NCBI RefSeq assembly: GCF_032854445.1
Contig: NC_088305.1
Coordinates: 25,444,628 to 25,508,627, forward strand
Direction: 5' to 3'
DNA: 64,000 nucleotides
Origin: Liolophura sinensis
Lineage: Eukaryota; Mollusca; Polyplacophora; Chitonida; Chitonidae
The translations under genes and the position numbers were made by a program. A model generated the notes under the pieces. That model was not told where the DNA came from. It worked only from the letters and a program-made list of their open reading frames with translations, and did no database searches. The number at the start of each line of letters is the position of its first letter. The first letter of the stretch is position 1. Below, piece after piece: positions 1-64,000 of this stretch.

Positions 1-1510
1 GCATTTACTAGACCCGACGCCATGGCATCCAGTAGATCCGACGCCAGGGCATTTACTAGACCCGACGCCATGGCAAGCACTAAACCAGACGTCATGGCAT
101 CCAGTAGATCCGACGCCTGGGCATTTACTAGACCCGACGCCATGGCATGCACTAAACCAGACGTCATGGTATCCAGTAGATCTGACGCCTGGGCATTTAC
201 TAGACCCGACGCCATGGCATGCACTAAACCAGACGTCATGGCATCCACTAAACCAGACGTCATGGCATCCACTAGACCCGACGCCATGGCATCCACTAGA
301 CCCGACGTCATGGCATCCACTAGACCCGACGCCAGGGCATCCACTAGACCCGACGCCATGGCATCCATTAGACCCGACGTCATGGCATCCACTAAACCAG
401 ACGTCATGGCATCCAGTAGATCCGACGCCTGGGCATTTACTAGACCCGACGCCAGGGCATCCACTAGACCCAACGCCATGGCATCCAGTAGATCCGACGC
501 CAGGGCATTTACTAGACCCGACGCCATGGCATCCACTAAACCAGACGTCATGGCATCCAGTAGATCCGACGCCAGGGCATTTACTAGACCCGACGCCATG
601 GCATGCACTAAACCAGACGTCATGGCATCCAGAAAATCCGACGTCATGGCATCCATTAGACCCGACGTCATGGCATCCACTAAACCAGACACCATGGCAT
701 CCAGTAGATCCGACGCCAGGGCATTTACTAGACCCGACGCCATGGCATGCACTAAACCAGACGTCATGGCATCCAGTAGATCCGACGCCAGGGCATTTAC
801 TAGACCCGACGCCTGGGCATTTACTAGACCCGACGCCATGGCATTCACTAGACCCGACGTCATGGCATCCACTAGACCCGACGCCATGGCATCCACTAGA
901 CCCGACGTCATGGCATCCAGTAGATCCGACGCCAGGGCATTTTCTAGACCCGACGCCATGGCATCCACTAAACTAGACGTCATGGCATCCAGTAGGCCCG
1001 ACGCCTGGGCATTTACTAGACCCGACGCCATGGCATCCACTAAACCAGACGTCATGGCATCCAGTAGATCCGACGCCAGGGCATTTACTAGACCCGACGC
1101 CATGGCATGCACTAAACCAGACGTCATGGCATCCAGTAGATCCGACGCCAGGGCATTTACTAGACCCGACGCCATGGCATCCAGTAGATCCGACGTCATG
1201 GCATCCACTAGACCCGACATCATGGCATCCACTAGACCCGACGTCATGGCATCCACTAGACCCGACGTCATGGCTTCCACTAGACCCGACGCCATGGCAT
1301 CCACTAGACCGGACGCCAGGGCATCCACTAGACCCAACGCCATGGCATCCACTAGACCCGACGCCAGGGCATCCACTAGACCCGACGCCAGGGCATCCAC
1401 TAGACCCATCGTCATGGCATCCACTAGACCCAACGTCATGGCATCCACTAGACCCGACGCCATGGCATCCACTAAACCAGACGCCATGGCATCCACTAAA
1501 CCAGACGCGG
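1..1510. repeat. 24-bp minisatellite (about 62 units), continues past the left edge
   Basis: Head-to-tail units of exactly 24 bp, core GCATCCACTAGACCCGACGC plus CATG. Variant units (CAGTAGATCC, TTTACTAGACCC, TGCACTAAACCAG) recur in the same order, giving a higher-order repeat of about 72 bp. No length variants are seen, so all units stay in register. Ends at about 1510 with GTGCGCTGGTATCAGTAG. Confidence 0.97.
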
Positions 1511-1527
1511 TGCGCTGGTATCAGTAG
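1..1527 (+). CDS. Possible repeat protein (8-residue repeat), open at the left edge; coding status doubtful
   Basis: The array reads as a continuous frame of 8-residue repeats of the type MASTRPDA, with variants MASSRSDA, RAFTRPDA and MACTKPDV, ending PDAVRWYQ then TAG six codons after the last repeat. The frame is open from base 1, so any start lies outside the window. Against coding: the unit is a multiple of three, a second plus frame is nearly open, and at least one and probably two minus frames also look free of stops, so openness is a property of the unit. No signal peptide, recognised domain or splice site supports a gene. It could be the C-terminus of a low-complexity secreted or matrix protein, or plain satellite DNA; the second is more likely. 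Confidence 0.18.
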   Translation, partial: AFTRPDAMASSRSDARAFTRPDAMASTKPDVMASSRSDAWAFTRPDAMACTKPDVMVSSRSDAWAFTRPDAMACTKPDVMASTKPDVMASTRPDAMASTRPDVMASTRPDARASTRPDAMASIRPDVMASTKPDVMASSRSDAWAFTRPDARASTRPNAMASSRSDARAFTRPDAMASTKPDVMASSRSDARAFTRPDAMACTKPDVMASRKSDVMASIRPDVMASTKPDTMASSRSDARAFTRPDAMACTKPDVMASSRSDARAFTRPDAWAFTRPDAMAFTRPDVMASTRPDAMASTRPDVMASSRSDARAFSRPDAMASTKLDVMASSRPDAWAFTRPDAMASTKPDVMASSRSDARAFTRPDAMACTKPDVMASSRSDARAFTRPDAMASSRSDVMASTRPDIMASTRPDVMASTRPDVMASTRPDAMASTRPDARASTRPNAMASTRPDARASTRPDARASTRPIVMASTRPNVMASTRPDAMASTKPDAMASTKPDAVRWYQ

Positions 1528-1756
1528 AGTTTTACACTCATAGCATCAGTGGACTAACTCGTCATTTTTACTCGGTGATCGGGTAAAGAATTGGGATCGA
1601 CCAGACTGGCCACTGATAATATGAGAGCGATAATGTTCTAAATAAGTGACGTTTGCAGTGTGCAGTTGTGCTTCTCTCGTCTATGTGTAAATTAACCGTT
1701 GCTATCAAAATTCCCAGATGATAATTTAAAGATCCACCAGATTCACCAGGTAGCAT

Positions 1757-1918
1757 ATCAAAGACTTTAAAAATGGCACATGTTGCTGCCACGCTTGGCG
1801 CTCAACACTGAAAGGATAGAGCGAGGAAACAGGAATTGTGGCCCGGTGTCAGCAAAATGTGAGTGGGTGGGGTGTCATGTCTGGTGTATCAGCATGACAT
1901 TTCATTGGGGCAGCACTT
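1757..1918 (+). mobile_element. SINE family B, partial copy
   Basis: Matches the copy at 7478 from CAAAGACTTTAAAAATGG through GGGTGTCATGTCTGGTGT. Both ends are missing. The family is described at 18187. Confidence 0.75.
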
Positions 1919-2105
1919 TAAAACCAGATTTAACTTTAAGTCAAGTCTTCAGTTACGTACTTGGCCTAAAATAAATTGTGTAACATTATATTAAATATGA
2001 ACTATAAAATTGCTGCTTTTATACTTTGACTCTGGAGAACTGCAGTGGCTGCTAAGTTTGGCTAAAAATTTAAATATAAAATATGACTTAATACCAGTAT
2101 TAGCT
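1919..2105. repeat. Dispersed repeat family D, copy 1
   Basis: About 185 bp that realign with 36775-36957: AGTCAAGTCTTC, TTGTGTAACATTATATTA, TACTTTGACTCTGGAGA and CTTAATACCAGTATT occur in the same order. The element seems to begin and end in TAATACCAG. No coding capacity. Confidence 0.7.
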
Positions 2106-2441
2106 CATAAAATTTCTCACAACTGGGACCAGCATTACTTCATTCATTCATTCTAAATAATACGGCGACATTACTTTTCCACTGACATACGATGGCTGTT
2201 TAGCGCCGTACTCAAATGGTGGAAAATGGTGGAAATCGGAGTGCCCGGCGTAAACCACAGACCTTAGGCGAGTAACTGACAAACTTTCCCACTTGATGCG
2301 CACCATATTTGTGAAAGAAAAGTGTCTTCATTAACATTAAATTGTGCAGACGTGGCCACACAAGCGTCGACGGCATACCACAAGCCATACAAGTGGGAGA
2401 ATCTTCAAATGTCCTGTCCAAAAGAGCGCTTTGTGACATAC

Positions 2442-2682
2442 CTGTTGGAGCAACAGTCGTCCCGGTTCAACAGAGTCACGTATACTACCTCAGATATCGA
2501 CCCCAGATCCACAATCCACCAGGGGTAGGACTCATTCTTAGTGCTGGAACAGCTGCCCATGTGGAAATCTGCATAATGGACCCCGTCCACAGCCTTTCCA
2601 GCGTCAACGACTGTACTGGACTGCCACGCATGCGCCTCCATAGCAAGGTTTTCCAGACCGCGCGTATGCAAGGAAACCATCC
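2442..2682 (-). CDS. Single exon of a fucolectin-like (FTP / F5-8 type C) lectin domain; partial gene or relic
   Basis: Read on the minus strand, an acceptor TTATGTAG at 2683-2690 and a donor CAG|GTATGT at 2442/2441 bound an 80-codon open stretch. It has the hallmarks of the eel-fucolectin/tachylectin-4/pentraxin (FTP) variant of the F5/8 type C fold: NLAMEAHAWQSST, then AVDG, GSCSST, YPWWIVDLG and LNRDDCC. In that family the DCC motif is the vicinal disulfide next to the fucose pocket; the basic residues of the binding site would lie partly in the missing next exon. The exon enters in phase 2 (two bases before ATG) and leaves with AG, so the internal ATG need not be a start. I found no exon for the C-terminal half down to base 1, so the gene may continue off the window to the left, or this is a broken fragment. 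The domain call is good; a functional gene is uncertain. Confidence 0.6.
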
Positions 2683-3258
2683 CTACATAAGGAAAAGAGA
2701 TGTGTGATAAACGGATAGAATCAGTACCCTATCACATTTCACAAATATAATTCTGTGTATTTTAGAGGGTAAAATTTTTATAAGTTTTAACGATGAAACT
2801 GATATTCTGCACGAGAGGACACAAGGAGACAGGTAGTGATGAGGCTTCATGTGAGATCCCCTTACCGTTCCACGGCATCCCTCACAGCTGCGGGCATGCA
2901 AAGGTCCAAATTTGGACGCTCAACCTGTGTCGAGATTTTCATGGCTGCTTTCTCATAGGCTGGGCCAGGCATGTGCCGAAGCTTTTTGGCAATGGAATGT
3001 ATGAGACTGAGTTACAGCACTATGCATTTACATTGCCGCTTAAAATTAATAGGGGTCCGAGGCCAGCTGTAAGGTCGATCCTACAATGAAGCCGTTTGTC
3101 ATGGCGACATTTTACCAGTTTAAGATGAATCGCCAAAATCTAAAACCTAAAACAGTTACCAACAGTATTCCCGAACAGAACAATATTGTTAACAAGCAGT
3201 TATCCTGTATAGGCTTAAATAGCTATACACAGCAATAACAATTGTGTATAAATGAACA

Positions 3259-3376
3259 ATTCCCCCAGGCTTTGTTCGGTTTCATACTGCTGGCCGCCGT
3301 CGTATGAGTGGAATATTCTTGAGTACGGCGTAATACACCAATCAAATCAATAAATAAATAAATCAATAAATAAATA
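3259..3376 (+). mobile_element. SINE family A, 5'-truncated copy
   Basis: 3' half only: CTGGCCGCCGTCGTATGAG, GAATATTCTTGAGTACGGCG, then a (AAAT) tail. The family is described at 29269. Confidence 0.85.
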
Positions 3377-3442
3377 TAAATGCACCACATCGTCGCCATG
3401 TTGGTGTGAAGGTACAAACAAATACATGCATACCAATACGGT

Positions 3443-3525
<83 letters not shown>

Positions 3526-3682
3526 TTCATTTATTCATTTATTTGATTGGTGTTTTACGTAGTGCTCAAGAATATTTCACTTACACTACGGCGGCCAGCA
3601 TTATTATGGTGGGAGGAAACCGGGCAGAACCCTGGGGAAACCCACGACCATCCGCAGGTTGATAGATGACCTTCCCACATAC
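3443..3682 (-). mobile_element. SINE family A, minus copy with a very long (ATTT)n tail
   Basis: The plus strand shows about 23 copies of ATTT (3443-3535), then GATTGGTGTTTTACG, CAAGAATATTTCACTTACAC, GGTGGGAGGAAACCGGGCAG. The tail is much longer than in other copies and is now a microsatellite. It lies next to the copy at 3259 in opposite orientation. Confidence 0.9.
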
Positions 3683-4002
3683 GGTACCAATGCGGTGTAA
3701 AGTTGCAGGTAAAAATACATGCTATTCGATCGTAAGTCATTTATGTAAAACTAATTATCTTGCCCGGTAATTTTTGCAGATTTGTCTTTGTTATGAACGT
3801 GCATCTTCAAGACATTTTTTCTGTCGTAAAATATAAAACACAGCAAAAATATTGTGTATATAAACTGACGTTTTAAATAATATACAAAGAATATTACTGA
3901 GAATTGCTGTCGATGTTCTTAAAAATGTTCTCAACAACATTTCCGAAGACAGTTGTTACAAACATATTCCTGAAAGTAAGTTTCAATATTCCTGAAAGCT
4001 AT

Positions 4003-4345
4003 GTATGCCAACAATCTCTGTGACGATATCTACACCAACAATCTCTGTGACGATATCTACACCAACGATCTCTGTGACGATATCTACACCAACAATCTCT
4101 GTGACGATATCAACACCAACGGTCTCTGTGACGTTATCTACACCAACGATCTCTGTGACGATAACTACACCAACAATCTCTGTGACGATATCAACACCAA
4201 CGATCTCTGTGACGATATCTACACCAACGATCTCTGTGACGATATCTACACCAACGATCTCTGTGACGATATCAACACCAACGATCTCTGTGACGATATC
4301 TACACCAACGATCTCTGTGACGATATCTACACCAACAATATTCCC
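4003..4345. repeat. 27-bp minisatellite, about 12-13 units
   Basis: Unit ACCAACRATCTCTGTGACG plus ATATCTAC, with few substitutions (AACAAT/AACGAT, CTAC/CAAC). Two plus frames and one minus frame are all open across it (TISVTISTP, CDDIYTN and VGVDIVTEI repeats), so none is evidence of a protein. Confidence 0.95.
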
Positions 4346-4859
4346 GAGTATATCAGCCACAATGTCTTTGAATATATTTACCTATACAATGTTTCAGAAC
4401 ATTACTATATACCAATAATAACCGTGATAAAAGCTAATAATAATGCAGTTCTGTCTACAATATTCCTGAAGGTTGATGTCAACTGAAAAAAATGTCTTGA
4501 AGTTACCGTTATACCACCACTAACGACAATAAAATATTGCATCGTTTGAAAACCATATGGATGGTAATTTTAGCATTGGCGAACTCAGCGGTAGAGTTTT
4601 AACATGAGAAAGAAGAGTTTTTTTTCTATAACCAAACGCTGGTGACAAACTATAATGCGAATCAGAGGCCTGTTTTTACAAAGCTGTCGCAAACTGAGTC
4701 GGTCGCAACTTCCATCACAACTTACAGTGAAAAGATACGACAACGTGGTATTTACACCGTCTGTCTTAGTTCGGAAACGTTGAGGACAATGCATGCATGA
4801 ACTTATATTGATATTCTTCAGTCTCATAAATTGTTTTCAATGAATAGCCTTTTCTGTTT

Positions 4860-5078
4860 GTGGCCGTTGTGGGTTCAAGTCCAGCTCATGCTGCCATGGC
4901 TTCCTCTTCGGCAGTAAGTGGGAAAGTCTGTCACCAACCTGCGGATGCTCGTGGGTCTCACCTGGGCTCTGCCCGGTTTCCTCTCACCATATAATGCTGG
5001 CCGCCATCGAATAAGTGAACTATTCTTGTGTACAGCGTAAAACACCAGTCAAATAAATAAATAAATAAATAAATAAAT
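4860..5078 (+). mobile_element. SINE family A, copy lacking the A-box end
   Basis: Starts near the B box (GGGTTCAAGTCCAGCTCATG) and runs to CACCAGTCAAATAAATAAAT. Contains ATAATGCTGGCCGCCATCG and AACTATTCTTGTGTACAGCG. Confidence 0.88.
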
Positions 5079-6245
5079 TTTCTGATAATGCAATTTAGAG
5101 AAAAAAATGAATTATCCTTTTAAGTACTATATACATATAAGCATTCAAATAATTACGCACTAATACTGATATACAAGCTCAAATACAAACATACTATTAT
5201 ATTAAGATAAAAGGAGAAGGAGAGATTTAATATTATGACTTACATTTACTTTTTCACACAACCATCCAGGTGTACCGTGATCTTACCGTATAGTATGACA
5301 TGGATCCAGGAAACCAGCTTAAAAGTTGTCGGTGCCATATCTAATCAAACAGTCCGAATTAGAATTAAACATGTGTGCACTTCAGAGAATGAATGTCAAA
5401 ATGCGTTGATCACAAACCAAATTTCTGATGAAAACGCACGCATGATTATGCTGGTATAAACCGAGATGAGGTCAGCATGTATGTTCGAATAATACCGGGA
5501 CGGACCGTTTGGAGAGGAAAACCCAGTGCGTCAGATGGTATATAGATGTTGATTATGATAATAGGACTATCCGAGAGCAGAGATCGTATACATGGATTGA
5601 TAGGCCCTTTGTACCACGGCATTGTTTTATATGGGCGTATGTATGAGTTATCGGGGCCCCAAACTATTATCCGATAATTGGAATTTATCCGACAACTAGG
5701 AATTAACACATGGGCAACGAATTACCTCAGTATAAAGCCCTATTGTATTTGCCTTTGAATGGAAACGTCATTTGGGCGTGAGCCACATATTATACGACCA
5801 TTTACGGATTAGGGGTAGGGTGCGGAAATGTTTGCCCAATACATGGTTTATATCTTTGAAGAGTGACGATCACCGCGCTTATATCCGATTAATCTGTTAA
5901 CAATCTCGGTTGTATATGCAAGGGCAATCGAAGCTCTCAGTACACAAAGAAACGAACTGATGAATATTTACCGATATACACTGTATATGAAGTAAACTGT
6001 TATTCCGTTAACTGGCGCATTCTGGCCATTAGCATTTAACACTCAACGAATTTGTGTGGCCATAGGATTAGAGTGGACAATGGATGCTTTTAGTCAGTGT
6101 CTGTGTATTACGCAATCACATTTATGGAACAATCCATGTGCCTCTCTCAAAGGTGCGTACACAGATTGGTGGAGGAAACACAGCCCTCTGTAAAATAATA
6201 CGGCATTTCATCAATGCATCAATATATCAATGTGCATCATTTTCA
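5079..6245. other. Unassigned non-coding stretch
   Basis: AT-rich DNA with only short open frames (the longest about 90 codons) that show no domain, splice pattern or similarity I recognise. No tandem array. Confidence 0.5.
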
Positions 6246-6405
6246 TTTCTTCTGGCTTCTCGTCCGACCGTGTGTGGGAAGGCCTCCCAGTATCTTACGG
6301 ATGATCATGGGTTTTCTCCCGTCATAATGCTGGCCGCCGTCGTATATAAGTATAAAATACTTCTGAGCACGACATAAAACTCCAATCAATTACATAAATA
6401 AACTT
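6246..6405 (+). mobile_element. SINE family A, diverged 3' half
   Basis: CTTCTGGCTTCTCGTCCGAC through ATAATGCTGGCCGCCGTCG and ACTCCAATCAATTACATAAA. The most diverged of the longer copies. Confidence 0.75.
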
Positions 6406-7477
6406 ATTATAAATATCTGGGGTCTGAAAGTCCTATGAGGGCATTTCTGAGGTGGAGAACATTTTCACCGATTTATTGAACCAGTTCCAGTTTTATAGTG
6501 TAATGCCGCGGTGTGTTTTAGCATCTCCGTAAGGTTTTCTCGCATTTGGGTACGTAAACGCGCATGAAGAATCGTTAATGTGAAGCACAATACTTAGTTA
6601 TAAAATACCGGTCAATTTTATTTTTTTTCACAATAAAGTTTTAGTATTGTATGTTTGCACTTTTCAGCTGTACGTCAAAGAAAATGGTCGCATTTCCAGT
6701 GATTCGGCCAGTGCATGATTTAAAAAAAAAACGCTCGCTATGGGTAACTTGACCGAGTCGCTAGAAATTCGGGCCGACTCTTATTTTTTTTTTCGGGAAG
6801 ACAAACATTGCCGAACACAAAGCACTTCACTGCTCCGATTTACCGAAACCAGGTTCAGTATTACAGGTGTGTTTCCACCGGAGCCAGAAGAAAATCAGGA
6901 ACTGAAAACGTGATAGGATCAGATGAAACCATCGTACCGCGCCCACAGACCGATTTGGGGCCAATCATGCAGAAAATGTGCAAAGACAAATTTGTTCTTT
7001 TTCTGTGCACGGCAAGGTAATGAATTTAGGCCTACTCTAATTCTTCTAATTTTTCGGACATCCTACATGACCGCGAGTGGAAGACATCAAGTTAATCACA
7101 TCTCATGTGGAAGCAAGGTTTTCAAAGGTGTTTTATTACCGAATTGTTTGATCCCTTCAGTTTTGTGGATTATTCCATAGACTCACCACATGAACTACAA
7201 GCATAGTTTAACCAGCAAAATACGCCAAACAGGCCTATACCAAGTAAGTTTTTAATTAATTTTACGTGGGCCATACTGATAGAGTTTTACCAACATCCTT
7301 TTTGTAGTGAAGGAATCCCCCATATCGCAGAGATAGGCCAAAGTGCAAAATTTATGAGCTGGTCCTTGTAGTGTTATGTGGTTCAGTGATAACAATCAAA
7401 TAAATAAATGTATACCACACAATGTGTGGAAAGGCCCACTTCAGTGACCTAATGATTAGAACGAAGTCGAGACATAC
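6406..7477. other. Unassigned non-coding stretch with one MITE-end remnant
   Basis: No gene recognised. At 7034 CTAATTCTTCTAATTTTTCGGACAT resembles the ends at 57302 and, inverted, 18650-18722. The remainder has short open frames only. Confidence 0.45.
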
Positions 7478-7738
7478 CAAAGACTTTAAAAATGGTGCTT
7501 GTTGCTGTCTCGCTTGGTGTTCAGCACTGAGAGAATAGAGCAAGGAAATAGAGCAATGACTGGTTGGCCCGGTGTCAGTATAATGTGACTTGGTGGGGTG
7601 TCATGTCTGGTGTCTCCCGCAGCACTTTGACGGCATGGACACAGGAAGACACAATATATATGTAAACACTCCTAATGACTCCCCGTCGTCATATGACTGA
7701 AAAATAAAAAAAAAAGTACGTCATTGAACCCCAAGCAC
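7478..7738 (+). mobile_element. SINE family B copy, near complete in its body
   Basis: CAAAGACTTTAAAAATGGTG, TCAGTATAATGTGACTTGG, GACACAGGAAGACACAATAT, GTCGTCATATGACTGAAAAA and GAACCCCAAGCACACATACA in order; the 5' tRNA-like head is missing. Confidence 0.85.
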
Positions 7739-8080
7739 ACATACATATACATACAATGTGCAAGGCCGGAGTGCGAAGACATCTATCTTTTATTTATGGC
7801 ATGCTCTGTGACATTGCCTATTACTACTGATCATCTAGACATATTTCTTAGAACATCTTCAGAATAAGAACGTGCTGCATTTCCAGTAATAGAAAAACGG
7901 AACAGGAGATTGATGGTAAGAAACACCATTTTGATTTATCGCTGACTTGAATGGCTTGAACAAATACTTATCATTCTTCTCCAATCTAATTTCTGTCACT
8001 GCACAAGCTCGTGTGATTTTTAGTGGTACGTATGAGTGTGTATTAAAGGCATAAGCTTCTTCTAGAAGTACATCTATATT

Positions 8081-8266
8081 TACTTATTTGATTGGTATTT
8101 TACGCCGTACTCAAGAATATTTCACTTATACGACGGTGGCCAGCATTATGGAAACCGGGCAGAGCCTGGGGGAAACCCACAACCATCCGCAGGTTGCTGA
8201 CAGACCTAAGAACGTACGGCCGGAGAGGAAGCCCGCATGAGCTGGACTTGAACTCACTGCGACTGT
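8081..8266 (-). mobile_element. SINE family A, minus copy just upstream of PYM1
   Basis: Plus strand: TTGATTGGTATTTTACGCC, CTCAAGAATATTTCACTTAT, then CGGAGAGGAAGCCCGCATGAG and the reversed B box. It ends about 90 bp before the PYM1 start codon, so it sits in the promoter or 5' UTR region. Confidence 0.88.
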
Positions 8267-8354
8267 AAAGTACATATATAAGCAAAATTAGTGTTGGTGA
8301 CATAGTTATGTCCCTTGGTAAGAAATCTTTTTGTCTGAAAACACGTTTTTCAAC

Positions 8355-8409
8355 ATGGCGACTGCAAATTCTCTGGAACGGGATGGGGTGGTACGAGATG
8401 ATACAACGG
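8355..8409 (+). CDS. PYM1: PYM1 exon 1 (coding part)
   Basis: ATG then 18 codons reading [18 protein letters not shown] plus one base, donor G|GTAAAT at 8410. Spliced to exon 2 it gives [17 protein letters not shown], which parallels the TETGKYI...RPDG start of vertebrate PYM1. Too short to be noticed as a separate open frame. Confidence 0.75.
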
Positions 8410-11400
8410 GTAAATTGTCTCCGAAAACACTTACAAATTATACAGAAAACATTTACCCTCTGTCTGCACGTGTAACTAACTGTGGATTCATCATGTAAAA
8501 GGCATTGTGGATTCCAAACTTAAATATATGCCACATTGACAAGTGTCCATATTTCGTGAGATTAAGACCCCGAGGCTCTAACCAGGGATTATGCCTCTTG
8601 TATTAATTCACTATATGCCTTTAATAAGAGGGGAAATCACACAGTCGTATTTTTAGGAAACGTACCTGTGAATGATTTGAGAGACTTAGTCCGAAATTGC
8701 TCTGACAGTAGCTCTACGGGACAATGTTCACATGGAAACATAGCCCTTTGTGCAGGCACTGACTTACCCTGCACTCCACGGTCCTCACTGTGCAGTGTTC
8801 AGCACACTGTTGTTGTCCGCTGCATGACGTGGTTGTCGGTAATCCCTATCCATTTGTGCGTCTGATGTATGCTAGTTAAGTGATGTGATTCGCCTTGCAA
8901 GTGCTCTAGACCAAAACATGACATACCAGCATCATCTGTGATTCATGCGCCATTTTTGAAATTTCGGTATAATGACTCCACAAAAATTGGAATTTCTCTA
9001 TTTCTCACATTACCCCATATGGAGGCAGAAAAGACCAAAGGCGTGGCTGGCTGTCTACAAGTATTGCCATGCAAACAAATGGATGAGCTGTGTTAGTCAT
9101 GTACACAGAGAAGTTTTGGTCCAAGGCACGTTTGCAAGGTGTTCATCATATCATCGGATGCAAAAATGGACACGACAACCACGTCATGGAGCAGACAACA
9201 ACAGTGTGTTGAGGACAGCTCACTGAAAAGTCAGTGCATCCATATGTTTCTACATAAACACAGTCCCATAGAGCTACTCTGACGGTAGGTTTGGCAAAAT
9301 TTTGTTTGGCCTAGGAAGTAGGATGGCCCCAAACTAACGTCAGAGCATGCTCCATTTGAAAGCCTGATGCATTTCCGTGGCAGTGTTTCATGGAATTTGA
9401 GACAAAAATTGTCTATCAAATATGTCTCCAGTATGTCTATGGAGACACTTATGTTATATTTACTTTATTGATTTATCGGATGCACAGTGTGATGTGAATA
9501 ACAGCTTGTGGTGCAAATTAACCTCTGTTTACCTTTTCACATGTTTCTAGTTTGTCAAATCCATGTCATACCATCTCCCTGCCACTTAAGGATGGATTTA
9601 AGTGCCACAACCATTTGACTTTAATATTACAGTTACTTGTGCATGACACAAATTGTTTAAATGTACAAAACGATATCAGCCTTCTATGTTATGATACCTT
9701 GTTAACGTTTAAATTTGTTTTTCAAGGAGAGGTATTTATCCCTGCCTCAAGACGACCAGATGGAACCTGGAGAAAACCTCGGAAAGTCAAAGAAGGTTAT
9801 GTCCCTCAGGAAGAAATGCCTGTGTAAGTCAAAATGTAGGGCCTTAATAAAACTAGATATGGGGGCCTCCATCACTGAGGGGGTAGCATGTCAGCGTAAC
9901 GCAATGATCCAGGAGCCTATCAGCATTGCGATGGCTGCGAGTTCAAGTCCAGCTCATGCTGCCTTCATCTCTGGCTGTAAGTGGGAAGGTCTGCAGCAAA
10001 CTGCAGATGGTTGTGGGTTTCGTCTGAGCTTAGTTTCCTCCCACCATAATGCTGGTCATTGTGATGTAAGTGAAATATTCTTGACTACGTGTGAAACACC
10101 AAATAAATAAATGCTAAAATCTTTTTCACCTGGGTTAAATTCACTTCGTTTCCACCTCCAGGGGCTGAATCCACAAAGTACTTTCTGACTTTGGTCAAAA
10201 CTTAAAAACCCTGTACGATGCTTAGTTTTTGCTACTGGAAGTTGAAATTTGGACACATTTGTCTTAAGATCACATTGAAGGGGGGGGGGGGGGGTCAAAG
10301 TTTTAATTTCTGAAACTCAAAAATAAGGTTTGAGATCGTATTTCAAATTTTGATTTAAGTCAGAAATGGCTTTGTGGGATCATCCCCTGATCTTTAGGAA
10401 TGTGACGAAAAGGTGTTGTGGTGATTAGCTCAGAGTGGTTATGACATCAAAGCAGAGAATTAGGGTACTGGCCATTTAGAAGAAAGTTGATGTTTTGTAC
10501 AGATATATACTTCTGATAAATTGTAGCGCCCTTAAATAAACAGCTGCTTCCATACAAAGCCTTTGCAATGAATACGACGGTTAAATGATAATGATTATTT
10601 AAAGTTAATCTGGATTTCCGTGATAAAAATATAATAGAAAAGCAGAGTGCTGTCATCGTGCTTTTTTTTGAGATATGAAGAAAATTGTGGGCCTTTGTGG
10701 CCCAGAGGGTTAGCACGCCAGCACAATGCAATGACCCAGGAGCCTCCCACCAATGCTGTCGCTGTGAGTTCATGTCCAGCTCATGTTGGCTTTCTCTTCG
10801 GCCAAATGTGGGAAGGTCTGCCTCTAACCTGTGGGTAGGCGTGAGTTTCTCCCATGCTCTGCGTGGTCTCCTCCAACCATAATGCGGGCCACCATTGTGT
10901 AAGTGAAATATTCTAGAGTATGGCGTAAAACACCAATCAAATAAATGAATAAATTTAGAAGAAAGTAAGTTGTGAAGATGCAAACTCCTGAGAAATTGTA
11001 GTGGCCTCAAACAAAGAGCGAGCTTGAATGAACTAAAATTTCGCCCACAAAAGTTCATTTGTAGACTAATGTAACAAAATAGTATTTTCTGTGTTGAAAC
11101 TTTCTGAAACATACTGAAACAGTTTCCAGTATAATATCATCCCAGCTTCCAAACAAACCTCAAAACGCCTTTCTACAATCAATAGAACTTTCAGAATCAG
11201 GAAAATGGACAAGTTAGTTATGGAGGAAATTTATTGTTATTTAGGATACTTTCCTTACAAAGCCTTTGCAATAAAGAAAACTCAGTTGGTTAGTACACTA
11301 GCGCAGAGCAATGACCCAGGGGTCTCTCACCAATGCAGTCGCTGTGAGTTCAAGTCCAGCTCATGCTGGCTTCCTCTCCGGCCGTAAGTGGGAAGATCTG

Positions 11401-12288
11401 ACAGCAACCTGCGGATGGTCGTGGGTTTCCCCCCGGCTCTTCCCGGTTTCCACCCACCATAATGCTGGCCGCCGTCATATAAGTGAAATATTCTTGAGTA
11501 CGGCGTAAAACACCAATCAAATAAATAAATCAATCAATAAAGAAGACTAATGATTAAGTTAATCTGGATTTCCTTTATAAAATGTACTCAAAAATTAGAC
11601 TTCTTTCACTGAGCTCTTTTTGAAATGTGAAGAAAATTGGATTGTATGTCAGAAACTGTTGTGGACATCTGAACATTGTAGGTTCAGTGTACAGACCCAG
11701 AATGTTGAAGGCAGACTAGCCTGTTAAAAAGATTTGTGATAATAAATCCTTGATACAGGTGTAACTACAACTATTTTTTTTTTCTTTTCAGGTATGTTAA
11801 TAAATGTGTTCACCATTATGTGTTATCATGTTTTTTTTTTTATTTTTTTTTTATCCAGGTATGAGAATAAAGGTGTGCAGTGGATGAAGAGTAAACCAAG
11901 CCTGCCCCCTGGGATGTATGTGGATGACACCAAACCAGATACTTCATCCATGTCAAAAGCTGCCAAGAAAAATGCCAAGAGGAAAGAAAAGAAGAGACAG
12001 CAGCGAGAAGCTGAAGGGGTTGATCAGGTCTCTCAGTCTGTGGCTAAAATAAGCTTTGAGGAACAGATGAACAAAGTGGTAGACACCAATAAAACTGCCG
12101 GTGATCCTAAGGCAGAGGCCATGAAGAAAGTTAAAAATCTGAAGAAAAAACTGCGACAAATAGAGGACTTAGAAGCAAAAGTAGACTCTGGTGAGTTAAA
12201 GCCTGCTCCAGAGCAAGTTGAAAAGATCAGCAAAAAGAAAGCAATACAGGCAGAAATTGATGACTTAGAACTTAAGTTTGGGGATTGA
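8355..12288 (+). CDS. PYM1: PYM1 (partner of Y14 and Mago / WIBG), complete gene, three exons
   Basis: Exons 8355-8409, 9727-9823 and 11859-12288 join in frame to 193 codons plus stop (human protein about 204). PYM binds the Mago-Y14 core of the exon junction complex and the small ribosomal subunit, and removes the complex from spliced mRNA in the cytoplasm. The N-terminal Mago-binding module is clear: [20 protein letters not shown] then [18 protein letters not shown] (about residues 19-55). Next come a PPG linker, a strongly basic [15 protein letters not shown] tract (about 79-93) that in the family overlaps the ribosome-binding region, and a C-terminal coiled coil [17 protein letters not shown] ending DDLELKFGD. 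The start at 8355 (CAACATGG) is inferred from phase: exon 1 ends in one base that completes the Gly codon of TTGE. No other splice choice upstream was as good. Recognition is very secure; exon 1 is an inference. Confidence 0.95.
9283..9420. mobile_element. MITE family E, one end only, in PYM1 intron 1
   Basis: GGTTTGGCAAAATTTTGTTTGG, GGCCCCAAACTAACGTC, GCTCCATTTGAAA and GAGACAAAAATTG follow the order seen at 26477. The opposite terminal repeat was not found. Confidence 0.55.
9727..9823 (+). CDS. PYM1: PYM1 exon 2 (Mago-binding core)
   Basis: Acceptor TTTGTTTTTCAAG (an AAG rather than CAG acceptor) at 9726, donor CCTGT|GTAAGT at 9824. Encodes the [20 protein letters not shown] heart of the Mago-binding domain. 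Confidence 0.95.
9862..10112 (+). mobile_element. SINE family A, full-length copy in PYM1 intron 2
   Basis: Starts GGGGCCTCCATCACTGAGGG (A-box region), B box GAGTTCAAGTCCAGC, ends CCAAATAAATAAAT. First of three plus-oriented copies in this 2-kb intron. Confidence 0.93.
10280..10294 (+). repeat. Homopolymer run of 15 G
   Basis: An uninterrupted G tract in PYM1 intron 2; length is likely unreliable in any assembly. Confidence 0.9.
10688..10954 (+). mobile_element. SINE family A, full-length copy
   Basis: GGGCCTTTGTGGCCCAGAGG and GTTAGCACGCC head, TCATGTCCAGC B-box region, CACCAATCAAATAAATGAAT end. Inserted after GAAGAAAATTGTG at the end of duplication unit 1. Confidence 0.93.
11036..11255 (+). 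mobile_element. Family C dispersed element (MITE-like), copy 1
   Basis: Shares with 23598-23800 the run AAAATTTCGCYCACAAAAG, then AACAAACCTCAAAACGCC, CAATAGAACTTTCAGAATC and AAAATGGACAAGTTAGTTAT. Other copies are at 25250, 45755 and 51418. No coding capacity. Confidence 0.7.
11287..11536 (+). mobile_element. SINE family A, copy in duplication unit 2
   Basis: GGTTAGTACACTAGCGCAG through B box GAGTTCAAGTCCAGC to CACCAATCAAATAAATAAAT. It sits between CAAAGCCTTTGCAAT and GTTAATCTGG, which are adjacent in unit 1. Confidence 0.93.
11773..11859 (+). promoter_or_regulatory. PYM1: Duplicated 3' splice site of PYM1 exon 3
   Basis: Two polypyrimidine-plus-acceptor modules lie 67 bp apart: TTTCTTTTCAG|GTATGTTAATAAA at 11791 and TTTTTATCCAG|GTATGAGAATAAA at 11858. 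The sequences after both AGs are similar (GTATG..AATAAA.GTGT). Only the second keeps the PYM1 frame; the first would run into TGA at the real junction. Confidence 0.75.
11859..12288 (+). CDS. PYM1: PYM1 exon 3 (basic tract, coiled coil, stop)
   Basis: Acceptor TTTTATCCAG at 11858; GT|G joins to V then [18 protein letters not shown]. Ends LELKFGD then TGA at 12286-12288. Confidence 0.97.
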
Positions 12289-12331
12289 AAGTGCAGAGGA
12301 TAAAGGTGATCATTTATTAGGATTTGATTTG

Positions 12332-12337
12332 AATAAA
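12332..12337 (+). terminator. PYM1: PYM1 polyadenylation signal
   Basis: AATAAA 44 bases past the stop. A satellite array begins about 25 bases later, so the 3' UTR is either very short or enters the array. Confidence 0.65.
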
Positions 12338-12362
12338 ACTGAGCAGGTGAATTATCAAATTA

Positions 12363-15300
12363 TCTTATTCATGACATTGGGTTTATAACATGTTATACAG
12401 ACCAGGTCATAAGGAAGGAGTGCTAACTCATGACATTGGGTTTATAAGATGTTATACAGACCAGGTCATAAGGAAGGAGTGCTAACTCATGACATTGGGT
12501 TTATAAGATGTCATACAGACTTGGGCATAAGGAAGGAGTGCGAACTCATGACAGTGGGTTTATAAGATGTCATACAGACTTGGACATAAGGAAGGAGTGC
12601 TAACTCATGACATTGGGTTTATAAAATGTTATACAGACCAGGCCATAAGGAAGGAGTGCTAACTCATGACATTGTGTTTATAAAATTTTATACAGACCAG
12701 GCCATAAGGAAGGAGTGCTAACTCATGACATTGGGTTTATAAGATGTTATACAGACCAGGTCATAAGGAAGGAGTGCTAACTCATGACAGTGGGTTTATA
12801 AGATGTCATACAGACTTGGGCATAAGGAAGGAGTGCTGACTCATGACAGTGGGTTTATAAAATGTTATACAGACCAGGTCATAAGGAAGGAGTGCTGACT
12901 CATGACAGTGGGTTTATAAGATGTCATACAGACTTGGGCATAAGGAAGGAGTGCTAACTCATGACATTGGGTTTATAAGATGTCACACAGACTTGGACAT
13001 AAGGAAGGAGTGCTAACTCATGACATTGGGTTAATAAAATTTTATACAGACCAGGTCATAAGGAAGGAGTGCTAACTCATGACATTGGGTTTATAAGATG
13101 TTATACAGATCAGGTCATAAGGAAGGAGTGCTAACTCATGACATTGGGTTTATAAAATGTTATACAGACCAGGTCATAAGGAAGGAGTGCTGACTCATGA
13201 CAGTGGGTTTATAAAATGTTATACAGACCAGGACATAAGGAAGGAGTGCTGACTCATGACAGTGGGTTTATAAGATGTCATACAGACTTGGGCATAAGGA
13301 AGGAGTGCTAACTTATGACATTGGGTTGATAAGATGTTATACAGACCAGGCCATAAGGAAGGAGTGCTAACTCATGACAGTGGGTTTATAAAATGTCATA
13401 CAGACTTGGACATAAGGAAGGAGTGCTAACTCATGACAGTGGGTTTATAAGATGTCATACAGACTTGGACATAAGGAAGGAGTGCTAACTGATGACATTG
13501 GGTTTATAAAATTTTATACAGACCAGGCCATAAGGAAGGAGTGCTAACTGATGACATTGGGTTTATATAATGTTATACAGACCAGGACATAAGGAAGGAG
13601 TGCTAACTCATGACATTGGGTTTATAAAATGTTATACAGACCAGGTCATAAGGAAGGAGTGCTAACTCATGACATTGGGTTTATAAGATGTCATACAGAC
13701 CAGGTCATAAGGAAGGAGTGCTAACTCATGACATTGGGTTTATAAGATGTCATACAGACTTGGACATAAGGAAGGAGTGCTAACTCATGACAGTGGGTTT
13801 ATAAGATGTCATACAGACTTGGACATAAGGAAGGAGTGCTAACTGATGACATTGGGTTTATAAAATTTTATACAGACCAGGCCATAAGGAAGGAGTGCTA
13901 ACTGATGACATTGGGTTTATAAAATGTTATACAGACCAGGACATAAGGAAGGAGTGCTAACTTATGACATTGGGTTTATAAAATGTTATATAGACCAGGA
14001 CATAAGGAAGGAGTGCTTATTTGTCACATTGGGTTTATAAAATGTTATACAGACTTGGACATAAGGAAGGAGTGCTTACTCATGACATTGGGTTTATAAG
14101 ATGTTATACAGACCAGGTCATAAGGAAGGAGTGCTTGTTCGTCACAATGGGTTTATAAAATGTTATACAGACCAGGTCATAAGGAAGGAGTGCTGACTCA
14201 TGACAGTGGGTTTATAAGATGTCATACAGACTTGGGCATAAGGAAGGAGTGCTAACTTATGACATTGGGTTGATAAGATGTTATACAGACCAGGCCATAA
14301 GGAAGGAGTGCTAACTCATGACAGTGGGTTTATAAAATGTTATACAGACCAGGTCATAAGGAAGGAGTGCTAACTCATGACATTGGGTTTATAAGATGTT
14401 ATACAGACCAGGCCATAAGGAAGGAGTGCTAACTCATGACAGTGGGTTTATAAGATGTCATACAGACTTGGACATAAGGAAGGAGTGCTAACTCATGACA
14501 GTGGGTTTATAAGATGTCATACAGACTTGGACATAAGGAAGGAGTGCTAACTGATGACATTGGGTTTATAAAATTTTATACAGACCAGGCCATAAGGAAG
14601 GAGTGCTAACTCATGACATTGGGTTTATAAAATGTTATACAGACCAGGACATAAGGAAGGAGTGCTAACTCATGACATTGGGTTTATAAAATGTTATACA
14701 GACCAGGTCATAAGGAAGGAGTGCTAACTCATGACATTGGGTTTATAAGATGTCATACAGACCAGGTCATAAGGAAGGAGTGCTAACTCATGACATTGGG
14801 TTTATAAGATGTCATACAGACTTGGACATAAGGAAGGAGTGCTAACTCATGACAGTGGGTTTATAAGATGTCATACAGACTTGGACATAAGGAAGGAGTG
14901 CTAACTGATGACATTGGGTTTATAAAATTTTATACAGACCAGGCCATAAGGAAGGAGTGCTAACTGATGACATTGGGTTTATATAATGTTATACAGACCA
15001 GGACATAAGGAAGGAGTGCTAACTCATGACATTGGGTTTATAAAATGTTATATAGACCAGGACATAAGGAAGGAGTGCTTATTTGTCACATTGGGTTTAT
15101 AAAATGTTATACAGACTTGGACATAAGGAAGGAGTGCTTACTCATGACATTGGGTTTATAAGATGTTATACAGACCAGGTCATAAGGAAGGAGTGCTTGT
15201 TCGTCACAATGGGTTTATAAAATGTTACACAGACCAGGACATAAGGAAGGAGTGTTTATTCATCACAGTGCGTTTATAAGATGTTATACAGAGCAGGTCA

Positions 15301-15615
15301 TAAGGAAGGAGTGCTAACGCATGACATTGGGCTTATAAAATGTTATACAGACCAGGTCATAAGGAAGGAGTGCTTGTTCATCACAGTGGGTTTATAAAAT
15401 GTTATACAGACTTGGACATAAGGAAGGAGTGCTAACTCATGACATTGGGTTTATAAGATGTTATACAGACTTGGACAGAAGGAAGGAGTGCTTATTGAAC
15501 ACAATGGGTTTTTAAAACGTTATACAGACTTGGACAGAAGGAAGGAGTGCTTATTCATCACATTGGGTTTATAAAATGTTATACAGACTTGGCCATAAGG
15601 AAGGAGTGCTCTTTC
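12363..15615. repeat. 59-bp satellite array, about 55 units, directly after PYM1
   Basis: Period exactly 59 bp: ATAAGGAAGGAGTGCTAACT and CATGACATTGGGTTTATAAG, then ATGTTATACAGACCAGGTC. Two main subtypes alternate (GATGTCATACAGACTTGG and AATGTTATACAGACCAGG). Diagnostic variants repeat at fixed distances: the TATAGACC / TTATTTGTCACATT block at 13991 and 15053 (1062 bp, 18 units), TTGGGTTGAT at 13321 and 14265 (944 bp, 16 units), and TATATAATG copies about 1416 bp (24 units) apart. Units decay towards the right end. Confidence 0.98.
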
Positions 15616-15852
15616 ATCTCAGTCCTGACTATGATGAAGGGGGATAACTCATCACAGGTGTTTAAAAAACTGGCATACAGACCTGTGATTATGTACTACT
15701 TATGTACTTATGTTTAAAAGGGTACAGACTTGTTGCTGGTGTCAGACATAGGAAAGTCCAGTCTATGCCATGAATAGCAGAATTTTAGGTATGGTGGAAT
15801 AATTCAAGGGTGACCAAAGCTGTATTTCAACAAAGGCAGAAGAAGACCAGCT

Positions 15853-16110
15853 GTATCAAGTCAGAAATGTTAGGCAACTATATTTTACCACAAGTTTCAT
15901 AAAAAGTAATTTAGACCAGACGAACGGTGGAGAAACATGAGTTGCTGAATGTTTGTGAACTTGAGAAGTTCCTAAAGGACAGAGGTGTGATTTGTGCCTC
16001 TGCCACAGCGTCAGTCAGTAAATTAATGTCAACAAACGGTGCCTAACACTTTTCACAGTCACATGACACTGTAGGACTGTTTTTACCTTTGATGGCAAAA
16101 GAGTTCCAAC
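15853..16110 (+). repeat. Dispersed repeat family F, copy 1
   Basis: About 250 bp that realign with 33008-33320: GTTAGGCAACTAT, GTTTGTGAACTTGAGAAGTT, CTAAAGGACAGAGGTGTGAT, TTGTGCCTCTG and TTAATGTCAACAA in order. No open frame is shared by both copies. Confidence 0.72.
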
Positions 16111-16279
16111 TCGAAACTCTCCTATTCAATTACACTGAACTACCACCTTACCATGAGGATAGACTGAAAATTCTTCAAACCCGCTCATGACGTAGAATAC
16201 AAATATACCCATGAGGCAGGAGTGACAGTTTCTAATTGTACTACATATAAGCGATGTACTGATTTAGGCCCAATTGCTG

Positions 16280-16372
16280 GAAGCCCTCTTAACGTCACCA
16301 TGGCAACCAGCACTGTAGGCATCATGTCGCCATGGTAGTTATGCGCTCTTAACTCTAAGAGGGCTTCGTGCA
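16280..16372. repeat. Stem-loop with GAAGCCCTCTTA arms
   Basis: GAAGCCCTCTTA and its inverse TAAGAGGGCTTC bound about 90 bp that also contain inverted CCATGG-centred segments (CACCATGGCAAC and CGCCATGGTAGT). Probably a small foldback element. Confidence 0.5.
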
Positions 16373-16869
16373 AGCGAGCCCTGGGGTTGCTTGTATGAAG
16401 GAGTCAGAGACAAAGTTCATTGTAACTACCACAGCAACACATGTTTAGAAGGTGTTGCCATGTTTGTTAGTCAGCGGGTCATAAATAAAGGGGGATAACC
16501 CATCACATGTATTAGTTGCTACACTGAGTTTGATGGCTTCAAGGAGGAGGGTGTTAATAATCTGATGTAGAGATCGTGGGTTTGCTATTTGTAGGAGGAA
16601 TGACAAATACCCACCATTGTTTTATTCACTGATGTGTATGTAGGAAGGTAATGTTTGGTGTGACAGTCATCAGTTTTCAAAGCCAATTGACGACAATGTT
16701 CTGTAAGTCTTCAACCATTTTGACCTCCAATGCACTTTTACCAGTGGAATTTATGCATACACGTTTTAGGAAAATGACGCCAAAAATGATTTGTTTGTGT
16801 CAATATAGATGCAAACTTCATAAAACTGTACAAATCATCTCCCTATACCCCGATAAAATATTGGTTGCA

Positions 16870-16905
16870 GTTGTGGTCGAAAAGTTTGAAGAATTAGGGT
16901 ACTTC
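16870..16905. mobile_element. MITE family M1, terminal repeat fragment
   Basis: GTCGAAAAGTTTGAAGAATTAGGGTA matches the right end of M1 copies (see 46412), including the flanking TA. Confidence 0.55.
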
Positions 16906-16939
16906 TGACATGTTTTATTCATTTTTGTTGGTGCATGCA

Positions 16940-17190
16940 TGACCAATGCCTAGCATGCTAGCACAGAACTCTGACCCAGCAGCCTCTCACCAGTGCAGTT
17001 GCTTTGAGTTCAAATCCTGCTAATGCTGGTTTACTCTACGGTCATAGGTGTAGAGGTCTGCCAGCAACCTGCAGATGGGCGTGGGTTTTTCCTGGGCCCT
17101 GCCAGTTTTCCTTCCACCATAATTCTGGCCGCCGTCCTATAAGTGAAATATTCTTCAGTGGAGCTTGGAAAACCAACAAATAAATAAATA
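16940..17190 (+). mobile_element. SINE family A, near full-length copy
   Basis: GCCTAGCATGCTAGCACAG head, GAGTTCAAATCCTGC B box, GAAATATTCTTCAGTGGAGC, end AAATAAATAAATAA. Confidence 0.9.
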
Positions 17191-18186
17191 ACTTCATGTG
17201 TGTGACTGTGCGTATGAAATGGCTTGAACAGCAAAATGAAATTAATTCATATGATGTTATGGAAAATGTTTTGAGATTTTTTTTATTTGGTCAGCCCCAG
17301 AAAATGCTTGTTCTCTGTTTATAGTGTGCTTGTAGATTTTTTGTTTCGTGTCTTCATAGCAACATGCCATCTTGCACATCCTTGCTCAGTTTCCTGCAAT
17401 GCTATAAATGTGGTTTATACTTTTCTCACCCTGAAACATGATGAAAGAGTCGTTGATTCTTTTAAGAAAAGAACACATTTATACAAACTGTACCTTAAGT
17501 GAAGGAACTGTGTATAATTCTGCTTTCTGTTAAAGACTTTTTAAGGTTTCGTAAGAGAGAAAAATAATTTTAAATATCGTAATTTTCTATAAAATCCACT
17601 GATTCGAGCCACATTGAAAGTCCGTCCACATTTTAGGCTTGTCCAATGGAAAGCCTCCATTCCTTTGAATATTCATTGTGACGTCAGTGTGCTTTAGGGT
17701 TTACCTCTACAATATCATTAATGCACATTTCGTGGATTTTAAGGTCTGTGAAAGTCAACTCTAAAAAGAAAGAGTTTGTGATGTACTAGAGGGCAGCATC
17801 ATGCCTACATTTGTGGCAGTAGGCTGCCAAACTGCGTCTAGAATGCCATGCCTTGAAGAGCTACAGGACAAAGCTAAGCACGATGATGTATGTCATCTGA
17901 TAAAATGGCAGCCTAAAGTAGACTTCTAAGCCCTCATTGTTAGACTATTAAATACTGAAATAAGAAAATTAAGATGTTTTATTTAACCTTAAGTATAGCT
18001 CTTCCATTTAAGGTATAGGTTGTACATGTATAAATGTGTTCTTTTCTTACAACTGATAGAAAGATTGCTAAAATAAAAAAGAATATAAAAAGATAAACAT
18101 CATAATGCTGTTAAGGAGGTTTCCCCATCAACAGAAGTGCTAGGGAGACACACATATGGCGTGTGTTTTGTCTAATTTTTGGGACA
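17191..18186. other. Unassigned intergenic stretch
   Basis: No gene recognised. One CRE-like TGACGTCA lies near 17680. A 43-codon open frame beginning MPTFVAVGC at 17801 looks faintly like the start of a THAP domain but lacks the rest. Confidence 0.45.
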
Positions 18187-18535
18187 GGCCCCGAAAGCAC
18201 AGTTGGTAGAGCATCCACTTCGGGAGGCAGTAGATCCAGGATCATTCCTGGGTCACACCTAAGACTTTAAAAAGAGGAAGTTGTAACCTCGCTTGGCATT
18301 CACCATGAAGGGGAAAGTGCAATGACTGGTTGACCTTATCAGTATAATGACTCTGCCGGCTTACTTTCCTTTGGTAAGGCGTCTCAGTGAAGCAGCACTA
18401 AATAAAAGAGCGGAGGAAATCCGTCCTGCAACAAAGGAGGCACATTACATGCACTCTAAGGATTCCTTTGTCGTCAAATGACTGAAAAATTGTTGAGTAC
18501 GACTTTGAACCCCAAGCACTAACTCACTAGTTTTT
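18187..18535 (+). mobile_element. SINE family B, longest copy
   Basis: tRNA-like head GGCCCCGAAAGCACAGTTGG, TAGAGCATC (A-box-like), then AGATCCAGGATC where a B box would be expected. The body runs through ACACCTAAGACTTTAAAAAG, GCAGCACTAAATAAAAGAGC and GTCGTCAAATGACTGAAAAA to a tail GAACCCCAAGCACTAACTCAC. The CACTAACTCAC 3' motif takes the place of a poly(A). The family is distinct from family A in body and tail. Confidence 0.88.
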
Positions 18536-18639
18536 GGTCTGCTCATTTTAGCCAATATATGTATAATTGTAGCAGCAAAATTTAGTTAGTTTTTTCACAT
18601 GGTTAGCCAATCTGATGAACAACATACTCCTATCTTTAC

Positions 18640-18722
18640 TTTTTCTAAAGGCTCCTAAAGAAATGTAACATTCTACTTTCAACACTGCTAATATCCGTCC
18701 CATAAGTTAGAAGAATTAAGGT
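18640..18722 (-). mobile_element. M1-like terminal fragment (subfamily M1b)
   Basis: The reverse complement begins CTTACCTTAATTCTTCTAAC then GGACGGATATTAGCAGTG, matching 57302-57360 in integrin intron 2. Confidence 0.5.
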
Positions 18723-19139
18723 AAGCTATTGGCACAGGGTGCTGTGCTGGGACTTTTCTTGGCAGTACCAACTGATTACACTTTGGTACTGCTCTTGGTA
18801 CAAGGTTTTCCCAATCTAAACACATATTGTCATGTGGGAATGGCTCTTAATGTTACCCCTCAGTTAAATGATTACTTTAAAAATATTTTCACATAACTCG
18901 TCTATAAGTGTATATGAAAGAAAACGATAGATGTGATCTCAAGGTATCTTGCTGCTGGAGCCCACCTTACAAAGTTTTGAGCATTTAACTGCAATTTATT
19001 GTTAATTGAAAACAAAATCTGTAAAAATAAGTAAAGATACTTTTGGAGGCAGCCTTTCCCCTGATTACCCATTCATTTTTATGCAGTCTTTTCATTGTGC
19101 ATTGTTTTTATGGCTGCAGTCTTCTCCTTGATCTCACTC

Positions 19140-20075
19140 TTAGCTGATTGGTCACCTTAATGAGCTCACAGACTGATTGGTCACCCTACTGAGCTCACCG
19201 GGACTGGTAGATCCAGGATCAATCCTTGATCAAGTCACACCTAAGACTTTAAAAAAGGAAGTTGTAACTTCCTCGCTTGGCGTTCAGCATGAAGAGGATA
19301 GTGCAACAACTGGTTTACTTGTTTCAGTATAATGGCTCGGGCGGGGCGGCTTACTTGCCTTCGGTAAGTCGTCTCTGTGAAGCAGCACTAAATAAAAGAG
19401 CGGTGGACTTCCGTCATGTAACAAGGAGGCACATTACACGTACATGCACCCTAAGGATTCCTTCGTCGTCATATGACTGAAAAATTGTTGAGTACGATGT
19501 TAAACCCCAAGCAGTTACTTACTCACAGACTGATTGGTCACCTTACTGAGCTCACAGACTGATTAGTTACTTACTGAGCTCTCAGACTGATTGGTTACTT
19601 ACCGAGCCCAGAGACTGATTGGTCACTTACTGAGCTCACAGACTGATTGGTTACTTACTGAGCTCAGAGTGATTGGCCACTTACTGAGCTCAGAGACTGA
19701 CTGGTCACTTACTGAGCTCAGAGACTGATTGGTCACTTACTGAGCTCAGAGAATGATTGGTCACTTACTGAGCTCACAGACTGATTGGTTACTTACTGAG
19801 CTCAGAGTGATTGGCCACTTACTGAGCTCAGAGACTGACTGGTCACTTACTGAGCTTAGAGACTGATTGGTCACTTACTGAGCTCAGAGACTGATTGGTC
19901 GCTTACTGAGCTCACAGATTGACTGCTTACTTACTGAGCTCACAGGCTGATTGGTAACTTATGAGCTCAGAGACGGATTCGTCACTTACTGAGCTCAGAG
20001 ACCGATTGGTTATATACTGAGCTCAGAGACGGATTGGTCACTTACTGAGCTCAGAGACTGACTGGTCACAGACTA
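19140..20075. repeat. 28-bp array with CCAAT boxes, interrupted by a SINE
   Basis: Unit CTGATTGGTCACTTACTGAG then CTCAGAGA; about 2 units at 19140-19199 and about 20 at 19525-20075. Every good unit has TGATTGGTCA, the reverse of TGACCAATCA, and the SacI site GAGCTC. The SINE at 19203 splits the array. Confidence 0.92.
19203..19520 (+). mobile_element. SINE family B inserted inside the 28-bp array
   Basis: GGTAGATCCAGGATCAATCC to GTCGTCATATGACTGAAAAA and TTAAACCCCAAGCAG. Array units lie on both sides, so insertion came after at least part of the array existed. Confidence 0.88.
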
Positions 20076-20080
20076 GTTCA

Positions 20081-22200
20081 AGAACTTAACACTGTTATCA
20101 GTTATAACTTGAGTGTTCCTGCACACCACCATTTAAGAGAGAGATGACAAATGTGCACTTTGATGATGCAGATAAAAACAAATAATATCATCGTTATGAA
20201 ACAGGGATTTTTATTTTACATCTTTAATAGTTATATACATGTACATCTAAAGCCTGACAAGTACTTTGCAAAATTACATAATGTACTGCACAAGCCTCTA
20301 TAAACTTTAACAGTTTTAATTTTAAAGCAAGTTTAGACTTGTGGCGTTTTTATTTTGGCCTCCATGGGAGATATTTTGGGTCATACTGTATGTGTTTTAT
20401 CTTAGATCTCTTGTATCTTTTATAGTTGGTAAAAAGGCTCAGATATTTTTGACCAAAAAAAACATATTTGCTAATCAAATCAAATTTTCTCTATTTACCA
20501 ATAACAGCTCCAATTACTACCTTTGAGTAAATATCAGTCTTGGACCAACACAATTTGTAGTGATGAAATGGTCCCAATGTTTGAAAAAAGTTATAATGTG
20601 ATCTGCCATATAAATTTTGGCAGCTTTATTACCCATTTTCGATGATAACAGTCCCAAGATGAAGCTGATATTTTGTGAAAGGCAATAACTTGGGTTATTC
20701 TAAAATAACAGCTAAAATTTGATTGGAGTTGCACATACTGATTTTTGCCCAAATTCTCCAGTACAGCCTCTTGAAGTCAAAGCATTAAAATAAGACCGCT
20801 GCAGCATTTTAAAATTCTTTAAACTCTTTACCCGGTTCGTTATATTCCAAACAACTGCAGACCTTATTTAATCCTCATTTAAATTGGGATTTAATGACCA
20901 AATTAATGTGCGTCACAATAACTCATAAAATAGGCCGATATATAAAGCATATCACCATGACACATTTGCAAAATCTTGCAACTTGAAACAACAATTCTGC
21001 CAGCCACACGATTTTGGAATGCTTGGTGTTACTTGGAGTGTCCTGGTTAAAGTTATTTTCTGAAAACCACAGTTTCCAGCCAGCATCAGAGAATTACTTA
21101 AATTTCTCTAGCTGTACATTTCAATTCCATCCATCAGAAAATGCTGGTCATAGACACAAACATCCCTTCACAACCAGACAACTTTTTTGATTGGCCACCA
21201 CTTTTTCAAGTTATCACATCATTGTCTTGTTTATTCACCTGAAATCACAAAAACATATCATACAGCAATTTCAATTCATTTAAATTTATTCACTTATTCA
21301 TTCAATATCCATTTTCAACTAACGCATCATCCCATAGAACACCAATGCTCTGGATGTTGTTGTTGTTGTATGTTCAGACCACCATCAGGCTGTTCTCAGC
21401 ATGATAGGAAGTGCCTAGTTCACACGCACAACATTTGTTGTCGAAAACGAAATTTCTTGATCCAGACAACAAAAAATTCTTGAAATTTACTTGTAACCAC
21501 AGCAAGAATTCCAGAGTCTGGAACATTTGATCCAAAAATTTGGCTTGTTTAATTCTGGGCAATAAAAAAATCCAGAAACAAATGAGCACAGGAGTTTTCT
21601 CATCTGCGGGTCATCTGGACCTCGTGAGATCATTGTCGTCTACATCAACCAATCAGCATCTAGGACAAAGTCAGGTTAGTACACACAAAATGGGAGCTGT
21701 GACAACTTCTTGGGCTAACTTAACCTTGAGCGTACGTTGTGACTGTTTTTTGCCCCTGCTACCTTAAAAAATAGATAGCAAATGTCGCTCGTGTTGGGGT
21801 AACAGTATTCCGGTTTTTTGACCCAGGGATCTCAAAATCTGATTTTTGATAACAAATGTTGTCCATGTGCGCTAGGCTTCAGAGACTAGTATCCAGTAAT
21901 TTATTTGAAATTTCGATGTTTTGTGCCATAACCTCAAAAGTGTCACTAAAAAACACTAAATCATGACAAAGGATTACATTATTAGATAATTAAATTAAAA
22001 ATTTATAATTTTGTAATTATTTAATTGCATAAACATAAATTATTACATGAATAAGTAAATATTTTCAGAAATAATCATTCATTCCATAAATTATAAAATG
22101 CTTGAATTATTTCTACTACTGTCTAAATTATTTATGACAACATGAATAAACAGGTTATATAAAGTGAATAAATAATGAAATAATTACGGTAAATAACAAA
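20081..22200. other. Unassigned AT-rich intergenic DNA
   Basis: No gene, array or SINE recognised. Open frames are short (up to about 98 codons at 21187) and lack domains. The AT content is very high at 21960-22200. Confidence 0.5.
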
Positions 22201-22204
22201 GTTA

Positions 22205-22325
22205 TCTTTCATTTATCTGATTGTTGATTACTGGCATACTCAGACATTTGTACTCATATAATGGCAGCCAATATTATGAGGGGAAGGCCCACAGATCAAT
22301 GCCCCCACAAGCCGTGGGGGTGGCG
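22205..22325 (-). mobile_element. SINE family A remnant beside the BLOC1S1 stop codon
   Basis: The plus strand keeps GATTACTGGCATACTCAGAC, ATAATGGCAGCCAATATTATG and GAGGGGAAGGC, a decayed inverse of the family A 3' half. The BLOC1S1 3' UTR would run through it. Confidence 0.5.
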
Positions 22326-22329
22326 GAAT

Positions 22330-22456
22330 TTACAAATTACATGTAAATTCATCTTTACTTTTGTTCATACTTTTGTAAGCGTATTCCAGAGCGCTGGATA
22401 TCGTTCTCATGTCCGTCTCTATACTGCGTGCCCAGTTCTCAACATCTCCAAATCTC
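22330..22456 (-). CDS. BLOC1S1: BLOC1S1 exon 4 (C-terminus), carries the 1-bp insertion
   Basis: Acceptor GTGAACAG at 22457-22458; length 127 where 126 fits. The extra base is one of the three A/T at 22450-22452. Downstream the frame reads [19 protein letters not shown] then [19 protein letters not shown] at 22330-22332. Confidence 0.9.
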
Positions 22457-25400
22457 CTGTTCACAATAATAAAAATAATAATGTATGGAACAGGAAAATA
22501 TACCATTTCACAAGAAAATTTATGCTCCAATAATAATTATCATAATCTAAATGCCTGGAAAATGTAGTTAACATGACCCATGTAACAATTTCAATTTGAC
22601 TGTGTTTGTTAGTTTTAAAGTTGTACTTCACTTTTGTCATTTTGTAAAATCAGGCCTTCATTACCATTGGTTTTTACCAGAATCTAAAGGGATTCTTGTT
22701 TAGATTCTGTTGCTCCTAGTGAAAACCTTTATGCGAATAAAAAAGTGAACAGATTTTGGGGATTCCATGTTCAAAAGTTTTAACGATGTGAAACACATTA
22801 CCTGTTGTATGTTCTATAGTAACAAAAACAATAGAATGGTGATGTTTTTTATGGGAATCCATGCAGAAATTTTGGTTTATAGTCTGGAGTCATGACAAAA
22901 AATAAAGGTTCCCTGTAAAGTTCTGTACATCATAATGGTTCGTGTACCTCCTTGTAGCAGATACAAGGGTCAACATATTACATTAATGGTGCTGCTTAAC
23001 TGAAATGCAATGCTGAGGACACAGACATGTTATAGAACACGGACACCATAAGACTACACATACGAGAACCTATACTAACCAGACCTCAGTCTATCCAAAT
23101 GCCTAGGATCAAGCAAGGAAGAACCAAGAAGTCTCAAACATGAGATCAAATAAATGTACAGCAGATATTTCATAGTGAAAGTCAAATACCATAAATACTA
23201 TATGTAAGCATGCTTTGGTGTTTTTACGTTGTACATAACAATTTTTCTGTCACATGATGAGAAGGAGTCATTGTGTGTGTGTGTGTGTGTGTATTACATA
23301 TACTGTGTCTAGATACCAGACATAACACCCCACCCAGTCACATTATGCTGACGCCAACCCAACCAGTCCTGTTTCCTTGGTCTAACCTCTTAGTGCTGAG
23401 GCGGGGTGCCAACAAGTATCATTTTTAAGGTCTCTGGCATGACCCAACCTCTCTGGTCCTCCAACCCATGCTCTAACCGCTAAGCCACTGAAGCAGTCTA
23501 ATGTAGGTGGAACTGATAACTCATTAGACGCAAAGTATCGAATGAGATATTATCACTTCCATCTCTGACAAAAACAATATTCATGGTACTTACTCTAAAT
23601 GACCTAAAATTTCGCTCACAAAAGTGCGTTTTTTAAAGCAAATAAATGTCACAAAATATTATTTTTGGTGCTCTAACATACAATTTTCCAGTAGAAATAT
23701 CCTCCCATGTTGCAAGCAAACCACAAAACACCTCTCAAAACTGAATGGAACTCTCAAAATGAGGAAAAATGGGCAAGTTAGTCATTTAGGATAACCTTCA
23801 TTGTGCAAGCTCATGATGGCTTTCATCTCTGCTGTACATGGGAAGGTATGCCAGCAACCTGTGGATGGTCGTGGGTTTCCCCGTGTTTTTTTTTTTCTTT
23901 CAGTTAGCCGTGGACAACTCACTGTTGTCTGTTGGCCATGAATTTATCCCCCACATCACGCACAAAAACGTGACTGTAAGAGTAGTTCCCCTTTGACAGC
24001 TGACCGTATATCCACAACACCGAACATTGTAATCTGTTATCTTTTAGAGGCAAACTAAAACACAGTTTATAATCTGTTGTTGGAAAAGTAGCATGATTAA
24101 AGATAACTGATTATTAAAAAGATAAGAGTACTACTTTTATTTCTCTTTTAGATTAAACTCGCTTAATCAACAGAGTATTGTATTAGATTTTTCTTGAGGT
24201 CCTCCACTAACATTTACTACTAAAAAAAAGATCAACTACATATCTACATTGCTTATGGGACATGTTGCTACACCAGATTAATATCATTGTTTTTACATGG
24301 AAACACTCGACTGAATCAAGAAAACGAACGTGTATGTCCGTACAAAATACATGTGTCTTAAAAGTGTCTTTGTACATGAATTCAGTTTGAACTGAAGACT
24401 GGTCAAAACAGAAGACAAACACTCACAAACACTTTTGTTTATATAAGCAGTATCTATCCACTGAACAAACAGCATGATTTTCTATGCCAACCATTGTTTT
24501 CTGCTCGGTTTCCTTCAACCATAATGCTGGTCACTGTCACATGCTGTACTCAAGAATACTTCACTTATAGGAAGGCGACCAGCAATTATGATGGGAGGAA
24601 AACCGGGCAGAGCCCGGGGAAACCCACGGGACCATACGCAGGTTGTCGCAAACCTTCCCCACATACAGCCGAAGAGAAAGCCAGCATAAGCTGGACTTAA
24701 ACTCACAGCGACTGCATTGGTGAGAGGCTCCTGGGTCATTGCGCTGCACTGACATACTAACCACCTCATTCCCGTTATTCCCTTCAGGTTGTCTTACCTT
24801 CAACGCAGTGTTAAAATCTTCCACCAGTTTGAGCCACTGTACAGTTTGCTTGGAGAAGTGAGCAGCGTTTGCCTGTAAGATCTTTGTCTCTGTGTCCAAC
24901 TTTTTCTGATTAACGTAGGCCTGTGCCACCCTGCACAAACAGATTGATTAATTCACTGAATTATTGGTTATTGATTTCTTTCATATTTCTCTTGTTTCTA
25001 AGGCCACATTTTACAACAACAAGTTTTGGAGTTATATAAAATAAACTTAGCCACACACACACATATATCGCAAATTCTCCCAGTAAATCTGGATGAATAA
25101 TGCAACATCCCTAGTTTAATATGAACCTGGTCTGTTAGTTCTTCTGATTGCTTTCTAAACCTTAAAACTTAATGACTAAATCTTTTCCCAAATGAGGGTG
25201 GGCTTTTTTTGTTGGCAAATATAAATGCTATAATATATTACTTTTGCTGCTGGACAATGTTTCCGCTAGGATATCATCCTATCTCTAATCAAACCTTGAA
25301 AACACCTTTCAAATATGAGCAGAACTCCTGGGAATCTAGTTATGGACAAAATTTTAGATCATTTACATATTAACATATACATGTATACCATAATTAGGTC

Positions 25401-27431
25401 AGCTTGGGAAAGTTGATTTTGGATTCATTACATGAAGTCAATCATATAGACAACCTTCAGGAAGGGTCAAATTCCCAGTGACATCTGCCCATGCAAGCTG
25501 AGGACATGGGGACATAGGGCTGGATTTGCTGTTTGAAGCCATGCTCAAACTATCCTACAAGACTTGTTGATTGTAACCAAGGCCCTTATAAAAAGTGAGA
25601 GTGCCAAAAGTTAGAAAAGCTTTTCTCTTTTGCCCTTTGGGTGGGGGTAGGAATAGAAGAAATCAGTTGCCCAGCAACCCCCACCCCGACAACTTTAAAT
25701 GGACACACAACACTTTATCATAATACAACCCTAATGACCAGTGTATAAAATCCTCCAATGAATGTCCAGATGATGATTTAACACTTGTGGTGGTTCACCC
25801 TCACCCATAATTGAGATGATCCACCAGAGCGTGACTCAGAGCTGTGGCAGAAGCAATAGCTGCCTTCTTCTTCTTCTCTGCAAAATTAACGTAATGACAA
25901 CTTAATAGCAAGGCATGCATTCTCTCCCATTTATTTATTTCACTGGTGTTTTCTCTCATGCACATTTGTTTATGACAGTGGCCAGGTTTATTGGTAGAGG
26001 AAACCCAGCAATAGCAAGGAAAAAACAAGTTGCCGAGTAGGGTAACTGTCATTGAGCAACACAGTTACAACAGTTACGGAGAGAAATGGTCCCAATGTGT
26101 CGGATTGACGTTAAGGAACATTATGAGACTCGCCTAACTAAAAGGACCATGGCAATCGGGGTCAACTTGTGTTACTGCCTTGGACTATTTTTTTGGTAGG
26201 CCAACCATAGAACAGGTTAGTTAATTTGTATGAACAAGCAGTTGGCATCAGTTGGAAAATTTAATGTGTGTGTAAACAGCGGTAACTGTTCCTGACTATC
26301 AATCCGACACTTTGGGGGCTGTTTCTTTCTGTAAATCTTGCAACCGTACTGTTTGATGAGAGTTACACCACTCGGCAACTAGGAGAAACTCTGTATTGTC
26401 ACAAAAATATGTGACTTACAGATATGACAACAAAGTGACAGTTAACATCCTCAGTTTACATTGGATTATACTCCGACACTAGGTTTAGAAAAATTTTATT
26501 CGGCCAGACTGGCCCCAAACCACCTTTCATTGTGCTCCATTTAAAATCTGCTGTAGTTTGCCATTGTAAATTGACACGATGTTGAGACAAAACTTGCACG
26601 TCAACTTTTGTCTTCACAGCCCTTATGTTCCATACCTTTTCATTGGTTGATTTACCACAAGCACAACGATGATCAGTTATTTCCTTAGCTGTACTGACAT
26701 CTGGATATATTTGTCAAGGGCAGTCAACACCATCATGTTTATAAATGGAGTGCGCTTTGATGGTGCTTTGAGGCCATCATTGGCCGAATAAAATTTTGCC
26801 AAATCTAATGATACAGCAATCTCGAACTATTGCTAGTCACCAAAGAAGCAGATTTTTCGCATGACCCTCTTCAAATAAAAGCAACACCTGAATCCACATC
26901 TGTCACTGGTTACTGTGCATTGTATTCGAGAGTCTTTTGCTAAGAGAAATTCCACCAGCAAGCTCACATTTTGAGTTTATTTCCTTGTTTTAATAAAAAA
27001 ATTTCCCTTTTCTGCACTCTTCATTTTAGGCAAGGTACCAGACTAAAATACAACTCCTCTGCACAGAGGGAGCAACCTATCCTACCACACACTTGATCCC
27101 ATCTCACAATGTAACTTTCGTGGCTGCTTCATTCGAATCAGATCAAGTTACATGTTTGCAACTGATGAACTTAAAAATAGTTTACTATAAACAAGCATGT
27201 ATGAAGTACAGACATTTCTATGAGTGCGAAACTCGAATAGACTCTGCTCTGTCGATCTCCAATGTGAGTTACCAGGAATTAGAAACTGATAAAGTGACAA
27301 CCGCTGATATATAACTGTAAAGAACAAGGGGAAGCGTTTGAACATAGAACTTAAATACGTCTACATGTACCTTGGTCATCTTTCCTCGCATTCTGCTTGG
27401 ATTGATGCTGTTTAAGCAAAGTCGACAACAT
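22330..27431 (-). CDS. BLOC1S1: BLOC1S1 (GCN5L1), four exons, frame broken by one extra base
   Basis: Exons on the minus strand: 27371-27431, 25805-25877, 24798-24930 and 22330-22456. BLOC1S1 is a small coiled-coil subunit shared by BLOC-1 and BORC, which act in endosome-to-lysosome-related-organelle traffic and lysosome positioning; mitochondrial acetylation roles are also reported. The protein reads [17 protein letters not shown], then [41 protein letters not shown] and [16 protein letters not shown], all close to the vertebrate protein and in the right order. Expected length is 130 residues (human short form 125). Exon 4 begins GAGATTTGGAGATG where EIGD requires GAGATTGG: one T too many shifts the frame to EIWRC then stop. 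No alternative GT or AG nearby rescues it. Either a base error in this sequence or a recent frameshift; the rest shows strong conservation, so an error is likelier. Confidence 0.93.
23273..23293. repeat. (GT)n microsatellite
   Basis: About ten GT units in BLOC1S1 intron 3. Confidence 0.85.
23318..23503 (-). mobile_element. SINE family B, minus copy with tRNA-like head
   Basis: Read on the minus strand: CAGTGGCTTAGCGGTTAGAG (A-box-like), CATGCCAGAGACC, then TCAGCATAATGTGACTGGG and GGGTGTTATGTCTGGTATC. It shows a clearer A-box head than the other family B copies. Confidence 0.78.
23598..23800 (+). mobile_element. Family C dispersed element, copy 2
   Basis: AAAATTTCGCTCACAAAAGT, ATATCCTCCCATGTTGC, AAACCACAAAACACCTC and GGGCAAGTTAGTCATTTAGG parallel 11036-11255. 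Confidence 0.7.
23812..23884 (+). mobile_element. SINE family A, middle fragment
   Basis: GCTCATGATGGCTTTCATCTC through GCCAGCAACCTGTGGATGG to GTGGGTTTCCCCGTG. Confidence 0.7.
24500..24775 (-). mobile_element. SINE family A, head-to-head composite next to BLOC1S1 exon 3
   Basis: A 40-bp plus-oriented piece (GCTCGGTTTCCTTCAACC, ATAATGCTGG) is joined to a minus copy (CTCAAGAATACTTCACTTAT to the reversed head at 24775), giving a potential hairpin. It ends about 23 bp from the exon 3 donor. Confidence 0.82.
24798..24930 (-). CDS. BLOC1S1: BLOC1S1 exon 3
   Basis: Acceptor TTTGTGCAG at 24931, donor GAAG|GTAAGA at 24797. Encodes [18 protein letters not shown] to VEDFNTALK, 44 codons. Confidence 0.95.
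25250..25365 (+). mobile_element. Family C dispersed element, copy 3 (fragment)
   Basis: AGGATATCATCCTATCTC, TCAAACCTTGAAAACACC and TAGTTATGGACAAAATTT follow the family order. Confidence 0.6.
25805..25877 (-). CDS. BLOC1S1: BLOC1S1 exon 2
   Basis: Acceptor TTTTGCAG before 25877, donor TATGG|GTGAGG at 25804. Encodes [20 protein letters not shown] then HLNYG. Confidence 0.95.
25929..26013 (-). mobile_element. SINE family A, decayed 3' end
   Basis: TTATTTATTTCACTGGTGTTT, ATGACAGTGGCCAGG and GGTAGAGGAAACCCAGC. Confidence 0.55.
26477..26815. mobile_element. MITE family E with about 75-bp terminal inverted repeats
   Basis: Left GGTTTAGAAAAATTTTATTC, GGCCAGACTGGCCCCAAACC, TGTGCTCCATTTA. The right end is its inverse: TAAATGGAGTGCGC, GAGGCCATCATTGGCC, GAATAAAATTTTGCCAAATC. 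About 340 bp in BLOC1S1 intron 1; no open frame. Confidence 0.72.
27371..27431 (-). CDS. BLOC1S1: BLOC1S1 exon 1 (coding part)
   Basis: ATG at 27431-27429, reading [20 protein letters not shown] plus one base, donor CAAG|GTACAT at 27370. Vertebrate BLOC1S1 starts MLSRLLKEHQAKQNERK, which fixes the start. Confidence 0.93.
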
Positions 27432-27853
27432 GTCTCTGACTCAACTTCACTGATTAACAGTTGTACGCATCATCACCAACTGGCGGGAGTGTAAATTTGG
27501 CAAGATAACAGCCACCCAGTCTGATTATTTCAACAGGAGAAATGATTAACAGGCTCTCAAACAACTGTCAGACCGCCCACACCTGACGCCGAACAGCACC
27601 CAAGCGGAAACACATCCGCGCTACAGAGTGCATTAACCAGCGGCCAAAGTATTAAGATAAATGAATGAAAATTGCTGATTTGTAAACTAATGGTCATATC
27701 AAGTAATGTATTAGGGGTTAAAGTCTATTTGAGGAGAAATTGTTCACAGAAGTGAAATCTTTATGTTTCAATGAAGCCGCATCACATATCCTAGAGCGAG
27801 TGGAATTGAGGTCAAAGTTCAGCGATTGAACAGCGCTTAGTGAAGCGGCAGCG
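27432..27853. promoter_or_regulatory. Shared bidirectional promoter region of BLOC1S1 and integrin alpha
   Basis: Only 422 bp separate the two start codons. It is the one long SINE- and array-free gap beside genes here. No clear TATA box is placed for either gene. It holds GGCGGGAG (27483-27490, E2F-like) and several CCGC/GCGC groups, in keeping with a TATA-less housekeeping promoter. Transcription start sites cannot be read from sequence alone. Confidence 0.65.
27809..27821 (+). promoter_or_regulatory. DR1 nuclear-receptor half-site pair
   Basis: AGGTCA-A-AGTTCA, a close match to the HNF4/RXR DR1 consensus, 33 bases before the integrin start codon; likely within its 5' UTR or at its core promoter. 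Confidence 0.4.
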
Positions 27854-28047
27854 ATGGCGGTGTACGGCAAGCCAGTGGTCTACAGTGTGGTGCAGCTAGT
27901 TTTACTTCTACCTTGTTTACTTGGATTTAATTTGGACACACGGATACCTGTGATTAAAAATGGACCGCAGCTTAACAGTTTATTTGGATATTCTGTCGCT
28001 GAACATCAAATTTATAACGTTGACGACGGATCGGTCGCTGAGAACTT
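27854..28047 (+). CDS. Integrin alpha exon 1 (signal peptide, start of blade 1)
   Basis: ATG in GCAGCGATGG, donor AACTT|GTGAGT at 28048. Encodes the leader, FNLDTRIPVIKNGPQLNS and LFGYSVAEHQIYN. Confidence 0.95.
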
Positions 28048-31000
28048 GTGAGTACTTCAAACCCCTCGAGGCCTCATATTTGCCAAGCCCTTTGCCCTAC
28101 AACAACGACATGTATACACTCCTTAAAAATACTTCTTGTTAAAAAAAAATGTCACTTCAGAATTTTAGGTTTGATTCATTTCTGTGCGTTTGTTTTGTCT
28201 CCGTTCTTCTGATACTTGTGATTTATTTAACTGGTTTGTCAATAGCAGACGATATAGTCACAAAATGCGAACAGATGCAGTTAGGCAAACAAATGGTATT
28301 GTTGTTACAAATATTTGGGGTAACTGGTATGGTCTGTATTTTTATATATAGGAAATTAATGGTTGTATTACATTAACTAGTTTTTGAGATGGTGTCATTG
28401 TATTTTGGTATGCTCTTCATGTCAGCAGAATTTTATTGTAGATTTTTGAAAATTTTCTTTGTAACCTATAAGAGTTTGATGCTCACATTCAGGTATTCTG
28501 CACATGTAAATGTGTTTCATTTCTTGAGTTTTTGACAGAATTTCAGTTTTGGTGACTTAGAAACTGATTTAACAACGAAAAGAGAAAACTTCAAGAAATG
28601 TGTCAACATGACTATGAGATTCAAAAAGTGTAGAAAGATATGACAGCTCAGGCTTTCTAAATGAAACAAATCTCAAGTCGGTAACAATTTTGAATATTTG
28701 AAATTTTATATTGATAAACCTTGAGATAATCTTGGTAGGTTATACATTGGACTTTCTGTTATAGCTAAGTGAATGAGGGGTGAACTGTCTGTTGAAGGTG
28801 TGTGAAATGCTATTATCTGTTAATTTACCCTCCATCTTTCAACATGCCACTGCCTTTAAGTGTGTCATAGGGCATCTGTTTCTTGTCCCCCATGGGAGTG
28901 TTGTGGGGCAATGTTACTGTTAGACTTAGTTATGAGGCTGTTTGGTTTAGCCAACAGTGACAGATGGATAAGGATGGTTACAGCTAGTCAGGGGAGTCAA
29001 CTAGCCATGGGCTGTCTAGCTTGTGAGTGAAATGAATTAGTGTTAAATGTTATGGGTGGGTGAGTCTTGGCATTAAGGGGGTAGGGGTGATTGGATATAA
29101 CATTTTGACTGATGTCTGAAAATTCTTGATTCTTGGAGTTTCTCAGCAGAAAGCTCTGTTTCCTCTCTTATTTAAACATTGTATATGGTTTGTGCGATCA
29201 TAATTTCCATACCACGTCCATTAAAATGCACAAGGAGAAAAAAAAGATAATGGTGCTTTGTAATTTTAATTATTTATTTATTTCACTGGTGTTTTACGCC
29301 GTACTTAAGAATATTTCACTTATACGACAGCGGCCAGCATTATGGTCGGAGGAAACCGGGAAGAACCCGTGGGAAACCCACGATCATCTGCAGGTTGCTG
29401 AAGACCTTCCCACTTTCAGCCGGAGAGGAAGCCAGCAGTAGCTGGGCTTGAACTCAGAGCAACCTCATTGGTGAAAGGCTCCTGGGTGATTAGATGCGTT
29501 AGCGCGCTAACCAACTGAGCCACGGAGGCCCGTGCTACTTCGTAATGTTGTAGGACTAGGGTGTCACTGAAATTATTTAGTTGTCTTAAAGATGTCTATT
29601 TCACACTTTTTGAGCAAGGGATTGAGTGAGGGCAGGGCATTAAGGAGGGGAGTAGTAAGGAGGGGGGAGGCTAGGCAACTGCTATCATATCAAATTCTCT
29701 TGAAGAGGCTTGACTCATCTTAGGTGTAATTTGGAAGCTGCTCAGGGACAAAAATTTTAAGAGGAGAGGGTGGGTGGGGGGATAGTTCTGTGACTAATTC
29801 CAGGTCTTTTAGTTACTACTTAACCATGGTAGTATTCCTGGTATGGGCGCCAGATGTTCCTGTACCATTACTCACTCTTACCTCAAGCATGTTAAGCTTT
29901 CTCTTAGTAATAAATGCATGTAAACATGAATAGGCCTACTGACTACTGCTTAAATGGGTAATTAAATCTCTTTACGCTGTTGATTTATGCATGGAGTTGA
30001 TACAGCTCGATATTAAAATCTAAAAATGCCATAGAATGGGAAAAAAAGGAAATAAATTTAAAATTATGAAGAAATTTCATATAATTGTTGTGTCATTAAA
30101 TAGGTACATGTAAGAAATAAAAAGTGCATTTGTGAATTAAAATATGATAAATCCTCCAGAATTTTGTAGTATGGTCAGTGTGTTGAAATTTGGAATTTCC
30201 TCTGTTTGATGTTCATGTTGAAGCACGGATTTATCCCCATGCTCAATTCCTGCAGAGGGAGGGAAGCAGAACATCCTCCTCATTCATGAGTTTCTGTCTT
30301 AAACCTGGACCAGCAAAGGTGACCTAAACTCTTATTACTGTAAATCGCATGTCATAGTTTGGAATTTTACCAGCTCTGTGCTTCTGTAAGCAGTTTCTGA
30401 AACTTTAATCAGTGAGTACTACATGCAGTACAAACATTTGGGTGTTTGGGTATCCAGGATTTGCTCATGGTTACGTCATTCTTTTTCATGAAATCCCAGA
30501 AGTAAGATATCCTAGTACAAGTTTGAACTGTGAACATGTATGTCTGGTAATCTGCCAGCTGCATATGCCGTGGGGTGGGATGGGTATGCCCTGTGGGGTC
30601 AAGGTGTGGCCTTAGTTGTTGATGTAACCTTTATGCTGTGTGTGGGAGGAGAGATGAAGAAAGGGGAGTATTTGGAGGAGGGGGGGGGGGCTTAAGTGCT
30701 AGATAAGAAGGAAGGTAATGGTAGCGTTAATAAGAGAGTACTGCCTGGTTTGTGTTTTACATGTTTACTGTGGTACACAAACTTTACACAAATACATAGA
30801 ATTAGCTGCATATTTTAGAGTATTTCCAGACACTTGATTTTGTATGCAAGTACCTATATGTACACAGGTAAGACGAGTATGATTTGTGTTCATAGATATC
30901 TTAATGCTGTGGATCTATGGGTACTTTATGGTCTGTAGTGGATTATTCTTGTCTTTCTGACCCGTGATGTCTCGGCTATTCCCTCAACCTGATACCCTGA

Positions 31001-34000
31001 CCATTGCATTAAAAGTTTAACAAAAATGACGTATTTACACCTTGAGCCACCATTCAGCATTGCAGAATTGCTGAAGGCTGTGTGCGGCAATTTCACTTAC
31101 TGTTAACAGAAATATCGGACTTGACTCTAGGGTTATTTAAAAATCCACATAGAGGAACTATAATTCACAGTACAGGTATGCGCCCATTGAAATCTGTGAA
31201 GTGAGATGTTCACTAGGTAGAGATGGCCTATGACACATGTACTTAATTGGGGGATTGAGAGACACAGGTGCTCACACATTTGTTCCCTATTTACATGATA
31301 TAATGCTGGAATATAACATATTCCATACTAATTTATTTGTTGTGGGTTAAAGCCACTGTGGCTCCACATGGCATTTTAAATATGATATTACATGTAGGTA
31401 CATGTATATGTACATGGGTATGGATGTATGACCACTCTTGTCTTGTATTGCCCGCCGTCGTAGAAGTGAACTGTTCTTGAGAATGGCGTAGAACACCAGT
31501 CGAATAAAATAAATGTATAATGGTTTGTTGTCAACACATTGGCCAAACATGTCAAAACCTTTAACTGTCGAGTTACTATAGCAATGATAGAATAGCTCCA
31601 TTATGGGGACAGGAACCTATATGTCCTAAGTCCTTCCTGAGATAACCACTCTAATGCAGAGCATTGCCCATAACATTTAATACGCAGTTTTCGAGTTACG
31701 TTATTATGACAACAGAATGACTTCCCTGTGCAAAATGATGTCATCACTTTATGGCCCAAAAATCTATATACCTACCTTTTAACAGGGCAGTGATCGTGGT
31801 TAGATCAAGGCAGAACACCATTTTTTGTGCAATATTGGGAACCCAAATCCACCCAAGAATACAATTCAGAAGATCATACATTATTTAAAATAACCTTGTT
31901 AAATGACAAATATACTCTAAACTAATTTGTCACACATGACTACGTGGTCATACATTTGTACCTTTCTGATGTTCATTGTAGCTAATTAGAAATGAACAGA
32001 AATTACTTGGGATCTACTAGATGCATGTTTTACTCCTTGTCCATATATGGCACACATGTACACGTCACTTTTACTGGGTTAGACAACCTCATGTGTAGAA
32101 AATAGGATATTAGTATACATTTTTAGTCAGAATCTAACCACAGATTGTTCCGTTTGTGAATGAGTCAAGTGCTCTTCCTTGAGTACATGCAGGTTTCAAG
32201 TGTCGTTACTGAGTACTGCGGTGACCTAGGGCTTGTCTTCACACAATAGTTATCAGCTTAGGTCATACTTAGTATAAATGTATAGAGATATTATTTGCCA
32301 TTGATTAACAAAGTTTGAACACCTGCCTTTAATACTGTACATGCACATGTCTAGGTTTGCGTTCTATAAAGTTAGGTTTAAGTTAGCCCTTGTTTAGGAC
32401 ATTTTGGGTTAATTGGCTTGAGTATGGCTTGATGACGCCCATTGTCTCCGCCAGGAATTCCTGATTTAATTTTATCACCAAGACAAAAACTGAATTGAGT
32501 CATGCCCTGTACCCTGGGGTAAACCCACGCGTGCTTTGCATCTACACAGTGGTGCCTTGCTCTGTCGCTGATGCTCTGGGGTGGAATTCTTGTCCGATAA
32601 GGTTCAAATGTCGAAGTTCAAAGGTGAGACGAGGTCAGACTATGTCATGTGGCCTTTGTATCTGAGCTGGTTAAAACAATAAACTACATGTTTATTTCCA
32701 CATACCTTGTCAGTGACATGATGATACAACTGAAATTGAATAGTTGTTATTCGGACCATTTTTTTTTTTTTACACTCATTTTCTATGTGTGCTGGTGTCT
32801 CATTGCAGCATTATGACAGCTTAAGTCTGTACACGTTAAGTGTTATTAGTTATTGCATAAACATGTCATACATTATCTGTGAAATGAACATTGTCACTAA
32901 GTACAGGAATACCCTTGTACAAAGTTCATGTGTACTCAGTTATTCAGTTAGCTAAGACAGCAGTAGGGGAGTTTCAAGTTTGAATTCTTTTATCGCCAAA
33001 GGTAAGAAAAGTCCTACTGTATCATGTGACCTGTCCAAAATGTTAAGCAACTATCGCCGGATCACATTTACTATAACATGGGTGTCATGGGAATCAAGTT
33101 TTGCAAAAAGTTATTTAGAGTAGACAAATGATGGAGAAAACTGAAGAGCTGAAAGTTTGTGGACCTGAGAAGTTTCTAAAGGAAAGAGGTGTCATTTGTG
33201 CCTCTGGAACGCTGCGAGACAGGTGCTTTTTGTATTAATGTCAACAAGGGTTGCCTGACATTTTTCATAAGTGACATCAAGGATCATTACTGTTATTACC
33301 TTAAAAGTTTGAACTTATTGCAGTGTGTAGATGCTGAAGTGAAAGAAGTTGATATGTAATAGTAAGCTTGTTTCCTACCACTGCATTGAAAGGCTCATAC
33401 ACAAGTATAAGGCTGTGGCTTTATTAATACCTCCTTTATGCACTCTGCATGTGCAGGTATGAATGATACTTCAATTGTGATTTGTAAATGTGTGATCATT
33501 TTAGATATTTAATTAGAAGTAAAATGGGCAAGCGCATCAGAACCAATGTCTGCAGAATTAGTTTCTCAGTTATTGCACATGAAGAACAGATATTCTTGGT
33601 TCTAGCTTGATACATGTACATGTGCCCTTGTATATTTATCAGAGAATAATTTACCGTATCTCCAAGATTTTGAAATAACAATTCTTACAGTACCAGTACT
33701 TGTTTTCCTAGGGTAAAATTCTTTTGGCGAGAAAAAAAAAAAATACTTCTTTAAAAAAATTTTAGAAGTGAACCATATATATAGCTGTCAAAAAATGTAG
33801 AAATATTTTCAAGGATAAGGTCAGTGGAGTCATTACATTAAAATGTGTAGAACAATTCCTCTTTTACATCAGGACTGTGCTAACCACCACTGCGCAAGAG
33901 AAAACTTTGCTGACTCGGCAGTCTTTATTCCCCTCTATACTTAACCCTTCAAGTCACTTTATCCCATAGCTACTCTTACTCTACTTCACCAGGTTATTTA

Positions 34001-37000
34001 CAGTTGCCATGGTAACGTTTAAAGAATGAAGCGGTAGAGGCTGCAGTCCAATGTAGCAGAACAAGTGTTGCAGAGTTGCTGAACAGGACAGGCTGGTTGT
34101 GCGTGTTCGCAGTTGTATGTTATGTATCTACTCCCATAACTGAATGGTACAGGCCAGGGTGCACTGGTGGCAGACAGGGAAAACAAACCTGTCTGGCTGT
34201 AAAACCTTTGATGTGTCGCATTATTCATGGATGACATGTACTGTAATTTTAGGATGTACAGTACAGTATACAATACATTATTGTATGTATACTGTGTACA
34301 TTTGGATTCATAATACATGTACATGTATGTATACATGTGGATTCATAATACATGTACATGTATGTATACATGTACATTCATAATACCTGTGCCTGTATAT
34401 ATATGGGTTCATAATATGTATACATGTACACGTATGTTCTGTATACATGTGGATTCATAATACGTGCACACGTACATGTGGATATATGTACATATCAGGG
34501 TATATATTCGTTTCTAGAAATAGGGAAATTATATTCTGGAGAATATGTACAGGTCCTAAAGAAAAATTGCACATTTCATTTCTTTTTAAAGGTTTTCTTT
34601 AGGTACATTAAGATTTATTTATTTATTTGATTGGTGATTTACGCCATACTCAAGAATATTAGATTTGATGCACCAGTTTGTATTGTAATGCCATACCAAC
34701 CCCCCAACCAGAGAAAACTGTGTACTGTAATGGTATTGTCTTTGGGACAAAGTCGACAAACCACAGAAGATTACAGCCCTGACCAGAATATGTCTTGTCA
34801 GACATGACACTCGCGTACAAGCCAAAGTCAGATTTAGAGAAGGATTTCCAGATTTGTCACACAGACTGGTGTTCACCTGTCAGTTCTTCCACATGGAAGC
34901 AAATACACGCTTGAAAAGGACGTTGAGGAGGTGGATTTTATTTTCTTATTACGTGAACTGCATCACCTTTGTTTTATGTTATAAACATACAGTACGTATT
35001 AAACAAATGTGGAATTAAAGCATGTGTGGACATACATGTAAATCTTACATTAACTGTGCATGTGCAGTAGGCTGCACTGTTACACTTTAACACACAGAAA
35101 TGATTTTTGTGGAGCAAAATTCTGAATTTTAGTAATTTATAAGCTTTATTTTGGTAGTAGACCCTGGCTCAGTTGTGTGATGGGTCACACTCTGTGCAGA
35201 TTGAAACCTTGACTAATGATGTCAAACATTCAAATCTAGTTAATTCAGGTTTTGTTAATACATTTGAGGAGTTTTGTTGGATTCCTGAATGATGAAGAAG
35301 GATATAACTTGTTCATTATGCTCTGATTGTTTTTGTCCACTCATAAACAGGCAGAAACCAGAGAATCCACATGTATACATACATGTACACGTATTATGAA
35401 TCCACATGTATACATACATGTACACGTATTATGAATCCACATGTATACATACATGTACACATATTATGAATCCACATGTATACATACATGTACACATTTT
35501 ATGAATCCAAATGTACACTGTATACATACATGTAATATGCATTGTATACCGTACTGTACATCCTAAAATTACAGTACATGTCATCCATGAACAATGCGAC
35601 ACATCAAAGGTTTTACAGCCAGACAGGCTTGTTTTCCCTGTCTGCCACCAGTGCATACCAGAGAAACAGTCATAAGTGTAGCAGAAAAATCCAAATAAAT
35701 AATCAAGACAAACAAAATAAGTAAATAAACATGTTAATTTTGCCAGAGTTTTAGTGTTCTCGACCATCAGGAGAGACCTTTAGTTAGTTCAAACTTGTGA
35801 CTTCAAACTAGAATTAATAGGTAAACTAATTGTCATTGTAGTTTCTAATGTCACAATTAATGCTTATAACCCATCCAGATCATAATATGTCTAAAATGTT
35901 ACGTTTGGTTGACAAGCTCCATTAAAGCTGTGGAGGTCTGAAGTCTTTTTCCAATGTCTAAACACTTTGGTGATAATGTGTGCACGATTCAGTGAAACTG
36001 TTGGGGCGGTGTTCTCAAACCTCACGGCAATGCCATCTGTCATACATTTGCCATGCACCCCTACTTAGGAATTCTTCACATTGTCTTTATACCTCTTCGT
36101 CATTGGGAGGTAGAAAAGTCAAGGTGTGTCTCCACATCAACCATGCTGTTTTGCCCAGCAGGGCAGTATAACCTCTTAATAAAGCTTGAATACACATGTG
36201 TTACTAAGAATTTGGAGTGACAAAAGTGTGAGCCATTTTCTACAGATCTGCATGAGCATGTGTTGAGATTGTATCTGTGCAGGAAGAAGGAAGCCTGATG
36301 GAAATATGTTTTTATCTGACCTTTGCACCAGTACATGTATGCTTCCTGTCAAGAATATTATCAGATGTTGCTTTCATTTAGATGCACATACTTATGTAGT
36401 AAAGGTAGAATTTAAGACATTCATACGTAATGAAAGCATGTGGACTTAAATGTTACGTTCAGTTATATTTATATTCATTTATGCTGTCACACTCATAAGA
36501 CGCATAACATAGAAGATGGTGACATTTTTATGTAATTTAGGCCAAAGGAAAATAACAAATATTTGAGACAAACACAAAATTTATGTGTGAAATGTATTCT
36601 GGTCAGGACAGTATTCGTCTGTGGTTTGTTCACTGATAAACCGGTTTCCCTTTAATAGTAATAAACACCTTTCAGCTCCATTAGTTGGTTGCCTGTTACG
36701 GGTTTTCAAAGTGTTTGAGTATCCTTACATATTTTCATTAATCACCAGGGCTGGGCTGTCCAAAGCTGGTTGAAGACTTAATACCAGATTAAACTATAAG
36801 CCAAGTCTTCTATTTTGTAATTAGCCTAAAAAATTGTGTAACACTATATTATATATGAACTAAAGTTATACTTTGACTTTGGAGATGTGCATTGGCTGCA
36901 GTCTTTGGCCAAAAATTTAGATATAAAATACATGTATGACTTAATACCAGTATTGGCAAACGCACTTTCCAAGAAGTGGGTTATTTTATAGCTAAATTAA

Positions 37001-40000
37001 TCTACAGTGCGGGTTTGATATTGATATGGTAATGAACTCTACTGATGAAAGAATCAGTTAATAGCAACCATCTAATATCGGGAGTAGTGTAATGACCCAG
37101 GATCCTCTAACCAATGCGGTGGCTGTAAGTTCAACTCATGCTGGCTTCCTCTCCGGCCGTATGTGGGAAGGTCTGCCAGCAACCTGCAGATGGTTGTGGG
37201 TTTCCGCTGGGTTGTGGAACGAAGTGTAATTTTGAGTGGTTGTGAATGGAGTATTGTCCTGTATACATGTACATACATGTTTTGTACGTCCTCCTATTAC
37301 ATGTAGACGTGTAAGCTGCTATTTATTTAGGAGTTACTGGGAAGATGCACGTGCAGCGTGTTTTTTAAATGTAATAAACCGGGTACATGTAGTGTTAGAT
37401 ACCTGGGTCACTTTCATAAAGCAGCATACGGCATTTTTTTTTATCCTACATTTGTCATAGGATATTTTGTACATAGCTGTTCACGTACCATTGTCTTATA
37501 TACAGGGTATCGTACAAGTACTACATCTTTGTGAAAGTGACCCAGGAGCCTCTCACCAATGCGGTCGCTGTGAGTTCAAGTCCAGTTCATGATGGCTTCC
37601 TCCGGCCGTAAGTGGGAAGGTCTGCCAGCAACCTGCAGATGGTCGTGGGTTTCCCCCGGGCTGTGCCCGGTTTCCACCCACCATAATGCTGGCCGCCGTC
37701 GTATAAGTGAAATATTCTTGAGAACGGCGTAAAACACCAATCAAATGAATAAATAAATCTTTGTGAAAGTGACCCATGGCTACTTGTGAATCAGGAAAGT
37801 ATTACTGGCCCCAGGATCATGAAGAAATCTTAGATTTAAGTCTAAATTTCAAATCACTTTAAAATTGTTATTTCTGACGTAACAAGGGCAAAATTGTGCT
37901 TGACAGCATAAATTCAGGGTAAGTTATTGTATAACAAATTTCAGCTAAAGTTACTGAAAGGAAGATACCATATTTAAGGATTGAAATATTGACTTAAGTC
38001 TAAGATCGCTTTGTGGTCCTGGGACTTGGAGTTTACAGAAGACAGTAAAGCTGTAAAACATGAGGTACATGGACATCTTAAATTAAAGAATATACCACAA
38101 TCCTACGTACATGTACATGTACCTTTGGGGGGCCTCCATGGCCAAGGGGTTAGCAACCAGTGCGGTGAAATGACCCACTAGCCTCTCACCTACATGTACA
38201 TGTATGCGGTCAAGTTCAGCTCATGCTGCCTTCCTCTCCGGCCATACTCTCCTCTCCGGGTGGGGAAGATCTGACAGCAACCTGCGGATCATCATGGGTT
38301 TCCTCCTGGGCCCTGCACAGTTTCCTCCCACCATAATACTGGCAGCTGTTGTATAAGTGAAATAATTTTGAGTATGGCGTAAAACACCAATGAAAGAAAT
38401 AAATATATGAGTTTGGCGGCATGGACTGCCCTGCCACAAGAAGACGCAATATATGTATGTACACACACTAACTGACTCCTCGTCGTTATGTGACTGGAAG
38501 TATGTTTAGGATGATGTTAAACCCCAGGTTTACATGCATACAGTTTTACATTTGTAGAGTTGTAATAAAGGTTATATCATTAGAGAGTTTACAGCAGACA
38601 TACATGTGTACAGTTGTAATAAAGATGATGTCATTGAGGAGTTTACAGCAGACATACACGTGTAGAGTTGTAATAAAGGTGATATCATTGGGGAGTTTAC
38701 AGCAGACATACACCTGTAGAGTTGGTAATAAAGGAGACATCATTAGGGAGTTTACAGCAGACGTACACTTGTAAAGCTGTAATAAAGCAGCCATCATTAG
38801 GGAGTTTACAGCAGACGTACAGTATAGAGCTGTAATAAACCAGCCATCATTAGGGAGTTTACAGCAGACGTACATGTGTATAGTTGTAATAAAGCAGGCA
38901 TCATTAGGGAATTTACAGCAGACGTACATGTGTAGAGTTGTAATAAACCAGCCATACTTGTGTAGAGTTGTAATAAACCAGCCAACATTAGGGAGTTTAC
39001 AGCAGGCGTACATGTACATGTGTAGAGTTGTAATAAATGAGGTCAGACATTCAGTGAGCCAGGGAATATCATAGCTGTGGAGTAATGGATAGCAGGAATG
39101 TAGTCAGTCTCTGTTAGTGCTCCAGTCATGCTGTTAGACAGGATGGAGATCTGTGAAACCAAGGCTGGTTGTTTTTTACAGGTGCTATTCTGAGCACTGA
39201 AATAACTGAAGATCTATTCATGTGTCCTTACACATACTTGTAAGGTCTGTGTTTCCTACCTGTTTCCTATCTTGAATACTGTGTTGATTTTACAAATGCC
39301 TTGAGTGTCGTTTTTTCCAGATCTTGAATAGGAAACTGAATAGGATGCAGTTAGAATGTGTAGGCAAGATCAGGCTAACCATAAAGCTGAACTCTTAGTA
39401 AACAAAAAATTAGAAATGTGGTGTCTGTCGGGCCTGGATGTGTGGAGAAAATAGCCTCACAAAGCTTTAACCCACTTGTAGGAAGAATCCCCTGTCATCC
39501 AACCAGTGATGATTCTGTAAAGTTAAAACTTCACGATACCAGGACAGAGCCATTTCTAGAGCAAAATTTTTTATTGGGAAAAACATCATATTTTTGTTTA
39601 ATTTACTAGTTAGTTTTAATACAGTCTGATCTTTACAGTGTAGTTTGGGTGGCTATTAAACAGTTTAGAAGACAAACTGTTTCTGGGAATGGAAATGGCT
39701 CCAGATATGGCCCTGCAGGTACTACTAGATGGTGGTAGCATTCCGTGACTAACACTCAGTCTGCATGATTCATTCCCAGTTGTGGAACTAAACTATCTCC
39801 AGAACTATCATCTGAAAACCAACGGCTAATGAATGACGAAGTTTTTGTTTTACAAGCTAACAAGTAAAAACATCTCAATTTATTTCTTCCAGTTTCGGAA
39901 TGGGACCTGTAATTTCTTTTGGGTTACAATTCCGAACTCCTCCGTAATGACAAGAGCTAGACGAGGCCAATTGTGGCCATTTGCCAGGGTAATAATAGAG

Positions 40001-43000
40001 ACAGAGTAACCCCGGGATCAATGATAGGGCTAGCCTACTACAGAGTAATGGATTCTCAGATTAGCTCTTGGGATTCTCCATGACGTCTGTGATGGATTGA
40101 CCAGGGTTGGGTCATGTAACTCTATCCCTGGGTGGTTTTATAATCTAAGATAATCTGTTATTCTTAGAACTCCAGAAATACCGCTGCATGTTAATTCTGA
40201 CAGTTTGGTTCACGTGCATGTACAATGTAGCGTAGTGGTACATGTATTTTCATACAGATTCTGATTCTGTATGCGTTTGCACAGGTTCATATTCACATAC
40301 ATGTATTGTTTTGGTTTTAATGCAGATTCAGACATTACATACTTGTTGAGCAGATTCAAATTTGCATGTACTATAGCATAGATTTAGAATTACAGTTTAA
40401 TACAAATTCAGACCTTGTACATGTATGCCGTAGCACAGAATAAAATATACAAGTACTGCAGTATAGATTTATAATTATACCATAATACAGACTCAGTAAC
40501 AAGCTAAGAAACCATTATTTACGAGGGAGTGGGGATTGGCACCCCAGTAGGCTCTCACCAATATGACCTTCGTGAGTTCAAGTCAGCCTCATGCTGGCTT
40601 CCTAACCAGCCGTAAGTGTGAAGGTCTGCAGCAACCTGCGGATGATTGTGACCCCAGTTTCCTGGTTTCTTGAGTACGGCGTAAAGCACCAATCAAATAA
40701 ATAAATGTTTATTAGGACCTGTGTTAAAATGTCCATTGTATTGTTGGTGCCATTGCGTACATCAGCAGACACATTATTATACATGTAGTGTTTCCCGTAT
40801 ATACGATGTACTCCTTGTGTGTACTGTTCAGATGTGTACATACTGTCATTCTTCAGCCTTTTCAGCCTGTTTACAACCTGATTATTCAAGCATACAGTAC
40901 ATGGAATAGCATTCTTTATAGACTGATAAAATTAGACTTCTTGTAAAACCCTGAAATTGGCCAAACCAGCCTTTTCAGATGTTTACAACCTGATTATTCA
41001 AGCATACAGTACATGGAATAGTATTCTTTATAGACTGATAAAATTAGACTTCTTGTGAAACCCTGAAATTGGCCAGACCAGCCTTTTCAGATGTTTACAA
41101 CCTGATTATTCAAGCATATAGTACATGGAATAGTATTCTTTATAGACTGATAAAATTAGACTTCTTGTGAGCCCTGAAATTGGCCAAACCAGCCTTTTCA
41201 GATGTTTACAACCTGATTATTCAAGCATATAGTACATGGAATAGTATTCTTTATAGACTGATAAATTAGACTTCTTGTGAAGCCCTGAAATTGGCCAGAC
41301 CAGCCTTTTCAGATGTTTACAACCTGATTATTCAAGCATACAGTACATGGAATAGCATTCTTTATAGACTGATAAAATTAGACTTCTTGTGAAACCCTGA
41401 AATTGGCCAAACCAGCCTTTTCAGATGTTTACAACCTGATTATTCAAGCATACAGTACATGGAATAGTATTCTTTATAGACTGATAAAATTAGACTTCTT
41501 GTGAAGCCCTGAAATTGGCCAGACCAGCCTTTTCAGATGTTTACAACCTGATTATTCAAGCATACAGTACATGGAATAGTATTCTTTATCGACTGATAAA
41601 ATTAGACTTCTTGTGAAGCCCTGAAATTGGCCAGACCAGCCTTTTCAGATGTTTACAACCTGATTATTCAAGCATATAGTACATGGAATAGTATTCTTTA
41701 TAGACTGATAAAATTAGACTTCTTGTGAAGCCCTGAAATTGGCCAGACCAGCCTTTTCAGATGTTTACAACCTGATTATTCAAGCATACAGTACATGGAA
41801 TAGCATTCTTTATAGACTGATAAAATTAGACTTTTTGTGAAACCCTGAAATTGGCCAAACCAGCCTTTTCAGATGTTTACAACCTGATTATTCAAGCATA
41901 CAGTACATGGAATAGTATTCTTTATAGACTGATAAAATTAGACTTCTTGTGAAGCCCTGAAATTGGCCCAAACAGCCTTTTCAGATGTTTACAACCTGAT
42001 TATTCAAGCATACAGTACATGGAATAGTATTCTTTATAGACTGATAAAATTAGACTTCTTGTGAAGCCCTGAAATTGGCCAAACCAGCCTGTTTACAACC
42101 TGATTATTCAAGCATACAGTACATGGAATAGTATTCTTTATAGACTGATAAAATTGTGAAGCCCTGAAATTGGCCAAACCAGCCTGTTTACAACCTGATT
42201 ATTCAAGCATACAGTACATGCATGGAATATGAAGGCATTATTCTTTATAGACTGATAAAATTAGACTTCTTGTGAAGCCCTGAAATTGGCCAGCCAGCCT
42301 TTTTCAGATGTTTACAACCTGATTATTTAAGCGTACTGTACATGGAATATGAAGGCATTATTGTTTATAGACTGATAAAATTAGACTTCTTGTGAAGCCC
42401 TAAAATTGGCCAGACCAGCCTTTTCAGATGTTTTACAACCTGATTATTTAAGCGTACTGTACATGGAATATGAAGGCATTATTCTTTATAAACTGATAAA
42501 ATTAGACTTCTTGTGAAGCCCTGAAATTGGCCAGACCAGCCTTTTCAGATGTTTACAACCTGATTATTTAAGCGTACTGTACATGGAATATGAAGGCAGT
42601 ATTCTTTATAGACTGATAAAATTAGACTTTTTGTGAAACCCTGAAATTGGCCAACCAGCCTTTTCAGATGTTTACAACCTGATTATTTAAGCGTACTGTA
42701 CATGGAATATGAAGGCATTATTCTTTATAGACTGATAAAATTAGACTTCTTGTGAAGCCCTGAAATTGGCCAGACCAGCCTTTTCAGATGTTTACAACCT
42801 GATTATTTAAGCGTACTGTACATGGAATATGAAGGCATTATTCTTTATAGACTGATAAAATTAGACTTTTTGTGAAACCCTTGAAATTGGCCAAACCAGC
42901 CTTTTCAGATGTTTACAACCTGATTATTTAAGCGTACTGTACATGGAATATGAAGGCATTATTGTTTATAGACTGATAAAATTAGACTTCTTGTGAAGCC

Positions 43001-46000
43001 TGAAATTGGCCAGACCAGCCTTTTCAGATGTTTACAACCTGATTATTTAAGCGTACTGTACATGGAATATGAAGGCATTATTGTTTATAGACTGATAAAA
43101 TTAGACTTCTTGTGAAGCCCTGAAATTGGCCAGACCAGCCTTTTCAGATGTTTACAACCTGATTATTTAAGCGTACTGTACATGGAATATGAAGGCATTA
43201 TTCTTTATAGACTGATAAAATTAGACTTTTTGTGAAACCCTGAAATTGGCCAGACCAGCCTTTTCAGATGTTTACAACCTGATTATTTAAGCGTACTGTA
43301 CATGGAATATGAAGACATTATTCTTATAGACTGATAAAATTAGACTTTTTGTGAAACCCTAAAATTGGCCAGACCAGCCTTTTCAGATGTTTACAACCTG
43401 ATTATTTAAGCGTACTGTACATGGAATATGAAGACATTATTCTTTATAAACTGATAAAATTAGACTTCTTGTGAAGCCCTAAAATTGGCCAGACCAGCCT
43501 TTTCAGATGTTTACAACCTGATTATTTAAGCGTACTGTTACATGGAATATGAAGACATTATTCTTTATAAACTGATAAAATTAGACTTCTTGTGAAGCCC
43601 TAAAATTGGCCAAACCAGCCTTTTCAGATGTTTACAACCTGATTATTTAAGCGTACTGTACATGGAATATGAAGGCAGTATTCTTTATAGACTGATAAAA
43701 TTAGACTTTTTGTGAAACCCTGAAATTGGCCAAACCAGCCTTTTCAGATGTTTACAACCTGATTATTTAAGCGTACTGTACATGGATTATGAAGGCATTA
43801 TTCTTTATAGACTGATAAAATTAGACTTCTTGTGAAGCCCTGAAATTGGCCAGACCAGCCTTTTCAGATGTTTACAACCTGATTATTTAAGCGTACTGTA
43901 CATGGAATATGAAGGCATTATTCTTTATAGACTGATAAAATTAGACTTTTTGTGAAACCCTGAAATTGGCCAAACCAGCTTTTTCAGATGTTTACAACCT
44001 GATTATTTAAGCGTACTGTACATGGAATATGAAGGCATTATTCTTTATAGACTGATAAAATTAGACTTCTTGTGAAACCCTGAAATTGGCCAAACCAGCC
44101 TTTTCAGATGTTTACAACCTGATTATTTAAGCGTACTGTACATGGAATATGAAGGCATTATTCTTTATAGACTGATAAAATTAGACTTCTTGTGAAACCC
44201 TGAAATTGGTCAAACCAGCCTTTTCAGATGTTTACAACCTGATTATTTAAGCGTACTGTACATGGAATATGAAGGCATTATTCTTTATAGACTGATAAAA
44301 TTAGACTTCTTGTGAAGCCCTGAAATTGGCCAGACCAGCCTTTTCAGATGTTTACAACCTGATTATTTAAGCGTACTGTACATGGAATATGAAGGCATTA
44401 TTCTTTATAGACTGATAAAATTAGACTTTTTGTGAAACCCTGAAATTGGCCAAACCAGCCTTTTCAGATGTTTACAACCTGATTATTTAAGCGTACTGTA
44501 CATGGAATATGAAGGCATTATTCTTTATAAACTGATAAAATTAGACTTCTTGTGAAGCCCTGAAATTGGCCAGACCAGCCTTTTCAGATGTTTACAACCT
44601 GATTATTCAAGCATACAGTACATGCACATGTAGTGTGAGGGCATTATTCTGTATACACTGATAAAATTAAACTTTTCGTGAAGCCCTGAAATTGGCCAAC
44701 CCAACTAATGTAATTTTGCCTCTGATGTCAAATTAAAAATGTGCCAAATTTTAAGTGAAAATTGCTCTTTCATACGCCAAAAGCTTAGGGATGAGGGTTC
44801 ACGTATCTGTGCTGGTAGGTTAACATGTACCCTAATACCCTAATGTGCATTTTTAGTTTGAATTTGGAGACAAAACTACATTGGTTGGATTGGCCAATAT
44901 CTGGACTTCACAAAAAGTATAATTGTATCCATCTGCACAGACTAATGCCTTCAGAATATGCTGGAATAAACACCTTGCAAACATGCGAAAAGGTTGAAGA
45001 ATTACAGTAGATTGGCATGATCATGTAGGCGTAGGTCAGGTTCCTGCAGAAAACCCGGCCTTTGTCAGGAATAAAAGTCTTCATGCATTAAGTAACAGTG
45101 CATTGTGCTAATTTGTGTTTACGTAGGGTGGGTATTACTAGAGGGTCTCGTTAGAAATTTAAAAAAACACTGTGTGGCGAGGAAGAGGAGGGGGTGGCAG
45201 GAGTGGAGAGTTTGATGGTAAAGACAGGATATTGTCATCATGGCCCAGTTGTAAAGTGTATTACTATTTAGATGTGACATTAACCGCTGACCCCCCCCCC
45301 CCCCCCCCCCCAGATTCCATTGACGAGGACCGTGTGTAGGATGGTACATCACCATTCTGAATGAATGAAGCTGAGATAAATCTATGAGCCACTATATTTC
45401 GTATGAACCATTCTGAAGTTTTAGTATTTACCCTAATGAAAGGGAATGAATAAATAAAAAAAACATTTTGTTCACCTTTAAAACTTTAGATTACAGAGGA
45501 AGTTGCCCAGTCACAGTGCAAAGATACAAACGTAACTTTGGGTAAAAACTGCTACAAAAACAGATGGTCTACAGGGATGTGAATGCACATGTATTCCTAG
45601 TTTATTAGTTATTAATTGATTATTCCAAAAATTGGATTTACTACATGTATTTCTTAACACATGTTTGACTGTAGGTGCAGATGGCTCCCAAGAAAGAGCG
45701 TTGTATTTTAGGGAAATAATGGTTATAAGATATTTCTTTTGGTTTCGAAATGTAATTTTTTTCAGTTGGATATCATCATCCAAACAAACCCCACAATGCT
45801 TTACATGTACTTGAGCTATAATCTGGAAGGAATTTTTAAAATCCGGCAACATCATTACATATAACTTAGTAAGGTCAAATACCATACATGTATGTATTTT
45901 CCGATAAAGCTAAGTTTATTGTAAGTCACCCCCTACTTTCACCATCGATGTTCTCAGTTTCATTATCAGTTGACACTCTTCCTGAAAGTATATTTTACCA

Positions 46001-49000
46001 CCCTTAACTACAAGTACTTCTCCTATCCCATGCACCAATCATCATCTTAGTTTCATTATCAGTATGCACTTTCCCTTTCCTTACAAAGTATCACACACAG
46101 CTCAGCTATAGCGCCCACACTTGTCTGACTCTACCATACATGTGTACATTGACTCTGGATGTGTTTATTCTGATTTACCCAATGTTTATGGTAGATAGGG
46201 AGGTGTTGTCTGTTGAGTAGTGTTCTGTGGTTATACATCAGTAGATAGGCCATAGCCTTATCCAGGGATACCCCACAGCTGATGAAGGGGCCAGCCCTTC
46301 CCTGGGACAGAAATATTCTAATTTATTTCACTGAGAGGCCTCACTCACAGCTTCATGTATGAAGGGTGAATGTACATGTAGCATTGTATGATGTATCCCA
46401 GATGTTACACGTACAGTCTTCAATGTTTTCACATGTTTGCGAGGTGTTTATTCAAGCAACTTATAAGGGCATTATTTTGTGTAGACTGATAAAATTATAC
46501 ATTTTGTGACGCTCTGAAACTGGCCAATCCGACCAATGTGGTTTTGTCTTTAAAACCAAAGTAAAAACATGCATAAATTGCACTGAAATTTGCTGTTTCA
46601 TACTGTGCGAAAAGTTTGAGTAATTAGAGTACATGTTACACAACCCTAACCAAGTTTTTTAGAAGGGTGTTGCCCCTGCTCCTAAAATGTGCATCCTGTC
46701 CCCTTTTTGGTCAGACACAATGTTATTTGTTTGAGAATTGTACATATGTATTCTGCCCCCCCACTCCCCCCCGTAGGTACAAATTTGAGTATTTATACCA
46801 GAAAAACACATACATGTAGTTGTTTTTTTTGCCCAAATTTTCAGTTTTTAACTGAATTGTACGTGAATACTGGGGTCTAAAATTGATGTGCATGACTCCT
46901 TGAAATGAAAATACAGTACTTACTGCTTGAGGTTTTTCATCTGTTCGGACAGCTGAGACCTTGACATCCACAAAGATCAGTGAAATAGCACATGTGAATA
47001 GGATTGCATGTACTTGTAAATTAACCGTAGAGGAATTTACTAATAATGCTACCTACAGTTTATATGTAAATATGGTTTATGTGAAAGAAGTACATATGCT
47101 TTTCATACAGTCATGGAAAAGTCTTCCAGAAACTTTCAGATATTTGTGAGTTTCCCCACCCCCCGGGGCTCTGCCCAGTTTCTTCCCCCCATAATGAGGC
47201 TGCTGTTGTACATGTATAAGTGATATATTTCTGAGTATGGCATGAAACACCATCAGACAGTTATATATAAATTTCATGCATTCAACTGATGCATGCATGC
47301 ATAAGTGCTGCTGCATCTGACAAAAATCTGCTTTTGCTTAAGTCGTGGTCATATGACTGAAAAATTGTTAAGTACGATGTTAAACCCGAAGCTCTCACTC
47401 ACTAACTCTTTTACTTAAATTCTTTTTTTAGGATGTTTGATGTAGAGTTACTAACTTTAGGTGCCAAGTGGAAGTACATGTCAGCATGTCATTTTCTGAT
47501 TGGCTGGCTGATAACATTTATAGCAGCCAATTAAGTGAAGGGCATCTATTTTCTGCGATGGGTTTGTGCTTTGTAGTGTACTTGTACATCAGTACGTGTA
47601 TATGCACTACATTTACGTGCTGGTAATTACTATTAGCTTTTTGTCAGGGGCAGTTATATATCTATGTTGTAAAAGTAGTACACAACAGTTACCTGTAATT
47701 AATGACGAATGAATTTGGGAAAATGGAAAATGTCAAGGACCGGCACAGAAAGATATTAAAAGGAGTTGCCATACCGAATTTCTAAATTACATGTAACCAT
47801 GTACTTCATTGTTTAAATGAAATGATTTTAAATACCTCTAGATTATGGGAAGTTCCACAGTTACATGTACAAGTACTCAACATGTAGCCAGTAGCCTGTT
47901 GGTATTTGGAACATCTGTGGAATGTGGTAAATGACCTGAAGTTTCACATGTGAGTTACTGTTATTCACTTTCATTTGATCCGAGTTGGCTGCAAGATGAC
48001 AGAAGAGAGTGATTAGCCCCACAACCTCCCCTCCCTCACCCCACCCCTTTGCTTCATTTCCCTGCATGTCACTCAGTAGCTGTGGTTGCTAATCCTCTCT
48101 ACATGAGATCAAGCCACTGACAGTGAGGTGTGCAGGTTTCACGACTAGTAGGCCTACATGTACATCTCTAAATATACCCATGAATGAAATCAAAGAAAGT
48201 AGTAAGACAGGTAATGTCTTTCAGAGCATTGTCTGAAAGCATTGAATGTACATGCACAATGTACACTGTAGACAAACCGATTATTTGGGTTAGGCCTATG
48301 TAGAAGTGACCTCGTTCTGTTATCTGGTGAGTGCTTGTATATGTGTAAAGGCACTGGTCGTCATGATTAAGCTCGACAGAGTTTTTTACCTTATTCCCAT
48401 TTATCACAAAATAACAAAAATAAAATAGTCAACCTGTTGCGAAGTGTATTTTCGAAAATGATTATGATCAAAACTGAGAAAATCCTGAACTGTTGGTGGT
48501 AGGAGCATAGACTCAACTGCTCAGTGAAGCGTGAGCTTGTTTATTTCATTCTTGAACTCTCAGTATAATCCCCTGACCACACCTGATGCTGCTCTCCCCC
48601 AGCACTCAGTAAACAACCACAACCAGTGCAATGAATCCTGGGATACGCTTTCCAGAGTCCCAGGGCAAAACTTTAGGTCATTTACCATACTCAAAGAATA
48701 TTCCAAGTGAAGTTGTTGCCAGTGGTCACCATGACAATGTAGAGTTATGGTTAAATATGTACCACAAAAAATGTCATACAAGGGATGGTCTGACAGCAAT
48801 CTGCTGATGGTTGTGGTTGTCTCCCTGGCACTACTCGATTTCCTCCTGCCAAAGTGCTGGGCACTGTTGTAAAAGTGAAATGTTCTCGAGTACAGTGGTA
48901 AAACACATAATAAATAACATTGACCAAAGCCTTCTAAGATTCCAGCATTCCTCCTCAAACTTCACACATCTGCTGGGGTCGGGTGGAGGGAGGGAATTTT

Positions 49001-52000
49001 GATGTGAGGTGAAGCCATATAGTCCTGCCCTTCCCCAGCTTCGTCATCACACCCTATGGTTGTTTTCCTTCCTGGGTTAAGGTACTTGTCTCCCAGGAAT
49101 TTTAATACCCTTGGTGATCAGGTTGCCTTGGTCAGGGAATGGGCAGTAAGAGATCTTCAGCTTAAGGAACAGATGTTGTCAACTATATGTACAGCTGAGT
49201 GTAGGAAAGCAAATGTAGTGGACAGGAGCTCTCTAGAATAGAGGGAAGAAAGGTTGATTTTTTTATTTTATTACTAAATCAAATGTAACTGTGAACTTCA
49301 GACTCTCTTGGCCATTGGCTGAAATCCACTGAATGGTGGAGAATTGGAACATACTCTCAAGCTTTTCCTTGCTTTCCAGCTTTCGGTATAAGTGAAATAT
49401 TCTTGAGTACAGCTTGAAACACCAATTAGATAAATATATAAATAAATCAAGGTTGAGGAATTTCAGACTGTACATCTGTTATGGTTAGATGCTCTTTGTT
49501 TGTTTCTTTTGGTTAAGTAAACAACTTCATTTAGGCAATGCTGCCATATGGGTGGTTTTGTGGGGTGCAATAACAGCATTACATATACATCAATTCCAGA
49601 TTTGTCAGGAGTGTCTACATGTACATATACATCAGTTCCAGATTTGTCATGAGTTTCTACATGTACATCAGTTCCAGATTTGTCATGAGTCTCTATATAT
49701 ACTTCAATTCCAGATTTGTCACGAGTTTCTACATGTACATCAATTCCAGATTTGTCATGAGTGTCTACATGTACATGTACATCATTTCCAGATTTGTCAT
49801 GAGTTTCTACATGTTCATGTACATCAATTCCAGATTTGTCATGAGTGTCTACATGTACATGTACATCAGTTCCAGATTTGTCATGAGTTTCTACATGTAC
49901 ATCAGTTCCAGATTTGTCATGAGTTTCTACATATACATCAATTCCAGATTTGTCACGAGTTTCTACATGTGCATGTACATCATTTCCAGATTTGTCATGA
50001 GTGTCTACATGTGCATGTTTGAGTTCATGTTACTAGAAAAGCATTTAGAACTTAATGACAAAAGGTATTAGTCTCTGTAGATTCCATTTTAATGGAGACA
50101 GTGAGACCCTATACAGAGCACTAACCACACACAGTGTTAGACTTAAAGTTTGCACAGCACCAAGAAAGGCATTTGAGAGATATCAGACAGTGTACATGTA
50201 GATACATGCATATCCTTTTTATCTCCATTCTTGGAGGCCTGCCTTGATACATTTGTTGAGGAACAGATGGGTTTAATTGACCTGCACTTGACCCGATCTA
50301 AGTGCTTGTTTTGGTTGATGCCAACATGGCCTGATACCAGATACTGTCCTACAAGTTACACTTTATCTGCCTGTACAGCTTTAACCAATTAGCCGGTAAT
50401 TGTGTAATTAATTCAGGGGCAATTGATCTTGAGTGTCAAGAAGGTCTAGTGTCATGTCAGGTTGACATTTGACCCTTGACCTTTCTTCAAGGTCACACAG
50501 AGCTATCTTCTGCAAGTTGTAGCTTAGTTCTTTGTCCAAGTACAGTTTTTCTTCCTGGTAAACATGCATAACACAAGGTGTAGAATAGTTTGCATCATTT
50601 TTTGGGCAGATCTTTACATTAACTCTCTGTGACATTTAGAGGTTGGGAATGACATAGCAGGGAAGAGATTGTTATGAAAGTACAACTTCTATTTATTCAT
50701 AAATGATGTTTCAGTGCAGAAACTAACATTGTCATTGACTTTATAACGATGCCAATTTCTCCATCAAAAAGTCGTGGAGTGTCTGCTTTGTGGACAGTAG
50801 ATCCAGGGTCATTCCTGGGTTGGGTCACACCTAAGACCTTAAAAGAGGACGTTGTAGCTTCCTCACTTGGCCTTCAGCATTAAGGGGATAGTGCAGTATA
50901 ATGGCTCGGATGGGGCTACTCGGATGAAAGAGCGGTGGAAATTCGTAATGCAACAAGGAAGTGCATTACACGTACATGTACATGCTCTCTGAGAACTCCT
51001 TTGTCGTCATATGGCTGAAAAAGTGTTAAGCACAGTGTTAAACCCGAAGCACTCACTCACTCAAAAAGTCGTCTTTGAATACATAAAAGTTGTACATGCA
51101 TTAGAATCTCTTCCATGTTATAATATGCACATGTGTATCATTATATGAAGCTCAAATCATTGTTTCAAGTTATGAAAAGCACCTGTTTTTACCTGGTTTA
51201 CAATGTCTGATATCAAGAAATGGGGGGCCTGTCAGCAACATTCAGATGGTCGGGGGTTCCCCCCCCCCCCCCCCAGCTCTGCCCGGTTTCCTGCCACCGT
51301 AACGCTGGTGGTTAAGTGAATTATTCTTGAGTATACCGTAGAACACCAACCAAATAAAGAAATAAAGAATAAGCAATAGGGCAAATGTGCAGTAAATGGC
51401 CCTCTTACGTTTTCCCATTAGCCAGGATATCATCCTACCTTCCAAACAGACCTTGGAGCAACTTTCTGAGATCCATAGAAATTTCAGAATCGGGCAGACC
51501 GTGCAAATTATTCTTGGGGGAAATTTAATCATTTGCTGACTATAGGAAGCACTTCGCACACATTGGCACTGACGGTAGAACACCTACATGTACATGCATA
51601 TACTCACTTCAGTGCACTGTAAAAGAAAACATAAAATTTAACTACAGTAATTGAAAATTTGGAGGACGTGTAATTGCCCTTGGATAGATGCACGTGTACA
51701 TGTACACATAAAGTGTATTTGGCACTGATGATACGTGGAGTAAGGATGTATATATACAGTCAATGGCAGGATATTTTCTTTGACTTTGACATAAGTCATC
51801 AGGAGCATCAGGTGGGAAGAAATGAGTACAATTCAAATTAATTGTAAACAGGGCATATGCACATCTGCCTGATAATGAGGTATGGAATTTATCAATCAAA
51901 ACTGCGGACTCTTATTTTTATTTATTTATTTATTTTCTTTTGTTTATTTTGTTTATTTGTTAGATTGGTGTTTTATGCCAAACATTTGTACTCAATAATA

Positions 52001-55000
52001 TTTCACTTATATGATGAAAGCCAACATTATGGTAGAAGGAAACCCATGGCCATCCATAGGTTGCTGACAGACCGTCCCACGTACAACCAGAAAGGAATCC
52101 AGCCTGCATCAGCTGGACTTGAACTCACAGCGACCACATTGGTGCGAGGCTTCTGAGTTTCTGTGCTGCGCTGCCACGCTAACCCCTTGGCCACAGAGGC
52201 CCCAGACTCTTTGAAGTACAGTGGTAATATGTATGGCATTGTATGTTCCTGTCATTAGGGCTGTAAAACAACAGATGACACCAACCTGTACAAAACATTT
52301 ACATCCTGTACAACGTGTATATTCCAGATCTGAGATTGCAGCGTAAGTCTGGAAACCATCTTGGCAAAGTATTTATTTTCGTAACATGGTCACATTTTTT
52401 TATTTTGCGTATCAAATTCTTCAGTAGTATGCAGACGTAGATTCGTAGATTATTGGCTCTTACATTTCACACGTGCAAAAAAAAAAAAAAGCCTTTGCGT
52501 AATGGACTCCAGTTGTGAACCATTTGTGGAATCCTTATGGAGCATCAGGTTTCTCTGAATGAATCCATTCTGCCAAGTGTTTGGTTATTGCCCTTTGATA
52601 GCTCTCCTGTGTGTACTTCTGGCTTTCCTGCCTGGTTCAAGTTCCTTTGGTATTGATATAACCTGGATTGAGTGTAATCCAAACTTCTCCCAGCGTAAGG
52701 TTCTGTAAGCACATGGTTTGATTGTTTCCATTGTTTTTATGGGGTGTGATGACAGTGGGCTGTGCATTGCTGAAAGAGATGTAAAACTACAGTATGTGTA
52801 TAAGCATGTACACCTTGATGCAGTTTTACATTTTTAATAAAATATATGTATGTTCTGATCTATTCCATACGGTCTAATATAAAGTTAAATGAGAAGAAAG
52901 TCACCTGTAGAGAAATGGACAACCAGCATTGATCTGATGCACCTTCCATTGTTTCAGATGTATGCAATGTTGGACATAAAATAAGAAAAGGAGAGTGAAA
53001 AATAAGACCAAAGCAATATTAATTAAAATTTTGCTGATTCCACATTTAATGAACAGACAAATTGGGCTTTTTACATTTATCTGATTAAATCTACATGTAC
53101 AATTGCCTACAAATTTTGGCTGAATCTACTGTTCATTTAACGAAGACAGAGGGGAAGATTGTGGCTCTCTGTGCCAAGGTAAAGTGTATTATTACCATTT
53201 ACATGTACAGGTATATAAACAAAAAAAAAATAAAGTGGCATGAAAAAACTGATTGGGGCATGAGATCATATAGCAGTGCTGTCACATACTTTGTCATGTG
53301 ATGTGATATGAGCTGCCTGTCTGTCTGTCTATCCAACCCATCAACCTCAACCCCCAGGTTTGTTGAGGGTGCAGACAGCTGTTGGTGATCTGAGCCGAGA
53401 CCAGATATTCCATTGTTAATGTTTTCCTAACTGAAATGTTCCGCCCCATCCTTCTGTACTGTTCTGGAGAGAGAGGAGACAGCTGTTGTACAAGTAGACT
53501 AAACAAACATGAAGGTCATACATGTAAATCTTCTGGTTTCTAAAGGGTTTGTCACAAAATCTGGCAATGTTTCATTGGAGTGGCATGTCCTAAATGTAAA
53601 AGAAACTTTTGAAAGCTTTGTACATGTACAAAGAAAAAAAATATATATATCGATGTACTGGTTCAAATTTCTTCTTTCAAAATGGAATTTCATTACCGTA
53701 ATTCCTCAATCTTTTCGCATATGATAGAGGAACTTTCAGCGCAATTTATGCGCATTTGGAGGCATTTGGGCTTCACAAGAAATGTCATTTTATCAGTCTA
53801 CACAGATTAATGCCTGGAGAACATGCTTGAACAAACACCTTACAAATGTGAAAAAGTTGAAGAATTAGGGTTAGAACAAATTGTTGTCGTTATCACTTGA
53901 TGTACTGATTTATAATGGCAGTGTTCCTTGAACTGAAGTTGAAACCATAAACCAAAAAACATTCACTTCATTCGTGTCCTTCAGTCAACACTGGGAACAT
54001 GGGTAAAGACCTCATTTTGTGGGTCTGGTGTTATCCTTGGTCAGCAGCCGTTAAACGTACATGTTACGGGGACCACAAATCTGTCAGTTAGAATTTCTGG
54101 AACTATACATGTTGCTGTTATACTTGTATATGGGTAGTAAGTTTTAAATTTCGTCAAAAATAGTTTTGCAGACAAAAATGCCATGGCTACATGTAGCCTT
54201 CTATGTGGCTGCTGAATGTACTAGATGTTCGGTCTGTATATACATTTATGTGGCGAAAATTTATAATCTGTGCCTTAGAAAATTGTTTTGTAATGAAAAA
54301 TAAAAATTGTAATTTAATTGTGTTACAAATTTCTAAAAAGTACTAGAGGTACCTGTCCTCCAAAGAAACCTGGAAAATGCATTTTCTGTTCAAAGTGTGT
54401 GTATATCTGGACAAGAAACGCTTACATGTATATTGTGTACACGTGTATTGGTGTACTTAAATTCGGAGAATTATAGTAGAATTATGGTAGACATAGGAGA
54501 GGTTAAAGGCCAGGGGCTAAAGGTCATAAGGGTCCGTACAGATGGAAAGGTTCATCTTGCACTGAAGACAAAACATCACTTTGTCAGCCTTTCAAACTTT
54601 CTCTTTGAAATGAAAAATCACCCAGTAATCTGTTGGAAGATGTAATTTTAGGAGTTATAAAACAACTAAAGCTTTTATATTTCTGATATTGGAGTTGGGT
54701 GTAGTCATTTTATCTTTGTAAAGAATAGTTTTGACTAAAGTGATTGGAACACATGTACATTTGTATTGGTGCTTATGTTTTATCATTTGAAAGTTTATCT
54801 AAAAGCATACAAATTGTCAAAAGGCATGTCAGAAAAAAAGGACTTTCAGGGATTGTTTAGGACTGGTTTTGTGATATGAATTGCCTGACTACACATGCAT
54901 ATACATTGATCACAGGTTTCTTCTTCATTTTTCTGACACTTAAAGTTTCCTTTAGACCATGCCAATTTAATTTTTTTTTTCTTTACAAATGCATAAAAAA

Positions 55001-58000
55001 AATTTTCCATGTCAAATGAGGAAAAAATAGAAGTGAAACTTCCAGCTCATGCTGACTTTCTCCCCGACCTTAAGTGGAAAGGTCAGTCAGCAACCTGCAG
55101 ATGGTCATGGGTTTCCCCCAGGCTCTGCTCGGTTTCCTCCCACCATGATGTTTGTAGAATGTATAATTACTTACAGACACCGTTTAAAACTGTAAAAAGG
55201 TTTTGTGGGCACGAAATTGCAAACGGACGTGAACGAAATAATAAATAGAATATTGCATAGTAGAGGTTGAATACCATAAATATTGTTCTCATGAGAGGTA
55301 AAAATGATAAAAACTCGACGCTGCGTGTCTTGTGGGTTATTTCCACCTCTCACTCAAAAAATATTTATGGTATTCAACCTTCACTGTGCAATATCCTCTT
55401 TGGATTTTCGCGTTTTCAGTGTTCATGTAACTTTGGTAACAATGCATCAAGTTAGTGACGAAGTTGCCAAATGTTGATGTTTTACCTCGTTTACTCCACT
55501 TACAAAACTGACACCTTGTACATCTGTTTGCCTGTAAAAATGCACTAATTTGGCCAAATATGATTTCATTGACTGTAGCGTAATAATTGATGCTTAGATG
55601 ATGTACAAGACAAAAATCCTACATACTGTAATTCTTCAACCTTTTCGCATGGTTGCAAGGTGTTCATTCAAGCATATTCTGAAGGCATTGTTCAGTGTAG
55701 ACTGATAAAATTATATTTTTTTTTGAGGCTGTGAAATTGGCCAATCCAACGAATGTACATGTACTTTTGTCTGCAAAATCTAATTGTAAATGTGCACAAA
55801 TTGCACTGAAAGTTGCTCTTTGGCGATAAGGTCCAGGAATTAGGAAGCATGTATTCATATTGGCCAGAATTTTGTCATTATTGGCTTTCCCAGCTGTAGT
55901 ACTACATTGTGTAAATGCTCAGTCACGTTGGACCACAAGGCCTCGATAATAAGTTGACCATGGCACCTCTCATTACAACCCCATAGATTATTATTTCTCC
56001 TGCACTCTGTACACACGATACAGGAGAAACGCATACAGTTTATATGCTATTGGGATGATAGCTGCTGAGCTATGTGTGGAATTTTAATAATTTGTCAATT
56101 AAGTTAATTGTTTGGATGCTATCAGATGCGAAGAGTAGGACACTAATCAAATGAATGTTGTATTTTACTACCGGTAGGTCATGTACACGCACCCCATATA
56201 ATGGTTGCGAAATAATATAAAACATTATGGCCATATTTCACTGTAAATGAATTTCATCAAAGTCTTGTAAGGGTTTGTTAGGATTATGTGTCAAATTCAA
56301 ATTATTATAATTTATAGATTTATTTGATTGGTGTTTTACGCCATACTCAAGAATATTTCAATTATATGACGATGGCCAGCATTATGGTGAGAGGAAACCG
56401 GGCAGAGCCTGGGTAAAACCCACGGCCATCCGCAGGTTGCTGACAGACCCTCCCATGCAAATGATTACAATAGTAACAGTCATAATAATATTTGAGTGTC
56501 TGATTCAACGTCTAACGTTGGTGCAAGTAGGATGTGTGATAAGAAATCGAGGAAGAAAATGTAAATGAGGCGTGATGACTTAAGGTTTTGACTAAATTTA
56601 CATGCATATGTAAATGTAGATGTATGCTGGAGAACATGCACACTGGGTATGATAACATGTGTCTACATTGAAATATTCTACGTGTGGCATACTGAACAAT
56701 CAAAGGCCTACATGTACATGTAAGAGTCTGTCATGAGCTTCATTGATCATGAGGGCAGAAATGGTTAGCATGACAACACAGTGCAATGACACAGGAGCCT
56801 CTCACGCATGCTGCCGTTGTGAGTTCAAGTCCAGCTCATGATGGCTTCCTCTCCTGCTGTATGTGGAAAGGCCTGCCAGCAACCTGTGGATCATTGATTT
56901 TTCCCCTGGGCTCTGCTCAGTTTCCTCTCACCATAATCCTCTCACCATAATGCTGGCCATAAATAAATATTGATATTGTTTGTCCAATTTTCTGTTTCAG
57001 ATTTTTGGTCGGCGCTCCCAAAGCAGATGTGGATGCCCAGAGATATACCCAACAGAAAGACCTGGTGGTCACTACTGTGACTGGGTTTGGCAGCCTTTAT
57101 AAGTGCAGGTTATCCACCAACCCAGACGACTGCGAAAGGTTAAAACTTGGGGAGGAAAGTAAGTATAGTAGTAGCAACTGACATTTGTACAGATCCGGAG
57201 TTCAATCCTGAGACGAGTCATAGGTATCGATCGGTAAATTGGTACCACTTCATTTCGCGCTCAGAAATAGGACAGACACCAGCTGTGTGCTTTCTGTACA
57301 TGTACCCTAATTCTTCTAAATTTTAGGACAGATATCAGTAGAAGTGAAAGTCAAGAATTACATTTCTCTCCCAGTTTTTTTTGGAAAGTGAAGATGTGAA
57401 TATGTAGTTTATTAGGTAGACTAACCCTGTGAAAGAAAAAGACAGGGTATATTCCTCCTACAATTACATATATGTGTACACTGGCTAAAAATAGTGGACC
57501 AGGTGTCCCAAAAATTAGATGGATTCGAGTATATTGTATTGTATCTTCACCTGTTTCTGATTTTTTATGTTGCTCTTTGTCTGATTTTTATGTTGCCTTT
57601 TGCCTAATTTCCCTGTCCCACTTAGTCTAATTTCCCTGTCACACTTTGTCTCAATTCCCTGTTACACTTTGTCTGATTTCCATGTTTTACTTTGTCTGAG
57701 TTCCCTGATTCACTTTGCCTAATTTCTCTGTCCCACTTTGTCTAATTTCCCTGTCACACTCTGTCTGTTTTCCATGTTTCACTTTGTCTGGTTTCCATGT
57801 TTCACTTTGTCTGGTTTCCATGTTTCACTTTGTCTGATTTCCCTGTCACATTTTGTCTGATTTCCATGTTTCACTTTGTCTAATTTCCCTGTCACACTTT
57901 GTCTGTTTTCCATGTTTTACTTTGTCTGATATCCATGTTTCACTTTGTCTGATTTCCATGTTTCACTTTGTCTGATATCCATGTTTCACTTTGTCTGATT

Positions 58001-61000
58001 TCCATGTTTCACTTTGTCTAATTTCCATGTCACACTTTGTCTGATTTCCATGTTTCACTTTGTCTGATATCCATGTTTCACTTTGTCTGTTTTCCATGTT
58101 TCACTTTGTCTGATATCCATGTTTCACTTTGTCTGATTTCCCTGTCACATTTTGTCTGATTTCCATGTTTCACTCGTCTTCCAGTCTATCAAGACACGGA
58201 TCGTGTGAAGGAGAATGTCACGGATCAGTGGTTAGGTGTAGTCGTCAACAGTGAAGGACCAGAGAACAAAATTATTGTGAGTGTCTGTGGTTCTGATTTA
58301 TCTTCACTGTAATAAGACAAAATGTAGACCTCGTCAGGCTAATCTCTTGAATAACCAACCTATTTTTATGGGAATCCAAGCTGTTTACAGTAAAGCTCTG
58401 TAATTGGGGTAATTTGTCAAGAGAATAGTGCAGTTTAGTTGTTGGGCCCTCCTGTTTTTTCGTTCATAAACCTGACAAGGATTTATGTACCATTATACAA
58501 CATAGTAAGTACAGTGTTAAAACAACAATTTAAATATATGTCAATGAATTACTGGTATTCTAATTCTGTGGTGTGCATTTGAAGATGTTGCAGCACCCTA
58601 AGGATGGTCGTGGGATTCCTCCGGACTTTCTCTGTTATTGTTCCACCATAATGCTGGCTGTCCTATAAGTGAAAGTATAGGAAAGTTCTTAAATATTGCA
58701 TAAACACCAGTCGGGAAAAAATAATTGAATGAATACTTGGAGTACAGATGATACAGAATCCTGAGTAAGACCTAAAACCAGGTAAACAGGTGTTTATTTT
58801 CCTTTCTACTCCTTCCTCTCCGGCCATACGTGGGAAGGTCTTGCAGCAACCTGCGGATGGTTGTGGGTTATGAAATATTCTTGAGTACAACGTAAAACAC
58901 CAATCAAATAAATAAATTGAATCCTTTCTACTCCTTTACAGACATGTGCCCATCGGTACAAAAAACACCGTACTGCTTCTCAGCGCACAAACTGGGGTTT
59001 CGGTAAATGTCACACCTTCACAAACCGCCTTGATTATGACATGGAATGGGACGCCTGCTCTCAGCTCTCCGTTGTGGCAGGACACGAGGATTATGGGTAT
59101 TGTCAAGCTGGCACCAGCGGAATCATCGCTAATGTAAGTCCTGTATGCAGATGTTTTTTTGTTTTTTTTTTTAAAAGAAAACACAACACTAGACCAAATG
59201 TGAGGATGTACATGTATGTATAGAGAACCTCCTACATACACCTAATGACTTGTCGTCATCGGGTAACTGAAAAATGGTATGTTTACACTTTGTTTCCGGT
59301 TTGAGTAATAATAGTGTATCGCATGAACTCATAAGAATTTCAGAGTAAAAGATGATTTATGAGTTTCCTTGTTACAAAGATGCTTATTACGTCAAAAAGA
59401 AGAAAAATGGCTGTGGCCATAAGGTCAATTTTGACCTGTATGTCTTTTACTGACTAAGTGGAGCCTCCGTGGCTGAGGCGGTTAGAAAGCCAGAGTGGCC
59501 CAATGACTCAGGAGCCACTCACTGTGAGTTCAAGTCCAGCTCATGCAGGCTTTCTCTCTGGCTGTAAGTAGGAAGGTTTTTCAGTAACCTGCGGATGGTC
59601 GCAGGGTTCCCCCAGGGCTCTGCCCGGTTTCCTTCCATAATAATTCTGGCCGTAGTCATATTAGTGAAATATTCTTGAGTGAGGCATAAACCACCAATCA
59701 AATCAAAAATCAAATAAATGACTAACCAAGGCTATATTTTTTCTGTTTTTTTCTTTTAAGTAATGAAAGTGGCAGGGATTGTGACACTGACATGGTTTGT
59801 TCTAAAGATCAGTTTTGTAGGTTTTTAATAACCTCAGGATTACTATGCTGTAGTTATTGCGCAGCAGCAAAGAATAGTTGTTTATTTTGTCTATGATATT
59901 TTTGAATCGTCAAAGAAAGGTCTGAATGTTTTTTCAAGACTAACACATTCTAAGGCCAGGGAGAGTTACCCTTGTCAGTGTCTAAAACTCTTGTGCGCTA
60001 ACTAGCAGCTCAGCATAATTTTCTGATACAGTAGTTATCTCCCTTCCACGTCCATCTTTTGTATCTCTTGATGTTTTTCAGGATGGTAATGTTGTTATTG
60101 GCGCACCTGGAGCAAAGACATGGACAGGTATGAGAGCAGTGGTGCTTGATTTAACTTTGCTAGTCAGATTTTTCCTAAAAAAAATGATGGTGTGATATTT
60201 ATCTGCATACATGATTTTTGTTGTTTGTACAAGGCTATCATACAGATGCTGCACATGGTGATGATACAGTCTTTTATTTGTTATTTGCCCTTGCTGGATC
60301 AGTTGGGTGTGGCATGCTTTACTGTGTTAAACCTTTGCGGGATTAGTTGGGTGTGGCATGTTTTACTGTGTTAAGCCCTTGCTGGATCAGTTGGGTCTGG
60401 CATATTTTACTGTGCTAAGCCCTTGCTGGATCAGTTGGGTATGCCATAATTTACTGTTTTAGCCCTTTGCTGGATCAGTTGGGTGTGCCATATTTTACTG
60501 CGAGTTGCTCTGTCAGTCGGTCAGATTTTTGAACGCATGATAATGGTTTAATGTAACTTTGACAATATTGCAGTCATATTGTGACAAGAACAACAGCAAT
60601 CAATAAATAAATAAATAACCAGAATAGCTAGAATAACTGTAGGCATAGTTACAGGGTAAGATTTGAGCATTAACTTTTAACCTTAAATATTGCAGGGATG
60701 TTATTTAAGAAGTACGACACAGAAGAATTAATCTCAGGGTTGGGTTGGAAGAGAACACCCGTGGAGAAAGGAGAAAACCCACCTGTGCCTTTCTTTTCTT
60801 ACTTAGGTAAGCAGTGCGGCTGTGACGATGGTTGTAAACTCTTGAATGACAAAATTAAAGTAAAGCCAGATTGTTGAGTACACTCAGAAGCTTCTCTCCT
60901 ATGTCGTCACTGTGAGCTCAAGTGCAGCTCATGCTGCCTTCCCCTCCAGTTGTGCCAGAACTGCCAGTAATCTGTGGCTCTTCATGGGTTTAACCCAGCC

Positions 61001-62939
61001 TGGTTTCCTCCCATTATGGTGTTGGTTTCCTCCCATTATGGTGTTGGTTTCCTCTCATTATAGTCTTGGTGGCCATTGTATTAGTGAAATATTCTTGAGT
61101 GTGGCATAAAATTCAGAGCAAATAATTGCATAAATAAGTGAGTACACTCATGTCAGGCAGAGACATCCAGCTAAAGTGACAAGGTTTTGCTCAATATGTT
61201 ACCCAACCTGCAAGACTTCTGCGTACTCCTAAATGATGAAGATAATTAAGCACACTTGCGTCTTTCCAAGAAATCCAGGTAAAGTGACAAGGCCTTTTAA
61301 GTGTCAAATCATGAAACTCACTGTTTTGACATACATTTTTATACAATTTTAGGGTTTTCAGCGGCTGCTGGCCGATTCAGTGGAGCTCAGATGTACTACG
61401 CAGCCGGTGCACCTCGTGCTAATGAGATTGGTCAGGTCGTCATGTTTACAGCCAAAACCAACAACGGAGAGTTTCAGTACATCCCAGAGAATGTCATCAA
61501 GGGCTCTGTGTTCGGCTCTATGTTTGGCTACGATATCATCGCCCTCGATATTAACCAGGATGGGTAAGGCCTGTGGTGAAAATAAGGAGCTTACACAGAC
61601 TCCTATCATAATCTACAGGGGATCAGTAACTCTACGTGTACACAAAGTGCTGTAAAAATTGCCCCTTCAGAAGCACAAATGGCCTTAACAAGATACTTTA
61701 GATGCCAACATTTAAGTATTTCCAATAATGAAATTAATCAGGTGACTCTGTGGCCGAGGGTGTTAGCACGCCAGACTGGAACAGTCATGTTTTTCATTCT
61801 GTAAGGTTAAGTTACGACACATAAGAACTGACACATAAGAGCGATGGTTGTTTGCTAGAAACTGTTCATTTATAATGTTATAACTTTCCAGATTTGATGA
61901 CTTAGTGGTTGGAGCACCATTTTACTTTGTGAAGAAGAAGAATGTGGGTGGAGCTATTTATGTATATATGGGTGGTCCCCAGGTATGTACTGACCAATCA
62001 CAGCACAGATTTCAGATTTCCTCAAGACACATGCAGAGCCCATTTGTGGGAATTCATCAAAATTTTAAGACTTACATATTGAATTTAATCAGTAAAATTC
62101 ACTAGTTTATAAAAGATGAATCAGTGTACTTTGGGCAGCCTAGCTCTTCACCTATAAATGGGAAAGGCAATCAAATAAATAAATCGAAAACCTGGTAACC
62201 TTAAACCCAAGTGATATCTAGAAATAAGAAGTCATGAAAGTGTTTGAACTTTGTGACAGGCACAATTGTGATGGCTAACATATCCCTTCAATATGTGTTA
62301 TTAGGACAGTCACTCTTGCACAAGTTTGAGCACGCTTTGTAGAATGGGCCCAGGATGTGAAAATTTATTTTCAGGGAATTGAAAGCAGCACGATTCCCAC
62401 AGTGATTGAGAGTCGGATGATGGGAGAGAAGGAGTGTAAGCGATTGGGCTGTACTTTTGCACGGTTTGGTTTTAGTCTGACCTCAGCTGGTGATCTCAAC
62501 AAAGACGGCTATCTTGGTAAGTTTTTTAGTTGCCTTTTACTTTGCTTCTGCCACAAGAAGACACATATGAATGTATGTCGTCATATGAATGTAAAATTGT
62601 TAAGTATGACATTAGACCCCAAGCGCGCATACATACATACATATACATACTGTTGTTACCTCAGCAGGATATTTAATCTCTGGATAGATCCCACTGGAGC
62701 CTTAGAATTATAGTTTAGAGCCATTTTTATGCCCAAGAAAAGCTTTTTTTGGTACTTTCATATAATAGGCTACATCGTACACTACATATTGAGAAATAAA
62801 AAAAAACAAGTGTATCTCTTAATCATTTATGGGTTTATCTTTGATTGCAGACGTTGCTGTGGGAGCTCCTTATGAAGGGAATGGCACTGTGTACATTTTC
62901 CATGGATCAGAGAAAGGAATTGTCGAGAAATATGCTCAG
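27854..62939 (+). CDS. Integrin alpha subunit, laminin-receptor-like (alpha-PS1/3/6/7 type); first ten exons, 3' part outside window
   Basis: Exons: 27854-28047, 57001-57158, 58185-58276, 58942-59133, 60082-60127, 60696-60806, 61353-61563, 61892-61982, 62375-62516, 62851-62939; all GT/AG and in phase. Integrin alpha pairs with beta at the plasma membrane to bind matrix. A hydrophobic leader (VVQLVLLLPCLLG) is followed by FNLDTR, the usual mature N-terminus. Beta-propeller FG-GAP blades follow: LFGYSVAEH/FLVGAPKAD, QWLGVVV/TCAHRYKK, NVVIGAPGAKTW, SYLGFSAAAG/GAPRAN, SMFGYDIIALDINQDGFDDL and FARFGFSLTSAGDLNKDGYLD. DINQDGFDD and DLNKDGYLD are Ca-binding loops; the APRAN blade lacks one, as in alpha3/6/7. 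No inserted I domain. Blade 7, thighs, calves, membrane span and cytoplasmic tail lie beyond 64000. Confidence 0.95.
29269..29532 (-). mobile_element. SINE family A, full-length reference copy
   Basis: On the minus strand: GGCCTCCGTGGCTCAGTTGG, TTAGCGCGC (tRNA A box), CAGGAGCCTTTCACC, GAGTTCAAGCCCAGC (B box), then the body with CCGGCTGAAAGTGGGAAGG, CAACCTGCAGATGATCG, CATAATGCTGGCCGC, GAAATATTCTTAAGTACGGC, ending CACCAGTGAAATAAATAAAT. So it is a Pol III-type tRNA-derived SINE of about 260 bp whose 3' end is a (AAAT)n microsatellite rather than poly(A). No partner LINE is seen in the window. Confidence 0.93.
29533..31440. other. Intron 1 stretch without recognised repeats
   Basis: G-rich patches (for example a G run near 30680) and short open frames; no domain or array recognised. 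Confidence 0.45.
31441..31515 (+). mobile_element. SINE family A, 3' end fragment
   Basis: GCCCGCCGTCGTAGAAGTG to CACCAGTCGAATAAAATAAA. Confidence 0.75.
31516..33000. other. Intron 1 stretch without recognised repeats
   Basis: Nothing I can name; no long open frame and no tandem structure. Confidence 0.45.
33008..33320 (+). repeat. Dispersed repeat family F, copy 2
   Basis: GTTAAGCAACTATCGCC, AGTTTGTGGACCTGAGAAG, CTAAAGGAAAGAGGTGTCAT, TTGTGCCTCTGGAAC and TTAATGTCAACAAGGGTTGC, collinear with 15853-16110. Confidence 0.72.
34160..34345 (+). repeat. Left arm of a large inverted repeat
   Basis: GCACTGGTGGCAGACAGGG, CCTGTCTGGCTGTAAAACC, GTGTCGCATTATTCATGG and TTTTAGGATGTACAGTAC are repeated in reverse complement at 35480-35655 with few mismatches. 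The arms lie about 1.1 kb apart. Confidence 0.85.
34300..34470. repeat. About 30-bp repeat of TACATGTATGTATACATGTGG type
   Basis: GGATTCATAATACATGTACA plus TGTATGTATACATGT, about 5 units, following the left inverted arm. The mirror-image array is at 35365-35510. Confidence 0.8.
34615..34662 (-). mobile_element. SINE family A, short 3' end fragment
   Basis: TTTATTTATTTGATTGGTGA and ACGCCATACTCAAGAATATT only. Confidence 0.7.
35365..35658 (-). repeat. Right arm of the large inverted repeat with mirror array
   Basis: About 5 units of TATGAATCCACATGTATACA type (35365-35510), then the inverse of the left arm, ending CCCTGTCTGCCACCAGTGCA at 35654. Confidence 0.85.
35660..36774. other. Intron 1 stretch without recognised features
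   Basis: No coding signal, array or SINE identified. Confidence 0.45.
36775..36957. repeat. Dispersed repeat family D, copy 2
   Basis: GCCAAGTCTTCTATTTTGTA, AAATTGTGTAACACTATATT, TACTTTGACTTTGGAGA and CTTAATACCAGTATTGG, collinear with 1919-2105. Confidence 0.7.
37091..37212 (+). mobile_element. SINE family A, middle fragment
   Basis: AATGACCCAGGATCCTCTAAC, TCTCCGGCCGTATGTGGGAA, ends GGGTTTCCGCTGG; 3' part missing. Confidence 0.82.
37526..37776 (+). mobile_element. SINE family A copy with 19-bp target-site duplication
   Basis: TCTTTGTGAAAGTGACCCA occurs at 37526-37544 and again at 37758-37776, framing a 5'-truncated SINE (GGAGCCTCTCACCAATGCG to CAATCAAATGAATAAATAAA). GACCCA belongs both to the target and to the SINE, so the 5' junction used microhomology. 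Confidence 0.92.
38127..38406 (+). mobile_element. SINE family A, full-length copy
   Basis: GGGGGGCCTCCATGGCCAAG and GGGTTAGCAACC head, body with a TACATGTACATGTA insertion before the B box, and an extra CTCTCCGG repeat; end CACCAATGAAAGAAATAAAT. Confidence 0.9.
38409..38530 (+). mobile_element. SINE family B tail fused to the SINE A end
   Basis: GCATGGACTGCCCTGCCACAA, GTCGTTATGTGACTGG and GATGTTAAACCCCAGG directly follow the family A tail. Confidence 0.72.
38555..39035. repeat. About 55-bp minisatellite, about 8-9 units
   Basis: Unit GTAGAGTTGTAATAAAGGTG, then ATATCATTAGGGAG, TTTACAGCAGACATACATGT. Units vary in length (54-60 bp); one is shortened near 38950. Confidence 0.92.
39036..40530. 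other. Intron 1 stretch without recognised features
   Basis: No array, SINE or gene seen; TACATGTA motifs are scattered. Confidence 0.45.
40531..40707 (+). mobile_element. SINE family A, truncated and internally deleted copy
   Basis: CCCCAGTAGGCTCTCACC to CACCAATCAAATAAATAAAT, missing the CATAATGCTGGCC segment. Confidence 0.85.
40839..44797 (+). repeat. MITE family M1 expanded by an internal tandem array (about 32 units of 112 or 120 bp)
   Basis: Left end TACTGTCATTCTTCAGCC, TTTTCAGCC is the M1 terminal repeat; right end (44660-44797) ACTAATGTAATTTTGCC, GAAAATTGCTCTTTCATACG, CCAAAAGCTTAGGGATGAGG is the other M1 half. Between them the left half of the MITE, CCTTTTCAGATGTTTACAAC to CTGAAATTGGCCAGACCAG, is repeated. 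Units near the left are about 112 bp; from about 42220 they carry TATGAAGGCATTATT and are 120 bp. GAAGCCC/CCAGACC and GAAACCC/CCAAACC subtypes often alternate. Confidence 0.93.
44830..45010 (-). mobile_element. MITE family M1, inverted copy next to the expanded one
   Basis: Minus-strand reading starts at CTGTAATTCTTCAACCTTTT, CGCATGTTTGCAAGGTG and runs to TGGCCAATCCAACCAATG, TCTCCAAATTC. Confidence 0.8.
45291..45311. repeat. Homopolymer run of 21 C
   Basis: Uninterrupted C tract in intron 1. Confidence 0.9.
45755..45860 (+). mobile_element. Family C dispersed element, diverged copy
   Basis: GGATATCATCATCCAAACAA, ACCCCACAATGCTTT and AATCTGGAAGGAATTTTT. Confidence 0.45.
46412..46638 (+). mobile_element. 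MITE family M1, complete unexpanded copy
   Basis: Left TACAGTCTTCAATGTTTTCA, CATGTTTGCGAGGTG; interior TGTAGACTGATAAAATTATA and GAAACTGGCCAATCCGACC; right GCGAAAAGTTTGAGTAATTA, GAGTA. About 225 bp, TA at both ends, no open frame. This is the pattern expected of a non-autonomous element using TA target sites. Confidence 0.8.
47145..47262 (+). mobile_element. SINE family A, diverged 3' half
   Basis: GAGTTTCCCCACCCCCCGGG to ATGGCATGAAACACCATCAG. Confidence 0.72.
47338..47406 (+). mobile_element. SINE family B tail
   Basis: GTCGTGGTCATATGACTGAA, GTACGATGTTAAACCCGAAG, CTCTCACTCACTAAC. Confidence 0.78.
47410..48780. other. Intron 1 stretch without recognised features
   Basis: No array or gene; only short open frames. 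Confidence 0.4.
48783..48918 (+). mobile_element. SINE family A, 3' half
   Basis: GGTCTGACAGCAATCTGCTG to GTACAGTGGTAAAACACATAA. Confidence 0.78.
49385..49448 (+). mobile_element. SINE family A, 3' end fragment
   Basis: GGTATAAGTGAAATATTCTTG to CACCAATTAGATAAATATAT. Confidence 0.8.
49580..50015. repeat. 36/42-bp minisatellite, about 11 units
   Basis: Unit CATCAGTTCCAGATTTGTCA plus TGAGTTTCTACATGTA; some units have an extra TACATG (42 bp). Two plus frames are open through it. Confidence 0.93.
50775..51066 (+). mobile_element. SINE family B copy
   Basis: GGACAGTAGATCCAGGGTCA, ACACCTAAGACCTTAAAAGA, GTCGTCATATGGCTGAAAAA and AAACCCGAAGCACTCACTCAC. Confidence 0.87.
51228..51368 (+). mobile_element. 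SINE family A, 3' half with a 16-C run
   Basis: GCCTGTCAGCAACATTCAG, C16 at 51259-51274, GAATTATTCTTGAGTATACC, ACCAACCAAATAAAGAAATA. Confidence 0.85.
51418..51542 (+). mobile_element. Family C dispersed element, copy
   Basis: AGGATATCATCCTACCTTCC, AAACAGACCTTGGAGC, CATAGAAATTTCAGAATCGG. Confidence 0.65.
51914..52203 (-). mobile_element. SINE family A, full-length minus copy
   Basis: (TTTA) tail at 51914, GATTGGTGTTTTATGCC, CAATAATATTTCACTTATAT, reversed B box GGACTTGAACTCACAGCG, reversed head CCCTTGGCCACAGAGGCCCC. Confidence 0.92.
52204..53690. other. Intron 1 stretch without recognised features
   Basis: An A14 run near 52477 and short open frames only. Confidence 0.4.
53692..53873 (-). 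mobile_element. MITE family M1, complete minus copy
   Basis: TACCGTAATTCCTCAATCTT, TTCGCAT at the left and AAAAAGTTGAAGAATTAGGG, TTA at the right; interior ATTTTATCAGTCTACACAGA is the reverse of the 46412 copy. About 180 bp. Confidence 0.8.
55038..55150 (+). mobile_element. SINE family A, middle fragment
   Basis: CCAGCTCATGCTGACTTTCTC through CAGCAACCTGCAGATGGTC to CCTCCCACCATGATG. Confidence 0.78.
55249..55393. repeat. Foldback element with about 35-bp arms
   Basis: GAATATTGCATAGTAGAGGT, TGAATACCATAAATATT is mirrored by AATATTTATGGTATTCAACC, TTCACTGTGCAATAT about 72 bp later. The loop has no coding capacity. Confidence 0.75.
55624..55852 (+). mobile_element. MITE family M1, complete plus copy
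   Basis: TACTGTAATTCTTCAACCTT, TTCGCATGG; GTTCATTCAAGCATATTCTG, AAGGCATTGTTC; AGTGTAGACTGATAAAATTA; GTGAAATTGGCCAATCCAAC. This interior is the closest unexpanded match to the array units at 40839. Confidence 0.82.
56317..56455 (-). mobile_element. SINE family A, minus 3' half
   Basis: TTTATTTGATTGGTGTTTTA, CGCCATACTCAAGAATATTT, GAGGAAACCGGGCAGAGCCT, ATCCGCAGGTTGCTGACAGA. Confidence 0.88.
56766..56970 (+). mobile_element. SINE family A copy ending 31 bp before integrin exon 2
   Basis: GTTAGCATGACAACACAGTG, GAGTTCAAGTCCAGCTCATG, a duplicated CCTCTCACCATAAT, and CTGGCCATAAATAAATAT. The 3' domain is deleted between CTGGCC and the tail. Confidence 0.88.
57001..57158 (+). CDS. Integrin alpha exon 2
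   Basis: TT|A rebuilds Leu; encodes FLVGAPKADVDAQRY, then GFGSLYKCRLSTNPDDCERL. Donor GAAA|GTAAGT. Confidence 0.96.
57302..57360 (+). mobile_element. M1b-type terminal fragment in intron 2
   Basis: ACCCTAATTCTTCTAAATTT, AGGACAGATATCAGTAG; inverse of 18640-18722. Confidence 0.5.
57540..58172 (+). repeat. 23-bp minisatellite up to the 3' splice site of integrin exon 3
   Basis: Unit CTGATTTCCATGTTTCACTT plus TGT, about 27 copies with CATGTTTCAC / CCTGTCACAC variants. The last unit ends 12 bases before the acceptor (CACTCGTCTTCCAG). CTGAT in most units fits the CTRAY branchpoint pattern and the rest is pyrimidine-rich. Confidence 0.93.
58185..58276 (+). CDS. Integrin alpha exon 3
   Basis: Acceptor CGTCTTCCAG; encodes IYQDTDRVKENVTDQWLGVV, VNSEGPENKII with one N-glycosylation sequon (NVT). 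Donor ATT|GTGAGT. Confidence 0.96.
58590..58712 (+). mobile_element. SINE family A, diverged 3' half in intron 3
   Basis: GCAGCACCCTAAGGATGGTC, CACCATAATGCTGGCTGTCC, CATAAACACCAGTCGGG. Confidence 0.72.
58800..58936 (+). mobile_element. SINE family A inserted in the exon 4 polypyrimidine tract, with 15-bp target-site duplication
   Basis: TCCTTTCTACTCCTT is present at 58800-58814 and 58922-58936. Between them lies a short SINE (CCTCTCCGGCCATACGTGGG to CACCAATCAAATAAATAAAT) with an internal deletion. The right duplicate is the pyrimidine tract of the acceptor TTTCTACTCCTTTACAG used by exon 4. Confidence 0.9.
58942..59133 (+). CDS. Integrin alpha exon 4
   Basis: 64 codons: TCAHRYKKHRTASQRTNWGF, GKCHTFTNRLDYD, DACSQLSVVAGHEDYGYCQA, GTSGIIAN. 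The four cysteines after CAHRY follow the blade 2-3 disulfide pattern of integrin alpha. Donor AAT|GTAAGT. Confidence 0.96.
59226..59285 (+). mobile_element. SINE family B tail fragment
   Basis: CCTAATGACTTGTCGTCATC, GGGTAACTGAAAAATGG. Confidence 0.5.
59461..59720 (+). mobile_element. SINE family A, full-length copy in intron 4
   Basis: GGAGCCTCCGTGGCTGAGGC, GGTTAGAAAGCC head; B box GAGTTCAAGTCCAGC; end CACCAATCAAATCAAAAATC. Confidence 0.92.
60082..60127 (+). CDS. Integrin alpha exon 5 (46-bp micro-exon)
   Basis: Acceptor GATGTTTTTCAG; encodes DGNVVIGAPGAKTWT, the FG-GAP core of blade 3. Donor ACAG|GTATGA. Confidence 0.95.
60285..60505. repeat. About 45-bp tandem repeat, 5 units
   Basis: Unit CTTGCTGGATCAGTTGGGTG, TGGCATGTTTTACTGTGTTA, AGC in intron 5. 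Confidence 0.88.
60696..60806 (+). CDS. Integrin alpha exon 6
   Basis: Acceptor AATATTGCAG; encodes GMLFKKYDTEELISGLGWKR to PPVPFFSYL. Donor TTAG|GTAAGC. Confidence 0.95.
60878..61135 (+). mobile_element. SINE family A copy with triplicated CCTCCCATTATGG segment, intron 6
   Basis: GAAGCTTCTCTCCTATGTCG, GAGCTCAAGTGCAGC, three tandem TTTCCTCCCATTATGGTG units, GAAATATTCTTGAGTGTGGC. Confidence 0.85.
61353..61563 (+). CDS. Integrin alpha exon 7
   Basis: Acceptor ACAATTTTAG; encodes GFSAAAGRFSGAQMYYAAGA, PRANEIGQVVMFT, SMFGYDIIALDINQDG. Carries blade 4 (no Ca loop) and the start of the blade 5 Ca loop. Confidence 0.96.
61741..61783 (+). mobile_element. SINE family A, tRNA-like head only
   Basis: GGTGACTCTGTGGCCGAGGG, TGTTAGCACGCCAGAC; no body follows. 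Confidence 0.65.
61892..61982 (+). CDS. Integrin alpha exon 8
   Basis: Acceptor ACTTTCCAG; GG|A rebuilds Gly, then FDDLVVGAPFYFVKKKNVGG, AIYVYMGGPQ. Donor CAG|GTATGT. Confidence 0.96.
62375..62516 (+). CDS. Integrin alpha exon 9
   Basis: Acceptor TTATTTTCAG; encodes GIESSTIPTVIESRMMGEKE, CKRLGCTFARFGFSL, GDLNKDGYL (second Ca loop). Donor CTTG|GTAAGT. Confidence 0.96.
62548..62640 (+). mobile_element. SINE family B tail in intron 9
   Basis: GCCACAAGAAGACACATATG, GTCGTCATATGAATG, GACATTAGACCCCAAGCGCG. Confidence 0.75.
62851..62939 (+). CDS. Integrin alpha exon 10 (last in window)
   Basis: Acceptor TTGATTGCAG; encodes DVAVGAPYEGNGTVYIFHGS, EKGIVEKYAQ. Donor CAG|GTAAAT. No further exon is visible by 64000. 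Confidence 0.96.
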
Positions 62940-63437
62940 GTAAATTGGCAACAAAGACCAATTCCACATAGCCAGTTTGATCTGAATTAAATAGTTCATT
63001 AACTGTATTTTCGCTTTTAGTTTAGCATGTAAAAATTCACTTTCAGAAGCAAATTATGGCCCTAAAATGGCACATTTGATCTGACAAAAAAATCCAAATT
63101 GACCCTAAAATGGATGAATCTAGCAAAATGTCACTTTAAAACTTCTGGTGACATACAGTAATCGTTTTGTTTCAAGCCCTAGTAGTTAAAATTGGGGTTG
63201 CACCATAAGTGTTATGTTAATATAGATTTCTCAGAGTTCACACTTTTTGGGCCATTCACTATGCAATATTTTGAATATTTAACATTTAAAAAGGTGGCTT
63301 TTTTTGATGGTCAGATAGAGTGTTTTTTTAGAATACAAAAAAAAAAAACACACGCACGCACGACAAAAAAAAAAACCCATGAAACTAAAAGTAAGAGTGC
63401 ATGGTAAAAGTGTATTGATTATGGTTTAAAGTGTCTG

Positions 63438-63521
63438 TCGTCCCACCAAAGTGCTGGCCGCTGTTGTATAAGTGAAATATTCTTGAGTACGGCGTCAAAC
63501 ACCAATCAAATAAATAAATCA
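63438..63521 (+). mobile_element. SINE family A, 3' end copy
   Basis: GTCCCACCAAAGTGCTGGCC, GAAATATTCTTGAGTACGGC, CACCAATCAAATAAATAAAT; the 3' end is close to the apparent consensus. Confidence 0.88.
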
Positions 63522-64000
63522 AAGTGTGTGCTTGTTATGGATTGCGAGTTAGCCGCTTTTTGGGCCTAGGCACACATGTACATGCATGCCGTATGTGTAA
63601 ATAACTTGTCATGTCACAACTTGTATGGTCAAATGGAAACTATAAATTAACTTGCATATGTAGACAGAGACATCACTACCAAGTATGGATGTTTAAATTG
63701 TAACCCTTTTGTAAAGTGAAAGACAGCACCTGAGTAATGTTTATGTCCACTGAAAGACTACCATTCAAAGTATCTTAAACTGGCGTTAAATATTTTTTTT
63801 TAGATTTTTTTCAACCTAGTAAAAGTTTAGTGAAACTTCGTCTTGACACAACTTCAGTGCGTCTTATTGAGTGCAAGGCGATGTAACATTTACTCTAGCC
63901 TTCAAACGTTGACGGTATTTTCCGTATATTAGTGTAAGCAGTAGCCTATGACAAATGGGACTTCAGCAATGAAGGCCCAAGTGATGAATATAGTTTTCTT

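Follow-up and report, generated by a model that had tools for sequence, protein, structure and literature searches.

An integrin alpha gene of the alpha3/6/7 type and BLOC1S1, pointing away from each other across a short intergenic gap and with PYM1 lying beyond BLOC1S1, very probably form a micro-block that spiralians and vertebrates inherited from their common ancestor. The block was analysed in the chiton Liolophura sinensis, within a stretch of 64,000 nucleotides of the genome (hereafter the window). Identity, order, orientation and spacing of the genes, the single-copy state of PYM1 and BLOC1S1 and the spiralian nature of the host were established directly, whereas the mammalian order was taken from print. 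Considered as a whole, an ancestral micro-block together with a constraint exerted by a shared promoter appears to us the best explanation of these data, and a probable one.

Gene content of the window

Gene models were built by splice-aware alignment, with flanking DNA for the part of the integrin that lies beyond the window, and confirmed three genes by spliced alignment, Pfam and PDB matches, namely PYM1 (+), BLOC1S1 (-) and an integrin alpha (+) (Table 1). The trio claimed in an earlier note on this DNA is therefore real, and its head-to-head placement of BLOC1S1 and the integrin holds, 422 bp separating the two start codons; the span that it gave, 8355..62939, is correct for the visible part, but the integrin gene extends further, ending at a stop codon near window-equivalent 86940.

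Table 1. Features of the window and chromosomal location of the marker genes. Positions are window positions (or window equivalents) unless a chromosome is named.
Feature	Position	Strand	Details and evidence
Window	C11:25,444,628-25,508,627		Liolophura sinensis, 609-Mb genome
Tandem array	7-1508		24-bp unit
PYM1 (WIBG)	8355..12288	+	Exons 8355-8409, 9727-9823, 11859-12285, stop to 12288; spliced alignment, ORF, Pfam, 1rk8_C
Tandem array	12369-15610		Directly after PYM1; 59-bp unit, ~55 copies
BLOC1S1 (GCN5L1)	22372..27431	-	ATG at 27431; exons 27371-27431, 25805-25877, 24798-24930, ~22372-22453; 3' end approximate; spliced alignment, Pfam, 9tqb_G
Gap between BLOC1S1 and integrin start codons, putative shared promoter	27432..27853		422 bp; CpG o/e 0.76
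Integrin alpha, alpha3/6/7 (PS1)-like	27854..64000 in window, on to ~86940	+	ATG at 27854; spliced alignment, PDB ranking, trees
Integrin exons 1-5	27854-28047, 57001-57158, 58185-58276, 58942-59133, 60082-60127	+	Spliced alignment
Integrin exons 6-10	60696-60806, 61353-61563, 61892-61982, 62411-62516, 62851-62939	+	Spliced alignment
First intron of integrin	28048..57000	+	29 kb; tandem arrays, e.g. 40854-44703
Tandem array	40854-44703		Integrin first intron; 120-bp-based unit
Human 12q13.2-13.3 markers on C11	21.2 Mb, 28.0 Mb		ORMDL2 (ORMDL), CS (citrate synthase)
Human 12q13.2-13.3 markers on C4			RNF41, NABP2, PRIM1, RPS26, RAB5B
Human 12q13.2-13.3 markers on C1 and C7			PA2G4, NACA on C1; DNAJC14 on C7 (by non-J part)

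PYM1 carries the N-terminal Mago-binding motif (Mago-bind, PF09282, E 7.2e-15) and among solved structures matches the Drosophila PYM chain 1rk8_C (E 5.8e-16), the eIF2A match being weaker. BLOC1S1, which belongs to the BLOC-1 and BORC complexes, shows the GCN5L1 domain (PF06320, E 7.6e-29 from exons 1-3) and matches the solved BLOC1S1 chain 9tqb_G over 112 residues (E 1.1e-32). Each of them occupies a single locus in the 609-Mb genome, as judged from a Mago-bind scan and a GCN5L1 scan, in each of which 11 of 11 candidates were scored, the GCN5L1 scan giving two exon matches, both within the window, so that no choice among copies has to be made when loci are compared. Alignment pieces of 2, 5 and 17 bp were dropped from the BLOC1S1 model. 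A search for relatives of BLOC1S1 gave six pattern matches in viral contigs, none of them a relative, and none was found in plasmids.

PYM1 and BLOC1S1 are convergent (tail to tail). Among the unmasked stop-to-stop ORFs in the interval (minimum 50 aa) none is exon-like, the top coding score being 6.4, compared with 8.6, by the same scoring, for the ORF that corresponds to exon 4 of BLOC1S1. On the other side of BLOC1S1 the window contains the first part of the integrin gene, covering the signal peptide and most of the propeller, the whole gene being about 59 kb long. Its large first intron contains a few ORFs scoring 10-16, like short exons, none of which was tied to a gene. Two mini-exons (57283-57301 and 57495-57502), forced by stray query residues, and three small exons of the initial model (38220, 45517 and 64896) were dropped. 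The predicted protein has an FG-GAP match (Pfam, E 3e-10), one transmembrane stretch and a GFFKR tail, with no A/I-domain, and the spliced model aligns with a provisional ITGA6 sequence between FNLDTR and GFFKR, no large insertion being present. It also contains TRKRRS, which we take to be a furin-type motif.

The pair in vertebrates and its persistence

The vertebrate side of the comparison, which covers two phyla in all, consists of printed gene lists taken as map order together with presumed human strands. A human amplicon list reads METTL7B, ITGA7, BLOC1S1, RDH5, CD63, GDF11, SARNP, ORMDL2, DNAJC14, MMP19, WIBG (= PYM1), DGKA (PMC4938641), and a cattle list repeats these names in that order, two LOC entries being interspersed (PMC9498432). 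As far as these printed lists go, the ITGA gene and BLOC1S1 are immediate neighbours in human 12q13.2 as in the window, and in each case PYM1 follows beyond BLOC1S1; the human list has seven genes in this interval, whereas none was detected in the window among unmasked ORFs of 50 aa upwards. The human cluster to which the earlier note referred thus holds for ITGA7 and BLOC1S1, adjacent in both lists, but with PYM1 seven genes away in the human list the trio is loose in vertebrates. If the human strands are ITGA7(-), BLOC1S1(+) and PYM1(-), as we presume, the window shows the human orientation turned round.

An orthologous ITGA-BLOC1S1 pair is therefore adjacent in two distant phyla, according to our window models and the printed human and cattle orders. 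Assuming 25,000 genes, the pair would be expected by chance in the orientation found with a probability of about 2e-5, and the ordered trio with about 3e-9; these low figures make independent juxtaposition unlikely and common descent the best reading, which, given a spiralian host, would place the pair in the bilaterian ancestor. A chicken listing has ITGA7, together with CD63, at chr33:5.40-5.52 but BLOC1S1 at chr23:0.02-0.12, the names ITGA7 and BLOC1S1 both being assigned by BLAST (PMC13064311). If this listing is correct, the adjacency was lost in the lineage leading to chicken, but since mammals keep the pair it has no bearing on the ancestral state. We know of no BLOC1S1 alongside the vertebrate paralogues ITGA3 and ITGA6 or alongside Drosophila mew, which suggests that the link can be dispensed with. 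Pairs and bystander blocks of ancient metazoan microsynteny were reportedly described by Irimia et al. in 2012, and the likeness to those pairs lies in an adjacent gene pair being kept across phyla; the present one is a further example of this known phenomenon of deep microsynteny. No report of a BLOC1S1-integrin pair across phyla was found in titles and abstract beginnings, and the pair may already be on record elsewhere, for example in supplementary lists.

The two start codons are less than 1 kb apart, as in bidirectional promoter pairs, the 422 bp being a distance between start codons and not between transcription starts. The gap has a CpG o/e of 0.76, which ranks at the 89th percentile among stretches of equal size in the region (median 0.41), and contains one CCGCCC and one CRE half-site, while a pattern search of its 422 bp gave no match to full CRE, NRF1, YY1, ETS, CCAAT or TATA patterns. 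A promoter shared by BLOC1S1 and the integrin is plausible, the CpG content speaking for it and the absence of full motif matches against it. Transcription of the two genes would then set out in opposite directions within a single region of about 0.4 kb, and a break there would damage both, whereas PYM1, tail to tail with BLOC1S1, would have no common promoter with it and would be free to drift, which fits its seven-gene separation in human. A single promoter region would accordingly explain both the tight divergent pair, here and in mammals, and the separation of the convergent PYM1 in mammals, a contrast that serves as an internal control. That the adjacency has been kept because the short intergenic region serves both genes is, in our opinion, the likeliest reason, and it is advanced tentatively, the chicken listing lowering its probability. 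Going further, the gap could be a bidirectional promoter of bilaterian age by which a laminin-receptor integrin and BLOC1S1 are coupled, an unlikely proposal at present; if true, matrix adhesion and endosome-lysosome positioning would be set together, and this coupling would be the reason why the pair outlived the reshuffling of its chromosomal neighbourhood.

It is quite possible, on the other hand, that the ancestral pair owes its survival to nothing but inertia, in the sense that few breaks fall within so short a stretch as 0.4 kb and that rearrangement is slow in some spiralian and mammalian genomes, with no functional coupling between the genes. The gap is a very small target, its yield in the motif patterns searched was limited to the CCGCCC and the CRE half-site, and the chicken listing, which puts the genes apart, favours such inertia if it is right (PMC13064311). 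Against it, the surroundings have been shuffled, with two of ten placed human 12q13.2-13.3 markers on C11, five on C4, two on C1 and one on C7, yet the two genes have stayed together both here and in the mammalian lists. Inertia accounts for the data about as well as the shared promoter.

Regulatory bystander blocks are a described cause of microsynteny, and enhancers of the integrin situated in or beyond BLOC1S1 or PYM1 might hold these neighbours in place. The 29-kb first intron of the integrin offers room for regulatory DNA, but PYM1 stands seven genes away in the printed human list (PMC4938641), and we regard such a bystander effect as improbable. Should the pair prove to be bilaterian-wide, it would provide a short, single-copy and easily scored test of why some gene neighbours outlast half a billion years of rearrangement.

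Affinities of the integrin

The alpha3/6/7 integrins and the protostome PS1 integrins have been grouped as a laminin-binding clade (PMC1145181). Against solved integrins, the first 640 residues of the window integrin score 319 bits with alpha-6, 256 with alpha4, 225 with alpha5 and 186 with alphaV, and blastp ranks ITGA6 (502 bits) ahead of ITGA7 (427), ITGA3 (357), ITGA5 (313), ITGA4 (306) and ITGAV (274). In trees whose human rows are provisional sequences, and whose set includes no PS1 protein from other invertebrates, the gene falls on the ITGA3/6/7 side with support of 85/90 (8 rows), 82/94 (13 rows) and 81/83 (7 rows, a set that excludes ITGA2B, short and of odd composition, and five partial rows of other integrins of this genome). 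It branches outside the vertebrate ITGA3/6/7 trio, the position expected of one pre-duplication orthologue. The propeller-thigh region gave the same side at 94/96, and the C-terminal half gave no placement. An AU test rejected a grouping with ITGA5/ITGAV (p 0.037) and retained one with ITGA4 (p 0.217).

We thus assign the window integrin to alpha3/6/7 with moderate confidence, on sequence grounds. The prediction that a tree would place it there was supported in part, bootstrap values of 81-94% being obtained and alpha5/V rejected, with an alpha4 sister relation retained. Like members of the PS1 clade, it is nearest to alpha6, lacks an inserted A-domain and has the presumed furin-type TRKRRS and the GFFKR tail; it differs in being about 32% identical to ITGA6 and in its moderately supported position as sister group of the vertebrate trio.

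The gene might instead be another ancient alpha, outside alpha3/6/7/PS1, in which case the resemblance to the ITGA7 locus would be one between paralogues. The retained ITGA4 sister and the unplaced C-terminal half would agree with this, but the best blastp scores (ITGA6, ITGA7, ITGA3), the concordant PDB ranking, the propeller-thigh tree and the rejection of alpha5/V all speak against it. The genome also has separate alphaV-like pieces (on C11 at 26.46 Mb and, weakly, at 19.17 Mb, all six genome matches of an alphaV propeller query being on C11) and alpha4-like pieces (C11:10330378-10407409 and twice on C7), so that other candidates exist for those clades, and we give this paralogue reading little credence. 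The alpha4-like pieces occur at at least three nearby places of C11, a local expansion on the window's own chromosome. If the pair is bilaterian-wide, it would supply a positional argument that ITGA7 kept the ancestral locus of the vertebrate laminin-receptor integrin.

Chromosomal surroundings

Fourteen human 12q13.2-13.3 genes, all of them in the printed list of PMC4938641, were sought with provisional protein queries, and ten were placed (Table 1). CDK2 and GDF11 were ambiguous among paralogues and left unplaced, and SARNP and PTGES3 gave no match in the genome scan among the candidates scored. The further marker CACNB was found on C4, and COPZ1 gave no match among the 22 of 94 candidates scored. 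These scans scored 22 of 94, 37 of 37 and 55 of 376 candidates, and a miss in them proves little, as PA2G4 was missed in the 22-of-94 scan and found in the 37-of-37 scan. Two of ten markers on C11, which makes up 5.4% of the genome, correspond to a tail probability of 0.098, and chromosome-scale support for a kept neighbourhood is weak. Citrate synthase exons lie at three places within about 72 kb (C11:27989213-28061706), which suggests local copies.

The Hox cluster was found at C1:73731961-74337848, with ten Hox genes in order and all on one strand. We read the run as Post2, Lox2, Lox4, Antp, Lox5, Scr, Dfd, Hox3, Hox2, Hox1; one member has KLTGP just after the homeodomain, as in Lox5, the gene read as Hox1 is labial-like, and the Lox5-, Lox2- and Lox4-like genes mark the host as a spiralian. 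ITGA7 and HOXC are both at human 12q13, whereas here the block is on C11 and the Hox cluster on C1. The PDK/BCKDK family, sought as what we take to be a neighbour of ITGA3/ITGA6, gave matches at C1:76.26 Mb (2) and C10:8.73 Mb (3) and none on C11. Upstream of PYM1 Pfam identified an F5/8-PAN protein, HAGH and enkurin, with a SRCIN1/KIAA1217-like gene that is tentative (AIP3, E 0.015, below the cut-off); to our knowledge, none of these four is at human 12q13.

Human 12q13 therefore looks like a mix of several older linkage groups in which the pair stayed together. The Hox-bearing ancestral group B2 is described as having undergone fusion-with-mixing in most of the bilaterian species examined (PMC11175523), in agreement, as far as that account goes, with the shuffled context. 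For the cluster of bilaterian age proposed in the earlier note this means that the pair, adjacent in mammals and hardly attributable to chance, carries the claim, but that the remainder does not, with PYM1 seven genes away in human, seven of ten markers on C4 and C1 and the Hox cluster on C1. An independent juxtaposition of the pair in two lineages, with which the weak macrosynteny, the Hox cluster on C1 and the PDK/BCKDK matches on C1 and C10 would be compatible, is most improbable in view of the chance figures for pair and trio given above under the assumed 25,000 genes.

Several other features of the region deserve mention. The minus-strand ORFs that extend from window 2728 to window-equivalent -3893, upstream of PYM1, are fucolectin-like and carry F5/8 type C as well as PAN domains. 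The enkurin gene lies at window-equivalent -15756 to -14215 (Pfam E 7.1e-29), near HAGH and the SRCIN1/KIAA1217-like gene; enkurin and KIAA1217 are, we believe, both at human 10p12, and the two may perhaps represent a second old linkage. Downstream of the integrin, minus-strand ORFs resembling a nuclear-receptor ligand-binding domain were seen at window-equivalent 109026-114129 (Pfam E 0.0011, below the cut-off). A dispersed SINE-like repeat gives similar short ORFs at many places, for example at 37553-37801 and 38216-38516, and self-repetitive sequence makes up about 33% of the 263-kb region.
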